From Tausonia pullulans (lineage: Eukaryota; Basidiomycota; Tremellomycetes; Cystofilobasidiales; Mrakiaceae), in contig OX637623.1 in NCBI GenBank assembly GCA_951802195.1, positions 186,001-250,000 of the forward strand: DNA of 64,000 nt, read 5' to 3'. Below are positions 1 through 64,000 of the stretch, piece after piece. A model generated the notes under the pieces. That model saw only the letters and a list, made by a program, of their open reading frames with translations, was not told the origin of the DNA and did no database searches. The position numbers were made by a program, and so were the translations under genes. Position 1 is the first letter of the stretch. The number at the start of each line of letters is the position of its first letter.

Positions 1-533
1 AATGCAAACGTTCCTGAGCTCAAAGACGCCCTGTGCGATCCGCATCATCCCTACCCGCAACACCGGGTTCGACCACCTTCGGGATGGCTTCGTTCGTGCC
101 ATCCAGGGCCGTATGAAGGTCCTCGCCAAGCGGGGGGACGTTGGCGATGCAGAGCTGGACCGCGTCGACGCCTCGCTCGTCACGTTCAAGAGCCTGTTCG
201 CAACCCGGACAGCTAACAAGGGCGAGGAGCTCCTCCTCGTCAAGCTCCCTTCCGGTGGAGTTGCCGTCGAGTTTGAGGGCGAGGTCCTTGGTAAGGTCGA
301 GGACCCGCTTGTTGCGAGGGAGCTGTTCATGGCGTACTTCTTGGAGAAGGGGGCGAACAGTGAGAAGGTGGGTTCGAGTCGGGTTGTTAGGATTGAAACA
401 TTAGACTGACTGAGATCCTACGTTTGCCCTTTCTTTCTCCCGTTTCCACCAGATGCGGGAGAGCGTCCTCGAAGGCTTTGCGCTCCGCCGGATGGGCATT
501 ACGGACATCGCTGGCTCCCAGGAGCGTCGATGA
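1..533 (+). CDS. Chalcone-isomerase-like domain protein (Aim18/Aim46 type), 5' partial
   Basis: Two exons are visible, about 1-367 and 453-533, with an intron 368-452 (GTGGGT donor, CTGAC branch-like site, CCACCAG acceptor). The reading frame is open from the window edge, so the true start is probably outside. The protein carries the pattern RIIPTRNTGFDHLRDGFVRA followed by an acidic/hydrophobic strand region and a GxVxVEFEGEVLG stretch. This matches the chalcone-isomerase-like fold of the mitochondrial fungal Aim18/Aim46 proteins, which are related to plant chalcone isomerase but not known to act on flavonoids. The second exon encodes the last ~27 residues (RESVLEGFALRRMG...), ending at TGA 531-533. 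Family assignment is by recognition of the motif; mitochondrial location is family knowledge because the N-terminal presequence is not in view. Confidence 0.75.
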
Positions 534-973
534 TAAAGCTTGCATGTACTGTCATATTGATACTCTTGCTCGTAGAAGGAGAGAAGGGGGAGAGTAGGCG
601 AGGAAATGCTTGAGAGAGTGGAGATGACGAGCAAATGAGACGATATCGGAATCGCGCATCGCTCTCTCGAGAGTAGGAAGACTTGTCATCCATGACAGAG
701 ATGTTTTTTTCCTCTCGAGCCCGGACTTTAAGAAAACCTTAGTTCTCGACATGAGACGGACCCAAAAGGCGCACGAACCCGGCTGAGTCCGACGAGCATG
801 CTCCCCCCTCTTGGTGGGCCGGCTGGAGGCGCCCGACTACCAACCACCTCGCCTCTCATCCTTGCATCAACGACCGCCGCCCCTCCACTTTTACCCTCGA
901 CGCTCACTACTCTCACCGACGTCGTCAGCAACAAACCACCTTACTCTTGAACCACGCTCACGCGCCCGCTTCC
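534..973. other. Intergenic region, nothing recognised
   Basis: About 440 bases between the convergent-free end of the Aim18-like gene and the start of the EAF-like gene. It should hold the 3' end signal of the first and the promoter and 5' UTR of the second. The short open frames here have no recognisable composition or motif. Confidence 0.5.
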
Positions 974-2437
974 ATGGCCCGCACCCACAAGGGCGGCCCC
1001 GCCCCGCCCCGACGCGACTCATCCTCATCCTCAGGAGCCGCCGTTCCGAGCCCTTCCTCTGCTGCTGCTCCTCCTCGACCAGCGACGTCCGGCAAGAACC
1101 TGCATGCGCCTCCGAGACCGCCACCGGCGGAGATGCCAACCAAAGGCCGACACGCCGTTATGTTTGACGAGGTGATGATCAGCTTGCTCGAGGGCGGGAC
1201 AGAGGATGACGACGGCGACGAGGAGGAGTGGGTCGGTCTCAAGTGTGAGTTGGCCTCTCTCTTTCTTGGAAGGCCCCGGAGAGAGCTCGCCTCTTCTTTG
1301 TTAGATGTTTGCTTATGTTCTTCACTCCGCGTTGCACGCGCGCTCCCCAACGCACGCACGCACCCACAGACAAGTTCAAACCCTCGTCGACAGCTCGCTC
1401 CCGCCTGGGAACTTTCACCCCGGAGCCTTCTTCAGGGGCCGTCGTGCATCTCGAGGGATCATCTAAAGAGGACGTCCATGGGTTCAGCGCAAAGCTCGAC
1501 GATACCATTCCAGGCGGAGGGCGCGACGTCTTGCTCGTTTGGGATCCTGACCGGCTCGTACGTCACTCGCCCTTTTCCTCTCTTGTAGTTTGGAGCTCAT
1601 ACCCATCTTCGATCAGTGCTTTACTCTTACCCCGCTCGCCCGAACTTACCGTCTCGAGCATGACAAGACGCTATCTCGGACTTCGCTCCCGGCGGTTGTG
1701 CCGTCCTCCTCCCTGACGGGCCACCCCCGACTATACCACCACGCCTTCCCTCCGTCCGAGCCATCCTCCGTCGTTTCATCGCGGGCCAACTCGCCCGAAA
1801 TCGAGTTCACTTTCCCGCAAGATCGACACACCCTCGCTCTGCCTCAGCGCGCAGGCAAGCGACCCCGGCTGCCCTCGCCATCACCAGCCGAGGCGATGGG
1901 GAGCGCATCAGCACCAGTGACGGTCCCTTCCTCCGACGACGACTCTCCCAGAGGCAGGCCCACCGCGCCACGGGCAACCCACGGAGGCAAGACGATCATG
2001 CTCCCGACGCCCATCGCGATCGTCGGTGGCGGGGCGGTGGGCGCACCCGGCCCCTTGCCTGGGAGCCGGAGTGGTCTCGAGACGCCCGACGCGGTCTTCT
2101 CGTCGGATGACGATGACGACGACGACGAGGAAGACTTCGCGGCGCTGCTTCAGAAAGAGCTGGCGGCGAATGAGCCAGTGGGCGCTGGTGGTGGTGGGCC
2201 CTCAGATGTGAATGGCAAGCCTGGAGCAGGAGGCGCGAATGGGTCGGCGGGTCCTGGGCCTGGGCAGACGGGTGGTAAGAGACCAGTGAGCCTATCGGCC
2301 ATGATGATGGGTGAGTCCTTCCCAGTTCCATTTTCGCCTGCTCAGGTGCTGACATGTTGTTCTCGATGACAGGTCGCGCGGCGGAGGAGGAGGATGAGGA
2401 CGAGGATGACTCGGACCAGAGCAGCGACGATGACTAG
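974..2437 (+). CDS. EAF (ELL-associated factor) family transcription elongation cofactor
   Basis: Exons 974-1244, 1370-1557, 1617-2310 and 2373-2437 join in frame to 405 residues. The spliced protein has the EAF N-terminal domain pattern: YKFKPSS (the exon 1/2 junction creates the Tyr), a V-H-L-E-G block, then DVLLVWDPDRLCFTLTPL, which corresponds to the 'ECVLI.D...G.FTLE.L' core of EAF proteins. After this the chain becomes Pro/Ser-rich and then strongly acidic (SSDDD, DDDDDDDEED, and a final EEEDEDEDDSDQSSDDD), as in the EAF transactivation region. EAF proteins bind ELL and stimulate RNA polymerase II elongation in the nucleus. The first ~60 residues are low-complexity. The family call rests on the junction-spanning core; the acidic tail alone would not be diagnostic. 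Confidence 0.72.
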
Positions 2438-2701
2438 GGATTATGAGTTGCGCGATGTATGATTTCATGTTGAGCGAGTGAGCGGGCTTTTCTTGTGAAC
2501 AAGGCGAGATGGTCGTCCTTTCCCGGTCTTTCTCGCAACCAATTTTGAACCCCTCGCTAAGAGGGGTCAGAAGCCCGGTCCGCTATCCCGGGCTCACTCC
2601 TCGTTAATCCCCGCGTAAACCAGTCGGAGGAAACAAGCGTCGAAGCAACCATCGCGTCGCTCTCTCTCCCCAACCATCACCTCCCGCTTGCCCTCGCCTC
2701 C

Positions 2702-4349
2702 ATGCCTCTTATCGCTCATCCTTCCGCGCCCGAGCCCTCGATCCCGCAGATCGAGCTCGACGCGCTCACGCTCTCCGTGGACGAGGACGAGCCGCGATTC
2801 CCCAAGCTCGAGCCTGTGCGTCTCGCCGCCTCTGCCCTCTCATCAACAGATCTCAAAGGTTGAGGCTGACTCTTGGACACTGTTAGGATGCCGATGGCTG
2901 GGCGCCACTTGCTATGGGCTGTGCCACATTGGGATACGGTCTGTTCCAACAGCATTTTCCTCTCGCTGGACTTCGCCTGAGGTGTTACTTTCACTCTCTC
3001 CCCTCTTTATTTGGCACTCCTGCGACCACCCCCATCTTGTGCAGGCATCTACGCCCCAACTCCCTCGACCCCCGAGGAGCTCGCCATGCCCCTTCGGACT
3101 GTCCGTCTCGCGCTCGAGTACGGCGTCAACGTGTTTGACACGTCACCTCAGTTCCGTCCCCTGTCCTTCGTCTTTCTTCTTCTCTTGCCGCTCGCTGACT
3201 TCGCCAACCCCCTTATTCGTTCAGCTACCATCCCTCCGAGATTGTCCTTGGCAATTGCCTCCGCGCTCTTCGCTCGACTCACCCGCGCACATCGTACAAG
3301 ATCACGTCAAAGTGCGGCCAGTTCTCCGCAGATGGGTTCGACTACTCGCCCGAGACGGTCGAGCGGAGCGTGAGGAGGAGCTTAGTGAGGCTTGGAACGG
3401 AGTACTTGGATGTCGTTTGTGGGTGGTGCTTTCATTTTCTCTCGCTCTGGCACGCGTTCGTTCTGTTGACGCGCGTTGAACACCCTCAGACCTGCACGAC
3501 GTGGAATTCATCGCGGCCGGGACGGAGCCCTTCAGGCAGATCAACAAGCCACTCGAGGCACTCCCCACCTCGGAGGACGAAGAAGCCAAGAGCCTTGGGC
3601 AGGGTGACGAGGAGGTTCTCGCTGCTTACGGCGTGCTCGTCAAGCTTCGCGCAGAGGGGCTGATCCGTGAGATCGGTCTGAGCGGTGCGTCCCCTGCCCT
3701 CTCTCCCCCTTCTCTCCCTCGTCCTCTTTCTGAACACAGCAGCCAATCCTCCCACCACCCAGGCTACCCCCTCCCCGTCCTTCTCCGTCTCACCCGCCTC
3801 ATCACGGCCCGCTACCCCGCGACTCCCATTGGCTCCCTTATCTCCTACTCGCACTCCAACCTCGCCAACTCCTCCTTCTCCACCTTTGCCCCCCTCCTCA
3901 TCCGCGCCGCCGCCTCCCCAAGCGCAGGTGCGAAGCCGCTCCACCTCCTCACGGCTTCGCCCCTGAACATGGGTCTCCTTGCCCCATCGGGCCCGCCGGA
4001 CTGGCACCCCGCGCACGCGTCCCCGGGGCTCGTCGATGCCGCGAGAGAGGCTGGTCAGGTCGTCGCCTCCGAGGGATGGGACGGGGGGTTGGTGGACGTC
4101 GCGTTTGGATTTGGACTGAGGAACTTGGTGATCGATGGGGGGAGGAAGGTGACGGTCGTTGCCGGGGTGAAGAATGTTCGGGAGCTGCATGAGGCCGTGA
4201 GGGTTTGGAGGGAGGTCAACCTCGCTGAGGGCGAGGAGAGGAAGGTGGAGAAAAGGAAAGAGATGGAACGCAAGGTGAGGGAGGTGTTCGTGAGGTCGGG
4301 TTGGGAGGACGCCAGTTGGGCGAGCCCGCCGCCTTGTGGGCACAAGTAG
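2702..4349 (+). CDS. ARA2: NAD-dependent D-arabinose dehydrogenase (aldo/keto reductase, ARA2-like)
   Basis: Six exons (2702-2815, 2887-2938, 3045-3150, 3225-3418, 3490-3684, 3763-4349) give 415 residues in frame. The aldo/keto reductase signs are the MGCATLGYG start of the barrel, the NVFDTSPHYHPSEIVLG segment with the catalytic Asp/Tyr region, KITSKCG with the catalytic Lys, YLDVVYLHDVEF with the active-site His, and IGLSGYPLP. The layout and length fit Ara2, the NAD-dependent D-arabinose dehydrogenase that makes D-arabinono-1,4-lactone for the antioxidant erythroascorbate in fungi. The C-terminal ~60 residues are a Lys/Glu-rich extension ending ASWASPPPCGHK. Other AKR functions (L-galactose dehydrogenase-like) cannot be excluded. 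Confidence 0.82.
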
Positions 4350-5009
4350 GCATTGTATGGTCTCATGGTTTTATTGGGAAGAGAATGGACAGCAGTAGCA
4401 TTCCACATCATTACGATCCAGAGAGAGTGGGAAGGTTGGAGGTAAAGGGGGGGGGGGAGGGGGAAGAAACGGTGACAGGAAACGACAAAGGACTGGAGAT
4501 GGAGAGGGAGAAGAAGAGAAAGCAAGATATCGTCGTCGTGAGAGGAGATGGGCGCAGTTGTAGAGGAACGAGAGAGGGGAATCATGACCGTGATTTTGAA
4601 GAGAAGCCAGAATGGGCGGAACCAAGTGCAAACGACACAGAGAGAAGCGAAGGAATCTAATCGACCGGGGAGAGAGATTCGGTGCGTCTATGCTAAAGGC
4701 GGTCGGTCTTCGGGGCCTCCCCTGTCTGTGATCCTTGACCACTCGGCGTCGTGAGGTATAAGAGGGGGCGTGATCCGGCAGAGTCATCGTGAGTTGGAAT
4801 AGCTTCTCGTGCGTTATCCGTCGGTCATTGGTCGTTAAGGGCTTTGAGAGCGGGGTGGGGGGCGTGTATGCGATGGATGGGTGCAGGCTGGGATTGAGTC
4901 GCGAGATGAGAGAGGGCGGGCAGACGATGACGCCTAGGAAAGTATATCTCTTGCCTGTCCGCTGTTCCGTCTTGAAGGAAGTCTGCCCAAGCTAGCGAGA
5001 ACGCTCAGC
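4350..5009. other. Intergenic region between convergent genes; G11 tract
   Basis: About 660 bases between the 3' ends of the ARA2-like gene and the minus-strand gene that ends at 5010. It contains an 11-base G run near 4447-4457 and purine-rich sequence. Open frames here are short or antisense to the ARA2-like last exon; no motif is recognised. Confidence 0.5.
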
Positions 5010-5974
5010 TCAGCTACGGATTCCCTTGCCTCCTCCGCTGACGCTCCTCGTAGACGAAGACGACAAAGAGGACATCGACCGCTTTGGGCCGAGGACTGGC
5101 CGAACCGTCAGCCTCGCCGAGGGCGGCGACGACGACTGGTTCTCGCTCGCCGGCTGCTCTGACGGAAGGGCGGCGAGCGCCCGCGGAGGGGAAGAGTAGA
5201 TGGTGAGCTTCGACTTGGTGCGGGTACCCTTGGTAGTTGGAGGTAGTGGTTGTTGCTTCATGGGACCAAGAACAGCAGGAGGAGCAACAACGGGCGTCGC
5301 GGGGTCGACAAAGATTGCCGGCGGCGGGGAGGCTCGCTTCTTCGGCTAGAGGCGATTCATCCAGCAAAACGATGCAAAGAGAAGATGATATTAGTCGATT
5401 GAAACAGGGGGCCAAAAAGCGATATCAAGGTAAACGTCGAGAGTGAGGGAGGGGGGGGGGGAAGGGCGGGGACTGACGCAGCTCGAGAAGCCCTTCGGAG
5501 CAACCCCGACAGCGCCGTACTCCTGCGAGACATCCCGCAGGACGAGCCGCCGCTGCTTCGAATCGGTGCTGGCGACTTGACTCGAGCAGGCGGAGGGCTT
5601 GCCGAGGCCGATGGACGAGGACGGAGGTACTTTGCGACGCGTCGTTGTCGTCTTTGAGGGGTCAACGATGGTGGAAGACTGAGCCGTAGTCGGTGGGGAG
5701 GAGAGCGCGAGGGAGCCGAGGGCGGAGGCAAGCGCGTTGGACCCAGCAAGGTTGGACGTCGACGAGCACGAGGCAGAGGATGGAACAGGATCGATGTAGA
5801 CGGGGAAGAGAGCGTATCGGCGGGACTGGAGGGTGGCGATTGGATGGGGAGGGGGGGAGAAGAGGGGGCGAGTGGATGGCAAGGAACAACAGAGGGCGTC
5901 AATCAAAACAGGCTTTGAGCGAGGTCGACATTCCAGCGAGCGAGGCTGGCCCAGAAACTCACGGCAGAAGTCAT
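5010..5974 (-). CDS. Unrecognised Ser/Pro-rich protein, 231 residues
   Basis: A three-exon model reads on the minus strand: 5974-5963 (MTSA), 5825-5478 and 5345-5010, all phase 0, with introns showing GTGAGT...CCAG and GTCAGT...CTAG. The product begins MTSASRRYALFPVYIDP, is rich in Ser, Pro, Thr and Ala, and has short basic-hydrophobic islands (KQRRLVLRDVSQEYGAVGVAP; TRTKSKLTIYSSPPRALAALP; LTVRPVLGPKRSMSSLSS). No domain is recognised. The islands followed by disorder could be short linear motifs of a regulatory protein, but that is a guess. A 4-codon first exon is unusual, and an alternative start farther upstream cannot be ruled out. Confidence 0.5.
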
Positions 5975-6653
5975 GACGTCGCAAGATATATGTGTAAGAA
6001 AGATAGCAAGGCTGGGGAGACCAGGGTCGTCGTTGCGTTGTACGTTCAAGAAAGAGGGCGAGAGGAAGGGGTGCAGCTCCGATGAGGCAACGGAGGATGG
6101 ACGGTCTTGAGTCGAAAGCGCCGATGAGTGTCTCACCCGAGAGGGCTGAGCCGGTCTTGAGGGGGAGGGAGGGCGGAGGGGAGGGGGGGGGAGAGGGCCT
6201 GTGGAGAGGGGTTGGGTGAGGCAGCGAGTGAGCAATTCGACGTCTGGAGGTCGAGAACGAGGAAAGGGTGACGCTGTCTCGTGTGCCCGTGCCGGGCCTT
6301 CTTCGGGGGGGGGGAGACGTGACGCCCTTCATCTTTTAAAATGCTGATTCAAAACCTTGGCAGTAGCACTTAAACCTGCTCGTGTTTTTCAAGCTAGCTT
6401 GCCGCATATGGGATCAGCGATGCCGCCAGCAAACCGCAGCTGAATATGAGCAAGTAGGCGGCAACGAGCTGTTCGCCGGGAAAGTTCGATCACACGGGAG
6501 GACAAAAGCCAGGCGCGTGACGACGCGCGTCAAATGCGGGGGAGGCCGCTAGCCCGCCCGCGTCCATTTCGTCAGCGAAGATGAGACGACGGCAGAGTTG
6601 AAAGTGAAACAGCGCGCAGCCAGCCATCTGATCAATTTCATCGAGCACACCCA
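5975..6653. other. Intergenic region, nothing recognised
   Basis: About 680 bases between the start of the minus-strand gene ending at 5010 and the 3' end of the hydroxyacid dehydrogenase gene. G-rich tracts occur near 6180-6195 and 6305-6312. No coding sequence with recognisable features on either strand. Confidence 0.45.
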
Positions 6654-8239
6654 TCACCAACCCCCGTTGACAGCATTCAGCGGCTTGCCCTCCTTGGCCC
6701 ACGCCTTGAGATTCATCAGCTGCTCGAGCTCGACGGTCGGGTCCCGCTCCTTGATGCTGCACGCAAAGTGCGGCGTGAGCGTCACCTGATCGCTTTCTCT
6801 CAGCCAGGGATGGACGCCCTCGCTCGTCTCGACGTCGAAGACATCGAGCCCGGCCGAGGCGATGTGACCGGACTTGAGGGCGTCGACGAGGGCAGACTCG
6901 TCGATAACTGTCAATGGGGCGTCAGGGTGAGCACAGGAGGTGGATAGGGAGGGAAGGGAGCGACTCACCAGGACCGCGTGAGGTGTTGATAATGACTGAA
7001 TCTCGGGGCATCATGGCGAGCTCTTTGGCTCCAATGAGACCGCGGGTTGACTCGGTAAGAGGAACATGGACCGAGAGAACGTCGGTATTGCACAGGAGCT
7101 GTACAGTGAAAATGTCAGAATGTATGCAAGAAAAAGAAAACCGACAATAAGTAGACCCACCTCCTCGAGCGAAGAGACGTAGGTCGCTCCTGCCTCGTCC
7201 TCCGAGGCGAGCTGCTTACGGTTGTGGTACGAGACCGACATGCCCATCGCAGCAAGATACGTGGCGACTTTCTGTGGGTAGGTCAGTCTGTGAATAACTG
7301 GAGGTGGTAATGTGCTACGACCGAACGCACCCGGCCGATGCTACCCATGCCAATAATGCCGAGTCGAAGGCCGACTTGGGTGCGGCCCATAGTCTTGTTA
7401 GCGATGGACGAGCCTCCGGGGACCCACTCGCCTCGACGAAGAGAGCGCTCAGCGGCGGTCGTGCCTCGGAGGGCTGTGAGGACGAGGATAACCTGGCGGT
7501 AGGGAGGATCGTAAGCGAACATACGGCAGGGGAAAAGAGGCAAGAGAACTCACTGCGTGGGCGGCGGTGGGTTCGGCAACCGACTGCCGAGGGGAGCGAG
7601 CACATGTGGCGACAGTCAGGATGTGATGACCAAAAAGAGAAGAGCAGACAGACCTCTGGCGTGTTTGAGTAAAATATCTTTTGCTCGTTCAGAAGCGAGA
7701 TGGGCACCTTGTCGTAGCCGGCTCCGGGACCAATGATCTGGGGGCAGCGAGTGGCAGCAAAAGAGGAGGGTCAGTCTGGCCTTCAGGAAGACGCGGGGAA
7801 GCGTCACAACTCACCACCTTGAAAGCAGCCTTGGGCGCATAGGGCGGAAGAAAGACGGATATGAAGGAAGCATCGAATGGGACAATCTTGCCGAGGCTAT
7901 TGGCCCAGAGAACTTGATGAGATAGGAAGAGAGGGTCAAGCCAATTCCTCCATGAGAGGTGGACTTAAAACGAAAACGACGAACCGGCAGCCTCGAAGGG
8001 TCCTTCCTCGGACGAGCCATTGTTCTGGCGGACCCACTCGAGGATAGAATTTCTAGACTCCGATTGCTCATCAGGGGGGGATGACAGCTCTGCCAGCTTC
8101 GAACGACGCAGGGTCAGCTCTGCCGCAGGGGAGGGAAGCAAGAGCGAGCTGGGGACGGACTGAAGCCGGCCGAGAAGAGAGCGGTGAGCTCCTTCTGAGC
8201 GGCAGGGGAGGTCGGGGAGCCGAGAGAGAGGACGCGCAT
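6654..8239 (-). CDS. D-isomer-specific 2-hydroxyacid dehydrogenase (NAD(P)-dependent)
   Basis: Nine minus-strand exons (8239-8161, 8119-7985, 7912-7815, 7737-7654, 7583-7554, 7492-7331, 7271-7161, 7098-6969, 6907-6654) join in frame to 360 residues. The Rossmann motif is LGIIGMGSIGR, followed by VATYLAAMGMSVSYHNR. The catalytic triad is visible as Arg in INTSRGPVIDES, Glu in LDVFDVE and His in TPHFA. This is the glyoxylate/hydroxypyruvate reductase type of D-2-hydroxyacid dehydrogenase; the exact substrate cannot be told from sequence. The start at 8239 (MRVLSLGSP) fits the family, but an in-frame upstream Met near 8377 would add a Ser/Pro-rich extension of ~46 residues that could be a targeting sequence. 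The first intron (8160-8120) is only 41 bases. Confidence 0.85.
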
Positions 8240-8818
8240 GGTAATGTAGCTGAGGCGGGTGGGGAGAGAGGCGGGAAAGTAGGAAGTGGTGGTGGGGGGG
8301 GAGGCAATGGGCGAGGAGGGAGGAGCCGCCGGTCGCTGATCGGATTTGCGCGCCGAGCCGATAGGCGAGGATGACACGGGTTCAGCACAGCGAGCGAGCT
8401 CCGCATGTTTCGACTGTGTACACTACTCTCGTTCGGCACGACTGCGTCGCAAGAGTGCGAGGCCCTTATCGACTTGGAGTAATTTCGACGGACAGCGGGT
8501 TGAGAAATACTGCGTTCAAGCGACGAATTACGGTGGCCTCGGAATGTGCTCGCTGACAGAGTGAAAGAGTTGCAAGGAGGGAAGAGGGAGACAAGCAGAA
8601 CACGAGGCAAACACTTCCGCATTCCGCCAAGCAGAGCATCGTATGAAAGCCAGGAAAGCTAGTTTGACGCTTAAGTCGAGAAAAATCGAAAAGACACGCG
8701 TGATCCGATATTTCTATTCGGTTATTCTGTATTTGAGCCATGGATCAAGCGTAGAGGAGAATTGTAGTACCATGTGAGAGACGGCGAGGAAATAAAAGAA
8801 ACTTTGTTTTAAAAGCGT
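8240..8818. other. Promoter-side region of the hydroxyacid dehydrogenase gene
   Basis: About 580 bases between the dehydrogenase start and the first LINE remnant. Base composition becomes AT-rich towards 8700-8820. No gene or RNA is recognised. Confidence 0.4.
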
Positions 8819-8905
8819 TTTTTTGTATGTAAGTCATGAGTTATACGTGGAGAACGAGGTGACCCTATGAGAGATAGCGAGTTGTAGCTAGATAGAGGGA
8901 GAGCG
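8819..8905 (-). mobile_element. LINE 3' end scrap, heavily 5'-truncated
   Basis: After a T run at 8818-8824 the plus strand reads GTATGTAAGTCATGAGTTAT and continues with sequence closely matching the 3' terminus of the full-length LINE (9050-9130) and the copy at 61323-61400. The T run is the poly(A) tail seen from the other strand, so this copy lies on the minus strand. Only ~80 bases of 3' UTR remain, after which similarity stops. It is farther from tRNA-Pro than the full-length copy and shows more base differences, which suggests an older insertion. Confidence 0.8.
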
Positions 8906-8936
8906 GACATGACCGAGCGCGAGAACGTCGGGCGAG

Positions 8937-9034
8937 GCGCCGTAGGAAGAGGGTTGGTCGAACCACTGGGGATGGTTGGCCGGACGGCGTGATGGGCGCC
9001 GTGAGAGGGGGGTTGGTCGAACCACCGGGATGGT
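8937..9034. repeat. Imperfect direct repeat between two LINE 3' ends
   Basis: Two units of ~38-40 bases, about 8937-8976 and 8996-9034, share GCGCCGT, GGTTGGTCGAACCAC and GGGATGGT. Each unit contains the small palindrome GGTTGGTCGAACCA. They sit between the LINE scrap and the 3' end of the full-length LINE and match neither. Origin unknown. Confidence 0.6.
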
Positions 9035-9041
9035 GCGAAAC
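9034..9041. repeat. Putative target-site duplication, 3' side of LINE
   Basis: TGCGAAAC lies immediately before the T run (9042-9049) that marks the poly(A) tail of the minus-strand LINE. The same eight bases recur at 14894-14901 on the other side of the element. A random match of this length in the ~100 bases examined would be uncommon. Confidence 0.6.
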
Positions 9042-9274
9042 TTTTTTTTGTATTTAAGTCATGAGTTATACGTAGAGAACGAGGTAACCCTATGAGAGAT
9101 GATGATTCGTAGCTAGATAGAAGGAAAGCGAAAATGAAAGTAGGGATGGAAGGAAAACAAAAGATGGGTTATGGACATAGGCCCATTAGAAAAAGGTAAG
9201 ATATTAAGATGACCAGATACACCAAGCATTGGCGATGTAACACCAGCCATACTTCCCCACCCCTGACCTGCTTT

Positions 9275-12200
9275 TCACCCGGGATCGATGGCGGCACCGA
9301 CCGCAGTTCCATCCATCTGGCCACTGCCAGCCATCCACCTCATGCTCGACTGCCAGTGTGTCTGCCGGATCGTAGACGCGATCTTGCGGATCTCCTCGTC
9401 CGTGACAGGATCGAGGGCTGCGATCTTGCTGTACCTCCGCCTCCGGACGGATCGCCATGTCCGGGCAACAAAGATGCAGTGGAAGAGGAAGACCCCCCTC
9501 GGCGGCGACGGTGTCGGGCAGACAAGCGTCTGGAGGGAGGGAGGATGGGAGGGGAGTGAAGGAGAGGCATGCGCTGCCGCAGCCGACCAGATAGCGCCCA
9601 CGACGGGACACGGCTCGTCGAAGAGGTGGAAGAAGGACTCGACGGGGGCCGTCAGGCACAGCGCACATCGCTTGGACCTGTTGTGCGGTGTAGCGGTGCC
9701 GTCGGCGAGGAATGGCGCAGCAGTATGCTTCCCTGGGTGGAGACTGTACAGCGAGAAGCGGTGGGCCAAGTCGACGTCTTCGGGCGACGCTCGGGACACG
9801 GCCTTGAGCAAGCACCACTGACGCTTCCAATCGATCTTGGTAAGCGCCGGAAAGTGGTCTCGCCACCCCTTTGGGATGATGAGGCCGCGGTTGGCTAGAG
9901 TACGACTGTGTGCGCCGTGGGGTTCACGAGGGGCGTTCAGCCGGCCGAGGTTTGTGTGGCTAGGGAGGAGACCCAGCCGCAACTGGCTATCGGTACCGAA
10001 CGTAGACATCCAGTGGACAGTGTTCCTCCAGCGGTTTTGATTCCAGTAGCTCGTGTCAAAGCTGATTTCTTCGAACCATGCCCGGAGGTAAGCCTGCCAT
10101 CGTGCAGGGAGAGCTCTTCGGAGCATTGGGATGGCATTCCACCAGACGGCTGGGAAGAACCATTGACCTTCCACTGGGGAAAGGAATACGCCTAGCCAGC
10201 TGAAATTGGCGGGCCGAGGTCCACTGATGAACTCTCCATCCCTGAAGATGGTGCGAGTCAGCATTCTATAAGCCCCTGGGTCGAGGCTCATGGTATGGAT
10301 GATCCGCTTGCGAATACGGATCGATGCGGGAAGCTCCGGTCGGAAGAGCACATCGCCAGCCCACTGGGCGCGCGCTTTGATGAGCCGGAAGCGGAGTGGC
10401 GTGAAGCCGAAGCCGCCGAGGTCTCGAGGGGTTTCTAGACGTTCTCTGCTGACGTCGTGGTGTTTCGATCGGTAGAGGGACTTGTAGGCCGTTGCCTCGA
10501 GGTCTTCCAGGATATCGTCTGGGCACGGCAGGAAGCGGTCCAGGTAGATGATCTTCGAGTAGATGTACTGGTTGATGACGTTGCATCGCGCAAGGAGAGG
10601 GAGGTCGTGCAGCGGGATGCGAGCAAGACGAGCCTTCAGCTTGCCGATGACATCTCGCCAGCAAGCAGGACCGTTGACCGTGCGACCACATGGAACGCCG
10701 AGGAAGTCGAATGACAGCGTTTGGACGCGCCATTCGTGGTACATCGTTGGTGCATCCGTCCGGCATGACCCTAGAGGATAAAGGAGTGATTTCTGGTAGT
10801 TCAGCTTGCTTGCTGCGGCTTTCTCGTACTCTCGGAGGCAGACCGTCGCCTCATCGACCTCCGACCAGGTCCGACACCGGATACTTAGATCGTCTGCAAA
10901 GAGAAGGACCTTCCGCTCATGTAGAGGGGGTGGATTGGCCGGTGGGAGGCGATGGCGGAGCATACATGCCAGCGGCTCCAGGAGGAGGGCGAAGATCGTC
11001 GGTGCTGCGGGATCGCCCTGTCGGACACCAGACCGGATGTCGATGGCTTGGCCCATCCATCCGTTGATCATGAGGCGAGCTGTCTGGGAGGTCATCGTTG
11101 AGGTGATCCACGCGGCGGCGCGCGGACCGAACCCCATGTGGCGGAGGCAGGGGCCAACAAAGTCGTGCGATACTCTGTCGTATGCCTTCTCAAAGTCGAC
11201 TTGGGCGAGGACGCCAGGTAAAAGGTCTTCGTCGTCAATGGCGAGCTGGAGAGAGGAGATGTTGCGACCCGAGTCGCGGCCAGGGAGGAAGCCTGTCTGG
11301 TCCCCGTCGATGAGAGTGTCCACGACGGTGAGCAGGCGGCTGTTGATGGCAAGGGAGAAGATGCGAGCGTCAACGTTGATGAGCGAGATCGGACGATAGT
11401 TGGCAATCTGATCGCGATCTCCCTTCTTCTTGAAGATCAGATGGATATGGGCCTCGCGCTGTGAGGTGGATCGGAGGCCAGTCTCCGGGACGAGGTTCAG
11501 CAGACTGAGGAGGATCGGGCCGACGGCAGCCCATGTGGCCTGGTAGAACTCGACGGGGATCCCGTCACTTCCTGGTGTCTTGTTACGGTTCGATCGGAAC
11601 GTGGCCCGCCTGAGCTCGTCCAGTTCGAAGGGTTTCTCGAGGGTCCGACTCTGGGAGTTGTCGAGTGTGTTGGTGACATATCGGAGGGCGTTGGCGTGCT
11701 CGGAAGCTGGCGTCGTCTTGGTCTCATAGAGAGTTGTGTAGAAGGCGTGTGCTGTAGCTAGAATGTTCTCGTTGTTTGCGATGGCTGCGGCCGCTGGGTT
11801 GTTGAGTGGCCGCAGGGCTGCGATAGTGTCGGCCTGGCGGACGATCTTGAGTCGCTGCTTGACGGCATACTCGCTTGTGTTGGCTGGTTCGAGGTGGGCT
11901 CGAAGAGCGTGGCCATGGAGGATCGACCTGTGTGGATCCCCGCCTGACACTCTGCTCATTCGGGCGAGGTGTCTTGAGATGTCAGACGCGTGATCCGCTA
12001 TCTGAAGCTTGGTCTCGTCCCAGGCCTCGAAGGGGTCCCTGATCTCGGTGAGCGCATCTTGGTACCACTTGGGAACGTGGTAGAGGAAGTACTCAACAAA
12101 ACCGGTAATCTTCAGAAGGTGTGTTCCGATCTTGTACGATCCGGGACCGTGCTCTATTGCACCGGGGAAGGTGAGGCTGAGTGCGATCGGCTTGTGGCTA

Positions 12201-12949
12201 GAGTAGAGATGGCCGGTCGGGCGTGGCAGGAAGCGCTGTCGCACGGCTCGGCTAGCGAGTAGAGCGGACAGGTAGAAGCGATCGATGCGGCGATCTGCTC
12301 GCGTGATGCCAGTATAGTTAGTGTATTCGCGCTGGAGCGGGTATAGGGATCGGTATGGGTCGGAGAGGGCATAGTCCCGGGCCAGCCGGCACATTTCCTC
12401 CTTTCCCGCGTTCTGGGTAAATTGGCTCATCCCGTCGAGGTAGCTGTCCTCCACACAGTTCCAGTCCCCTCCCAGGAGGAGAGGAATGTCAGAGTGGGCA
12501 GGTATCTTGCGAGATAGAGTAGAGAGGAACTCCTTTGTCGAGCGGCCGTTCGTTTGGCTGTCTCGGCAGGGGACATAGACTGCGGCCACCCTGACGGCTT
12601 CGCCGGCTATGGTGAAGACAGCATCCGTCAGGTTGGTTTGTAAGATGGGGGAGGAGCGGGAGATGGATCTGATCCTAGTTGGAGGGGTATCAGGAGGAAG
12701 GAATCGAGAGGCCTGCCGCCAGAGGATGGCAGTCTGGCATCCGACCGTAAAGATCGAGCCGAAGCCCATATCTTCACACTCAGCTGTCCAGGTCGCCACC
12801 TGACCTGGTGTTGTGCATGCTATTTCTGAGAGAAGGTATATGTCAGCCTTGGATCGTGAATATAGAGAGAGGAGGAGACTGCGGGCGCGATCTCGCGTGA
12901 ACACCCTCTGGATGTTCGCCGCGACGATCTGTACATCATTGTACACCAT
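9275..12949 (-). CDS. LINE ORF2: APE endonuclease + reverse transcriptase polyprotein
   Basis: The 1,224-residue frame starts at ATG 12949-12947, sharing one base with the ORF1 stop. Residues ~1-240 are an AP-endonuclease-like domain: AANIQR near the N terminus, LLSE with the catalytic Glu, LLLGGDWN with the Asp/Asn pair, RIDRFY and SSHKPI with the terminal His. Residues ~440-720 are the reverse transcriptase: PGSDGIPVEFY, NYRPISLINVDARIF, QTGFLPGRDSGR, QVDFEKAYDRVSHDF, GVRQGDPAAPTIF and the catalytic LLFADDLS. Near residue 1110 is CALCLTAPVESFFHLFDEPC, a C-x2-C-x8-H-x6-C finger of the kind that ends many LINE ORF2 proteins. It nicks target DNA and copies LINE RNA in place. No break is seen. 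Confidence 0.93.
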   Translation of the reverse strand: MVYNDVQIVAANIQRVFTRDRARSLLLSLYSRSKADIYLLSEIACTTPGQVATWTAECEDMGFGSIFTVGCQTAILWRQASRFLPPDTPPTRIRSISRSSPILQTNLTDAVFTIAGEAVRVAAVYVPCRDSQTNGRSTKEFLSTLSRKIPAHSDIPLLLGGDWNCVEDSYLDGMSQFTQNAGKEEMCRLARDYALSDPYRSLYPLQREYTNYTGITRADRRIDRFYLSALLASRAVRQRFLPRPTGHLYSSHKPIALSLTFPGAIEHGPGSYKIGTHLLKITGFVEYFLYHVPKWYQDALTEIRDPFEAWDETKLQIADHASDISRHLARMSRVSGGDPHRSILHGHALRAHLEPANTSEYAVKQRLKIVRQADTIAALRPLNNPAAAAIANNENILATAHAFYTTLYETKTTPASEHANALRYVTNTLDNSQSRTLEKPFELDELRRATFRSNRNKTPGSDGIPVEFYQATWAAVGPILLSLLNLVPETGLRSTSQREAHIHLIFKKKGDRDQIANYRPISLINVDARIFSLAINSRLLTVVDTLIDGDQTGFLPGRDSGRNISSLQLAIDDEDLLPGVLAQVDFEKAYDRVSHDFVGPCLRHMGFGPRAAAWITSTMTSQTARLMINGWMGQAIDIRSGVRQGDPAAPTIFALLLEPLACMLRHRLPPANPPPLHERKVLLFADDLSIRCRTWSEVDEATVCLREYEKAAASKLNYQKSLLYPLGSCRTDAPTMYHEWRVQTLSFDFLGVPCGRTVNGPACWRDVIGKLKARLARIPLHDLPLLARCNVINQYIYSKIIYLDRFLPCPDDILEDLEATAYKSLYRSKHHDVSRERLETPRDLGGFGFTPLRFRLIKARAQWAGDVLFRPELPASIRIRKRIIHTMSLDPGAYRMLTRTIFRDGEFISGPRPANFSWLGVFLSPVEGQWFFPAVWWNAIPMLRRALPARWQAYLRAWFEEISFDTSYWNQNRWRNTVHWMSTFGTDSQLRLGLLPSHTNLGRLNAPREPHGAHSRTLANRGLIIPKGWRDHFPALTKIDWKRQWCLLKAVSRASPEDVDLAHRFSLYSLHPGKHTAAPFLADGTATPHNRSKRCALCLTAPVESFFHLFDEPCPVVGAIWSAAAAHASPSLPSHPPSLQTLVCPTPSPPRGVFLFHCIFVARTWRSVRRRRYSKIAALDPVTDEEIRKIASTIRQTHWQSSMRWMAGSGQMDGTAVGAAIDPG

Positions 12950-14859
12950 TATTCTTCCATGTCCTCGGCTTCAGCCAAGGTCACGAGGGTGCGCTCGATG
13001 GATGCCTGGGAGGATGGCGTGGAGGAGATGAGAGAAGGAGTGGAGGGTGGGTTCAGGGGGATTGAAGATGGGGGGGATGGGGATAGGGGAAGGGGAGACG
13101 ATGGTGACAGGGGAGGTGGTGTGGGAGGAGGATTCTCGTCTTCGACCTGCATCCCGTCTTCTGTCCTCTCCAGACCCCCCTCGTTGTCTTCCTCTAGGGC
13201 GCTCAGCGTGCGAATGGGTTGCGAGCCCGCATTGCGCGGTGCTTGCTCTGAGTGGGAGTGGGAGGAGTCGGCGTAGGCAGGAGGTGTCACCTCCTCCGTC
13301 GTGGCTTCCGTCGGCCTGTTCAGTGACCTCCTTTTGGATTTTTGTACGAGCTGGTATCCATCCAGGTCTGTTCCCGGTTCGACAGGTCTCTGGGGGGGTC
13401 CTTCGGTTGGTGCTCGCGCATTCGCTGGAAGGTTTGCCTTCGGACGACCTGGGCATCGGGCCGATGGGTGAGCGTGCGATCCGCATCCGCCACACTCTGG
13501 AGCGGTAGGACACTTGGCACGAGCGTGCTCAAATGAGTGGCAGTAATAGCAGTATGACGAGGCTGGTCGAGCTGGAGAGTTCGTCCCAGTGCCAGGTTGG
13601 ACAGGTTTGAAGATGACATGTTGGTTGACCCAGCCGGGTAGCTGTTGAGGGAATGCATTCGCCCTTGGCATCGTCTTGGAGCCAGAAAGGTCGAGCAGGA
13701 CTCTAACCCGGCCAGTTGGGACGCCGGGTAGGCGGGCGTAATACTGACGCTGGAATATGATGACTCTGTCTCCAGAAGCTTCTACTTGTTTGCGAAAAGC
13801 TTCCTCCACTCCGTCTTCGTCTTCGAAGTTCACCAGCAGACCTTCTTGCAGGAGCTTGTTTTGGGAATTGTAGCACGCGTGGATCTGGGGTTTGACGCCT
13901 CTCACATTCAGCGGGAGGGCCTGTAGTTGAGTCAAGATGTCTTGAGCATTTCCTCGGGAGTTGACTATAAGGAGCATTCTGTCTTTTGGGTCCTTGACAG
14001 GACGGATCATGAAAGACAGTCGTTCGTCGCACTTTGAGATTGCGAGAGAGATCTCGAAAGGAGTGGTATCTCGAGGGACTGAGATGGCTAGACAGTTCCC
14101 GCGGTCGGTAGCCAAGGCTGGGGCGATTGGGGTATTGTCCTGCGGAGGTTGTTGAGCGGTTCCGAAGACGAAAGGGAACTGGGGCTGGGTGCCAGACGAG
14201 TCACGTTGTCTCGCAGCTGAGGTTGTAGGATGAGCCTGTTTGGCGGCGTTCGCATATGAGCGGCCGATGGCGTTCGGCTGGGATTTCGCGGCGGCGCGAG
14301 TGCGAGTGCGAGTGCCGGCGGAGTTCGCCGGCACGGGCGACGCGGTGCCGGGGACGAAGAGAGGTTGTTGAGGGAGAGTCTCGCCTGTAGAGCGAGACGG
14401 AGTGAGACGCGTCACTTCGGACGTGGAGGATAGAGCGGCATTGAGGTCGCTGATGGCTGAGCTCGACCGCGTGATACGGCGAGCTGGGGGAGTTGCAGGA
14501 GTTCTGCGGAGGGGGGAGGGAGAAGAGAGGAGGGCCGTGGGGCTGATATGGATATGGGGCGTGGTGGGGTTGGTAGGGTTGGTACGATTGGTACGATTGG
14601 TAGGAGTGCTGGGGTCGGTAGGATTGGTAGGAGTGCTAGGGCTGCTAGGACTGGTCGGATGGGCAGGTGGGCTGAGAGTGGGTTTGCTGACGGGCGTTTG
14701 AGGACGTTCGTCGACGCGAGAGGGCGTATTGGTCGCGTCTTGGACGCTGGGGGTTTCATCGGATCCACTCTTTCTCTTTGCTGGAGAGGGAGGGTCTGGG
14801 GGATCCTTGGGAGCCTTGAGGGCTTCTTGGAGTCGCTTGGGGGTTGATTCACTAGGCAT
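12949..14859 (-). CDS. LINE ORF1: zinc-knuckle RNA-binding protein
   Basis: The 636-residue frame starts at ATG 14859-14857. Residues ~1-230 are Pro/Ser/Thr-rich and disordered, with repeated short NPT/TNP-type runs. The central part (~250-400) is globular: NCLAISVPRDTTPFEISLA, a DILTQLQALPLNVRGV stretch and LPGVPTGRVRVLLDLSGS, likely an RRM-like or similar nucleic-acid-binding fold. Two CCHC knuckles follow: CYYCHSFEHARAKC and CGGCGSHAHPSARC, both C-x2-C-x4-H-x4-C. The C terminus is again Pro/Ser-rich. It should coat the LINE RNA. Knuckles alone also occur in Gag proteins, but the adjacent ORF2 lacks protease, RNase H or integrase, so an LTR element is excluded. Confidence 0.9.
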   Translation of the reverse strand: MPSESTPKRLQEALKAPKDPPDPPSPAKRKSGSDETPSVQDATNTPSRVDERPQTPVSKPTLSPPAHPTSPSSPSTPTNPTDPSTPTNRTNRTNPTNPTTPHIHISPTALLSSPSPLRRTPATPPARRITRSSSAISDLNAALSSTSEVTRLTPSRSTGETLPQQPLFVPGTASPVPANSAGTRTRTRAAAKSQPNAIGRSYANAAKQAHPTTSAARQRDSSGTQPQFPFVFGTAQQPPQDNTPIAPALATDRGNCLAISVPRDTTPFEISLAISKCDERLSFMIRPVKDPKDRMLLIVNSRGNAQDILTQLQALPLNVRGVKPQIHACYNSQNKLLQEGLLVNFEDEDGVEEAFRKQVEASGDRVIIFQRQYYARLPGVPTGRVRVLLDLSGSKTMPRANAFPQQLPGWVNQHVIFKPVQPGTGTNSPARPASSYCYYCHSFEHARAKCPTAPECGGCGSHAHPSARCPGRPKANLPANARAPTEGPPQRPVEPGTDLDGYQLVQKSKRRSLNRPTEATTEEVTPPAYADSSHSHSEQAPRNAGSQPIRTLSALEEDNEGGLERTEDGMQVEDENPPPTPPPLSPSSPLPLSPSPPSSIPLNPPSTPSLISSTPSSQASIERTLVTLAEAEDMEE

Positions 14860-14893
14860 AAGGTAGGGTGACCTGGATTGACCTGGTGGTGGT

Positions 14894-14901
14894 TGCGAAA
14901 C
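14894..14901. repeat. Putative target-site duplication, 5' side of LINE
   Basis: TGCGAAAC, identical to 9034-9041. If real, it fixes the LINE 5' boundary at 14893, leaving a 34-base 5' leader before ORF1 and placing the insertion 79 bases from the first base of tRNA-Pro. Confidence 0.6.
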
Positions 14902-14980
14902 GGCTGTGTTGAATTATGTTGGGATTGATAGGTACATGAGAGACGTGTATTTCTCAACAAGGAAGTGTTTCTTTCTGACT

Positions 14981-15064
14981 GTCTGGATGGTGTAGCGGTA
15001 TCACGCCATGTTAGGGTGTTCTATCACTTCATGGAGGTCCTCGGTTCAATCCCGGGTTCGGACC
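14981..15064 (+). tRNA. tRNA-Pro(AGG) with a ~12-base intron
   Basis: The acceptor strands GTCTGGA (14981-14987) and TTCGGAC (15057-15063) pair with two G-U wobbles; the discriminator is C, as expected for eukaryotic tRNA-Pro. The T arm is CTCGG-TTCAATC-CCGGG. The anticodon stem is CCATG (15006-15010) with CATGG (15030-15034), and the loop reads TTAGGG before an inserted TGTTCTATCACT, giving anticodon AGG at 15013-15015 and an intron 15017-15028 after position 37. A T5 run at 15065-15069 is the Pol III terminator. The D stem has three clean pairs. The LINE begins just upstream. Confidence 0.88.
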
Positions 15065-15297
15065 TTTTTGCAGCTTTCAGACACAGACACAGCTAGTCAA
15101 GACAATGCGATCAGCTCTAGTATGTTTTCCTCCATATTAATGTTCTGTGTATGTGTCTCCATTTCAAGCGTGCCCCTTTTCGCCTAAATGTACTTCAGTT
15201 GGGAAGCTAGGGATGATCACATAAGATGCAAGAGACCATACAGTACCGTTATCGATGCCACCTGTCGTGGTCCTACTCCGTCCAATCCATCTGTTCC

Positions 15298-17839
15298 TTA
15301 TCGCCCAACAATGAAGGCACTCATCGACGCCCTTCCCCAACTGTGCTCCTCCCCTAGCGACGTCCGCTTCTTACTCGGCTCACCTTCACCCCCACTGCAG
15401 CTGCCCACAAGCACGCCGTTCTCACCCGTACCCGGTTCGACCTCCTCCAACCGCACCGACACCGCCGCCGTGCTCAACGCTAACCATGCGCCCTCGCCCA
15501 CCAACTCCGCAGGGTCGGTTCTCCGACTGCGCGGGGTAGGGGCATACCGAATAGATTGTTGGGACCTCCAATCGTTATCCTCCCCATTCTCGAAGGACTG
15601 ATGGGGTTGAGAGTGAGGGCGAAGGCCAGAGCCCGTAGACGTCTGGGCGCGAGGCTGAGGCTCGGTTTGCTGCTCCTCGGCTTCCTCGGCATCGTTGTCT
15701 TCGTCGAAGGGAAGATCAGGCGAGAAGGTGGGGGATTGGGGGGAGAAGCGAGGAGAGTTGGACTCGCTTTCACCGAGGATGGGGAAGTGAACGCGGCAGG
15801 GATAGCGGATGGAGAAACCAGCCGGAAGACCGCTGGAGATCGAGCAACGACAAAAGGGTTAGCCCCAACAGAAGGAAGGCAAAGAAAGAGAGCACGACGC
15901 ACCACCCGAGACACCTCACGGCGCAACCCTCGCAACCGCACGCCATATCCACCCTCGCGTGCTTGGTCGATGAGCACGCCAATCTCCCATTGCCATCACC
16001 GTTGTAACCCGCGATCGCGCCTCCCCTCTGCTTAACGGGCGTCTCGTCGAGCGCAAGTGCAAAGACCGGTCCATTGACCTCGCCAAAGACGGCGTGCATT
16101 GGCGGCTGAGGGCCCCATTCCCTGCGAGACGAACAATAGGACCGACCGGAGAGGTTGGTGAGGGTTGCATCGCCTGTGAGGAGGGCAGGTGGGGCGGAGA
16201 TGATGGCGAGGAGGGTGCCGCACCCTGGGGTGGCGTTAGAGGAGGCGACTGGGGAGGGGGGTGGTGAGATGGCAGGAGAAGCAGGCGGCGGAAAATCGAG
16301 GTTTGGGAGGAGGAGTGGGCGCGCGCGCTTGCGCGAGACGGACGAGGAGGAGGGTGGGGAGGGTGGACACGGTGAGACAACCCGCTGACCGCCACAATAG
16401 ATGGAGCCCTGTCGGACGGGAGGTTTGGAGGGCCAGCCTCCAGCGGCGGCTGACGCACGACCGTGCTGTAACGGGAAGACCGACGAGGAGGGCGTGCAGA
16501 TCAAGTCGGCCTCGCTCACCTCATTCTCAGCGGCAGCCGCAGCTGTCTCGCCGCGATCCGTGGTGGTGCTGCCTCCAATGGGAGCGCCAAGCGAAGCAAA
16601 AAGCTCGTCCATGGCCGGCTGCTCCCAGAGATGGCGCCGGACGAATGATGTCGCATGTAGCGCTGGTCGTCGACCCTGGGTCGGCGGCTCCGACTCGATT
16701 GTCTCGACGGACCAGTCGTCCGGCAGACCCTCGGACAGCTGAACCAGCAGCGCATCTTGCCTCATTGAAGACATCCGCAACGAGTCCAATGTTGATTGGC
16801 GCGTCGTCCGGCTGTCATCTGGGCCAGTCGTCCTCCGCTGGGCTGCTGCCACTGGCGTCGGGGCACGTCGAGCAGAGGCGAAGGCAGCGAACGCCTCGTC
16901 TTCGTCGTTGGAGGTGGGAGCGGTGGTCCCGGCTGGTGGGGCGTTGATCCTGAGCCGGCTGCCGTCCTCGACCGGAGAACCACGGTCCGTAGCGGCTGTA
17001 CTCGCGTGAGAGCGGTACGAGATCGGACGACCAGGAGCTCGAGAGGTAGGCTCCGTTGCGTTGAGCCTGTTGAGCCTGCGCTCCTCGAAGGAAAACTCAG
17101 AGGAGAGGGACAACGACGATGACTGCTCGCCGAGGGTTGTCGTTGAAATGTTGATGGTAGGCGGCGTCGCCAGCGAGGACCGGCGGGCAAGGCCGACCGC
17201 GGACTGAACCATGGTGGCCGGATGAGCGGGGAAGGACGACGCTGGCGGGAACGCCGGCATCTCTCCGCCGGACGGCATTTCCCGACGAGCCATGAGTGGG
17301 GTTGGTCGAGGAGGGCGATCAATGAACTGAAAGTTGGTGGGTGTCGGGAGCCTGCGAGCCTGCAGCGAGTTGACGGTGGAGGAGGAGGAGGAGGACGACG
17401 ACGACGACGGGGCGAGCAAGGACGAGCCGGCATTCATTTGCGGGACTGCTCCAGTCGAGGTTGTAAGTGGCCTCCCAAGAGCAGGAATCTCCGAGGCCGG
17501 GGGATGTGTTGGTGGAGCTGGTGAGGGAGCGTTCACGATAGAGTAGAGCGATGCGAGAGGGTGGGCAGATGGCGCCAGAGGGGGAACGACCGCGGCACCC
17601 CAACCGCGAGCCCGGGCAGCCTCCTCTGCGGCAGTTACGACATCAGTCTGCAATCGAGAGGAAGCCTCTGAGCTTGTCGATAGGCGAAGGGAAGACTCCG
17701 AAGGCGTCGATGGCTGCTGAAAGGAGCCGCCGGCCGTAGTGCCACTGTCCGTCTGGGCGGCCGACGCCGCTGGTTGAGGGTGGCGGCCGTCAGTGGCGTT
17801 GGTGCGCCAGCTGGCAGAGAGGGAAGGGGGAAGAGACAT
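15298..17839 (-). CDS. Unrecognised 823-residue protein with a C-terminal Cys cluster
   Basis: Two minus-strand exons, 17839-15903 and 15832-15298, join in frame (donor GTGCGT, acceptor CTCCAG). Unspliced reading through the intron would give a false membrane-like tail, whereas the spliced frame continues as CGLPAGFSIRYPCRVHFPIL and stays coding-like to TAG at 15298. Residues 1-~350 are Ser/Ala/Pro-rich and disordered, including a poly-Ser run. Later comes a conserved-looking core: LSEGLPDDWSVETIES, SFVRRHLWEQPAMDELFAS and MHAVFGEVNGPVFALALD, then the cluster MACGCEGCAVRCLGCG (C-x-C-x2-C-x3-C-x2-C), which could bind zinc. The tail is acidic. I do not recognise the family; the Cys cluster looks like the functional heart. 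Confidence 0.68.
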
Positions 17840-18365
17840 GCTTGGGGGTTAACGAGAAGGTGTGAGGGTGTTGTGGTGGCAGTGGTTGAGGAAGTGCCGA
17901 TAAGCCGAAGGGAAGGCTCGCCGTCATTGAACGAGGGTGAGCGCGGCAAGCTTGCCGACGCGCCGCTGCCACCGTTGTTCGGGAAACAAGACCGCGCCGT
18001 CGCTTTTCTCATCGAACTGGTTCTCTAGCTCGACCCCTGAGAGACTTGACAAACTCAACTGGAGGTATCTCTAATTAAGATGGCAGGCGAAAGCTCACAA
18101 CAGCGCGCGGCTATTAAAAAAAGAAAAAGGAGATGAGGTCCAAGCGCTATGAGCTTTCATAACATCCGAGAGGCCAGCATGCATCTATTTCAGCTCTTCT
18201 GCGACCCACAACTCAAGATGAGAGTCATCCCTTCAAGAGGCCCGATGCGATGTGTCGACAGGGCGACATTATCGACGACGGCGCGCTCACGCGAGTGAGC
18301 CGCTTCGAGACGCGCTGGCCCTTCGTCTCCACCGAACGCCAACAAACACCTCGACACCTCACAAC
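17840..18365. other. Divergent promoter region
   Basis: About 525 bases between the starts of the minus-strand Cys-cluster gene and the lunapark gene. Both promoters must lie here. No conserved element is recognised; an A-rich patch lies near 18115-18130. Confidence 0.5.
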
Positions 18366-20262
18366 ATGGGCCTCCTCTCGTGGTTCCAAAAGGTCAGCAT
18401 AGTCATCTCCCCCCCCCCACACACACACACCACATCCGAACTTCCCTCCTGAACTTGACCGCAATTCTTTCTGCCTCGGCTGGCTTAGCAGAAACCCGAG
18501 CAGGACTACGAGGCTCTCCTTCTCTCCCTTTCGACCTCCATCCAAGACGCCCAGCAGCGTCTCTCCGAGATCAAACTCCGCGAACGACGGGCCTCTCTCC
18601 TATTCACGCTTTACCTCTCCTCCTTGTGGGTTGCGTATGCGGCGCTCTGGTGGCTCGACGCTCTCCCGCTTGGACTCCTCTGGTCCGGGGAAGACAGCAG
18701 GTGGCTCAATGATTGGACGGGCGTCGTTTTAATCGCCTCTCCTGCTGTTGTCGGACCGTTCGCGTGAGTCCAAGGCTGTTCCATCTCTCTGTGGGAAGGA
18801 ATTGAAAGCTGGGAGTGAGAGTGGTTAGTCTTGGTCTCGGGTGGAGCTGACAAGGAGCGCGTCATCGTTGCGCATCGTCCCTCTCAGGATCATCTTCATC
18901 CGCCGGATCGTCAAGATGTGGTACAAGCGCAAGGAAACCGCCGAGGGTGAGTCTTTGTCCCTACTCGTGTCTCTGCCTAGGTTTCGGGAGCGTCGCTTGT
19001 GCGCATTGAACGGTCGAACGACGGTGGGAGCGCACAGATCACTTTAGGACGCGCCGAGGCCGCTCGTTGTCTTCACGCGATGAACAGAATTCAGGCCGAA
19101 TGCTGACAAGACCCTGGCCCGTTGCCCCTTGCAGAAAAGCAGCTACGTGAACTTCGCATCAAGCAGCGATCGACGATCGAGGACATCAAGAAGAAGACCA
19201 ACTACTACACGACCCGCAACCTGCTCGAGCGTTACGACGAGGGAGTCAAGGTGAGCGGCCGCGTCGTCCTGATAGCACGCTCCCGTGCAAACACGCTTTC
19301 GATTTCTAGGCAGGCCCCGTTCCAATTCAGCAACAACAACACGGTCTAAACCCGTCTTCAAACCTCCGTCGTCGCGCGTTCCAGCCTCCACCTGACTCCC
19401 GCCAGATCCCTGGCTCACCCGCTGCTGCCGGTGGCAGCCCCATCGCTCCTGGCACCCCTTCGCCTGCTGGACGGAGCCCTTTCCCTCCGACCTCGGTTCA
19501 GTTGGGTGGAACGCCTCACCCTCCTGGCTCGCGTGAGTAGTTTCTTGAAAGCCCACACGCTTGCTCGTCCTCTCTCGTCTGACCCATCTCTTGACGCGTG
19601 CGAAAGTTGGATCCAACGCCTTTCCCCCGGGATCTCCCATGGCCGCCATAGCCACCGGCGGCATCCCCCAGCCCATTGCCCCGCCCACACCCCCCGTCAA
19701 GCAGTGGTACGACCGCCTCGCGGACGCCGTCCTCGGCGAAGACCCCTCAGCGTCCCGACCGACGGACATGTCCAAGTTTGCGCTGGTGTGCGAGAAGTGC
19801 TTTAGTTGGAATGGGCTTGTCGAGGAGAGGGCTTGGGCGGACATGCGTGAGTGGCATTGCTGGTTCGCGATTGAGGGAGGAAGAAGACTGACGCCGGCTT
19901 CTGCAGAATACGTCTGCCCCAAGTGCCAACACTTCAACCCTTCACCCAACTCGCGTCGGGCCGGAGGAGGAGGAGCTGGCCCTCCCTCTGGAGGAGGAGG
20001 AGAGGGAGAGCGTTCGTCGTTGGCGTCATCGTCCTCTTCTAGCCGTGATGCCACCCAGCAGCAGCAGCCATCGAAGCGTGGCCAGCACCAGCTCGCCCAG
20101 TCATTCTCTTCCTCGGGAAGCGAAGATGAGACCGTCAATACGCCTAGTAAAGGGGGCGCTGGCGGTGCTGGGGCTAAGAAGCAGCTTCAGGCAGGAAGCA
20201 GTGGGAGTGGAGGGGAGACTGGGATGGAGGTGGATGCGGACGAGCGGAGTGCGCGGGAATGA
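18366..20262 (+). CDS. LNP1: Lunapark family ER junction protein
   Basis: Seven exons (18366-18392, 18492-18763, 18888-18946, 19135-19250, 19310-19532, 19607-19846, 19907-20262) give 430 residues. It starts MGLLSWFQKKPEQDYE, followed by a coiled-coil-like segment (IQDAQQRLSEIKLRERR) and two transmembrane helices at ~50-70 and ~85-105 separated by a short loop, then IIFIRRIVKMWYKRKE and a second coiled coil. The zinc ribbon characteristic of lunapark spans an exon junction: CEKC...Q-YVCPKC. The C terminus is Gly/Ser-rich and acidic. Lunapark stabilises three-way junctions of the tubular ER network, acting opposite the atlastin-type GTPase Sey1. The N-terminal Gly could be myristoylated, as in animal homologues; that is an inference. 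Confidence 0.93.
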
Positions 20263-22932
20263 TAAAGGATGGCCATGATCATCGTCGTAAGTGGCTGAGT
20301 AGAGGATCATCTATCTCACTGAGAAGAGAGAGAAGAAGAAAGGAAGAGTGGGAGCGTTGGTGATCTAGAGAATATACTTGTGCGAAGGATGCTAGGAAAA
20401 GAGAGAGAGAAATGATTTCAAAAAGGACCGTGCCTAGGCGTTGGGATAGATATAATATGAATCGAGAGACTAGGAGGGAGGCGGAGAGCGATGAAAGGCT
20501 CTTTGAAAACAAATAATAAGATTTGTTCTAACTCCTTCGTCGTCAGTCCGCCTCGTTCCTTGTCATCCCAGAAAACGGATGGGCGCAGGCGAACCGTCTG
20601 CGGCTGGGCGAGATGGTCGTAGATGTTATCGTTTTTTTAACTTAAGTGCAGATGATCAATATACTCGTCACAGAAGACGTAGACGTCATTCTGGAACGAG
20701 CAGAGCAACTCCGTGCATGGCGATGATCTCACAGGCGCCATGGGACGATTGTTTGGTTGAGAAAGCTGCGGCTGTTTATGAATTAGTCTCAGCATTATTG
20801 AATGGCGAGGAGGAGCGCGGCGAAGCAGATTCGGATAGGGGCGTCGTGCCAGTCTGTAGACGCTTGGTCGGATCGCTGCTCATTAAGAAACTGAGCTTGC
20901 TGCCTGGGTCTCACCTCCGCTGGCATGGAGCCAGGAGTATGAGAAACCAGGCGACTGATTCAGATGCCGGTGAGGACGAAGGCGGCAAATTTAAAAAAGA
21001 GAGAAGTTTCCGTGAGCAAGCGTGCGCTCTTGAGTTTCTCGACAGTCCAGACTTACCGGGTGACCGTCCATGGCATTCAGCACTAAAGCACTAAAGCAAC
21101 AATGTCAAATAACTGGGCCTGACCGGTTCTTTGTAAGAACTTTGGTAAAGATGATGACTGTGGCGATGCCTTGAGGCGGAGAAGGTGTGCATCTGTGGGA
21201 GACAGCCATCAGGACTTCTCACGGCATGCGCTCAGGTCTGCAGGACAAGCCATCAGCCTCTTCTGTATGGTCCAGATCCCAGACGACAAGGCTTATTTGG
21301 TGCTGAAAACTGGTGAGACAGTGGCCCTCGAGAATAGTTTTTGCCGGTTGGCGGTTATCAGCAGGATGACATCCTTGGAGGCGACCTGCGCCATTGTGGG
21401 CGTAAGGGAGCAGTCAGTCAAGACTGTCGAAAGAACGAGAGATTCTGGAACTGCAGGAGTGACGTCCTGACGAAAGATGTTGTGGTCGTTGGGAGGCAGA
21501 ATGGGTTGACTGACTAGCTTGTCGCCACAGGCAACGAACGCGCAGGACTGAATTTGTCGGAGACAAGTCGGTACAACCTCCTGGCAGCATGAGACGTTGA
21601 AGAAGAGAGTAAAATTTCAAGATATGTCGAAGCGAGGGGTAAGGGAGTGGAAGAAACCGAGCGAGAGATCAGAGAGGCTGCTGTACTGGTCCAACGCGAA
21701 CGTTGGGAGACCAGCTTGGCCTGCAATGTAAGATTTGACTGTCTATCTGACTCTCCTTCGCCCAAGTCGACGTTGTGTGAAAACACCTAGGACCGGCTGC
21801 CAGACGATAGCGGATTTCAGCGTCTGAGGCGTGTCCCTCGGCGATTGACTCTCTCATCTACCCCTTTGCTCTGCAAATGAGTGTGCACTGGGAGGGAGAG
21901 AGAACGCTAAACCTTGGCTCTCGCAACGAATGACTCGGAAGGGTAGAAAAGAGAGTGAAGTGGCAGGCGAGATGCGGGGTACCTCAAACGCTAAAATCCA
22001 CTATCGTCTGGCAGCCGGTCCTCGGTGTTTTCACACAGCGTCGAGTTGGGGGAGGGAAAGTCAGATAGACAGGGCAGCTGGTAGCGCGCCTGCCTCAAGT
22101 CACAGGTGCGCGGGAGTCCCGGGATGGCCAGCTAAGAGGATGAGATGACAGGATACAAGGCGACGAGACTCCGACCCGTTTCGTCATCATTCGCTTACAG
22201 ATAAACATCTCGATGGCGAGTAAGCGAGCTCTGATAGGCTTATGCAGAGTGCGCGCCTCTAGTTGTCAGCATCGGGCTTCGTGTCTGCCCTTTACCCCGC
22301 TTGTCATCCAAATCAATGTCTCTCCTTGCCTCCTTGCGTTTTTGTCGAGGGAAGAGGATAACGAGGCCAGCCTTTGGACCACGCCCGCGCGTGGTCCTTC
22401 CCTCCCTCTCCCGTCCACTTCTTCCTACCGCCCTCCACTCTTCCCTCCACTTTGCCCTCCACCACACTCCACTACAGCTCCACCTCCTCTCGCTGGGGTC
22501 AGGAGTGGAGGGGGTGTCGGCCGTCATGCCTACAAGGAAATTTGTAGGTTTGGGACAGTTATTGGCCCTCGGTCTCGAGACCGAGGTGTCTTCTGCATGA
22601 CCGGTGAGGCCGAAGCGAGCCCCGCGTGCGCTGACAGATCGCTGAGAAATACTCTCCTTGCTGCTGCAGATGCGCCTCGCTTGCTCGCTCTTCACTCCTT
22701 CAAGCATTACGCCATGGCCGTCGCGCTGTGTCAGCCCCGAAGTCGTTAGCTATCCAAGTCGATATCTCTCTCTTTACGTTAAAGGGCAGAGGTTTGGAGT
22801 TGTTTGTTATCCCTCATCCACCACTCCAGCTTCCTTTCGCGCTCGTTTTCAGCACTCTCCCCACCCTCTCCCCACACCACCTTCCTCCCCTTCTCTCCCC
22901 TCTAACAAATCCCCCCCCCCCAACCCCCAACC
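20263..22932. other. Gene-poor stretch of 2.7 kb
   Basis: No gene is supported. A plus-strand open frame of ~170 codons from 20579 has no recognisable domain and abnormal composition for this genome. The stretch contains the inverted repeat described separately. Its right end is the promoter and pyrimidine-rich 5' UTR of the MFS transporter. Confidence 0.5.
21738..22073. repeat. Inverted repeat, ~90-base arms with ~157-base spacer
   Basis: The arms are about 21738-21827 and 21985-22073. Read towards each other they share CTATCGTCTGGCAGCCGGTC, GGTGTTTTCACACA and AGTCAGATAGACAG. By eye they differ at about 14 of 90 positions, so this is not a recent duplication. There is no recognisable transposase nearby. 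It could be a fold-back element or a MITE-like remnant, or a transcribed hairpin; nothing here decides between these. Confidence 0.75.
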
Positions 22933-25735
22933 ATGGTCGCCGACGTCGTTCGCGACAGCACCGCTGGACTTCTTCTCAACTGGGCCTCTAACGGCCGCAT
23001 CTTCCCATTTCCTGAGCAGCGGCCGGGCTACACCGTCCCTGCGCGGTATCTCCGGCAACAACAGCAGCCGCCCGCCACCACCTTCTCCAGTAGTCAGTCT
23101 GTCCGGACGCTCGTTCCTCCTTCTGGCGCTGTTGAGGGAGAGAAGGCATCTCCTTTGGCGCCGCTCAAGTCCCTGCCCGACATCTCCCTTCCGGCAGCGG
23201 CTGATGTCGAAAGCGAGGTCCAGAGGTGAGCTTTCAGCAACGACGCGGGTGCTTGGTCATCCATCGCCTGTCTTCGCTGACCACCTTATCTCGCAGGCGG
23301 GAGAAGGCCGACATCGAGGCATCTGCTGTTGCCACCCTCGCTGAGTCGACAAGGGACGTCGACCTCGTCGACTGGGACGGCGACGATGACCCGGAGAACC
23401 CTCAGGTATGTCGAGTGCAAGATCGCGCGCCTCCCTGAATCGTTGACGTGGCGCCTGTCCCTGACTCCCGCCCTCTGCCTCCTATTTCAGAACTGGCCGA
23501 CATCCAAGAAATCCTTCGTGACTCTTCTGATATGTATCATGACCTTCGGCGTCTATTCCGGATCTGCCATCTACACGCCGGGAATCCCTGGCATCATGGT
23601 TCACTTTGACACGAGCCTCACGATGGCCACGCTAGGTCTCACGCTCTTCGTCATCGGTGAGCAAGAGTTCGGGCTTGCATCTTGCTGTAGGCTCCTAGAC
23701 TGATAGTCTCTTTCTCCTCTCCCTTGCCTGAAGGCTATGGCATCGGCCCTCTCATCCTCGCTCCGTGAGTTGCGCCGTCCTGCTCAATGTCAAACCCCAG
23801 CCCTCTTCGCTGATCACCTGCCCTTCCTCCTGTAGCCTCCAATCGCTCCCCATCGCCGGCCGGACTCCGGGCTACGTCGTTGGCGTCTTCATCTTTACCA
23901 TTTCTCAGATCCCCGTCATATTTGCGCCCAACATGGGCACCCTCCTCTTCTTCCGCTTCCTCGCCGGCTTCGTTGGTAGCCCGGCGCTCTCAACGGGTGG
24001 TGCAACGATTCAGGATATTGTTGGTGATCACTCTTTGGCTTGACTCTTTTTGGTCTGCTCGACTGACTCGCCTTCGTCCATTTCTCTGCAGTGGATGCCT
24101 CAAAACGTCCCCTACGCCATTGCCATCTGGGCCGTCGGCGCAGTCCTTGGTCCTGTGAGTCCAATCGAGCATCGGGATGCAAGTGGAGTGCTTTGATACT
24201 AACTCCTTCCTCTTTCCTCCCAGGTCCTCGGACCTGTACTGGGCGGCTTCCCGGCGATGAACATGGGGGCCGATGGATGGCGCTGGCCGATAATGATCCT
24301 CTCGTGGATCAGCGCGGTCTCCTTCCTCTTGCTGTTCTTCTTGCTCCCCGAGTGAGTGCTCGAATCTCGATTGGCGAATCTAAATTGCTGCAGCTGATCT
24401 AGCCCATACTTTCAGGACTCTCCCTTCGACGATCCTCCTCCGCAAGGCCCAGCGGCTCCGCAAGCTCACGGGCAACCCGAACCTCCGGTCCCAAAGCGAG
24501 ATCGACCAGGAGAACCTCAAGATGTCGGCTGTCTTTTCGGAGGCCTTCATTCAGCCTTTCAGAAGTGAGTCAACGGGCCTCATGGGCTCATGTGATTGAT
24601 AGTGAGCTCTCTGACGCTTACCTTTCTGTCCGCAGTTCTCTTTGAGCCCGTTATTTTTGTCTTCTCCCTCTACGTTGGCCTCGTTTACGCCATCTTCTAC
24701 CTCGTCAGTCGCGTCAATCTCCCAGTTCGGTAGACTTTTCGTCTGACGCCTCTCCTTCGACAGTTCTTCGAGTCATTCCCGCTCATCTATTCTGAGGGCG
24801 GCGTTTACGGCTGGAACCTCGGCGTCTCGCAGCTCCCGTTCCTGGCCTTCACGGTGGGTCCCTGCTCTTATGGCTCGCAGCTCTGGATAATGACTGATAT
24901 TTTTTCGCCCTTCCTTTCTAGGTCACCGGCGTTATCACGACAACGGCCTACATATACTACCAGAAGACACGCATCATGAAGCTCTACATGACGGGCAAAT
25001 TCGGTGAGTGGCTCTCGCGCATGCCTTCCTCGCTCTCAGCCTCTCCTCGCTGACGCGGACTCTCATCCCCCTTCCCCCCACCCATCCCGAAGTCCCCGAG
25101 CATCGCCTCGAGATCGGCTTTCTCACCAGCTTCAGCATCCCGCTCGTGACTCTCCTCTATGGTTGGACGGCTCGCGAGTCGGTCCACTGGATTGTCCCCG
25201 TCATCGCCGGTGCGCTCTACCTGCCCGGTGTATTCTTGACCTTCCAGTCGGTCCTGTGAGTGTCGGGTTGGACAAGCACCTGTCTCTGTTTATCTTGCCC
25301 TCAGTTCTGATCCAATCTTCCTCCGTTGCGCAGAGTCTATCTTCCAACTGCCTACCCGACCCACGCCGCCGCGGTGATGGCAGCCAACTGCTTCCTTCGA
25401 AGCACGATGGCCGGCTGCTTCCCGCTCTTTGGTCACACTTTCTACAGGACTCTTGGTGCGTACTTGTCACATCACTTATGATCCGGTCTCTCCGCCATGA
25501 TACCGGCATCGCTGACGCACTCGGTCTCTTCTGTTCCACCGGCAGGCCTCGGCCCCGGCTCGTCCCTCCTCGCCGGCCTCAGCGCCCTCATGATCCCAAT
25601 CTTCTGGTACATCAAGGTGCGTCGCTCTCCCCAGTCCTGCCTTGAGTTGAGCGCTCAGTAACTGACCTGAGTTCATTCGATCTTCAGCGCAACGGTGCCA
25701 ACCTCCGTGCCCGGTCCAAATATGCTACCGCTTAG
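22933..25735 (+). CDS. DHA1-type MFS drug/polyamine transporter
   Basis: Fifteen exons (22933-23225, 23297-23405, 23491-23656, 23734-23764, 23836-24019, 24092-24154, 24224-24351, 24416-24564, 24636-24703, 24764-24853, 24922-25003, 25093-25255, 25334-25455, 25546-25616, 25688-25735) give 588 residues. The cytosolic N terminus (~150 residues) ends with DWDGDDDPENPQNWPTSKK, the signature that precedes helix 1 in fungal DHA1 (12-helix H+ antiporter) transporters of the Flr1/Tpo1/Yhk8 group. Twelve hydrophobic segments follow, with LFFRFLAGFVGSPALSTGG in helices 4-5 and VLGPVLGGF in the helix 5 'motif C' region, typical of antiporters. It likely exports drugs or polyamines at the plasma membrane; the substrate cannot be predicted. 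The unusually fine exon pattern is consistent throughout. Confidence 0.9.
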
Positions 25736-26666
25736 ACAATCGTTCCCCCTCTTCATATTCTTTCTCGAATCCTTTTTAGACTAGTCGTGTCCCACCACCT
25801 CTCTGTATCACGTGATTTCAATATTTCATAATTGCCTACTACCTCTGGCTTGAGGACTTCTGAGAGGACAGTTGAACGCAAGGAAACAGACTGAGGTTGA
25901 CTGCATTATCCTTGCCTGTTGCATATGATGCAGCGAGGTAAACATTTCTAGTGTACGTTACGAATTGCTTGGATGAGGAAGAATTGAAAAGGTTTGGCCT
26001 TTCCGAAGCGGATCAAGGGCGAATCGAGGAGACAAGTGAGCGCGCCGAAAACGTGTCCTTCTTATCAATCTCTCTCCGCCTTTACCCACCCACTCATGAA
26101 TGGCGACAGTCTGGAGTTAGCCCTATATCTCGTCTTCTTCCTTCTGCTCACCCTCAACCCGGATTGAGAGAGCCTTCTGGATAGCGTGAGCGTGAGCAAG
26201 CGAGGCTTTCCAGCGTCATCCAGCTACGAGGATGCGCCCGTTCCTCGGAGAGGTTCAGGACCTGCCTGTCTGTACGGCACATTGATCCTCGTGTATCGAT
26301 CTTTTTCTTCAATCTTCGACCTTGCGGGATGGGTTGTCTTGTCGCGGAGGAGGAGAAGGCCAGTCCGCATTTTGGGCAGGTTGGGCACCTGGGATTGTTG
26401 GACACTTGGCATCTCGCTTTGGCGCGATAGAGGCGTGCCACCATAGGGGAGAAAGCTCATCCAACCGATCGAGAAGAGAAGAAAAATAATAATCATCTGG
26501 GGATAGTGAGGGCGGGGTCTTTGTTCATGAGGCCAAGCAGGCTAGAGGTCTTCGTCTTCTGACACTGACTCGGCTTGCAGCGACCGCTCGCTCAGGCGTC
26601 GCTGTCTCAATCTCGCCGATCTCCCTTGAAACTCACCAATGCATCTACAGAAAGGAGCCGCTAGTA
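25736..26666. other. Intergenic region, nothing recognised
   Basis: About 930 bases between convergent gene ends. Open frames are short and without motif. An AT-rich patch near 25790-25960 is compatible with 3' UTR. Confidence 0.45.
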
Positions 26667-27046
26667 TCACTTGAAAAACCAGCGCAGCGGGACATGTCCC
26701 TGACTTGCGACCCAGGGTGGCGGATCGGTCGGTCCGCCAAAGCCGGGGTCCTCCTTCGCGAGGTCGACGACCTGTTCAGAGCTAGAAAGCCGAAGGAAAA
26801 TTGAGACTCGCCAACCCAGACTCACGAGAGGAATGCACTCCTTGTTGCGGCCTTGGATATCAGTGGTATGGCTGGCACCTGTGCGTGCACCACCAGGCTG
26901 AGGACTGTCCGACCGGCCGTGAACGGGGCAGGGTCCCTTTCAACTCAAGCTGACGAGCGCGCAGGAACCTCAACCTCCTTGCAGCGTCCGCAGACACAGG
27001 ACCCGAGCTTGCAGCAGAAGAAGCATGGGTTCCATGACTGCACCAT
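26667..27046 (-). CDS. Small Cys-rich protein, unrecognised
   Basis: On the minus strand, ATG 27046-27044 opens MVQSWNPCFFCCKLGSCVCG, a block with three CxxC/CxC-like pairs followed by RCKE. Downstream, a coding-like stretch reads SHTTDIQGRNKECIPL, then, after an intron with GTGAGT...GAACAG, VVDLAKEDPGFGGPTDPPPW and ends LRWFFK-TGA (26669-26667). Joining the first and middle exons needs an intron, for example from after CKE (GTTGAG) to the CCTCAG acceptor, which keeps phase 0; its exact borders are uncertain. Total length would be ~85 residues. The Cys block looks metal-binding. No known family is recognised. Confidence 0.5.
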
Positions 27047-27678
27047 GGCAAGTGATGTGGAGAGAGAGTAAAGGATGGGGAAGAAAGGCGAGGAAGCTAA
27101 GGACGCAGACCGGGAGGCGGAGCTGTGATGAGCGAGTTGTTGGAGTCGATGAGAACCCTCGTCATTGTCAGCAAGAGCGATCGGATCAGGGCATAGAAGG
27201 AGATCTGAGCTCGGACGTTCAGGTGAAAGGGTCTTGAAAAACATTGACAACTCGTTCTGCAAGCTCCGAATCGTGCGCCTCGGACAACAAGCCTCTTAGA
27301 GCTGGACGGGGGCCAGACCAACGTCGACCCCAGTTCCCGTCGAGATGAGGCTTCCTTAGGAAAACCAAAAAGGAAGAAAAGAAGAAGGCCAGCATACATA
27401 GCGAGAGAGATACCTAGATAGGACAGAACGACAAAGTCGACATAGCGAACGGAAGTAGAGACCAGCTAGCTAGTGCGAAGCGAAGAGAAAGCGGAGGATA
27501 AGAGAAAGAGACGAGAACACAGCACACTGAGCGGAGCACAAGAACGAGACAGCAGAGAAATGAAGAGAAAGAAGACAACTCGGAAACAGACAGGGAGAGA
27601 ACCAGACACAAAACACACACGAGGAACTGCCTCCTCGGCGGAGGACGACACAACGGAACAACAAGCGCAGGCGCTCCC
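27047..27678. other. Intergenic region, nothing recognised
   Basis: About 630 bases between the small Cys-rich gene and the 3' end of the RA-PH gene. Purine-rich and repetitive at 27420-27600. The plus-strand open frame that begins near 27473 is antisense to the last RA-PH exon and has no motif. Confidence 0.45.
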
Positions 27679-30600
27679 TCACCGACGGCTTCCCATCTTG
27701 CTCAGCAAACTCCCTTTCTCCCAGAGACCCCGGTCCGCGGGCTTCTCCCCACTAGCACCGGTGGCCCCAGCAGCGGCAACAGCGACGAGTCCGCCCCCGC
27801 TTCGCAAGGGGAGGAGCCCGAACTGGGAGCCATTGGCAAGTGGCGAGGTAGTTAACAGCGGCTGTTGGGCAGCGGCGAAGGAGTTACCGGGCGAATTGGA
27901 GCCAAAGACAGGGGAGGCGAGAGCTGCACCTGGGACGGCAGAGGAGGAGAGGTTGAAAGGCCGGAAGAGGGCTGGGTTGGAGAGGGTAAGGGCGTGAGAC
28001 TGCCGATGTGAGAGGAATATGTCAGGATGGGATGCCAGAGAATTACAGTGGACAAGAATGACACACCCGACAAGATGTCAGTCCACGACGAAGCGTCTCG
28101 AATGTCCGGTCGTCCGTCGAAAAGACATGAAGGTAGTCGTTCGGGTCCTCAAAGAGGGTCGAGTTCTCCTCTGATAGATTTTCAACTAGGCATGTCAGTA
28201 AAAGGTGCTTGTGAGAGAGGGAGCGACGGACGACACGAACGCGACTTCAGTGCCCAAGCCCGCGGCTTCTCCGACTTAATCTTGATGGTAAAGGCATAAA
28301 CGTCGTAGGCGGACATCGAGCAAAGGAACTCCTCGTCCTTGCCCTGCGGGAGAAGTCATCATCAGTCGAAGTCCAGCCGAAGAGAGGTTGAGAGTCTGCA
28401 CTACCCACCCGGTCGTTCTTAGAGAGCCACACGCCACCCTCACGGACCTCGAGGAAGCGCTTGCTCCACTTGCCCTTCCTGGTCCGGTGCCAGACCTGCC
28501 CGAGCACGTTCGGGGCACTGTTCGCAACGGCCTGAGATTGATATCGGTTCGATCAGCTCAGGGAGGTGGGAAGGAGAAGGAGAAGAACATACCCCGATCT
28601 GAAGGAGCGCCGAGAACTTGCAGCGCCGGACAAAGAAGTAGTTGACGAGCGAGTCGCGGTTCCAGCCTTGCTGGACCTCGTGCAGAACCTCATAGTCCCT
28701 TAGCGGGCGTTCTGTCGAAGACAAGCTCATCAGTGGATTTGCTTCCTTGGGAGAAATAGGAGGAAAAGGCGCGCACCGAGACCCCACTCCTTGCCATTCT
28801 CCCAAATCGCCCAAGCTCCATGGAGCATCTCCTCCCCGCTGCCGCCCTCCTTCCACCCGTCGCTCCTTCGGACAAGCTCCAGGACGTGCTTGGCGCTTGT
28901 CGTTGACCCACACTCGACTAAGAGACACCGCTTCCCGCCCGTGGTAGCATCGTCGACAAAAATCCGGACAGCGAACGTCGGGCGAGGACTCATGGGAGAA
29001 GAGGAGCGAGCACCGACGGGGCTTACTCCTGAGTCAGCACCAGAAGTAGATGAGTAGGATGGGGTCGGGAGAAGCTGTGGCAGTATCGGTCGACGCTCGT
29101 TGGCAGGACGCGAACGAGAAGACAATGAAGCGGAAGTGGACACTGCCGGCACAGGAAAGTTCGTCGAGACGCCTGGAAGAGCAGGGACGGGCGGAATGGG
29201 AGGAGCAGATGAGGCGACGGTAGAGGAAGGTTGAAGGGCAGGAGAGGATGTATTGGATGGTCGGCGGGAAGATGGGCCACTGGCCTGCCGATGTTGGGGA
29301 AGATGGGGCTCAGATGGCCGACGACGTATCACGGGTAGGATAGGATTGTTGGCTAAGGAGGCAGCAGCCGTAGCCTGCTGGTCGGAAGGTCGACGAAGAG
29401 ATCGCGAATGATGGAGCTTAGAGGCGGACGAGAACGACGAGACCTGCTGCTGGGAACCTCGTCCTTCTGGTAGCGGGACCCCCAGAAGAGTCTGGCTCTT
29501 TTCGATAGGCGGCGGCCTAGGCGACCTCGGGAGGCCCTGGGGACGTTCCTCATCGATGCGCGAGTATGGCCCACTCGAGTCGCCTGGGACCGTTTCCCCC
29601 CGGCTCCTCGACTCTCCCCGAGATATGGCCGCCGATGAGGCCGACCCAGGCGTTGAGATCCCCGGCGGGGGAGCCAGGCTACTTAAGGTAGTAGACTCAT
29701 TCTTCACCTTGGCCTCGGCAAGCGTGAGATGATCCAAGAGCTTCTTCTCGAGCTGCTCGGGGTGGAAAGCCGCGCCTCCACCGTCCGAGAGGAAGACTCC
29801 TCCGGGAGCGCTTGGCGGCTCAGTCCTGGGAGGACGAGGCTCCCGGCTTGCGCTCTCCTTCTCCGGGTTACGCCTTCTCGCCGACGGCGGGCTTTTCGGG
29901 CGGGCAGAGGCGCCAGCCGTCACTGATAATGAGGAGTGACCCTGGGCATTGGAGCTGGAGGAAGCACCCGCAGCAGCAGCGGTTGCGGCCTTGTCCCTCT
30001 TGCGCCGCCGGTGGTGGTCCTGCCGCCGAACCGCCCGAAGAGACTTCTGCACCTTAAGCGCCGAGGGATGAGCGACCGCCAGCGGAACGTCGTCATCCGA
30101 GTCCGAACCAGCGGGCGCAACGGTCTTGAGGACCTCCTCGTTGTCCTCATCGTCCTCCTCCGATTCGGAGGATTCGGTCCCAGACGAGGAGGTGGAGGAT
30201 GAGCCCTCGCTGGTGTCCGTGTCGTCATCTGCGCGGCGACCACGGCCTGGTCGGCCTCGCTCACCACCTCCGCCGCCACCACCCCCTCCACCTGTATCTC
30301 CTCCCACACCACCACCACCACCACCACCACCACCACCCGCAGCTGAACCATCCCCCGACGGCCGTCTAGGCTGATTCGGTCCCGGTGGAAGAGGCGGCAA
30401 GTTATTGGGTCCCCCGCCTCTCTCTCCACCGCCGCTGCCGTCCCACCGGGGGCTCCTCCCACGTCCACGGCCGCGGTCGCCATCACCGTTGCCACCCTCT
30501 CCGTCGATTTCAGCAGCAGAAGCGGTAGGAACAGCTGAAGGAGCCATCGTAAAGCCGAGACCTGTGAGCCCACTGGTACTGCTGCAGCCGTGCCCATGTT

Positions 30601-32311
30601 CGTGCGAACCAGAACTACTGCTAAATACCGAGTCACGGATATACAACTCCGAGTAAGAAGCTGAGGGGGAGACGGCCGCTAGATCTTCCACCTCCTTCGG
30701 CCCTACCTCCTCCAGCTGGGAGGCAGAGATGGCCTGGGAAGATGTGGCCGCCGCTGCCAGTGGCATAGCACTATCCGCGGTCGTGCTGACGACGGTCATA
30801 GACGAAGCCGTGGACGCCAAGAGCGAGAGAGGTGGGGTCCACTCGGTTGTGACCGACGACTGGGGAGGAGTAGCCACGGATGCTGTCGTTGTCAGCTGCT
30901 CCTGAACAAAAGGGAAGACCTCCTCTTCCTTCTTCTTCTCCTTCTCCTTCTCCACCTTCATCTCAGTCTCCGCCTTCCGCGCCGCGAGCTCGCTATCCAA
31001 CTGCGTCGGCAGCTTCCTCCTCGGCATCTCTCCCCCTCCTCCAGGAGATGGGGCCCTGTACATGGAGACCACGGCATGCGCGAGGCTAGGGGACGCCGGC
31101 TGAGCGGCTTGACGAGCGGCTATCAAGGGGAAGTACGAGCCATCAATCGCTGGCGAAGTGCGTGGGGAGGCGAAGGGGTCTGGGTACTGCATGAGTGCTG
31201 AGGCTGGCGCTGCAGCGGCGCGTTGGTGAGAGCGAGGAAGGGACGAAGGGGAGAATGAACCCGTCGACGCGTCGGTGCCTCGTCCTTGGAAGGAGGAGAC
31301 GGTGGGGATCGTGATGGGTGCAGGGGGAGTCGCGTTCCGACGACCAAGGCTGCCACTCATGCCCATGCCCTTTCCGGCTGGATCGCTCGGTCGTCGGGGC
31401 ATCATCATTGCCGGCAAAGGACCTGGTGGCTGAGGAAGAGGCGGCGGAGTCGAGGCAGCACCAACGCCGCTGAATTCATCCACCATCGCTCCTGCGGCGC
31501 GCAGGTCCGGCGTCGACTTCCGCGATCTGAGGCCACCTCGAAGCGAGCGTGAGAGCCGGCCAAAGAGGGACGGGGCCGAGTCGATCCCTGGAGGAGGAGG
31601 AGCGGGAGGTGCTCGATCCCCAACAGCAGTCACCGTACTCAGAGGTGAAGGTGACGTCGGCCTTTCGGGCATCGCCCAGGGCGCCGTAGGCGGAGAAGCA
31701 GCGCTGATGGTCCGGGAGGAGGCCGACGGCGAGAGCGCATTGAATGAGTTGCTCCGCGGTCGGAAGAACGACGCCGAAGCGAGTCTCGGTCGACCACGGG
31801 GTAGCTGGGGGGCGGAGCCTGGCGTTAGAGGCGGTGGCCGTGGCTTGGTGCTGGTGGCCAAGGGCAGGCGGTCCGAGGAGGGGGACAACGAGAGGGATGG
31901 TGCCGTGTCGGGAGTGAGCGGGAGGGACGCCGACGACGACGACGAGACAGCCGACGAGAAGGACGACGACGGGTGCGAGGACACGGCTAACAAGAGGTTC
32001 GGGTTGAGGTCGTCGTGGACCATCGTCGGCAGCAACGGGACCGAGGGAGCATCGTGGGCGGCCTTCGAGGGGGAGAAACGAAGGAAGGAAGGGGATTGGG
32101 GGAGGGCAGCCGGGACGCGTCCGTCAGTCGCGTGCGTCGAGGAGAGCGGGGAAGGAGCAACGGCGTGCATGGCTGGTGTGCAGCTGCCCAAGAGCGACGA
32201 CAAAAGACCAACCTTGGCGAGCTCCGGAGGCGGAGCCGGGGCCGAGGACAACTTCCTCGCCCTGGCGGCGAGGTTCTTCAACGACCGCTTGTTCTTGAGA
32301 GAGCCGTCCAT
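27679..32311 (-). CDS. RA-PH domain adaptor protein, 1,439 residues
   Basis: Six exons (32311-28777, 28711-28593, 28531-28409, 28343-28241, 28185-28067, 27999-27679) sum to 1,440 codons. Residues 1-~1050 are disordered: Ser/Pro-rich with basic patches and two near-pure Gly runs around residues 650-690. A Ras-association domain follows (TFAVRIFVDDATTGGKRCLL, then KEWGLERPLRDYEVLHEV), then a PH domain (VWHRTRKGKWSKRFLEVREG, SAYDVYAFT, PNDYLHVFSTDD). RA plus PH in this order is the MRL (Mig10/RIAM/lamellipodin)-like arrangement, used to link Ras/Rap-type GTPases and phosphoinositides at the plasma membrane to polarity or actin. The C-terminal ~100 residues are Gly/Ala/Ser-rich. The domains are clear; the biological role is inferred. 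Confidence 0.85.
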
Positions 32312-33113
32312 GAATGGAAAAGAAGCGGGGTGCAGGAGAAGATCGCGTGGTCAATTGCTCTCAGCTTGTCGTTGATCTTTGGCGTTGGGTGTGTGATGGT
32401 GGTTCGAGGAGTATGGCAGCCAAGGAAGGGCCAGAGAGGGGGAGGACGTCAGAGAACAGAGTAAGGGGCTGGTTGAAGGCGGACGTGGGAAAGTGGTTGA
32501 GTGAGAGAAGAGGGGAGGTTGGGGAGAAGTGGGGGAAATCGAGGGGCAGGTCGTTTGCTTGGCGGCTGGCGCAGGACTCCTAAACTTCCCTTCAGAGGTC
32601 AAAGTCACAAACCTATCAGGACAGGATGGAGAGAAGAAAGGCATCATCAACCTGTATGCAATACAAGGAAGTAAGAGCAGCGTCACGAGCTGGCGGCGAC
32701 TGACAATCAACCCCTCAAATCCTTGTCCATGAGGCCGCGCGCGGACTGTCGGAGATGAGGACAACGACCGTGAGGCTAGAGCTGCATCCATCGCGAGGAA
32801 GCAAAAGAACTGAACAGAGCCCGGCGACAGTTTGAGAATGAGACGTCCACATGCCGTTGCTGTTCTCCGGCCCATCCTTCCAGTCGCATCGCAGTGACGA
32901 CGTGTATTTGGTTTTGCAATTCGACCGTCGTTCCTATGGGGTTGATCGTTTTTGTTTTCTCTTTCAACGCATGCATGCGCATATATGTTGAACTCTCCCT
33001 TTTCTGCTCCGCTCGTCCCACGAGGCTGCGCATGATGAGAATTCAAAGTCGCATTTTTCTATTCCCCATCCAGAACCCCTCTCCCGCTCCTCCTCCCCTC
33101 CTGGTTTCGTCCT
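32312..33113. other. Promoter and 5' region of the RA-PH gene
   Basis: About 800 bases upstream of the RA-PH start and downstream of the SEC62 stop. A 231-codon minus-strand open frame across it (33046-32351) has no motif and mixed composition, so I do not annotate it. AT-rich around 32880-33000. Confidence 0.45.
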
Positions 33114-34707
33114 CTAGTTCCCCTCATCAGGTATCTCCTCAATTCGCGAGGATTCCTGCGCCACAGGGACCGGAACGGGCGTCGTCGACCCGCTGCTCTT
33201 CGTGCTGCCGCCCTTGCTGCTCTTCTTCTTTTTCTCCCCTGACGATGAAGACGATTTGCTGCTGTCCTTGGACTTCTTCTTCTTGGGCGGGAGGTCCCAT
33301 GCCCAGAGCGGGGTCCATGAGTCCATCTGGCGCGAGTAGCGATAATCAGCGGCCCGGACTCGACCAAAGCTAGTGACAACGCCTCCACTCACAAAGCTAA
33401 CGTCCTCAAATAGCCTCGGGAACACCCAGATCCCAGGCTTGGCCACGACGAGCGTGACCACGTAAAAGATGAGTCTCAGGATCGACATGGCGAAGAACGC
33501 CGCGAGGAGACCGAGAACGCCCATAGAAAGGTACCAGACTCCTAGGCGGAGCGTGTAGGGCCAGAGGGGGAACATGACGCCGGCGAGCATGAGGAGGACC
33601 TATGCGTACGTACGGAGGGCAAGGTCAGCTTGAACGTGGGGACAAAGAGAAAGAGAGGGGGAAGCGACGAACGAGGCCAGCAGCTCCAAGCATGGTGTAG
33701 AACTGAGAGCCCTCGTAGAACCAGACGTAGTAATCGAGACCCTCCGGCGGGAACTGCTGCTGCGGAGTGATGGTGAGGTTCTTGGGCGAGCCCGTCTCGG
33801 AGCGGGTGACGCGGAGGAAGAAGGCGCTGGAGGGAAGAGGGGGGAGAGTGTTAGCCAGAGCGCATACAGGTAGCACATAGACAGGTGTCGACGGGAAACA
33901 GCGAGCAGGCCGCGCCAGGGTGAAAGCGTGCTCGTGTGCCCAGATCGCCGGGAGAACCAAGAAACGCTGGGTTTCTCTCAAGATGAGAAGAGAAACAGTT
34001 GCCTAGCCCCCCGCTTGACATCTAGTCCATCGAGGGCTCGGTTGGCATCGGGTCGTCTTTCGCACTGGCGACGCGTACAGGTCCGCCACAACCGCTACCT
34101 CCTGCACCCTCGACTCGACCGCAACCACGTCTCGTCAAGCCTCCAGCCTGTAGCAAGAAGGAGGGAGAAGAACAACTAATTTACCAGGGAATGAGCTGGT
34201 GGAGGACCTCGGCCGCCTCGAGCTCCGACGTGACCTTGATGACCTTCTTCTGTTTAGCGTACTCTGGGCTCAGCATAGCCTTGATCGCGCCCTTGCCTGT
34301 TGATGCATGCAGCAGGACAGGAACGAGAGTAAGGGAGACAAAGAGCGCCGATCGACGAGTCAGGACAAAGGGAATAAGCAGGCGTCGCCCGCCAGCGCAC
34401 GCACGACCCCTCAGCAAGCGAGGGTGAATTACCCTTGAAGTAGTCGACCCGTTTTCCGCCAAGAAGACCGGAGCGGATCTTGGGACCCTGCTTGCCCCGG
34501 AGGAAGTTGACGGTCGCCCGCTGCTCGGGCGTAGCCTGATGCGAGAGCGACGATGGTCAGTGACGGGGCGAAGGCGCGTGTCAGCGCGAACAGAAGCTTG
34601 GGCGAACATTCTTCCTGGGGGGCGAAGAAGAGCCGAATGGAGGATCAGTACGACGGCCACAGGAGTGAGAGAGCGGGAGACTGCACGAACTGCTGCTCTT
34701 CCATCAT
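33114..34707 (-). CDS. SEC62: SEC62, ER post-translational translocon subunit
   Basis: Exons 34707-34687, 34535-34433, 34296-34185, 33826-33673, 33599-33393 and 33326-33114 give 269 residues in frame. The N-terminal cytosolic domain shows ATVNFLRGKQGPKIRSGLLG, KRVDYFKGKGAIKAMLSPEY and HQLIPCAFFLRVTR, then YYVWFYEGSQ. Two transmembrane helices follow, separated by a short loop (MFPLWPYTLRLGVWYLS), then VVAKPGIWVFPRLFEDVSF and MDSWTPLWAWD. All of this is the Sec62 pattern. The C terminus is a Lys/Ser-rich tail. Sec62 pairs with Sec63 on the Sec61 channel to import proteins after translation. The seven-codon first exon (MMEEQQF) is the least certain part; a further small exon inside the first intron is possible. 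Confidence 0.92.
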
Positions 34708-35253
34708 GTTGGACGGCCGGAGGGAGAACGGGAGGGTAGTGGTTGGACGCTGTTGAGCGCGGCCGCAAGACGGCGCGGGACAAGATCCCGCGCGTCTCGA
34801 TGGCCCTTGACGACCGGCTGCCAGGCTGCCCAGGCCCCCCAGGCTGTCGGCTCCATGCGTCCACGTCTCGAGAAGGTAGGCAGAACCGGATCGGGTTGGA
34901 AGGAGGGCCGCAGTGGTTGCGGCCGTGCGTCGCGAGTGCCAGGGCTGAGCGAGAGCGGATCGCTGTCGGCCGCAGAGGAGTGATTGAGGTGTAAGCTGAT
35001 CGTCCTCTGCTAGGGGCCAATGTGCAGCGAGAGCAGAGATGGGAATGCAAGAGAGATGACGACCATGACAGGGGAGAGGAGACGATGTCGCGGCTAGCCG
35101 GCCCGCCGCTGCTTCTCCTCGAACCACCATCCCTGGCCTCATTGGACCCGTCTGTCCATCTCATATCCCCGTTTCCGACGCCCTTCCCGGGTCATTCGAG
35201 ATCCAGCCCCTCGAACACACTCGACCGGCAACTTATTTCCTCCAGCCTTGAAC
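34708..35253. other. Divergent promoter region
   Basis: About 545 bases between the SEC62 start and the next plus-strand gene. No conserved element is recognised. Confidence 0.45.
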
Positions 35254-37051
35254 ATGGAGTCCCTTCTCTACCCGGAACGGCTCGCATCGGCTGGTGGGCC
35301 GATACCAGCGCTGCTCCCGTCGGAGCTCGCCTACCTCTCCTTCCTCGCTACCGAAGGCGACCCGCGCATGCGAGAACACCTGTTTGTGAGTCTTGCCTCT
35401 TCGCCCTCTGCACTCGCCATCGACAGCCGCAGGCGGGAGTGGGAAAGCGAGAGCCACCGTCAGTCTATGCCGGCTGGCTCAAGGCTCGTCTCATCGGTTC
35501 GCCCGTCGCCCTCCACAACGCGTCTCTGTCTTCTCTTCCTTGACTGTCGTTCTGACGCTTTCGATCCGTGTCCTGTCAGACGGCCGATCTCCTCGCCTCC
35601 ATGCCCAACAGACGGCGTCACCCCAGCGCATCTCCGCCGTCGGGCAACAGCGAGGTCGGTCCATTTCCCGGCCCTCGTCCGTTGCCGCTATCTTCGTCCC
35701 TCTTCGCTCGCGCCGTGTCACCCTCCCCTCTCCATTGCCTTGCTCCGCGCTGACCAACTGTCCTCCCCTTCGCTCCCGGTATCGTCATCCCATAAGCATC
35801 CCCGCTTCGCTGACCAGTCTGGGTATTTTGCGGCCGCTGGCCCCTTGTCTTTGCCCTTGTGCGCGCCTGGCCCTCCCTCCTCCATGGCAGCCGCTACGAC
35901 CGCGGCGGGGTTCGGCCGGTCTTTGCCGACCTCAGCGATCCCCGCTGCTGGCTTCGCCTCTTCCTTCAACTGCCCGGACTTATACTACAATGTAGTGGGC
36001 GACGTTCCCTGGGAAGGAGGAAGCTACGCAGACGGCTCTGTCTCGATCAACGTGAGTGGCTCCGCGAGGAATCGAAGCCAGTTCGCGCGCGTCTCTCTGA
36101 CCCCACTTCGACCGATCCATCCCTCGCCTCCCTTCCTTCCCCAGTCATCCTCTACAATGATGGAGCCGGCCCCGCTGGACTTTGATTTCGCGTCGGCCCT
36201 CGCGTACCTAGACGCGCTTCCCCTTCACTACACGCCTCCTTCTTCTTCGTACTCCGGAGGAGTCGGGAAGCGCAAGGCCGACTGGCAGGACAACGATGTC
36301 GGACAGCCCGGCGTGAGTGACGTTTGAAGATGGGCTTTACATTGCTCTCATTGACGATGTCACCTTCCCGTTCACACAGCCCAAGATGGCGCGCATCGAT
36401 GGCGGCGGCTTCACGTACCCTTCCTCGGACTTTCAGTATCCGACCTCCTCTTCATCCCCCCCGGGCTGCTCCTATTCCTCGTCCTACTCCTCCTCCGTCG
36501 ACCCTCTCGACACCCACTTCTCCCCGACAGCCGCAGTCCACACCGTTGTCGACATCCACGCCGACATGCCTTCCCCCTCTGGGATCCTCGACTCTCCCTT
36601 CCTTGCTTCTTCATCCTTCTCCTCTTCTTCCGATGAGGAGGGTAGTAACGGAAACGGCTCAAGCAGTAGCCCCACCAGCAGCGAAGGAGAAGAGGACGAT
36701 GAGAACTTCGCCAGGTTCGACCCCTTCTCCCCTCCACCTCCACCTGCATCGCTCCATTTTCACCATCACCAGTACGACGCCTTCTTAGAAGCACAGGAAG
36801 AGGGGGAGGTGAACGATGAATCGCTCTCGGCGGATCTGAGGCTTGCGAGGGTCCCGGGCGCAGCGTACAGCGTGATCACTGGGATCCCAGAGGCGCCGAG
36901 TCTGCCATCCGTGTTTGTGCATCCGCCGGATGTGGATGAGGAGGGGGAGGGAGTTCAAGAGGAATTGGAGGACACCGGAGGGATGGAGGACATCCAGGAA
37001 GCGTGGTCATCGTCTGAAGGCGGTGTTGGTGGTGGATGGTTGAGCGTGTGA
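35254..37051 (+). CDS. Unrecognised acidic Ser/Pro-rich protein, 426 residues
   Basis: Five exons (35254-35385, 35580-35654, 35818-36051, 36145-36312, 36380-37051), all phase 0, give 426 residues. The N terminus (MESLLYPERLASAGGPIPAL, LLPSELAYLSFLATEGDPRM) is the most ordered-looking part, helical and hydrophobic. The rest is Ser/Pro/Gly-rich with Tyr-rich patches and, towards the end, long acidic runs (SSDEEGSNGNG, EGEEDDENF, DVDEEGEGVQEELEDTGGME). The composition would suit a transcriptional regulator with an activation domain, but no DNA-binding motif is seen. That is only a suggestion. Confidence 0.6.
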
Positions 37052-38038
37052 GTGCTGCTTGTCACTGTTTGTTTTTTTTTTCTCTCTTCTTTTTTCGCTT
37101 TCTCTCTCTTCGCGTTGTTTGGCCTCTTCAAGTCTTCCCTCGTTGTATCCCCTCGTCCTCCATCGACCCCTCATCCCATTCGCGCCGATTCCAGGCTGCT
37201 GATATCCGTCGCTGTCCTCCTCTATGTACGGTCCATGTTTTCCTTCATCTCTCTCCCCAGTTGCTTTCATGTTCCCATTCCACTGTCAGAGGCCTCAATT
37301 TGCTTCCTGTCCCTCTTCCATCTTTCATCTTCCATCTTCCCGCTGCCGAACTTTCTTTCTTCCTCTGTCTTTTCTGTCTGTCTTCTTTTCCCTCTTCTTT
37401 CTCGCAACGCAATGCATGACGCTCATGGTTCCCCATCAAATCCTCCTCTTTCCGTTATGAAGCCAATCTGACACCACCAAAGAAGGAGAAAAAAAAAGTT
37501 ACCCAACAAGACTGACCGGATTATTCCCTCCCTCCCCAAGGCTGGCCTGGCCCGGCCGTATCTTCCTTCCGCCCCCCCGCCCCCCCCCCCCCCCCCCCTC
37601 GCTCTCATCTCCGCCTGGGGTGGACGACTGTGGCATTGGCCTCGGTGTCCTGCACCTGTCGATGCATCTGGGCCCTCTTGGCCCGGCGATGGCCATGTTC
37701 GCCACGGAGCGGGGACCGGTAAGAGATCGGGCGGATCGACCGACCGAGGAGGGATGGGTAGAGAGAGAGAGAGAGGGGGACGATAGTGGTCGTCGTCCAG
37801 CAAGCTTCTCGACGCCCTCCCTGCCTTGCCTTGCCCTTTCTTGGGGGGTCTTCCTAGCTCGTCCGTCGATCGCTCGAGAGGAGAGCGACGACGTTCGTTC
37901 GTTCGTTTGTTCATGACGTGAGAGCGTGAGACTCCTCGATCCAAGAAACTAAGACATTAAAAACCAATAAGCCTCCCCCCCCCCCCTATCCCTCCTCCTC
38001 CTTCCTCTCCCTTTTCTCCCCGTCCTCCGTCCGTCATG
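37052..38038. other. Convergent intergenic region; C19 tract
   Basis: Nearly 1 kb between two convergent gene ends. The left half is a long pyrimidine-rich stretch (37070-37420). A run of 19 C lies at 37580-37598 after GCCCCCCCG. No gene is supported on either strand. Confidence 0.5.
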
Positions 38039-41000
38039 TTAATCGCTCCTGGCCGGCCTCAGGGGACGACCGCCCTCGTTCCCATCGTCCTTCTCCGACT
38101 CCGACCCCGCCGTCTCCGACCTGACATGGTTCGCCGGGTTGTATCTCGACTCGGCGAAATCCTCGTACAGCTGGGGGGCGAACATGTCTGAACCGTCCAC
38201 TCTTCCATCAGACACAAGAAAAAAAGGGGGGGGGGGGAAGAAGAACAACAAAGAAGGGAGAAGTAAAACGCACTGATGACGCTCGCCACCTCCTCCGCGA
38301 CATTCTTCCGCTCGCGCTTGAGTTTCTGAAGGGCGATGTTGTTGCCTGGGATAAGGTTGATGAAGAGCGGTCGGAGGGACTTCAAGACGTCCATGGCGGC
38401 CTAGCCCACGCAGACCTTCGTGTCAGCCCAGGGCAGCAAGGAACGGCAGGAACCGGAGAGGACAGACCTCGCCAAACTTCAACGCCGAAAGCGCCATGAT
38501 CGGCAGCGCCGCCACCACGATAAACGGCATCCAGATGAGTGTGCGCTTCGGAGCATCGAGGCGGTAGGCAAGGAGAGTGGCGAGGACGGCGTAGGTCCCA
38601 TAGAGGATGGGCGTCGCGGCGACAGAGATGAGGATCTTCCTGTTGGGATGTATGGGATCAGGAATCGAAGGAGGGATCGGGAGGAGATGATGACGGACCA
38701 GGTGGCAAGAACGTCACGCGCGGCGACCTTGACCGTCGAAGCAGCGAGTGCCTCTGCAGACAGGACGGGCCAGTCAGTGACAGCATATGGAAGACAGGGC
38801 AGCGCATGTTATCCACCCTTAGCCTTCTTGTGCGAGAGAATCTTGGCCGGAATGAAGATAGGCGCGTGGAGGATCACACCTGGTAGCGCCAGTAGCGACC
38901 AAACGAGCAGCAACGAGAGCCGATAGATGAGCATCGCAAGCGACCGCTTCTTAAAGTTGGAGGCCCGCTCGACCTGATGATCGCGGAGGCCGAGGTCCCG
39001 AAGGGACCGGTTGTAGTGCAGGACCGACTTGCGAAGCGCGGCAACACGGGGCTCATCCTTGAAGTGGAGGTAACCTTCCATGAAACGTTTCTGTGAGAGA
39101 GAAAGCGGTCAGGTCGGAGGAAGACGTAATCCGAGGTGACCGGGCTCACATTCAGGTCGTTTGTCTCGCTGAGGTTGAGGCTCTGGCCTGGAACCTTGTA
39201 AAGCCGGCGGGCAGACTGGACGACCTGCAGGTCGGAAAGAAGATATCGGCCTTCAAAGTTCTCGGGCCCGGGTGAGGGAGGGCGAGCAGCGACTTACCGT
39301 GAGGGTTTCGTAGTCCGGAGCCCGGAGCGTGACTGACTTGAGGGCCTGGAGAATCATCTCAAGAAGCGCGGCGCACGCCTCGCGCTTGTCCTTGCCTCCC
39401 TTAGCGTACTGAACGACTAGCTCGGGCGGGACGTCGAGGGCATTGCCAAATTCGACGACGGCGCGGGAGCGGAACTTGTGGGCATGGAAGTAGGAGAGGC
39501 CAACGGGGCAAATCTTGACGCGCAGATTGGGATCCGAGGCCATGGCGCCGAGTGCCATCTGGAGGTGAGAGAGTGTCAGAGAGAGTGTCGGAAGATGAAG
39601 GACAGCGACGTACAATTGTGACGCCAGCGCGAAGGGGGAGGAGGTCCGTCTGATCATGTGATCCACCTGTGAATGCAGGCGACTCGTCAGTCGCAGAGAC
39701 AGGAGATAGAGACGGCCGGGACTGACCCTCCGGGAAAATGCCGATGCTGGCGCCGTTGCGAAGTCTCTCAAAGACCGAAGCGTACATGTCGCTCTGGTCG
39801 ATGTATGGCAGGGCTTTGAACGAGACGCCTTCGGTCGAGATTGCGAGGGCCTCACGGATCCGGTCGGTCGCGTTGATAACGGCATCGCCCTTGCCCTCGA
39901 TGACGAACTCATTACGAAGGCTGGTCCACCAAATGATACCTCCTCAGCGTCTGCGTCTGAGTGTCAAGAGAACCTGCTGGGTCTCGCGGCTCACCGGACC
40001 TCCTGGTCGCTGATGACCTCGGCAACCTCGGCAGCGGCAAACCCAAGGTCCTTTTTAAGCTGGATGGTCGATCGGAAGCCGAGTTGCTTCTTGAACTGAG
40101 CGTCGGGCGACCCAAGGACGACGAGTGAGTCCGTTGGGTGCAGGCGGATGAGGCCGAGACCAGCAACGGCCGAGTCGGCAGCGCGAGCAACGGGGACTGA
40201 TAGGGGGAGGGGGAGAGGGGGGGGGGAAGGAAACCCAGAAAGGAGGAAGAAGCGTTCAGAGGGAGACTGAGGAGATACAAACAGGCCGCTGGCTCGCGCG
40301 CGCACGGCAAACAAGACAGAGGAGACGATGACGCACTGGTCTCCATCATGCGAATCGCGGGACCGATGTCCTTGCGGGTGAAGCTCTTGGCAGCCGTGAT
40401 GAGCTGGACATGGCGACCGGTCTCACGAAGGACCTCGCTCATCATGAGGAGCGGGTCGAGGAACTGGGAGGAGCGTCATCGAGAGGAAGGTGTGCGAACG
40501 GGAGGATCGGAAGAGAGACGCGTGTCAGTCTGGCTGTCGTCTTCTCGCTTCTTGTCCGCCGCCACCCCCGGTCGGGAGAGCCGGCTCCGTGTTTCACACT
40601 CCAGCCGAGGGAGAATGTGACCCTGTTTCTTGGAGAAGGTAGAGAGGGTGGCACGTGCAAGTCGGCCGGGGCGAGCGACCTCGAGCGGCTGGAAGGCCGA
40701 GGCAAGAGAGCCGGGGTGGGGTCCCCGTTCGGCCTGTCTGTCCATTGCTCTCAGACACATCTCTCCCAGTGTACTTCCGCACATGCCGTCGTTTTGGCGG
40801 GTTTGCAGAAGAAGGGAGAAAGCTCCTCCGTGCCCCTTGCCATGCGGTCGAAAGGACGACAACGGAAGATGGACGAGACACCTCGCGCACGCTCGCCTGA
40901 CACCCCCCACCGAACAGCCCAGGCGTTATGAGACACCGACAGCAAGCAACGACCAACCTGGTTGTGGTGAGGCCCTCCAACAAAGAGAACGGGGCCGTCC

Positions 41001-41236
41001 CTAGGGATTTTGTATGCAGATCGGGAGCGGATCTCTCGGAAGAAGACGTAGATGGCCATACGCCAAAACCGGATCCCAAGTTCATATCCTGAAAAGTAGG
41101 ACGACGATTTGCGGACCGCGGGTGTTCCAGGTGTCGAGACTGGAGGAAGGATGCGAATGACGATGAAGGGGAAGACGATGCAGGCGCCGAGGATGGCGAG
41201 GGCGCCGAGGGAGGGGGGGCCGAGGGTGTCGAGCAT
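38039..41236 (-). CDS. Glycerol-3-phosphate/dihydroxyacetone-phosphate acyltransferase (SCT1/GPT2 type)
   Basis: The minus-strand gene starts MLDTLGPPSLGALAILGACI (a membrane helix) and has the acyltransferase block I across a splice junction: GGPHHNQ (exon ending 40958) plus FLDP (exon starting 40463), giving HxxxxD-like HHNQFLD. Later blocks are RNGASIGIFPEGGSHDQ (the FPEG glycerolipid motif), LLPLRAGVTIMALGA and VKICPVGLSYFHAHKFRSRA. The C-terminal half has several hydrophobic helices (MLIYRLSLLLVWSLLALPGV, IPAKILS) and an acidic tail ending at TAA 38041-38039. This matches the yeast ER GPATs that make lysophosphatidic acid, the first step of phospholipid and triacylglycerol synthesis. At least seven exons. 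One junction near 39905-39995 does not resolve in frame by eye (see findings). Confidence 0.88.
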
Positions 41237-41991
41237 GGTGGAAGGTGGGGGCACTTGGAAGGTTGCGGCTTTCGACGAGAGAGCCGTGGGGACAGAAGTC
41301 GCCGAAAAACAATCACACGGCCCGAGAGGAGACGTGAGGAGGGGAGGAAGGCAGAAGGACCACCTGACGAGGATCGAGTCGTCGGCCGGAACAAGGACGG
41401 GCGAGGGAGATGTCTGCCTGGGGATGACGGGTGAAAGCGAAAGAGCCGGCGGAAGACGGCTGGACGTCTCGCGGCCCACGCCGCGCCCCGACCGCGCGCA
41501 GGCCACTGCCCGTTGCGAGGCTGGGAGTCGGTAGTCCAATGCACCCAGACCCATCGGAAAGGCACAGGCGGCTCCCACGGGATGCAGGCTGTTGCTTGCG
41601 AGCCTGTGTGCGGCATGGCAACGGAGATGGGCGCGCGCGCTCTCCCGGGCGTCGCTCGCCCTCTGTCGTTGTTCGGACCGACCAGAGATCGTCGCCGCGT
41701 ATTCCTGGGCGGGCGGCTGGGCGGCAGGGCCCGGCGGAGGGCGGTCGAAGCAAGGGAGCCAGCCGAGCGAGAGGCAGTCGTGCCGCCAGAAGCGACCAGA
41801 AGGAAAGCGCACTGACGACGACAGCAGCACCAGCTGGGCTTTTCCTCGCGGACGCAAGGGCGGACGTCAGAGATCCAGTCCAACCATCACCCGTCCTCTC
41901 TTCTCTTTCCCGTCCGTCCCATTCATCCGATAGTCTTTGTCCCCGAGCATGGTCCTGATCCATCGACGAGCAATTCCTCCAGTCCCCTAAA
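41237..41991. other. Divergent promoter region
   Basis: About 755 bases between the GPAT start and the p23 start. Long antisense open frames cross it on both strands but lack any motif and reflect high GC. Both promoters must lie here. Confidence 0.45.
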
Positions 41992-43444
41992 ATGTCTGCC
42001 ACCAACAACGCCGAGATCCTCTGGGCCCAGCGGTCCAACAAGTTCGACGCCGACAAGGCGAGTCCCAGCCTCCCCGATGACAGCTTCGCGGCCTCAAAGC
42101 TGACCCAGACTGCTCGCTTGCTCCTCGGTCGCTCCAATCAGAACATCATCTAGTCAGTGGGCGAGGCAGGCGACATCACGCGCGTCTGGTCTCGTTGCTG
42201 ATCGCGTCTCTCCTCTCCCTCCCCGTCATCCCCCTCCACTTAGCTTCACCATCAACCTCCCCAACATCATCGGCGAACCCGAGCTCAAGATTGAGGCCCA
42301 GAAGATCTCTTTCAAGGCCCAGGCCGGAGCGTGCGTTTTCCTTCTCTCCATCTGTTGGGGGCCCTCAGGACGAGTGGCCAAACGAGCGAGGGCGAGCTGT
42401 CGCCAACCCAGACGCAAGGCCGTGATGCTGACATCTTCGCTCGTCTGCTCTTCCCTCCGCCAGCCCCCCCAACGTCCCTGAGAAGACTTATGCCTTCGAC
42501 CTGGACCTCTACGCTGAGATCATCCCCGAGGAGACCAAGAGGCTCCAGACGACGCGCCACCTTGCGCTCATCCTCAAGAAGAAGGAGGCCAAGGAGGAGT
42601 ACTGGCCCCGGCTCACCAAGGAGAAGGTCCGGATCCAGTGGATCAAGACGGACTTCGCCAAGGTACGTTTCGCGTGCTGGGGGGTTCGAGGGTCGGGCTC
42701 GCTGGCGGACGCGTCGAGAGCGGGAGGGAGAACAGGAAGGAGCTCTCCCGTCTGAAGACCTGCTGCCTGTCACGTCTTGCAACTGCATGCGTAGATCAGG
42801 TCAACAACATGTCGAAGATGCGCTCCTCCGAACGCGTTCGCATCGAGCTCATGCTCACCCGTTATCATCCATGCCTCGCGCGCGGGCCGTTTCCGTCCTC
42901 CTTGAGTTTAGACGCTGACTCGTTGTCTTCTTCCTTCCAGTGGGCCGACGAGGACGAGCAGGAGACCGCGGCCGTTCCCGACGACTCCGAGTTCCAGGGC
43001 CCCCCCGCCGGAGGAGGACCCCCCGGTGCGTCTCGCCTCAATCTCTTGGTTTCACCTGCCCTCGCCTCACTGACAACGCCCCCTCCTTCCCTCCTCTAGG
43101 TGGCATGGACATGGCCTCCCTGATGGCGCAGATGGGTGGAGCCGGAGGAGCCGGCGGCATGCCCGGCATGGAGGGCCTCATGGGTGGCGCTGGTGGAGCC
43201 GGTGGACCCCCCGGAGGCATGGACTTTGCTAAGCTCATGGTGTGTCGCTCTTGTTCCTTCCTTGCTTCCCTCTTCACCTTCGTGCGCTGACAAAAATTGC
43301 GTGCGACAGGCCCAGATGCAGGCCAACGGCGGTGGAGGAGCCGGTGGCATGCCGGACTTTGGCGGCGATGACGACGACGAGGGGGAGGACGAGGACGACG
43401 GCGAGATGCCCCCGCTTGAGGATGCTGAGGAGCCGGCGAAGTAA
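41992..43444 (+). CDS. Hsp90 co-chaperone p23 (Sba1/Wos2)
   Basis: Exons 41992-42057, 42142-42152, 42244-42330, 42464-42662, 42941-43025, 43100-43239 and 43310-43444 give 240 residues. The CS-domain signs are ILWAQRSNKF, NIIYFTINLPNI, ISFKAQAGAPPNVPEKTYAF, DLDLYAEIIPEETK and WPRLTKEKVRIQWIKTDFAKW, the last being the p23 signature. The tail is Gly/Met-rich (GGAGGAGGMPGMEG) and then acidic, ending GEMPPLEDAEEPAK, as in other p23 proteins. p23 binds ATP-loaded Hsp90 and slows its ATPase. The first intron (42058-42141) begins GCGAGT, so it is a GC-AG intron, and the second exon has only 11 bases. Retaining that first intron would keep the frame open for 28 extra codons. Confidence 0.92.
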
Positions 43445-44531
43445 AGAGTCAGTTCTAGATTGAAAGGAGGAGGATGCATGAAGCAACTTGCCTGTCTGCT
43501 TGACCGCTCGGGAGAGGGAATACGAAGGAGTTCTCTAGCCGTACAAATGAGGCCTCTTCCGACTCAGAAAGCGATTTCACTGGCAATGATCGTCCGGGAA
43601 ATGGCCCCAGCAGGTGACATGGCAGTGGCTGAATGAAAGACAGCGGGAAGACAGGGCACAAGCTGTAAATTGTCTGACAGCCTCATCTCAGCTCAAATCT
43701 TGTGACTCAGGACTATGCAACCCACGCACTCCCAGTACTGTCACATGCTATCAGTGAACCTCCAAAGGTCTGAGATGGGACCACGCCATGCCATCCTCGC
43801 CCCTCTTTCCAGCCTGGACCTTATCGTAAAATGGTCACTTGTAGACCCGACCTGAGCTCCCGCCCTAAATCCATGATCTGTCCTTCGACTCCCATTCATC
43901 GGCAAATGTCAGTCAGGCTATCCTCTGCCTTCTCGGACCAAGCTGGACGAGGCCGGAACGCGGTCAGCGGTCTGTCGATGACGGTTCCTCGCCCCGGTCC
44001 GGCCGGTCAAGGTTGTTCACCCGAGCGATCTACGACTTGTTGACCAGCCACTCGCCGTGTTTTTCCTTCTGTAACAGAAGACTATGTACTTTGCATTAAA
44101 CTGATCCTCAAGCGCTAATCAAAACACAGTCGGGCCGCGAAACACTCACTCCTTTGAGGTCGAGGCCGTATCAAAGGGAACCGCCGCTGGCGTTGGTTCG
44201 GTGTTTCATCTTCTGCCCCGTAAGCGCTCCCTTTGATGAGAGAAATCAATCAGTATTTGGCTTGAGAAGAGAGGCGGAGTTGAAGAACCAGGGAAAGAGA
44301 CCCCTGACTCCGCGAGACGGTGTTGTCCAAGCCTTGGTTCGAGAGCGCTGCTCTCTCGCTCGTCGCCGACGTCCATCTTCTTCGCTCTCCTTGGCCCTTA
44401 GTGAGCACGTCTTCTTCCCAGCAGTGTTCCTCTCTGACCGAATGCTGAAGCAGCCACATCTCGTAGCCTGACCGGAACCACACGAGCTCGCCACCGCTCT
44501 CCTCACTCTAGACTCCTTTTCTCCTTTTGCA
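43445..44531. other. Intergenic region, nothing recognised
   Basis: Nearly 1.1 kb between p23 and the MYND microprotein. I checked for tRNA, 5S and snRNA signatures on both strands and found none. No coding stretch with motif. Confidence 0.45.
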
Positions 44532-44771
44532 ATGCCTTATATCCATATCGAAGAGTTCTGCAGTCTCTGTAGAGATCCAGCTCGCTTCGTCTGCCGACAT
44601 TGTCGAGAAGGTGAATGGTTAACTCGTCTGGGTGACAGACAGGGAGCTTGGGGTGCGCGCTTCCCGCTGATCGTTCAGGTTTGACCTCCAGTGTACTATT
44701 GCTCAAACGACTGCTGTCGTCTCGATTGGAACAAGGGACATGCCGAGTATTGCCCTATTGGCTCAATCTAA
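44532..44771 (+). CDS. MYND-type zinc finger microprotein, 52 residues
   Basis: Two exons, 44532-44610 and 44692-44771, are joined across an 81-base intron (GTGAAT donor, CTCCAG acceptor), phase 1. The product is almost nothing but a MYND finger: FCSLCRDPARFVCRHCRE in exon 1 and VYYCSNDCCRLDWNKGHAEY-C in exon 2. The spacing C-x2-C-x7-C-x2-C-x5-C-x3-C-x8-H-x3-C is the MYND consensus, including the DW and H positions. MYND fingers bind proline-rich peptides and recruit co-repressors or chaperone-type partners. A free-standing finger of this size is odd; it could be a peptide interferer, an adaptor, or the last surviving piece of a larger gene. The splice needed to complete the finger argues for selection. 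Confidence 0.7.
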
Positions 44772-46688
44772 GCACCGTCTTCAGGTTGGATTTCAAGGGA
44801 TCCGTTCCGCTGTCGCCCTTTCATGACAGCTCATTTTTCTCCAATGTGGTGCCGACGTGGAAGAGAGCGGCCGTATCTTCAGCTTTTCTCTCTCCCAGTC
44901 TTGGTTATCCCTCGCTTGGTCAGTGTAGTCTGTCTGTCTTCTTCTCCGTGGTCCTCCGCCATTCCAGCTCAAACCCCTTCGCCTCTTCGTGACGCTTCTG
45001 CTAGATTGTCGCTGTTGCGTTCTCCTTTCGTCCATTTTCCTGTCCTATTCCAGTAGTTGCTTACTAGAGTCTCCAGATGTTTAAGATTGATCACACATGA
45101 CGTCCATCTCATCTTGCGCAAACCAGAGGAAGTTGGGAGAAGGTAGCACGAACGGGAGCATCGCTCAAGACCTTGCCCTGCTGCAGGACGGCAAACTCGG
45201 ATCCCTTGGATGTCCACATGACTGTCCGAAGGCTTTAGTGTCGTATGGATTCGTCAGGCAGAGCGAGTCATCGTAGGAGTGGATGAGGGACTAGTCCGAG
45301 TCGGAACGATTGTCAGGGATGTAGCAAGTCCGGGCATCGAATCGAGAGGGGCAGCCGTTGCCATGCCAAGGAAGGCGGCAGGCCTGGGATGAGAGCGAGC
45401 GTAAAGACTAACTTTAAAGGAGGAAAGCAGTGAAGTACTGATGGAGGAAAGGAGTTGTTGTTGGCAGCAGGAGAGCCGCAGATTGAGATGGTGTTATAGC
45501 ATCTCTTCAACACCTCGTGGCATCCTCTTGTATTAGATGGAGCGACGTGCCACGTATCCAATGCCTCGCTGTGTTTGCGGTACGAGGTGGTGGTGGGTGT
45601 ATCTGCCATTTGAGGCTGAAAGCGGGAGAAGTGGAACAGGGTGGCGCGCGGACGTTTAGGCGAGAGCGGTGGCGCTGTGGCGTCGACTTCTCCTCATATC
45701 GGAGTTGAAAGGCTGGAGGCTTTTTTTTTAACCATCTGATCAGCTTCCGTTTATTCTGGCCGCCACAACAATATGGGCCAAGGGCAAGAGGTGGCCAGGT
45801 GTGGACTGAGGAGTGAGGGAGAGTCGTACTATCAAGTCTCGTGAGACCATCCTGACAGTGACTAGAGAAAAGCCGCAGGTCAGGGCGACACTAGAACCCG
45901 TAATCTCCTTATAATACGCGAAACGTCACCAGACTTTGTGAGATGACTCCGACGACTGCACGTCGCAGAGGACAGACTGACGAGCGAGCGCACAACTGTG
46001 ATGTGCGATGCGCAGGGCTCGACCTTCTAGCTCTAGCTCTCTCTCCTCACAATTCGAGAGTTTGGTTACTCTCGTATCGCACTCAACTATAGGATTAAGT
46101 GCTCAAAGTTGGCGACGACAAGATGAAGAGGACTGGGCTCCCTCGAAAACAAGGACGAAGACGAGAGGCGAAGACTGTCAGCGAACCTCCTCAAAAGCCT
46201 ACTTGACCGTCCACAACTCGGGATCCTCACCGTCCTGACTTGGTCAGACGCCTTCGAACCTGCTAGAAGCCAAGCGAGGCCAGAGGCACGTCCTCCTAGA
46301 AAACCACCATCACATTGTCGTCGAGGATGCCGGATTTGAGACTAACATTGTCAAAGCTATGCAGGCATCTATTGGCACAGCCACAATAATTAACCTCGAG
46401 TAGCACTGATATCTCCCCTCTTCACCTTTCCATTTCTACTTCGTTCCTCAATTCTACATTATGACTCTTGAGCGCATTCTCGACCGAAAGAGTCGTCCTC
46501 CCGACCGGCTTCAGGCTCCGCCTTGTTCAGCCTTCCGACAGCCTGCCTCCCTCTTTCCTTCAGGACGAAGGGGCTGACCCAAATGACTGCACGGGGCGGG
46601 GCTTGGACCAGACGGAGAAATGTCTCCTTCTGTTGATTTAATAGAATAAAATTGACCATTTCAGAAAGAGACACACACCAGATCCCCT
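44772..46688. other. Gene-poor stretch of 1.9 kb
   Basis: No supported gene or RNA. Open frames below 100 codons lie on both strands without motifs. A T9 run at 45721-45729 could be a chance Pol III-like terminator; no tRNA or snRNA fold precedes it. Confidence 0.45.
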
Positions 46689-49034
46689 CTAAAGACCCAC
46701 AACCTGCCAACTCCCCTCTCGCCCAGCAACCAAATCCAACTCATCCATCACCTCTAATGCTGCCTCAACACTAACCACCCCAACATTATACCACCTCTCA
46801 TCCGTCTCCGCGAGGCGACGTTGGATCTGTTCCGATGTGATCCACACTCGAGATGCTGGATGGGCGACTCCTCGGGTGCGAGCGGGGCGGCGGTGCTCAT
46901 CGCGGAGAAGTAGGAGGAGGAGAGGACCAATGACGGGGAGAGCGAGTGGAAGGACGAGGAGGGAACTTGGTGAGGTCGGAAGGTTGATGGTGCTGCCTGA
47001 TGATTGAGTCTTGGGGAAGGTCCATGGCGCTTGGGAGGTGAAGGTGGTAGAGGACGGGTAATCTTCTGATAAGCGTGGAGTGACGTCGATGAGATCGCCG
47101 GAGCGGAGGAGCTCGCGGACAACAAAGCGGAAGAGTCGGTGCAGCTGATGGGAGAGGTAAGCCTTCTTGTCGAGCTGCGGCGGAGTCCATGAGGAGGAGG
47201 AAGTGGAAGAGCAAAGTGATTTGGTGGCTGATGAAGAGCTTGATGACGATCTCGCGACCGCGACAGACGAGTCGAACCACTTGGCCGACGTCGTAACGAC
47301 CGCCTTGGAGTCCTTCGTCCCTCGGTCCTTTCGCTCGTCCTCGCGGGCCTTGACGGCCTGTTTGATGAGCTTAGATCCGTACGTCTCGAGGTCCGGGACG
47401 CGCATGAGGTGGTTGAGCGAGAAGGGCGGGGCATCATCATCGTCAAAAGATACCGCCCGGCCCTTGCCCTTCCTGTCATTACGCTGAAGATACGTCCCGT
47501 CGTCGGCCAAATCGTCGGAACCATACCGAGAATCGACGATCCGTAGCTCACCGAGCCATTGAGCGGCAGGGAGGGGAGGCACGAAGGGCTTTGCTCCTAT
47601 GAAGCGCCACTGGTCGCCCCAGGCGTCGTCGACGGCGCGGGTCATATGCTCCTTGAGGTAGAGCTTAAAGCCGTCCATGCTGACTTGAGTGTGGCTGAGC
47701 TTCTTGGGATCGCGCAAGGCCTGGTGAGGAGAAAGAGGGGGTCAAATCTACGGCTCTTTGATCTGGAGGAAATTTAGAGAAAGACTCACTTGGCGCAATG
47801 AGGAAGTGCGATGCGAGGGCGAGGACGGGGCGCTCGACGATGAGACGAATGAGTCTGCCTCTGTGGTGTCTGACCATACGACGGAGTGGTTTTCTGGGGA
47901 AGAGAAGCTCCCGCTGGTTGGGCCCGCTTGCGATACACTTGGGGAAGCGCCATCGGAGCGCGGCATTGGATGAGATGGGGCACTAAGAATTTTGCTGTCT
48001 GGAACGAAGGAAGCTGAGGCTCTAGGAGCGGCTGCGGCTGAGGAAGAAGAACGCAGCGACCGCGCCTGGGGAGAAGACGGAGGAACAGGCGAAGGAACAG
48101 ATGGCGGGCGCGGTCGGTTAGGTCGTTTGGGGACAAAGTTGGAGTCGAGGTACTCCCGGATGGAGAAGCAGGGGTAGACGACCCGATGGAGTGTCGCCAC
48201 GATGAGGGCGTGGCGGGCCTCGGCGTCCGGGTCGACGGCAACTGCGGATCAATCACAGTCAGTGGCGATGCGACTCTTTACATTCTCTTCAGTTGTGCGT
48301 ACCAATGTCATCCAGACTCGCCAAGAGATGGTCCACTTTGTCCGGCCTCGAACTCCACGGTTTGATCTGCACCTGAACGCGCACGACGTCCCCAATCTGG
48401 ACCTTAGCCACTGGGAGGACGGGCGGTGGAGGGACCGGAGTCGTGGGAAGCTGAGGGGCATGATACCGGCTGTTGTATACCGGCTTGGGCGCTTTGAGAG
48501 GTGGGGGTGCGATTGGGTGGTTCCAGGCGAAATCGAGGGTTCGGGACGAGCCGTCATCGACTTGATGAAGCAGCGAGACGCAGATCACAACGTTAGCGTC
48601 GCTTGCGCAAGGAAGCTCACTCTCCGCCACGACTCACTGGTGAACAGGTCCTTCTTGGCCTCCCGGCTTGTTGCGATGAGCATTCCGACGAGTTCAACAG
48701 TCTTGCACGGGAACGACCTGAGGAGCTGACCACCAGTGCTCCTGCCGGTCGTCGGGTCGACTGGCATCGGGACGAGTGCATGGACGTCGTCGACCGAGCA
48801 CCGAGCGACCGCCTCGTCTCGCATAAGCCACATCTCGATCGTGATGGGCGGTGAGGACCGCCGTCGAACGAGGATGGACGAGGCCGAAGCGGACGAACTC
48901 GGCGACACTGCATAGGGCGTGGCCGACGAGAGCGTTGGGGGGGAGCCGCCATCGCAACGGGACGACCGGCCCTGCGAGCGGAAGGAAGACTCTCGGGCGT
49001 TCGGCGGAGCAAGCAGCGTCATGGAGCTCGACAT
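46689..49034 (-). CDS. STN1: Stn1-like CST complex subunit (OB fold, winged helix)
   Basis: Exons 49034-48638, 48560-48303, 48241-47790 and 47720-46689 give 712 residues. The OB-fold core reads CKTVELVGMLIATSREAKKD, then across the first junction LFTIDDGSSRTLDFAW, the 'vGvV...yTIDDGTG' pattern of Stn1, followed by VQIGDVVRVQVQIKPW and AVDPDAEARHALIVATLHRV. A long Ser/Ala/Pro-rich linker follows, then helical segments (KAYLSHQLHRLFRFVVRELL; WITSEQIQRRLAETDERWYN; AALEVMDELDLV) that fit winged-helix modules of the Stn1 C terminus. Stn1 works with Ten1 (and Cdc13/Ctc1) to cap telomeres and regulate C-strand fill-in. The N-terminal ~75 residues are disordered. Confidence is good for the OB fold and moderate for the name. 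Confidence 0.72.
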
Positions 49035-49382
49035 GGGGCGAGTGCGTCGCGTCGACCGAGGGTTGATAGAGAGGAGACGCGTCTGGCAGTCCGCTCGCCG
49101 GCCGGGTCCGTCGAGAGGCGGCAGGAACCGCGTCAGTCACACCGTCACGAGGAGGATGACTGAAGGATTTGGATGAGTTGTCTGCCCTCGTACGAGGCGG
49201 AGGGATCAGTTGCCTGTTGAGGTGTCGTGGGATGCGGTGGAGGAGGATCATCGAAAGTGAATAGCGACGACGCGACGTGGTGCGAAGAGGCCCCGCCGCG
49301 CGCTCCGCGTGGATCCAAGGAAAGACACTTCTGATCTCAAGACCCTCACCCACCACCAATAAACCATCACCATTCTGCCAGC
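49035..49382. other. Divergent promoter shared by STN1 and SEC12
   Basis: Only ~348 bases separate the two starts. No recognisable binding site. Confidence 0.5.
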
Positions 49383-51622
49383 ATGACACGCACAGCCCAT
49401 TTCCCTCACTCTACCGCGGGATTCCCCGTCTATGCCCTTGCTTTCCTCGACGATCGGACCCTTGTCCTTGGAGGGGGAGGCGGCGCGACCCGGTCTGGCG
49501 TCAAGAACAAGCTCGTCCGTTCTGCTCCTTGGGCGCACACATACAATGTTTCTCGTACTGAACATCCATTTGGCCCACTCTTGTTATGGATGTGCTCTAT
49601 CCCATGTAGAAGCTCACCAATATCGACATCAAGGGCGAGAAGGTCGAAACGCTTGACGAGTTCGAGCTGGACGCGGGCGATGACACACCAAACTCGATGG
49701 CGGTTAACCGACAGGTGATTCGGCCCCTCTGAGTCTTAATGAGTCTTCGCTAGGGATGTGGAAGAGGGGGGGCTCGAAGCGAATGGGTGCTTGGATGGAT
49801 GTCGACGCGAACGATAAGGCGGCTCGAGCGAGGGAAGAAGGACGCGACGGGGTGTTGAGCGGTCCCTCACGCGTGCGTCTTCGCGCCGTCATCCGAGTCG
49901 TTCGGCCTCGCCGGACCCTCCCTCGACCAGCTCTATCGAGATCTCCGGATTATGCTGTCTGCTGTCCCCGAGGATCGCTCTATTTGCATGCTGCAGAGGG
50001 CGCGACTAACCATGCGCGCGCATTTCTCTCTCCCTCTAGGCCAAAACCATCCTCGCCGGTGTCAACTCGCCGGTTTCGAGTCTCATCATTGGGGAGAACA
50101 ACAACTGCCGAGTTTTCAGCCTGTCGGAGGAGAACAAGTGAGTTTTATCCCGGACGAGATCACGCGTCTTTGCTCTTCATTGTCTGGTCCTCACCCGCTC
50201 TCGCTTTCTCCAGGCTGAAGCTCGACAAGGCCAAGGGTTCATTTGTGGCTGCCTACAACGAGAAAGAGGACTTTCCTTACCAGGTGCGTGGGTCCCTCTC
50301 TCTGCTTGGCGGTTCCGGGTTTTGATTGCTCGCCCTGCCTACAGAAAGTCACAACCTTCTCCAGAGACGGCTCTCTAGTCGCGGTCGGTACGTCAGACAA
50401 CGAAGTATGTCTCTATACTGCTCTCACAAATTCGTGGCCCATGCAAAGCTGACCTGCCTCGACGCCGACCTTCAGCTCGCCATCCTTTCCTACCCGTCGT
50501 TGGAGCCGGCTTTCCAGACTCTCCGCTTCCCGAACATCAACAAGGGCGACCTCTACGACGCCGATTTTGACGACTCGGGAGACTATGTTCGTCGTGATGG
50601 CTCTGTGACAAGCAATTCTCGCTGACACCTCTCCGCTTCCTGACGTAGCTCGTCGCGACGACGTCTGCTGCTCTCCACGTTTACTCTCTCCGCCCCTCCG
50701 CCTCCGAGAAGGAGCCCTCCTCATCGTCGACGCCCCCGAGACTCAAGGAAGCTCACATAATTCCCAAGACGAGCCTGAAGCATGCCTCAACGTTCCGGGC
50801 TGCTCGGTGGGTTCCTCTCTCTCCCTCTTGCCTTGCTGTTGCCTCCGAGCTGACCCACAGTGCCTATCGTAGCTTCGGCCGTGCCCCAACTTCTCCTTTC
50901 AAGCTCTATGCGGCCTCGAATGCACCTCCTGTCAAGCGAGGCGAGCCTCGGCGCTCGTACATCTCCTCGTGGGACGTTCCGACGCCGACGTCTTCCGCTG
51001 CTGCCGACAAGCCCACGGGGGACGTCCCGGTCACCGACAAGAAGGGCGGCGTGGTGGAGTGGAGTGCGAAGCCGTGCAAGACGAGCGTGCTCGCGGGCAA
51101 GCCGATGACGACGCTGGACATTAAGTGAGGGCGCTTCTCTTGCACACTGAGGCGCGGCTGTGAGGGACTGACGGGCCTTCTTCACAGCGATTCGGGGAAG
51201 ATGCTGGCGTACGGTTGTTCTGACAAGAGTGTCGGTGTGATTGACGCAGAGACTTTTGGGGTTAGTGGCTGCTATGCTCATTGGACGTCCGCGGTTGTTA
51301 ACTATTACCTATTTTCTTCAGCCTCTCCTCCGCATCCTCGACGCCCACGAGCTTCCCTCAACAGCTCTTCGCTTCTCTCCAGGCAAGGGCGATCTCCTCG
51401 TCTCTGCCTCGGCGGACAACTCGGTCCGAGTAATCGTTATCCCTGACTCATTCGCGTCTAGTTGGTGTCCCTTTCTCCCTTCTTGCTCTTCATTTGCCAT
51501 ACTGACGCCTGACATTTTCTCCCATAGCCTATACGACGCCCGTCGCGCTTCTTTTCCTCGCCCTCTTCCTCGTCTTCCTCGCTGTGCTATGGCAGGCGCA
51601 CCTCCAGGGCGGCCTCTTCTAA
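49383..51622 (+). CDS. SEC12: SEC12, ER guanine nucleotide exchange factor for Sar1
   Basis: The gene has about ten exons; those worked out are 49383-49514, 49610-49714, 50040-50137, 50214-50283 and 50345-50404, all joining in frame. The signature is FLDDRTLVLGGGGGATRSGV followed by KNKLKLTNIDI, the K-loop/first blade region of the Sec12/PREB seven-blade propeller. Later blades show VTTFSRDGSLVAVGTSDNE, LAILSYPSLEPAFQTLRFP, GDLYDADFDDSGDY and SASADNSVRVIVIP. The last exon is a single membrane anchor, PVALLFLALFLVFLAVLWQA, ending at TAA 51620-51622. Sec12 loads GTP on Sar1 at the ER to start COPII coat assembly. Confidence 0.9.
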
Positions 51623-52264
51623 GCAAGTCTCGCTTTTCGTTTATTTCTCTATATTTTTTCACTTTACTTTCTTCTCTTTCATTCACTCACTCTATTTTTT
51701 CTCATATACATGACTGTGTGGGATGTTTGGAATTTATCGGAAGAGTCCTCCTTCGAGAGAGGGACTATGCTTGTTGTTGAGCTGCCCCTAGCATCTTCCT
51801 CCTTTCTTGCCCTTCCTCTGTTCTAAAACGAGAACGTCCAATCTCAAAGTCGTCGTTCCGGGTCAAGGATTAGTGGCCCTTCGTTGCTTCAACGGGCGTT
51901 GAATGCGAGTTCTGCTCTGCATTCAGCCCAGCGCCACCCTTCTTTGTCGGAGTCGGCTCGGAGCCATCCTCTTGGCCGGAACTTCGGCATTCGACTGTGA
52001 TAGCGCGTTTTTGCCTTTCACACGGCGGAGGGAAGACTGTCTCACCTTGTCTCAATGGGCCAGAGAGCGTCAGCAGATCGACGATGAGTATTCACGCTCA
52101 AGTCAAGCGAGTCGATGAGATCAAGAGCCTCGATTCGACTCAACGACCTTCTACCCGACGTCCAATCCTCACCTTCTCTAACCCTCATCCCTCTCACCTC
52201 GTATCCCCTCTTTCTCTCTGTCTTCTTCTCCCCGTCTTACCTCCCCGGTCAACCCGCCACTGCG
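51623..52264. other. Intergenic region and 5' UTR of the RRM gene
   Basis: About 640 bases; the right part is pyrimidine-rich as in other 5' UTRs here. Nothing else recognised. Confidence 0.45.
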
Positions 52265-54912
52265 ATGCTCACATACCAGCAGGCACAGCACGCGCCCTAC
52301 GGTCCGTCCCCTCCATCTGACGATCCGTGTCAACCCGCCTCCTCCCTCACGCTTTCGTCCTCGCCGCCATCCTCCTCATTCTCCGCTTCTCTCGCGTTGT
52401 GTTACTCGCACTGGATCTCGCCTCTCATCTCCCTCGATCTGAGCTCCGCTAACCTCCCTGGGTGGACGCCAGCCAACATCTTCTTGCCCAGACCGCCTCC
52501 CCGCCTGCAGCAGCAGCAGCAACAGCGTCGGCAACAGCCCCTTCACCTGCCCCAACAGCAGCCCTTCTCTTCCTTCTCCCAGCTCCCCCAGACTTCGGCC
52601 CTCGTCGATCTGCAGTCCTCGACAACGTCCACTTCCTCGGCGACAATGACGACGACGAGCAGTAGCAGCGGCAGCGGAGACCATAACACAGCTTCGTCTT
52701 CGTCGTTCGGCTCGCTCGCTGCTCCATCGCAGACCGGTGGGTGCTCTCCTCTTCGTACACATCTCTCTCTCCCCACCCCACTCACTTCGCTGGGGTAGTG
52801 GACGGCGGGATGGAGAAAGGGCGGGTGGCCGCGTCGCGCGATCCCGAGTCTTTCACTTTCACATGCCACTCACACGAAATCGAATCGAGGCGCGCATTCA
52901 ATCAACGGCCGGATCCGACTGACCCCTTGCTCCCTCCTCCCTCCTCTTCTCTTCTATCCCAGTCTTCATCTCTCGACTCTCTCCAACGTGCTCCGAGGCC
53001 CAGATCGCAACCATGGGCGCCCCCTTTGGGATCGTGAGGAGCGCGCGGTTCGTCCACAAAGAGGGCGAGGGCAAGAGGTGTGTCACAGGCCTGCTAGCGT
53101 CACCCGTTGTTTCACTCTTCTCCGCCCTCTCGGTGCCGAGTCGGGACCGACCGAGACATCCTGACAGGTGTCCTGTACATTGTGCGCGTGACAGCTTTGG
53201 CTTTCTCCTCTTTGACAGCGGTAAGTGAAAGTAAGCGCGCTCTCTTGGAGTACGCAAGCTGACCGGCCGTATGCTCATCTCCCTCGTTCTTCCCCCTCCC
53301 TCAGTGCTCGAAGCGCAGACGTGCATCGTCGGTGGGTGATCCAGCCCTCTTCCCTCTCGGCATGCTCTCTGTACTCAGGCTGACGCTGATTGCCCGCTCA
53401 TCTACCAGTCCTTAAAGGTCGGGGTTTCCGATGCGAATTCGCTCGGGTGAGTGAATAGTGCCGCTGTACATTGCTCTCCTACTCTTTCCCTGACAATCAT
53501 ATTCCCCTCGGCCCTTCCAGGAGACCCTCAAGGAGAAACTCGATCGGCTCGCGGACCCGTACGAGACCAACATCTACTGCAAGAACCTCCCGACGCACTT
53601 CACGCCGCAGGTGTGTCCGCCCGAGATGGACGTATGCATGCGGCTCTTCGAGTCAGGCTGACTCTTCCTCGACCCATCGACTCGACTGCAGCACCTTGAG
53701 GTGAATCTGGAGCTCACCTTGCAACTCAACACAAGGTCCTGATCCAGTCCGCTCGTATCTTTCTCTCTCAGCGCCTCTTCGCGCCAACCACCATCGTCTC
53801 CAGCAAGATTCTCGAGAGCGCCAAGGGTGACGCCGACGGTCGTGGTGTCGCGCTCGTCCGACTTGCAACGAGAGAGGAGGCGCACGAGGCCGTCGATAGG
53901 GTGGGTTAAAATAGAATTCCACCAGCTGGTGGACGACCGGCTCATGGCTCTCCTCTTTGCGAAGTTTCACGGGCATATCCTTCCGGGCGCATCGCAGCCA
54001 CTCGTTGTCCGCTTCGCGGACAACCAGGTGAGGCTGCTCGATTCACAGTCACTCATGAGGGCTTGCTAATCCGGGCGCTTCTTTTCTCAATTTTTCAGGC
54101 ACAGAAAAGTGAGCGGAGTTCCTCGCTCGACCTATCCAATATGATCCCTTGTGATCTCGCTTGTTGAACCCCTCCCTCCCCCAGTTGTCCGTGAAGAGGC
54201 TGCCCGCGAGGCTTCCTTCCTCCGCGATCAGGCCACCGTCGAAGCTGCAGCTGCAGCTGCAGCTGGGCACACCACCGACTTCACCCCTCGTCCGAGGGTC
54301 TACCACCCCCCGTCACCGGTGTCCTCGGCCTCCCTCTTCAACGCTGTCACTGCTGGCGTTGGCGTCGTCCAGGGATCGACGTGGTCATCGCCCGAAAGCC
54401 GCGAGAAGGATGTCACTCCGTGTGTTGGAGATAACTCTCTCTCCTTCAGTCGACTTAGCTGACGATCTCGACCCCGGACCATCAGCTCTCCACTCACGTC
54501 TAACATGCCGCTTTTCTCCGTCCCCTCCTTCAACCCCTACGCCCCTCCCGTCCACCCGTACGGCACCTTCAATCCGCCCCCCCCGCACCTCCAGCCGCAG
54601 CACCACCAGGCTCATCTCACTGGCATCAACATCCCGCCCTTCCAGCTCTCCCCCACAGCACCGGGTTTTACGTACCACCACCCTTCGAGCGGCCCTGCGG
54701 CCATCGGTTCGACCTCCCCCCACTTTATTCTGGGCCAGCAGCAGCACGCCGGTCTGCACCTTCCCCCCCACCCTCACGAACAGTTCCCCTATGGATCGAT
54801 CGAGAGTGGCGGTGGCAGCGGTCTCGGCCACTCGGGAGCCACCGACACCAATGGCACGCACGGAGGAGGCGGTTGGGCAAATCAGCAGCTCAGGGCTGGG
54901 AAGAGGTGGTGA
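52265..54912 (+). CDS. Two-RRM RNA-binding protein (RBMS/Scw1-like)
   Basis: Twelve exons (52265-52736, 52963-53077, 53195-53220, 53305-53331, 53409-53446, 53521-53610, 53692-53700, 53772-53900, 53965-54027, 54099-54108, 54185-54419, 54486-54912) sum to 547 codons. The N-terminal ~155 residues are low-complexity with a Gln-rich run. RRM1 begins VFISRLSPTCSEAQIATMGA and has KSFGFLLFDS as RNP1; RRM2 has TNIYCKNLPTHFTPQHLERL (RNP2), GRGVALVRLATREEA (RNP1) and QPLVVRFADNQAQK at its end. This paired arrangement with a short linker is typical of RBMS/Scw1-type proteins, which bind mRNA 3' UTRs. The C terminus is Pro/His/Gly-rich. Two exons are tiny (9 and 10 bases). Internal introns in the first exon cannot be excluded. 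Confidence 0.85.
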
Positions 54913-55892
54913 ACGGACATATCGCGTCTTGACTTCCCCTCTCCCTTCCACTCCCCTAGCATCATTTGTCGGCGGCCTCGCCCACCAGGGCCGACTCTCG
55001 TCGGTTCACCCCCTTCGTGATCACCTTTACATTATAACCCAAGCATTCCCCTCTCATCCTCGCCTCTCTTCTGCTCTCTCCCAGCATCCATACTATTGCC
55101 CTCCCTCTCTAGTCAGTCCGGTCAATCAGTCCCGTGTTTGTAGTTCATCCGTTGTACACTAATCTCCCTCTTCGTCCACTCGATGTCGGCTTCCCTCGCT
55201 CACTCATATTCATACCATCAATCCATCTCTCCATGCCACACCACGCTCTCTAGTCAAATCGCTTCAGTGTACCATGTTTCCCCTTCCTCGCTCTCGCTCA
55301 TTTCGTTCTCGCGTCACCAGGCAAACAAAGAGTCGAGTCAGCCACCTCGGCGCGCCTGATCCTTCATATGAGCGACGATGGACACGCTGGGGCTGCACCC
55401 TTCGTTCCGTTCTTTCGATGGAACTGATCCAGGAGAAGCTATATAATACGCTACACCTGGATTGAAAAGGATAGCCAAAGAGAAAGCCCCCCCCCTCACT
55501 CCCCCCCCCCCCCCCCCCCCCCCACCCCCCCCTTCTGAAAGAGGAAAGGCGACAAAGAATGGACAGTGGAGAGGATGGGAGGGAGGATCGCGACAAGGGG
55601 TGGAGCAAGACACAACAGCAGGGAGAAGCCTCAAACGAAGGTCCCGGCAGTATGCTCATGGGAAGACGCCCTAGGCCAGCGTGAGAGGGCGACGGTCCGG
55701 AGAGCCGGGTAGAGGATGAAGGAGAGAGAGGCAGGGGTGGAGGCATGCAAGAAGTGCGCGGACGTGGTGACAGGGGATTTGGGGTCTAGTCGGAGGGTGA
55801 TGCGTCGATGAGAAGTTTCGATATTCTATCAACTTTACTGTTCTGTGATTGCTCGACAGTGTTATAAGATAACGTCGTCGGCACAATGTCCC

Positions 55893-55935
<43 letters not shown>

Positions 55936-56682
55936 AAGAAAGAGTTGGAGTAGCAGAACACGCCGTCACCATTGTCCCTCTTCAGGTGAGGGAAGAGACA
56001 CTGAATTGCACATCTTGCTCTCGATCACCTGGGCACCATTACCCCATGCAGCTCTGTTGGAATTGGTGAGGAGGAAGAGGATGCCCGGCGTGTTGGCCAG
56101 AACGTAGCTCCGCTAGCGGAGCGACGTGGCATAAGAGGCGGAGAGAAGGCGTTCGGTCTGATGAAGGCGTCAGGTCAGTCAGCTGTGGAAGTCGAACCAT
56201 GACGAAGTCGGTCTAGGACGAACGAAGAGTAGGCCTGTAACCTGCGAGGGAGAAGGAGGAGCTCTTGACTAAATCTGCGTGTTCATGAGCATCAGGATCG
56301 CCAGACGCAACGAGTCAACAAAATCCAGCGAACCCGGAAGGGTCCCCTTGACCAGAGGATCCAAGGAGACGATGTAAACGGTGACAGAAGTCGCTGCACC
56401 AGTGCTAAGGGGGGCGCGTACCATGAACGTCAGTCACGTCTGCTTTCGTTGTTGCCTCGTATAACGGGGACGAAGTGGGGGCAGGACGAACGTGTGGTGT
56501 CGCGGCGGTATGCCAGCGCATGCTGAGGATGAGACAGAGACCCAGAAAAAACCTTGCTTAGCGAGTTGGAAGAAGAGAATAATGCACTGTGAAAGTCAAT
56601 GTGTTATAGGCTGAAAAGGAAAGGAGATGCCGTCAACAAAGGGATCCATACTTCAGCGAAATCCAGTCGCTCTCACCTCGCT
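54913..56682. other. Gene-poor stretch with C23 and (AG)19 tracts
   Basis: About 1.77 kb. A run of 23 C lies at 55501-55523, followed by A and C8. A perfect (AG)19 microsatellite lies at 55896-55933. Open frames that include these repeats are artefacts of composition. No gene or RNA is supported. Confidence 0.6.
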
Positions 56683-56958
56683 TCAGCTGGGCTTGCGCAC
56701 ACCGAATGAGATTTCAGTTCCTTCGCTTTTTCCATCAAATGTCCATGCAACTTTGTCCAGCCGGCAAGAGGGAGACTCGGCGTCCAGCTCAAAGACCGTC
56801 TCTGGAGCCGCTGAGTACTCGGCCTTCGCACTGGTCGTGGAACGGGCGACGGCGGTGAGGATGAGGGTGGTGCCTAGGGAGAGGCCGCCGGATGAGGAAG
56901 AGGAGGAGAAGCGTATCTCGACGAGGTGGTTGGAGGTGAGGTTGAAGGGGCAATTAAA
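56683..56958 (-). CDS. Terminal exon of an unrecognised gene
   Basis: After a CTCAG acceptor at 56959-56963, a 91-codon minus-strand frame reads FNCPFNLTSNHLVEIRFSSS, later LGTTLILTAVARSTTSAKAE, then CRLDKVAWTFDGKSEGTEIS-F and stops at TGA 56685-56683. Alternating hydrophobic/polar residues suggest a beta-rich fold, and composition is clearly protein-like, unlike the other frames here. Upstream exons on the minus strand towards 57345 are not resolved; a short candidate start (MAIIADCRFFSVP, ATG near 57302) lies there. No family is recognised. Confidence 0.45.
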   Translation of the reverse strand, partial: FNCPFNLTSNHLVEIRFSSSSSSGGLSLGTTLILTAVARSTTSAKAEYSAAPETVFELDAESPSCRLDKVAWTFDGKSEGTEISFGVRKPS

Positions 56959-57851
56959 CTGAGCTGGAGATCGATGATGCCAGGTGGCGAGATTTAGGAG
57001 AGTTGAGGCTTCGCTCTACCCTCGATGAGAATAACTGTTTGTTGGCCGTCGGTCGCGAGGAACTAGGAAAAGTTCTCGGCGATAGCAAAAACTGAGTGAG
57101 CGTTACATCATCCTCAGAGAAGGAAGATGAGGAAAACGGACCGGCAGCATGGGAGTTGCTCGATTTATCATGGATGTTGCGCAAGCAGAGCGAAGATGAC
57201 ACCGAGGACTTTTGACAGACGTAATAGCGAAAGATCGTCTGGATGACGACGGTCAAACGACCGGGACGCTGAAGAAACGACAGTCTGCAATGATCGCCAT
57301 GGTCCTGACCTAACCTGACAGAGGGGCATCTCGGTGTGCGCACGTTCGCTGGGGAGGTATTAATGATGAACTTTGAATCTCTATTGTTCCGAGAAAGGGA
57401 AATCCAGAATCACGCTGGAGCCCATCCACTTTTGGGGCTCCAGCAAAGTTCAATTGATTCCTACCTTTCACTCACATCCAGATGCTCCTGACTCAATCTC
57501 AAAGATTGCCAGACAATTTGAGACGTTCGACCTTTGACGGCGACTTCTGTCTCGGCTAGTCTTTCTGCGGATGGTAGAAAATGACTCGCGATGCTGAGCA
57601 CTTTCAAGATCTGGCATGTTTTCCACGTCCATGATCTTATGCGCAAATCCCGACGATGGCTTCATGCATGGGGAAGGACAGATGCATTGCCCGCGGAAGA
57701 CTTCGGCCGTGCAACTTTCACGCGGCGCGAGCTTCTCAGAGCCTGGCGCATGTCGATCACCCAAAACTTATGACCATCTCACCCCATCCCAGCCTCCCAT
57801 AGGAAAGCAAAGGGATAGAGTGACAATGGGGAGGTCCCTGACAACACAAGG

Positions 57852-58022
57852 CTGTAGTGCAGCGCCGAGGTCATCGTGCCGGCGCATCGTGCAAGCAGAG
57901 GACGTCGTCGACGGGCAAGGCAAAAAGATGGAAACCAAAATGGGCCCAGTGGGCCCATATAAGTGGTTAAACTTATAAGAACAGATACTACACATGATCT
58001 AAGCCAAAAGGCCAGAGAGGAT
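57852..58022 (-). ncRNA. U2 spliceosomal snRNA
   Basis: Read on the minus strand from 58022 the sequence starts ATCCTCTCTGGCCTTTTGGC and continues TTAGATCATGTGTAGTATCT then GTTCTTAT, which is the near-universal U2 5' end with the branch-site recognition sequence GTGTAGTA (plus-strand TACTACAC at 57986-57993). Stem IIa folds perfectly (ATAAGT/ACTTAT), stem IIb is GGGCCC-ACT-GGGCCC, and ATTTTGG right after it is the Sm site. Farther on, GCGCCG/CGGCGC closes a 12-base loop that fits stem-loop IV. The 3' end is estimated at ~57852 from that stem. U2 snRNA pairs with the intron branch site. One base differs from the usual GATCAAGTGTAGTA (T instead of the second A). Confidence 0.92.
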
Positions 58023-59382
58023 GAGGAGCAGGTATCAGGCGACAGGCGCTGGGCAATTGAAGGGGGAGGGCTGGCGGGCGGCTGGTCCATAAGCTCCTTC
58101 TACCTGAAATGGGTTCTCACTGACCTTCTGCTGCAAAGACGAGGTGCATAGGGAACCACGTGGAAGATGCGAGCAGGGCGGCAAAGATGCGGGATGCGCT
58201 TGGTAACTGAAGCATCTCTGAACTTGAGGGCCGCTCGTCTCTCGGTTAAAGGCGACCCCGGGCTGGCGCCCCAGTCAACGTGAAGCCGAAACGCACAGCT
58301 GTTGGAGGGGGTTGCAAAGAGGAAGAGAGGCAAGCGACCGACATCTGGGCGAAGATGATCGATTTTACTGCCACTCTCTGGTCACTGGTTCGCCACATCT
58401 ACGCATATGTCACACAGGATGACCGCTATATAGCTCAGTCAGTATCCCGGTGTCTTCCTCGGGTGCCTTCCGTTAGAGCCTCCATTCCTGCCCTCTCGAT
58501 TGTCTTTGTCGGTCAAATCGAGCCCACTCCGTTGCCAGCCGCTGACCTCGACAAAGCCAAACTCGTTTATACTACCGGAAGAGTCATTATTGGTTTTAAT
58601 TTGCTTTTGATATACATTTCATGATCAAAACTGCACACGTGATATAGAGAGATGGAGATATATATATCCTTGCCGCCCTTGCGCTTAGAGCAATTCCCAG
58701 AGGAGCCGAACAGCGCGAGAAAAATAAGACCAGCAACCGCGCCGAGGTATCAGAATCTCGCTCCTGTTACTCTAATGGCTACTTTGTTTCATGCAATCGG
58801 TCATGCGGTTGGGTCTCCAGTAACCCGATTTAGTGCCTTGAACGCTCCACGCGTCGAAACGGTTAAAGCATGAACTCCGTTCCTCACAAAGGTCAACGAA
58901 ACGGGCCACTGGGAAAGGGTCAGTCATAACGGTCGCAAGGCCATTGAGCCTTCATGTATAAGCGCGCAGCAATATCGCCATCGCGTTATTGCGAATGAAC
59001 AGCCGGTCTGACAGCCATCAGAGATGTGTATCGTCCATGCAACCATGCACGACTGTACAAGACCGACAGAGATAAGCGAGGGAAATGGAGGAAGATATTT
59101 GCTCGATGTCCGCTTTCATACGTCTCTCAAGAAAGGGGCAGCCCGGGAAGAAGGCCGTGGCCGTCAGGCGATGTAATGGGCGGGAGCAGAAGAGGGAAAG
59201 CAGGAAAAAACGAAGAGGGGACCAGAGGTCACCGAACTGTTTCCATAGCGCATATATATCGCTTGCGGCGCATGAATAACTTGGCATTAGTCGAGAGGTA
59301 AACCTCTACTTTAACTCTAGGCGAAAAGCAGAGAGGTAGGTATTCAGCCAGAGATATAGGTGAAAAGCCTACTCCAAAAGGA
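58023..59382. other. Upstream region of U2 and 3' flank of tRNA-Leu; nothing else recognised
   Basis: About 1.36 kb. The first 200 bases should carry the U2 promoter. I see no coding stretch with motif; AT-rich patches lie at 58560-58680 and 59240-59300. Confidence 0.45.
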
Positions 59383-59496
59383 TGAAGACCGTGGGATTCG
59401 AACCCACGCCATAAATGACTGCCGAACAGTTTAATCACCCAATTAAGAGTGGGTTTAACCTGAAGACAGCGCCTTAGACCACTCGGCCAGATCTCC
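59383..59496 (-). tRNA. tRNA-Leu(CAG) with a ~34-base intron
   Basis: On the minus strand from 59496: acceptor GGAGATC pairs with GGTCTTC (one G-U), discriminator A; D arm GGCCGAGTGGTCTAAGGC; anticodon stem CTGTC/GGCAG with loop TTCAGG before the intron, giving anticodon CAG. The T arm is GTGGG-TTCGAAT-CCCAC and the variable arm TCATTTATGGC is long, as in class II tRNAs. The inserted ~34 bases begin TTAAACCC and end AACTGTT; its CTG can pair with the anticodon, as usual in precursor tRNA-Leu. A TTTT terminator follows. LINE remnants begin ~105-135 bases upstream (59600 onward). Confidence 0.88.
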
Positions 59497-59619
59497 GTAA
59501 TACTTTGAATGATACATTAACGTAGTTATTTCATCATATACCATGACATAACGTGTATCTAGGTTTGTCGTGCTAATTTTCATTTAGATACAACAAAAAA
59601 GTATCAACGTTATCTACCA

Positions 59620-59785
59620 TGGGCATTTTACCTTTTCTAATGGGCCTATGTCCATATCCCATCTTTTGCTTTCCATCCACCTCTACTTTCATTTTCGCTC
59701 ACCCTCTATCTAGCTATGAATCGCTATCTCTCGTAGGGTTGCCTCGTCCTTTACGTATGCCTCATGACTTAAGTACAATCAAAAT
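59620..59785 (+). mobile_element. LINE 3' UTR fragment, 5'-truncated
   Basis: From ~59620 the plus strand reads TTACCTTTTCTAATGGGCCT then ATGTCCATATCCCATCTTTT and ends near CATGACTTAAGTAC, the reverse complement of the terminal part of the minus-strand LINE (9043-9205). So this copy is on the plus strand, pointing away from tRNA-Leu. It keeps ~160 bases of 3' UTR and has several base differences. The A tail may be the short AATCAAAATCAA after 59775. Confidence 0.82.
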
Positions 59786-59879
59786 CAATGTTCCACTTAC
59801 GTATCTGGATCTCCGCTCGCGACTTCGGAGAACCCCGTCTCCTCTCACCCCTCTACCGCCCGTGGTCCCTACTCGATGC

Positions 59880-60700
59880 CTTCTCCGTCAACCGCGGAAA
59901 CTGCCTCGCCATCCTCGTCCACGGGACACCACTCCCCGCGAGATATCTCTCGCAATATTCAAGTGCGACGAGAGGCTCGCATGCCTCCCCCGCCCACTCA
60001 AATACCCAAATGGAAGAATGCTTCTCCCAGTCACGGGCGACAAGGACGCTCAAGCCATCCTTACCCAGCTTGAGAGCTTGCCCTATAACGTCGGGGTATA
60101 AATCCCCAGATTTGCTCCTGCTACAACACTCGAAATAAGTATCTGCCGGGGGCTGGTTGACGAACTTTGAAGAAGGGCCCGAAACGGGTGTGACTTCCGG
60201 AGGAGGTGGCTGCCTGTTGAGGGTGGTCCAAGGGACAAGGCCTGAGGAAGATGGGTGAGGAGAGGAGCGTCGATGGAGGAGTAGAACTGAAGTGCTGGAA
60301 GTATGGGCTTACTTGAAGGTCTTGGTCGGGGTCATCGGGTCCATCTTATAGTCAGAATGCATAGCAGAATCTACAATGAACTGAGCGTTTATGGACGAGG
60401 GATGAGAGCAAGGGAAGGGACGAGAAGGGCGAGCAATCAAAGAGTGTGGGACTATGTGGCGAAAGAAAGGCCAGAGACATGGGAGCCTAGCAGGCCAGGG
60501 AGACGATGCTACACGGGCACGGAGCGAGGTAGGGAATGTGCGGGATCCTGACACTACCTCTGGTGACTATGTCGGTGTGTTTCAGCGCCACCCAGACCAC
60601 AGGGTACCTGGCGCCCCCACAGGCCGAGTTCAGGTCATGCCTGAGCTCTTCAATTATAAGAAGATGCCCAAGGTTTACGCCATTTTCTGAGCATTCGCAA
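59880..60700 (+). mobile_element. Degenerate LINE ORF1 relic
   Basis: Translated plus-strand pieces match ORF1 of the full-length LINE: NRGNCLAI near 59890, RDTTPREISLAIFKCDERLA (59922-59981) and DAQAILTQLESLPYNVGV to ~60100, then, after ~380 bases of unrelated sequence, VPGAPTGRVQVMPELFNYKK (~60605-60664). Identity is about two-thirds over the best 35 residues by eye. The frame is broken in several places and the middle block (about 60170-60545) looks like an insertion. This is an old copy on the same strand as the fragment at 59620-59785 and farther from tRNA-Leu. Confidence 0.75.
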
Positions 60701-61154
60701 GTTGGACGAATAACGAAGTCATCTTCGAGCTTATCGAGCCTGTCTCCAGTTCTTTACGACCCAAACCTGAACAAGCAGGCCTCGAACGGGTTCAGCGTAC
60801 CTCAGACCAACATTATCCGTCATCTCCTCTCCATCGCCACTACATGTATTACCCTCAGTCTCGACGTATTGACCTTCCAACCACCTCGTGTCTATCGGCT
60901 GATGACTACGCCGGATGGTGTATTCGACCGCTCGACTCTCAATATCCACAACTTAATTCCTAAACCATTTTTATCCGCTCGTGTGCAAATGAAAGAGAGG
61001 GGGATCGAGAAGGGGCCACATGCGGCGACTCCCCCGTTTGAGTGAAGGACCTGGAGGTGGCGAGCCAGGCCCGCGAAGTTGATGAGAAGAGGGGGGTAAT
61101 ACCCGCGTATTCCAACCGAGGACTCATGTCCTGAGCCTTGTGTCACTAACATTT

Positions 61155-61275
61155 TATATATATATTCAAGTCATGTTGTATCTAAGTCACGAGGTAACCT
61201 TTTTTTCTTCTTTTCACCACAGGCAAAAAAAAGGGGTTTGTATTTGTATTTGATTCATGAGTTATACAGAGGGGT
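61155..61275 (-). mobile_element. Two decayed LINE 3' termini
   Basis: Two short blocks, ~61160-61200 (TTCAAGTCATG, then ACGAGGTAACC) and ~61240-61275 (TATTTGATTCATGAGTTATA), each resemble the 3' terminal sequence of the LINE on the minus strand but are more diverged than the copy at 61311. They probably are the ends of older, almost erased insertions. Confidence 0.6.
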
Positions 61276-61310
61276 TTTTTATGTATTTATACCAAGACAA
61301 CCCACTACGC

Positions 61311-61590
61311 TTTTTTTTTTTTGTATTTAAGTCATGAGTTATACGTAGAGAACGAGGTAACCCTATGAGAGATATCGAGTAGTAGCCAGATAGAGGGAGA
61401 GCGAAAGTAAAGAACAGGTAGAAGGAAAGCAATATATGGGTGTGGGCATAGGCCCATTAAAGAGGTAAGATATTAAGATGACCAGCTACATCAAGCAGTG
61501 GCTATGGACCAGCCATACTTCCCCACCCCAGACCTGCTTGTCACCCAGGATCGATGTCGGCGCCGACCGCAGTTCCATCCATCTGGTCCC
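61311..61590 (-). mobile_element. LINE 3' fragment, 5'-truncated, next to tRNA-Ser
   Basis: After T12 at 61311-61322 the plus strand reads GTATTTAAGTCATGAGTTAT and continues with ~270 bases closely matching 9050-9310 of the full-length LINE: the complete 3' UTR plus the last codons of ORF2 (the segment matching ...IDPG). Similarity ends at ~61590, 65 bases before tRNA-Ser. It lies on the minus strand, like the full-length copy next to tRNA-Pro. High similarity indicates a fairly recent insertion. No clear target-site duplication was found. Confidence 0.87.
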
Positions 61591-61655
61591 TGTCAAAAAA
61601 AAAGTAGACGTTTCCTGATCATGTCTTGTCCTCTGTTGACAATATAGTAGGACCA

Positions 61656-61737
61656 GCTGACTTAGCCAAGTGGTTACGGCGTTTGATTAGAAATCACATC
61701 CTCTTTGAGGGCGCAGGTTCGAGTCCTGCAGCCAGCT
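61656..61737 (+). tRNA. tRNA-Ser(AGA)
   Basis: Acceptor GCTGACT pairs with AGCCAGC with one mismatch (A5:C68). The D arm is GCCAAGTGGTTACGGC. The anticodon stem TTTGA/TCACA has one mismatch; the loop TTAGAAA gives anticodon AGA. The long variable arm CCTC-TTT-GAGG is typical of tRNA-Ser, and the T arm is GCAGG-TTCGAGT-CCTGC. A T-rich terminator follows at 61738-61747. No intron. The two stem mismatches make it a slightly imperfect copy; it may still function. Confidence 0.83.
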
Positions 61738-62018
61738 TCTTTTTTTCCCAGCAGCTGGCTGTTCTTCCTTAGCTCGTTTCTGCGAGCCAGCATGCCCCTC
61801 ATGTTGTCCGCATTCTTCTTTCCTTTCCCGTCCCTGAGAGATAATGTCCGTAAAAGGCACGACGAAGACTTCGGGTAAGAGCGACGGGCGTGGCCCGTGG
61901 GAAGTCCCACCTGGCTGAAAGTCTCGCCTCTCACTTCTCCCTCCGCTCTCGCTCCTTCAACTCTCACTCCTCCCTTTCTCTCGTTGCCTTCTCTTCCTTC
62001 TCTTTCTCCCTTCTCGCC

Positions 62019-63009
62019 ATGTCCCAACCCGTATCGCTTCAGGAAGAAACTCCCGTTACCTTTGACCACGACAAGATTGTCATTGTCCGTTCGCCTCGCC
62101 TCGCCTCGCTGCCCGCCAAAGCTGCTTTCCCCCTCCACTTGCAACTGACGCGTCGTCGACGTCGCCGTACTCCCTCCCATTCAGCTGCCCGGCGCGTCCG
62201 AGGACCTTAGTGCAGCGACGTTTAACATCAAGGACGAAGACCACACTCTGGGAAACGCTTTGCGGTGGATGGTGATGAAGAAGTGGGTTATTTCGCGTAC
62301 AAGGATGCGCGCCTGTCGACTTCGGCGAGAGGGTGTCATGGCTTGGAACGAGGGCTGCCCGACTCACCAGGACTAATTGTTTGTGCTGTTTCGCCCTCAC
62401 AACGCTCCCTGCAGTCCGGACGTTGAATTCTGTGGATACAGGTTAGTCCCTGGACGATTAGCCTCCCTGTCTATTACATTGGTCGCTGATTGTCTCGTCG
62501 GTCTCCTTCCGTCCTCAGCATGCCGCACCCGTCCGAAGCCAAGTTTCACCTCCGCATCCAGATGTACGGTGAGTCTAGGGCTCGGTATCTCTCTGTCTGG
62601 CCGCATTCATTGTCCTTCGGCATATCCCAACTGACCCAATTATCCGCTCTCGTCCGCGTTGGACGCACCTGCCTCCCTCTACCTTTCTCCCTCACCTGCG
62701 CGATCACTTTCAGGCAAGCTCTCTGCCGTCGACTGCCTTCTCAAGGCCCTTTCGGACCTCCGAGACCTCCTCAATGCCGTCAAGGCTGGCTACGACGACT
62801 CGCTCGCGTGCGTAGCTCTCCCGTCTTAGGTCATGACTGATCGACCAACCTTTCATTGGCTGATGAGCTCTCTCATTCGTCCACACAGTATCGACACCAT
62901 CACGAGAATGGACGATGTCGATGTCCGCGGCGAGGTTGAGGCCGTCCTTCGGGAACGGGCAGAGGCCAAGGCGGTCGCGGCGGGTGGAGGAGACGCTATG
63001 GAGCTCTAG
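62019..63009 (+). CDS. RPC19: RPC19 (AC19), shared RNA polymerase I and III subunit
   Basis: Exons 62019-62078, 62185-62282, 62415-62441, 62519-62568, 62714-62807 and 62889-63009 give 149 residues. The Rpb11-like dimerisation domain is unmistakable: ATFNIKDEDHTLGNALRWMV, then NPDVEFCGYSMPHPSEAKFH and LRIQM, followed by a long C-terminal helix (SAVDCLLKALSDLRDLLNAV). AC19 pairs with AC40 to seed assembly of Pol I and Pol III. The first exon (MSQPVSLQEETPVTFDHDKI) is the usual short acidic lead. The gene starts 280 bases after tRNA-Ser, itself a Pol III product. Confidence 0.94.
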
Positions 63010-63399
63010 ATGATTCAACTTTCTGATCCCGAATCAGCCTGTCTCACGGAGAGAGAGGGAAGAAGGACTCGAAATTATGACAAGGGTGGTAGTGGTATGG
63101 CAAGCAAGGAGCAGGGATCCGCCGCCTTCTCTGACAGGGGGTCGTCCACCTGTCCGACCGTCTCTCTCTGCCGTCCATCCTTGAGCATCATGACAAGTCA
63201 TCAAAGGAAGCCTCTCATATGGATTTCATCCTCCTCTGATCCGTTGCACAAACAAGAAACCACTGGGTCGCCTTCCTCCCTGCCTCAATACTCACTCTGC
63301 TGAGCTCCTCCTCGTCTGCTTCGCCATGCGCACTCTCGCCGCCTCCTCCCGATCTTCCTCCCTCCAAGTCTACCCAAGTCTGGAAGTGACCCGAGACGT
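63010..63399. other. Intergenic region, nothing recognised
   Basis: About 390 bases between RPC19 and the stop of a possible minus-strand gene. No gene or RNA recognised. Confidence 0.45.
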
Positions 63400-63561
63400 C
63401 TAACCCGCTTCATTCAACGAATGGTAGACATTCCCGTTCGACAGCCCCACCGTTGTCACCAGCTCGCCGGGGAACACCTCTCCGCCGTCAACGGCCATCA
63501 TCTGCTCGTTCCGCCCAGGCGACAATCGCTCGACAGGCAGATGAAGGAAAGAAACGTGCAT
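63400..63561 (-). CDS. Possible terminal exon or 53-residue protein
   Basis: A minus-strand frame from ATG 63561 reads MHVSFLHLPVERLSPGRNEQ, then MMAVDGGEVFPGELVTTVGL and SNGNVYHSLNEAG, stopping at TAG 63402-63400. It has protein-like composition. The same frame is interrupted by one stop just upstream, and a stretch LNVKEPEQLA lies before it; an intron from GTCTATATAG to a CAACGAG acceptor would link the two in phase 0. If so, the gene continues upstream, possibly beyond the window. Alternatively CTATATAG is a TATA-like element and the ATG is the true start. Family unknown. Confidence 0.4.
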   Translation of the reverse strand: MHVSFLHLPVERLSPGRNEQMMAVDGGEVFPGELVTTVGLSNGNVYHSLNEAG

Positions 63562-64000
63562 GTCCTCGTTGAATCAGTAAAACATTCGAGGCGGCGGCGC
63601 CAGATCAAAGGAAGCTATATAGACGGCCAGCTGCTCGGGCTCTTTCACATTCAATCGCACAGGGTCTTGTTTTGTAGGTCGGAGTTTTTGTATATAGCTA
63701 CTAGAAAGTCTCTGGTCCAGTAGATGTTCAAGGGGTGGATCGGAACCCGCGAGAGACTGCAGATGGATATGACAACTATTAAACGGGAGACAAGAGATCA
63801 CGGGACACTTCATCGCCTATCTCAGTACTCCTAGCGGTCAAGAGATTGAAGCAGTGGGGACTCGGAGACAGAGATGTCATGCTGGATCACGCAATGCTGT
63901 AAGGAGACGCCATTAAATAACTTGTGTACGTCACTTTGAGCAAGAAGGGCTAACGGTGAAATCTTCAAAGGGCGAGCGAGGTGTGCCCAGCCCTCAAGCC

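Follow-up and report, generated by a model that had tools for sequence, protein, structure and literature searches.

A young L1-type LINE in the yeast Tausonia pullulans that is probably steered to the 5' flanks of tRNA genes

Introduction

Does a LINE family in the basidiomycete yeast Tausonia pullulans seek out the 5' flanks of tRNA genes? The question arose from a single 64,000-nucleotide stretch of contig OX637623.1 (hereafter the window), for which the initial annotation proposed such a family after placing every recognisable LINE copy upstream of a tRNA gene. As far as the relevant passages of two papers go, the habit belongs to amoebae: a 2018 review tabulates tRNA-targeting non-LTR elements from dictyostelids only (PMC5911963), and according to a 2016 study the targeting of tRNA genes by TREs is peculiar to dictyostelids (PMC5006619). 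The top listings of searches in an open-licence library showed no fungal LINE with a tRNA-upstream habit, in agreement with the annotation's remark that no well-described basidiomycete-yeast LINE behaves in this way.

Results

tRNA genes and LINE copies in the window

14981-15064, plus strand: tRNA-Pro (AGG) with a 12-nt intron, adjoining the full-length LINE (ARAGORN, introns allowed)
59383-59496, minus strand: tRNA-Leu (CAG) with a 34-nt intron (ARAGORN, introns allowed; Infernal)
61655-61739, plus strand: tRNA-Ser (AGA) (ARAGORN with and without introns; Infernal)
9042-14895, minus strand: full-length LINE, 5' end at 14895 and poly(A) end at 9042 (BLAST extent and genome-wide 5'-end matches)
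59625-59778, plus strand: 5'-truncated LINE piece pointing away from tRNA-Leu, 129 bp upstream (BLAST)
61315-61595, minus strand: 5'-truncated LINE pointing away from tRNA-Ser, 60-69 bp upstream (BLAST)

The three tRNA genes named in the initial annotation were all called by ARAGORN when introns were allowed; without introns the program reported two tRNA genes in the window and called the Pro gene Asn, and Infernal at its gathering score listed the Leu and Ser genes of the window and not the Pro gene. An Rfam-type RNA search also placed one U2 gene in the window, and a 1192-aa reading frame of the window drew no match in a homologue search. We set the 5' end of the LINE at 14895 because most genome-wide matches to window positions 14300-14900, among the rows listed, stop at query position 593-597, which puts it 86 bp from the start of tRNA-Pro. 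The annotated geometry held up on re-measurement: each of the five LINE matches exceeding 40 bases is found 5' of a tRNA gene, the nearest piece at each of the three genes has its 5' side proximal and faces away, and the distances given as about 80, 105-135 and 65 bases came to 86 (Pro), 129 (Leu) and 69 bp (Ser).

An L1-type element with nearly identical copies

12949-14859, minus strand: ORF1, 636 aa (translation), with CCHC-like knuckles recognised by eye
9275-12949, minus strand: ORF2, 1224 aa, with an endonuclease-like N-terminus (from alignment), a reverse transcriptase and a C-terminal Cys/His cluster
9042-9274, minus strand: LINE 3' UTR and poly(A), the last 96 nt in common with a SINE-like element

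No Pfam domain was found in ORF1, and its one relative (77% identical) lies on a metagenome contig. ORF2 contains RVT_1 (Pfam, E 4.6e-25), and among solved structures (PDB) its best match is human L1 ORF2p (E 1.2e-44), with R2-type proteins at 1e-14 to 1e-15; a second, weak match joins residues 119-279 to the endonuclease part of human L1 ORF2p. The Pfam endonuclease is present in the relative P0010, just below the cut-off in P0003 and absent from the window ORF2, in which the endonuclease-region columns N12, E42, D162, N164, D223 and H252 are conserved with its relatives, as are the C-terminal Cys/His columns. The window ORF2 reads SSH where near relatives mostly read STH and P0018 and P0019 read SDH, a stretch that we take to be the counterpart of the motif named SDH. 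The best ORF2 matches, covering most of its length at 32-37% identity, are Microbotryum L1-type proteins (P0010, P0012, P0015) and metagenome relatives (P0003-P0009), the Microbotryum proteins being the closest named relatives at 32-33%; these named relatives, along with the genome size and the tRNA introns, suggest a fungal, probably basidiomycete, host. The copies also carry L1-type hallmarks, namely poly(A) ends and frequent 5' truncation, together with target duplications that are clear for some cases but not for others, and on these sequence features we class the element as an L1-type non-LTR retrotransposon.

ORF2 copies are 95-100% identical and 36 of 38 lack an internal stop (38 scored of 392 candidates). 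The window LINE differs from the copy at C5:220279 at 2 positions in 5408 bp, the 1000 bp 3' flanks of the two do not match, and the C5 copy lies 84 bp from an Ala/Phe-type tRNA pattern match, the window copy beside tRNA-Pro. Because a near-identical pair thus combines unmatched 3' flanks with different tRNA genes, recent copying, and not duplication of the surroundings, is indicated.

Distance and orientation across the genome

To place copies relative to tRNA genes we used a tRNA list built from gapped and isotype patterns, which replaced a fixed D-loop pattern that was too strict (9 matches); it held 423 entries in the final 5'-end count and 424, one of them on the wrong strand, for the 3'-tag counts and the 10-contig and median figures below. 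The 5'-end set comprised 41 rows (40 of 72 candidates scored), corresponding to about 40 elements, since C4:493747 is apparently the 5' part of the interrupted copy scored as C4:494030. In 17 of the 41 rows a listed tRNA gene starts 64-100 bp away with the element facing away (median 77 bp), whereas a shift control (5000 trials, shifts of 1-20 kb, random strand) averaged 0.10 such rows and never exceeded 2; no row has an opposite-sense tRNA within 600 bp. The window copy reads 81 bp in this distance list and is truly at 86, because the query runs 5 bases beyond the terminus. All 17 neighbouring tRNA genes are different and they are spread over 10 contigs. Since the tRNA list is incomplete, 17 of 41 is a minimum, and the targeting of tRNA 5' flanks proposed for this family is supported genome-wide.

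The 3' ends tell the same story. The 3'-end tag of the LINE has 342 genome matches at up to 3 mismatches, and a scan of the 6.2 kb lying 5' of each of the 100 exact tags listed first met a same-sense listed tRNA for 54, an opposite-sense one for 4 and none for 42, against 7.2, 6.9 and 85.9 in the shift control. The distances and orientations of genomic copies, set against shifted placement on this incomplete tRNA list, therefore favour targeting. In truncated copies the tRNA-proximal junction lies at 67-90 bp, with one case at 129 bp, and it is this junction that is near-constant, in full-length and 5'-truncated copies alike.

The pattern has exceptions. No listed tRNA lies within 130 bp in 24 of the 41 rows, five of which have a same-sense tRNA at 244-539 bp; within 2 kb, a same-sense tRNA is found for 27 of the 41 and an opposite-sense one for 5. 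Stacking of elements, together with the incomplete list, may explain some of the 24. We read the 5' flank wherever a piece had at least 100 bases, reached beyond the tail and had at least 250 bp of flank, a limit that L001 and L005, with tRNA genes at 83 and 69 bp, did not reach. Among the 37 termini so covered (40 rows, three of them repeats of copies already counted), 7 face a tRNA gene, 28 a same-orientation element and 2 neither; these two, the truncated L037 and L038, have no tRNA in 1.3 and 1.1 kb of flank. Seen from the tRNA side, 17 of 24 genes with a visible upstream flank are occupied, three of them (L022 Gly, L025 Ala, L052 Trp; 118-132 bp) on the strength of short matches, and 7 have no LINE or SINE-like element within 132 bp. 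Among Pol III genes, tRNA genes alone served as targets across the window and the 40 loci checked out of 60; neither 5S nor U6 genes appeared in this role.

Stacks and a SINE-like companion

8818-9035, minus strand: SINE-like non-autonomous element, comprising a body with GGTTCGACCAACC repeats, the 96-nt LINE tail and an A-rich end
9036-9041, plus strand: target-site duplication copy 1, CGAAAC, on the LINE 3' side, between SINE and LINE
14896-14901, plus strand: target-site duplication copy 2, CGAAAC, on the LINE 5' side

Neighbouring elements lie at most 30 bp apart in 37 of 49 same-orientation pairs (some possibly broken matches within a single element) and 2 of 9 opposite-orientation pairs, a spacing that repeated insertion at one spot would give, and in the two stacks dissected the newest insertion is nearest the tRNA gene. 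At least 5 bases are common to both ends in 4 of 11 tested cases, a set that omits SINE and LINE cases lacking a pairable far end, compared with 9 of 110 mismatched pairs.

Positions 8818-9035, within the stack of the Pro-side copy, form a SINE-like element in its own right, and such elements also stand beside five other tRNA genes at 70-78 bp, in the same orientation as the LINE. Of 66 distinct contexts of the shared tail, 38 run on as LINE and 28 do not; sorted by eye, the latter comprise 20 with a common body, one array supplying several of them, and 8 short LINE pieces. We considered whether the pieces starting at LINE position 5844 are themselves short truncated LINEs, which is less likely for the 20, since a common boundary and body favour the SINE-like reading. 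At the two SINEs tested the end bases are duplicated (GCGGAT and CAGC). B-box-like repeats in the body were recognised by eye only, and the window copy gave no tRNA or other Rfam match. Because of the shared 3' tail, the SINE-like element is probably mobilised by the LINE.

Discussion

We propose that this LINE is a young, probably still active L1-type non-LTR retrotransposon that is steered towards the 5' flanks of tRNA genes when it inserts, a reading to which we assign a probability of roughly 0.87. The LINE ribonucleoprotein would be tethered to Pol III components already bound to the DNA (TFIIIB/TFIIIC or the polymerase), the DNA would be nicked close to the upstream edge of the TFIIIB footprint, and the LINE RNA would be copied at the nick by target-primed reverse transcription, with SINE RNA perhaps taken in trans through the 3' tail common to both.

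That the endonuclease instead reads a DNA sequence that happens to precede tRNA genes, with no role for Pol III, we consider improbable. Many site-specific LINEs do target through endonuclease sequence preference, but 15 junctions had no motif in common (the highest of 12 columns reached 0.46 bits, against a random 95% level of 0.63), and the distance spans about 36 bp; the lack of a motif at these junctions suggests tethering to Pol III. The 15 flanks between junction and tRNA appear unrelated by eye, with no common column pattern, which also tells against the multiplication of a few LINE-tRNA units by segmental duplication, whereby the association would have been inherited and not made anew. 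Such duplication does seem to occur, since C2 (364-401 kb) and C11 (447-470 kb) bear tandem arrays and C6 has a region dense in tRNA genes whose order looks repeated by eye, but the spread of the 17 neighbouring tRNA genes over 10 contigs and the unmatched 3' flanks of the near-identical LINE pair run contrary to it, and we find this origin very hard to credit. We would give scarcely more than a few chances in a hundred to random insertion after which selection purged the other copies, leaving survivors mainly in gene-free tRNA flanks. Such flanks are regarded as safe sites in compact genomes (PMC5006619), but survival alone would not restrict the copies to a single orientation and to distances spread over some 36 bp, does not explain re-insertion within 30 bp of an earlier copy, and sits badly with two nearly identical young copies that are both already beside tRNA genes.

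Judged by published descriptions of habit, the closest parallel of the steered LINE is Dictyostelium TRE5. TRE5-A, -B and -C of D. discoideum have two ORFs, with endonuclease and reverse transcriptase, and lie upstream of tRNA genes in opposite transcriptional orientation, where several may pile up per tRNA (PMC5911963; PMC5006619); the narrow upstream distance and the element pointing away are both seen in the Tausonia LINE. The hosts differ, as do the distances (44-54 bp for TRE5, 64-100 bp here), and for TRE5-A contact between ORF1 and TFIIIB has been measured. NLTR-B of Polysphondylium pallidum (39-64 bp upstream) and NLTR-A of Dictyostelium purpureum (2-6 bp) are likewise non-LTR elements targeting tRNA upstream flanks (PMC5911963), but they differ in possessing an RNase H domain (PMC5006619), which Pfam at E values up to 1 did not find in the Tausonia LINE. 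In yeasts, the upstream flanks of Pol III genes are also used by Ty1, Ty3, Tj1 and Tyl3/Tyl6/Ylt1 (PMC5911963), but these are LTR retrotransposons, with LTRs and integrase in place of the poly(A) ends, 5' truncation and L1-type ORF2 described here. The yeast non-LTR elements Cnl1 of Cryptococcus (CRE type, telomeric) and Zorro of Candida (Zorro3 of L1 type, Zorro1 and Zorro2 present subtelomerically) share the class of the Tausonia LINE, but the part of PMC7175516 that describes them reports no tRNA targeting.

The fungal case may be an independent origin of tRNA targeting. A more tentative and rather doubtful extension is that a fungal L1-type LINE acquired its tethering to Pol III separately from the dictyostelid TREs and brings along a SINE with the same tail to its own target sites, and that recombination between same-orientation stacks raises the number of tRNA genes. 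Such recombination might account for the dense tRNA region on C6 and for tRNA expansions like those described in Trichosporonales. A young, multi-copy case with open ORFs would allow the routes by which LINE proteins reach Pol III complexes to be compared, and its SINE companion, inserted at the same position, would make it easier to tell the share of the LINE protein in targeting from that of the LINE RNA body. Such a LINE would also offer a safe-site insertion system.

The LINE and tRNA genes of the window

The window (58% G+C) spans positions 186001-250000 on contig C4 of a 23.86-Mb host genome made up of 21 contigs, and the features bearing on insertion are as follows.

8818-9035: SINE-like element, older than the LINE
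9036-9041 and 14896-14901: short duplication CGAAAC flanking the LINE
9042-14895, minus strand: full-length LINE, 5' terminus (14895) set by genome search with the 5' end
14981-15064, plus strand: tRNA-Pro gene
21739-22072: inverted repeat (arms of 91 nt, 90% complementary, 152 nt apart)
57833-58022, minus strand: U2 spliceosomal RNA gene, with no adjoining match among the LINE matches in the window
59383-59496, minus strand: tRNA-Leu gene
61655-61739, plus strand: tRNA-Ser gene

The initial annotation had named these three tRNA genes and proposed that every recognizable LINE copy lies upstream of one, its 5' side proximal and pointing away. The genes were recovered once introns were permitted, each of the five LINE matches longer than 40 bases is situated 5' of one of these genes, and the nearest LINE has the proposed orientation in all three cases, at gaps of 86 bp (Pro), 129 bp (Leu), and 69 bp (Ser).

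The full-length LINE encodes an ORF1 protein of 636 aa and an ORF2 protein of 1224 aa, the latter with a reverse transcriptase. Among solved structures, the human LINE-1 ORF2 protein was the best match to ORF2 (E 1.2e-44), with R2-type proteins far weaker. The endonuclease domain was weakly recognized in the window copy, with a Pfam match in a Microbotryum relative (P0010) and a near-match in a metagenome relative (P0003). The nearest relatives of ORF2, at 32-37% identity, come from Microbotryum or are unnamed proteins from metagenomes. A further metagenome protein (P0068), on a 6262-base contig, shares 77% identity with ORF1 across its whole length and probably represents a close relative of the LINE in another organism.

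Genome-wide distance and orientation

A 42-base tag from the LINE 3' end gave 342 genome matches with up to three mismatches, SINE-like copies with a little-different tail included, compared to none for the reversed pattern. At least 38 near-full ORF2 copies were found (the best 38 of 392 candidates scored; 95-100% identity), 36 of them without an internal stop. tRNA starts were compiled from an Rfam search (63 of 897 candidates scored), box and isotype patterns, and a small number of genes identified directly in individual loci; the resulting 423 entries are incomplete, and methionine, serine-GCT, and intron-bearing lysine tRNA genes read in loci, for example, match none of the patterns.

Despite this incomplete list, in 17 of 41 LINE 5'-end rows (40 of 72 candidates scored) a tRNA gene begins 64-100 bp past the LINE terminus (median 77 bp, s.d. 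10), with the same sense relation in all 17, bearing out genome-wide the preference proposed from the window; in controls shifted by 1-20 kb with random strand (5000 trials), this count averaged 0.10 and never exceeded 2. The 17 are separate tRNA genes, spread over 10 contigs. Within 600 bp, 22 of the 41 rows had a same-sense start and none an opposite-sense one from the 423-entry list; within 2 kb the counts were 27 and 5. We also asked which listed tRNA comes first within 6.2 kb of each of 100 listed exact 3' tags. On the 5' side it was same-sense for 54 tags and opposite for 4, with none for 42, against 7.2, 6.9, and 85.9 in shift controls; on the 3' side the counts were 13, 18, and 69.

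C6:673000-1375000 is a tRNA gene mega-cluster holding many LINE tags and 173 of 424 listed starts (a list that still contained one erroneous entry), its tRNA order repeated on both strands by eye; contig C6 as a whole has 11.7 starts per 100 kb versus 0.6-2.2 on 11 other tallied contigs. At C10:135949-449601, a single tRNA pattern, read by eye as Arg from its anticodon, recurs identically 13 times over about 300 kb. In a Trichosporonales set, tRNA genes are described as numbering 51-1455 per genome and correlating with transposable-element content (2026 study; PMC12820176).

Readable flanks and stacked elements

From the window and 60 loci, we collected LINE termini whose readable 5' flank measured 250 bp or more (40 rows, 37 distinct). 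A tRNA in the right sense was faced at 67-129 bp by 7 of the 37, and a same-orientation element lay within 30 bp of 25 (six from one C2 array) and at 74-117 bp from 3. The remaining two (L037 and L038, truncated within ORF1) faced neither, with 1.3 and 1.1 kb of flank lacking a tRNA. Taking the tRNA genes as the starting point, 24 distinct genes had a readable upstream flank; 17 of them had an element within 132 bp with its 5' side proximal (three resting on short matches), none had one there with its 3' side proximal, and seven had no LINE or SINE-like element within that distance. Because loci were picked for holding LINE copies, 17/24 is no estimate of occupancy, though this choice gives no bias toward either orientation. 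At one of these loci (L022:2777-3070), short matches to the ORF2 region, possibly a diverged, older LINE relative, lie 118 bp upstream of tRNA-Gly.

Neighboring elements were within 30 bp of each other in 37 of 49 same-orientation pairs versus 2 of 9 opposite-orientation pairs, and close same-orientation neighbors are what repeated hits on one spot beside a tRNA would leave. Two head-to-tail arrays were observed: C2:364000-401200, with six LINE copies spaced 6096 or 6286 bp and SINE tails between, runs up to a tRNA pattern match at C2:401197, and C11:446700-470200 has at least four tags spaced 5830-5876 bp.

A SINE-like companion and independent insertions

The last 96 nt of the LINE occur at 66 distinct places, 28 of them without LINE continuation; by eye, 20 of these have a common different body in which GGTTCGACCAACC repeats occur, and the other 8 are short fragments of the LINE. 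Five SINE-like elements lie beside tRNA genes, oriented as the LINE is, at 77 (Val), 78 (Ile), 72 (Leu; SeC by ARAGORN), 71 (Phe), and 70 bp (Gly). In the window, the LINE inserted between the SINE and tRNA-Pro; at locus L051 the order is reversed, a SINE having inserted between a LINE and tRNA-Phe with GCGGAT at both ends. Five or more bases were common to both ends in 4 of 11 tested cases versus 9 of 110 mismatched pairs, a target-duplication signal that is present but weak; the remaining cases may have short or blurred duplications.

The window LINE and the C5:220279 copy differ at 2 positions in 5408 bp compared, but the first adjoins tRNA-Pro and the second an Ala/Phe-type tRNA pattern match, and their 1000-bp 3' flanks do not match, as for young insertions that arose independently. 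Fifteen junction-to-tRNA flanks appear unrelated to each other and lack a junction motif (top of 12 columns 0.46 bits versus a random 95% level of 0.63).

Proposed mechanism

Searches of an open-licence library turned up no fungal LINE with a tRNA-upstream habit. The dictyostelid TRE5 elements are described as inserting 44-54 bp upstream of tRNA genes in opposite transcriptional orientation, with NLTR-B at 39-64 bp and NLTR-A at 2-6 bp (PMC5911963). TRE5 and the LINE have orientation and principle in common but differ in distance. The LINE would insert by target-primed reverse transcription, in keeping with its poly(A) ends, its 5' truncation, and the short duplications. In TRE5-A, the ORF1 protein is described as contacting TFIIIB and the B box as needed for targeting, tethering to Pol III machinery being its supposed mode (PMC5911963, PMC5006619). 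Given the narrow distance and single orientation, the lack of a DNA motif, and the many tRNA species, we propose that the LINE may likewise be tethered to Pol III machinery during insertion.
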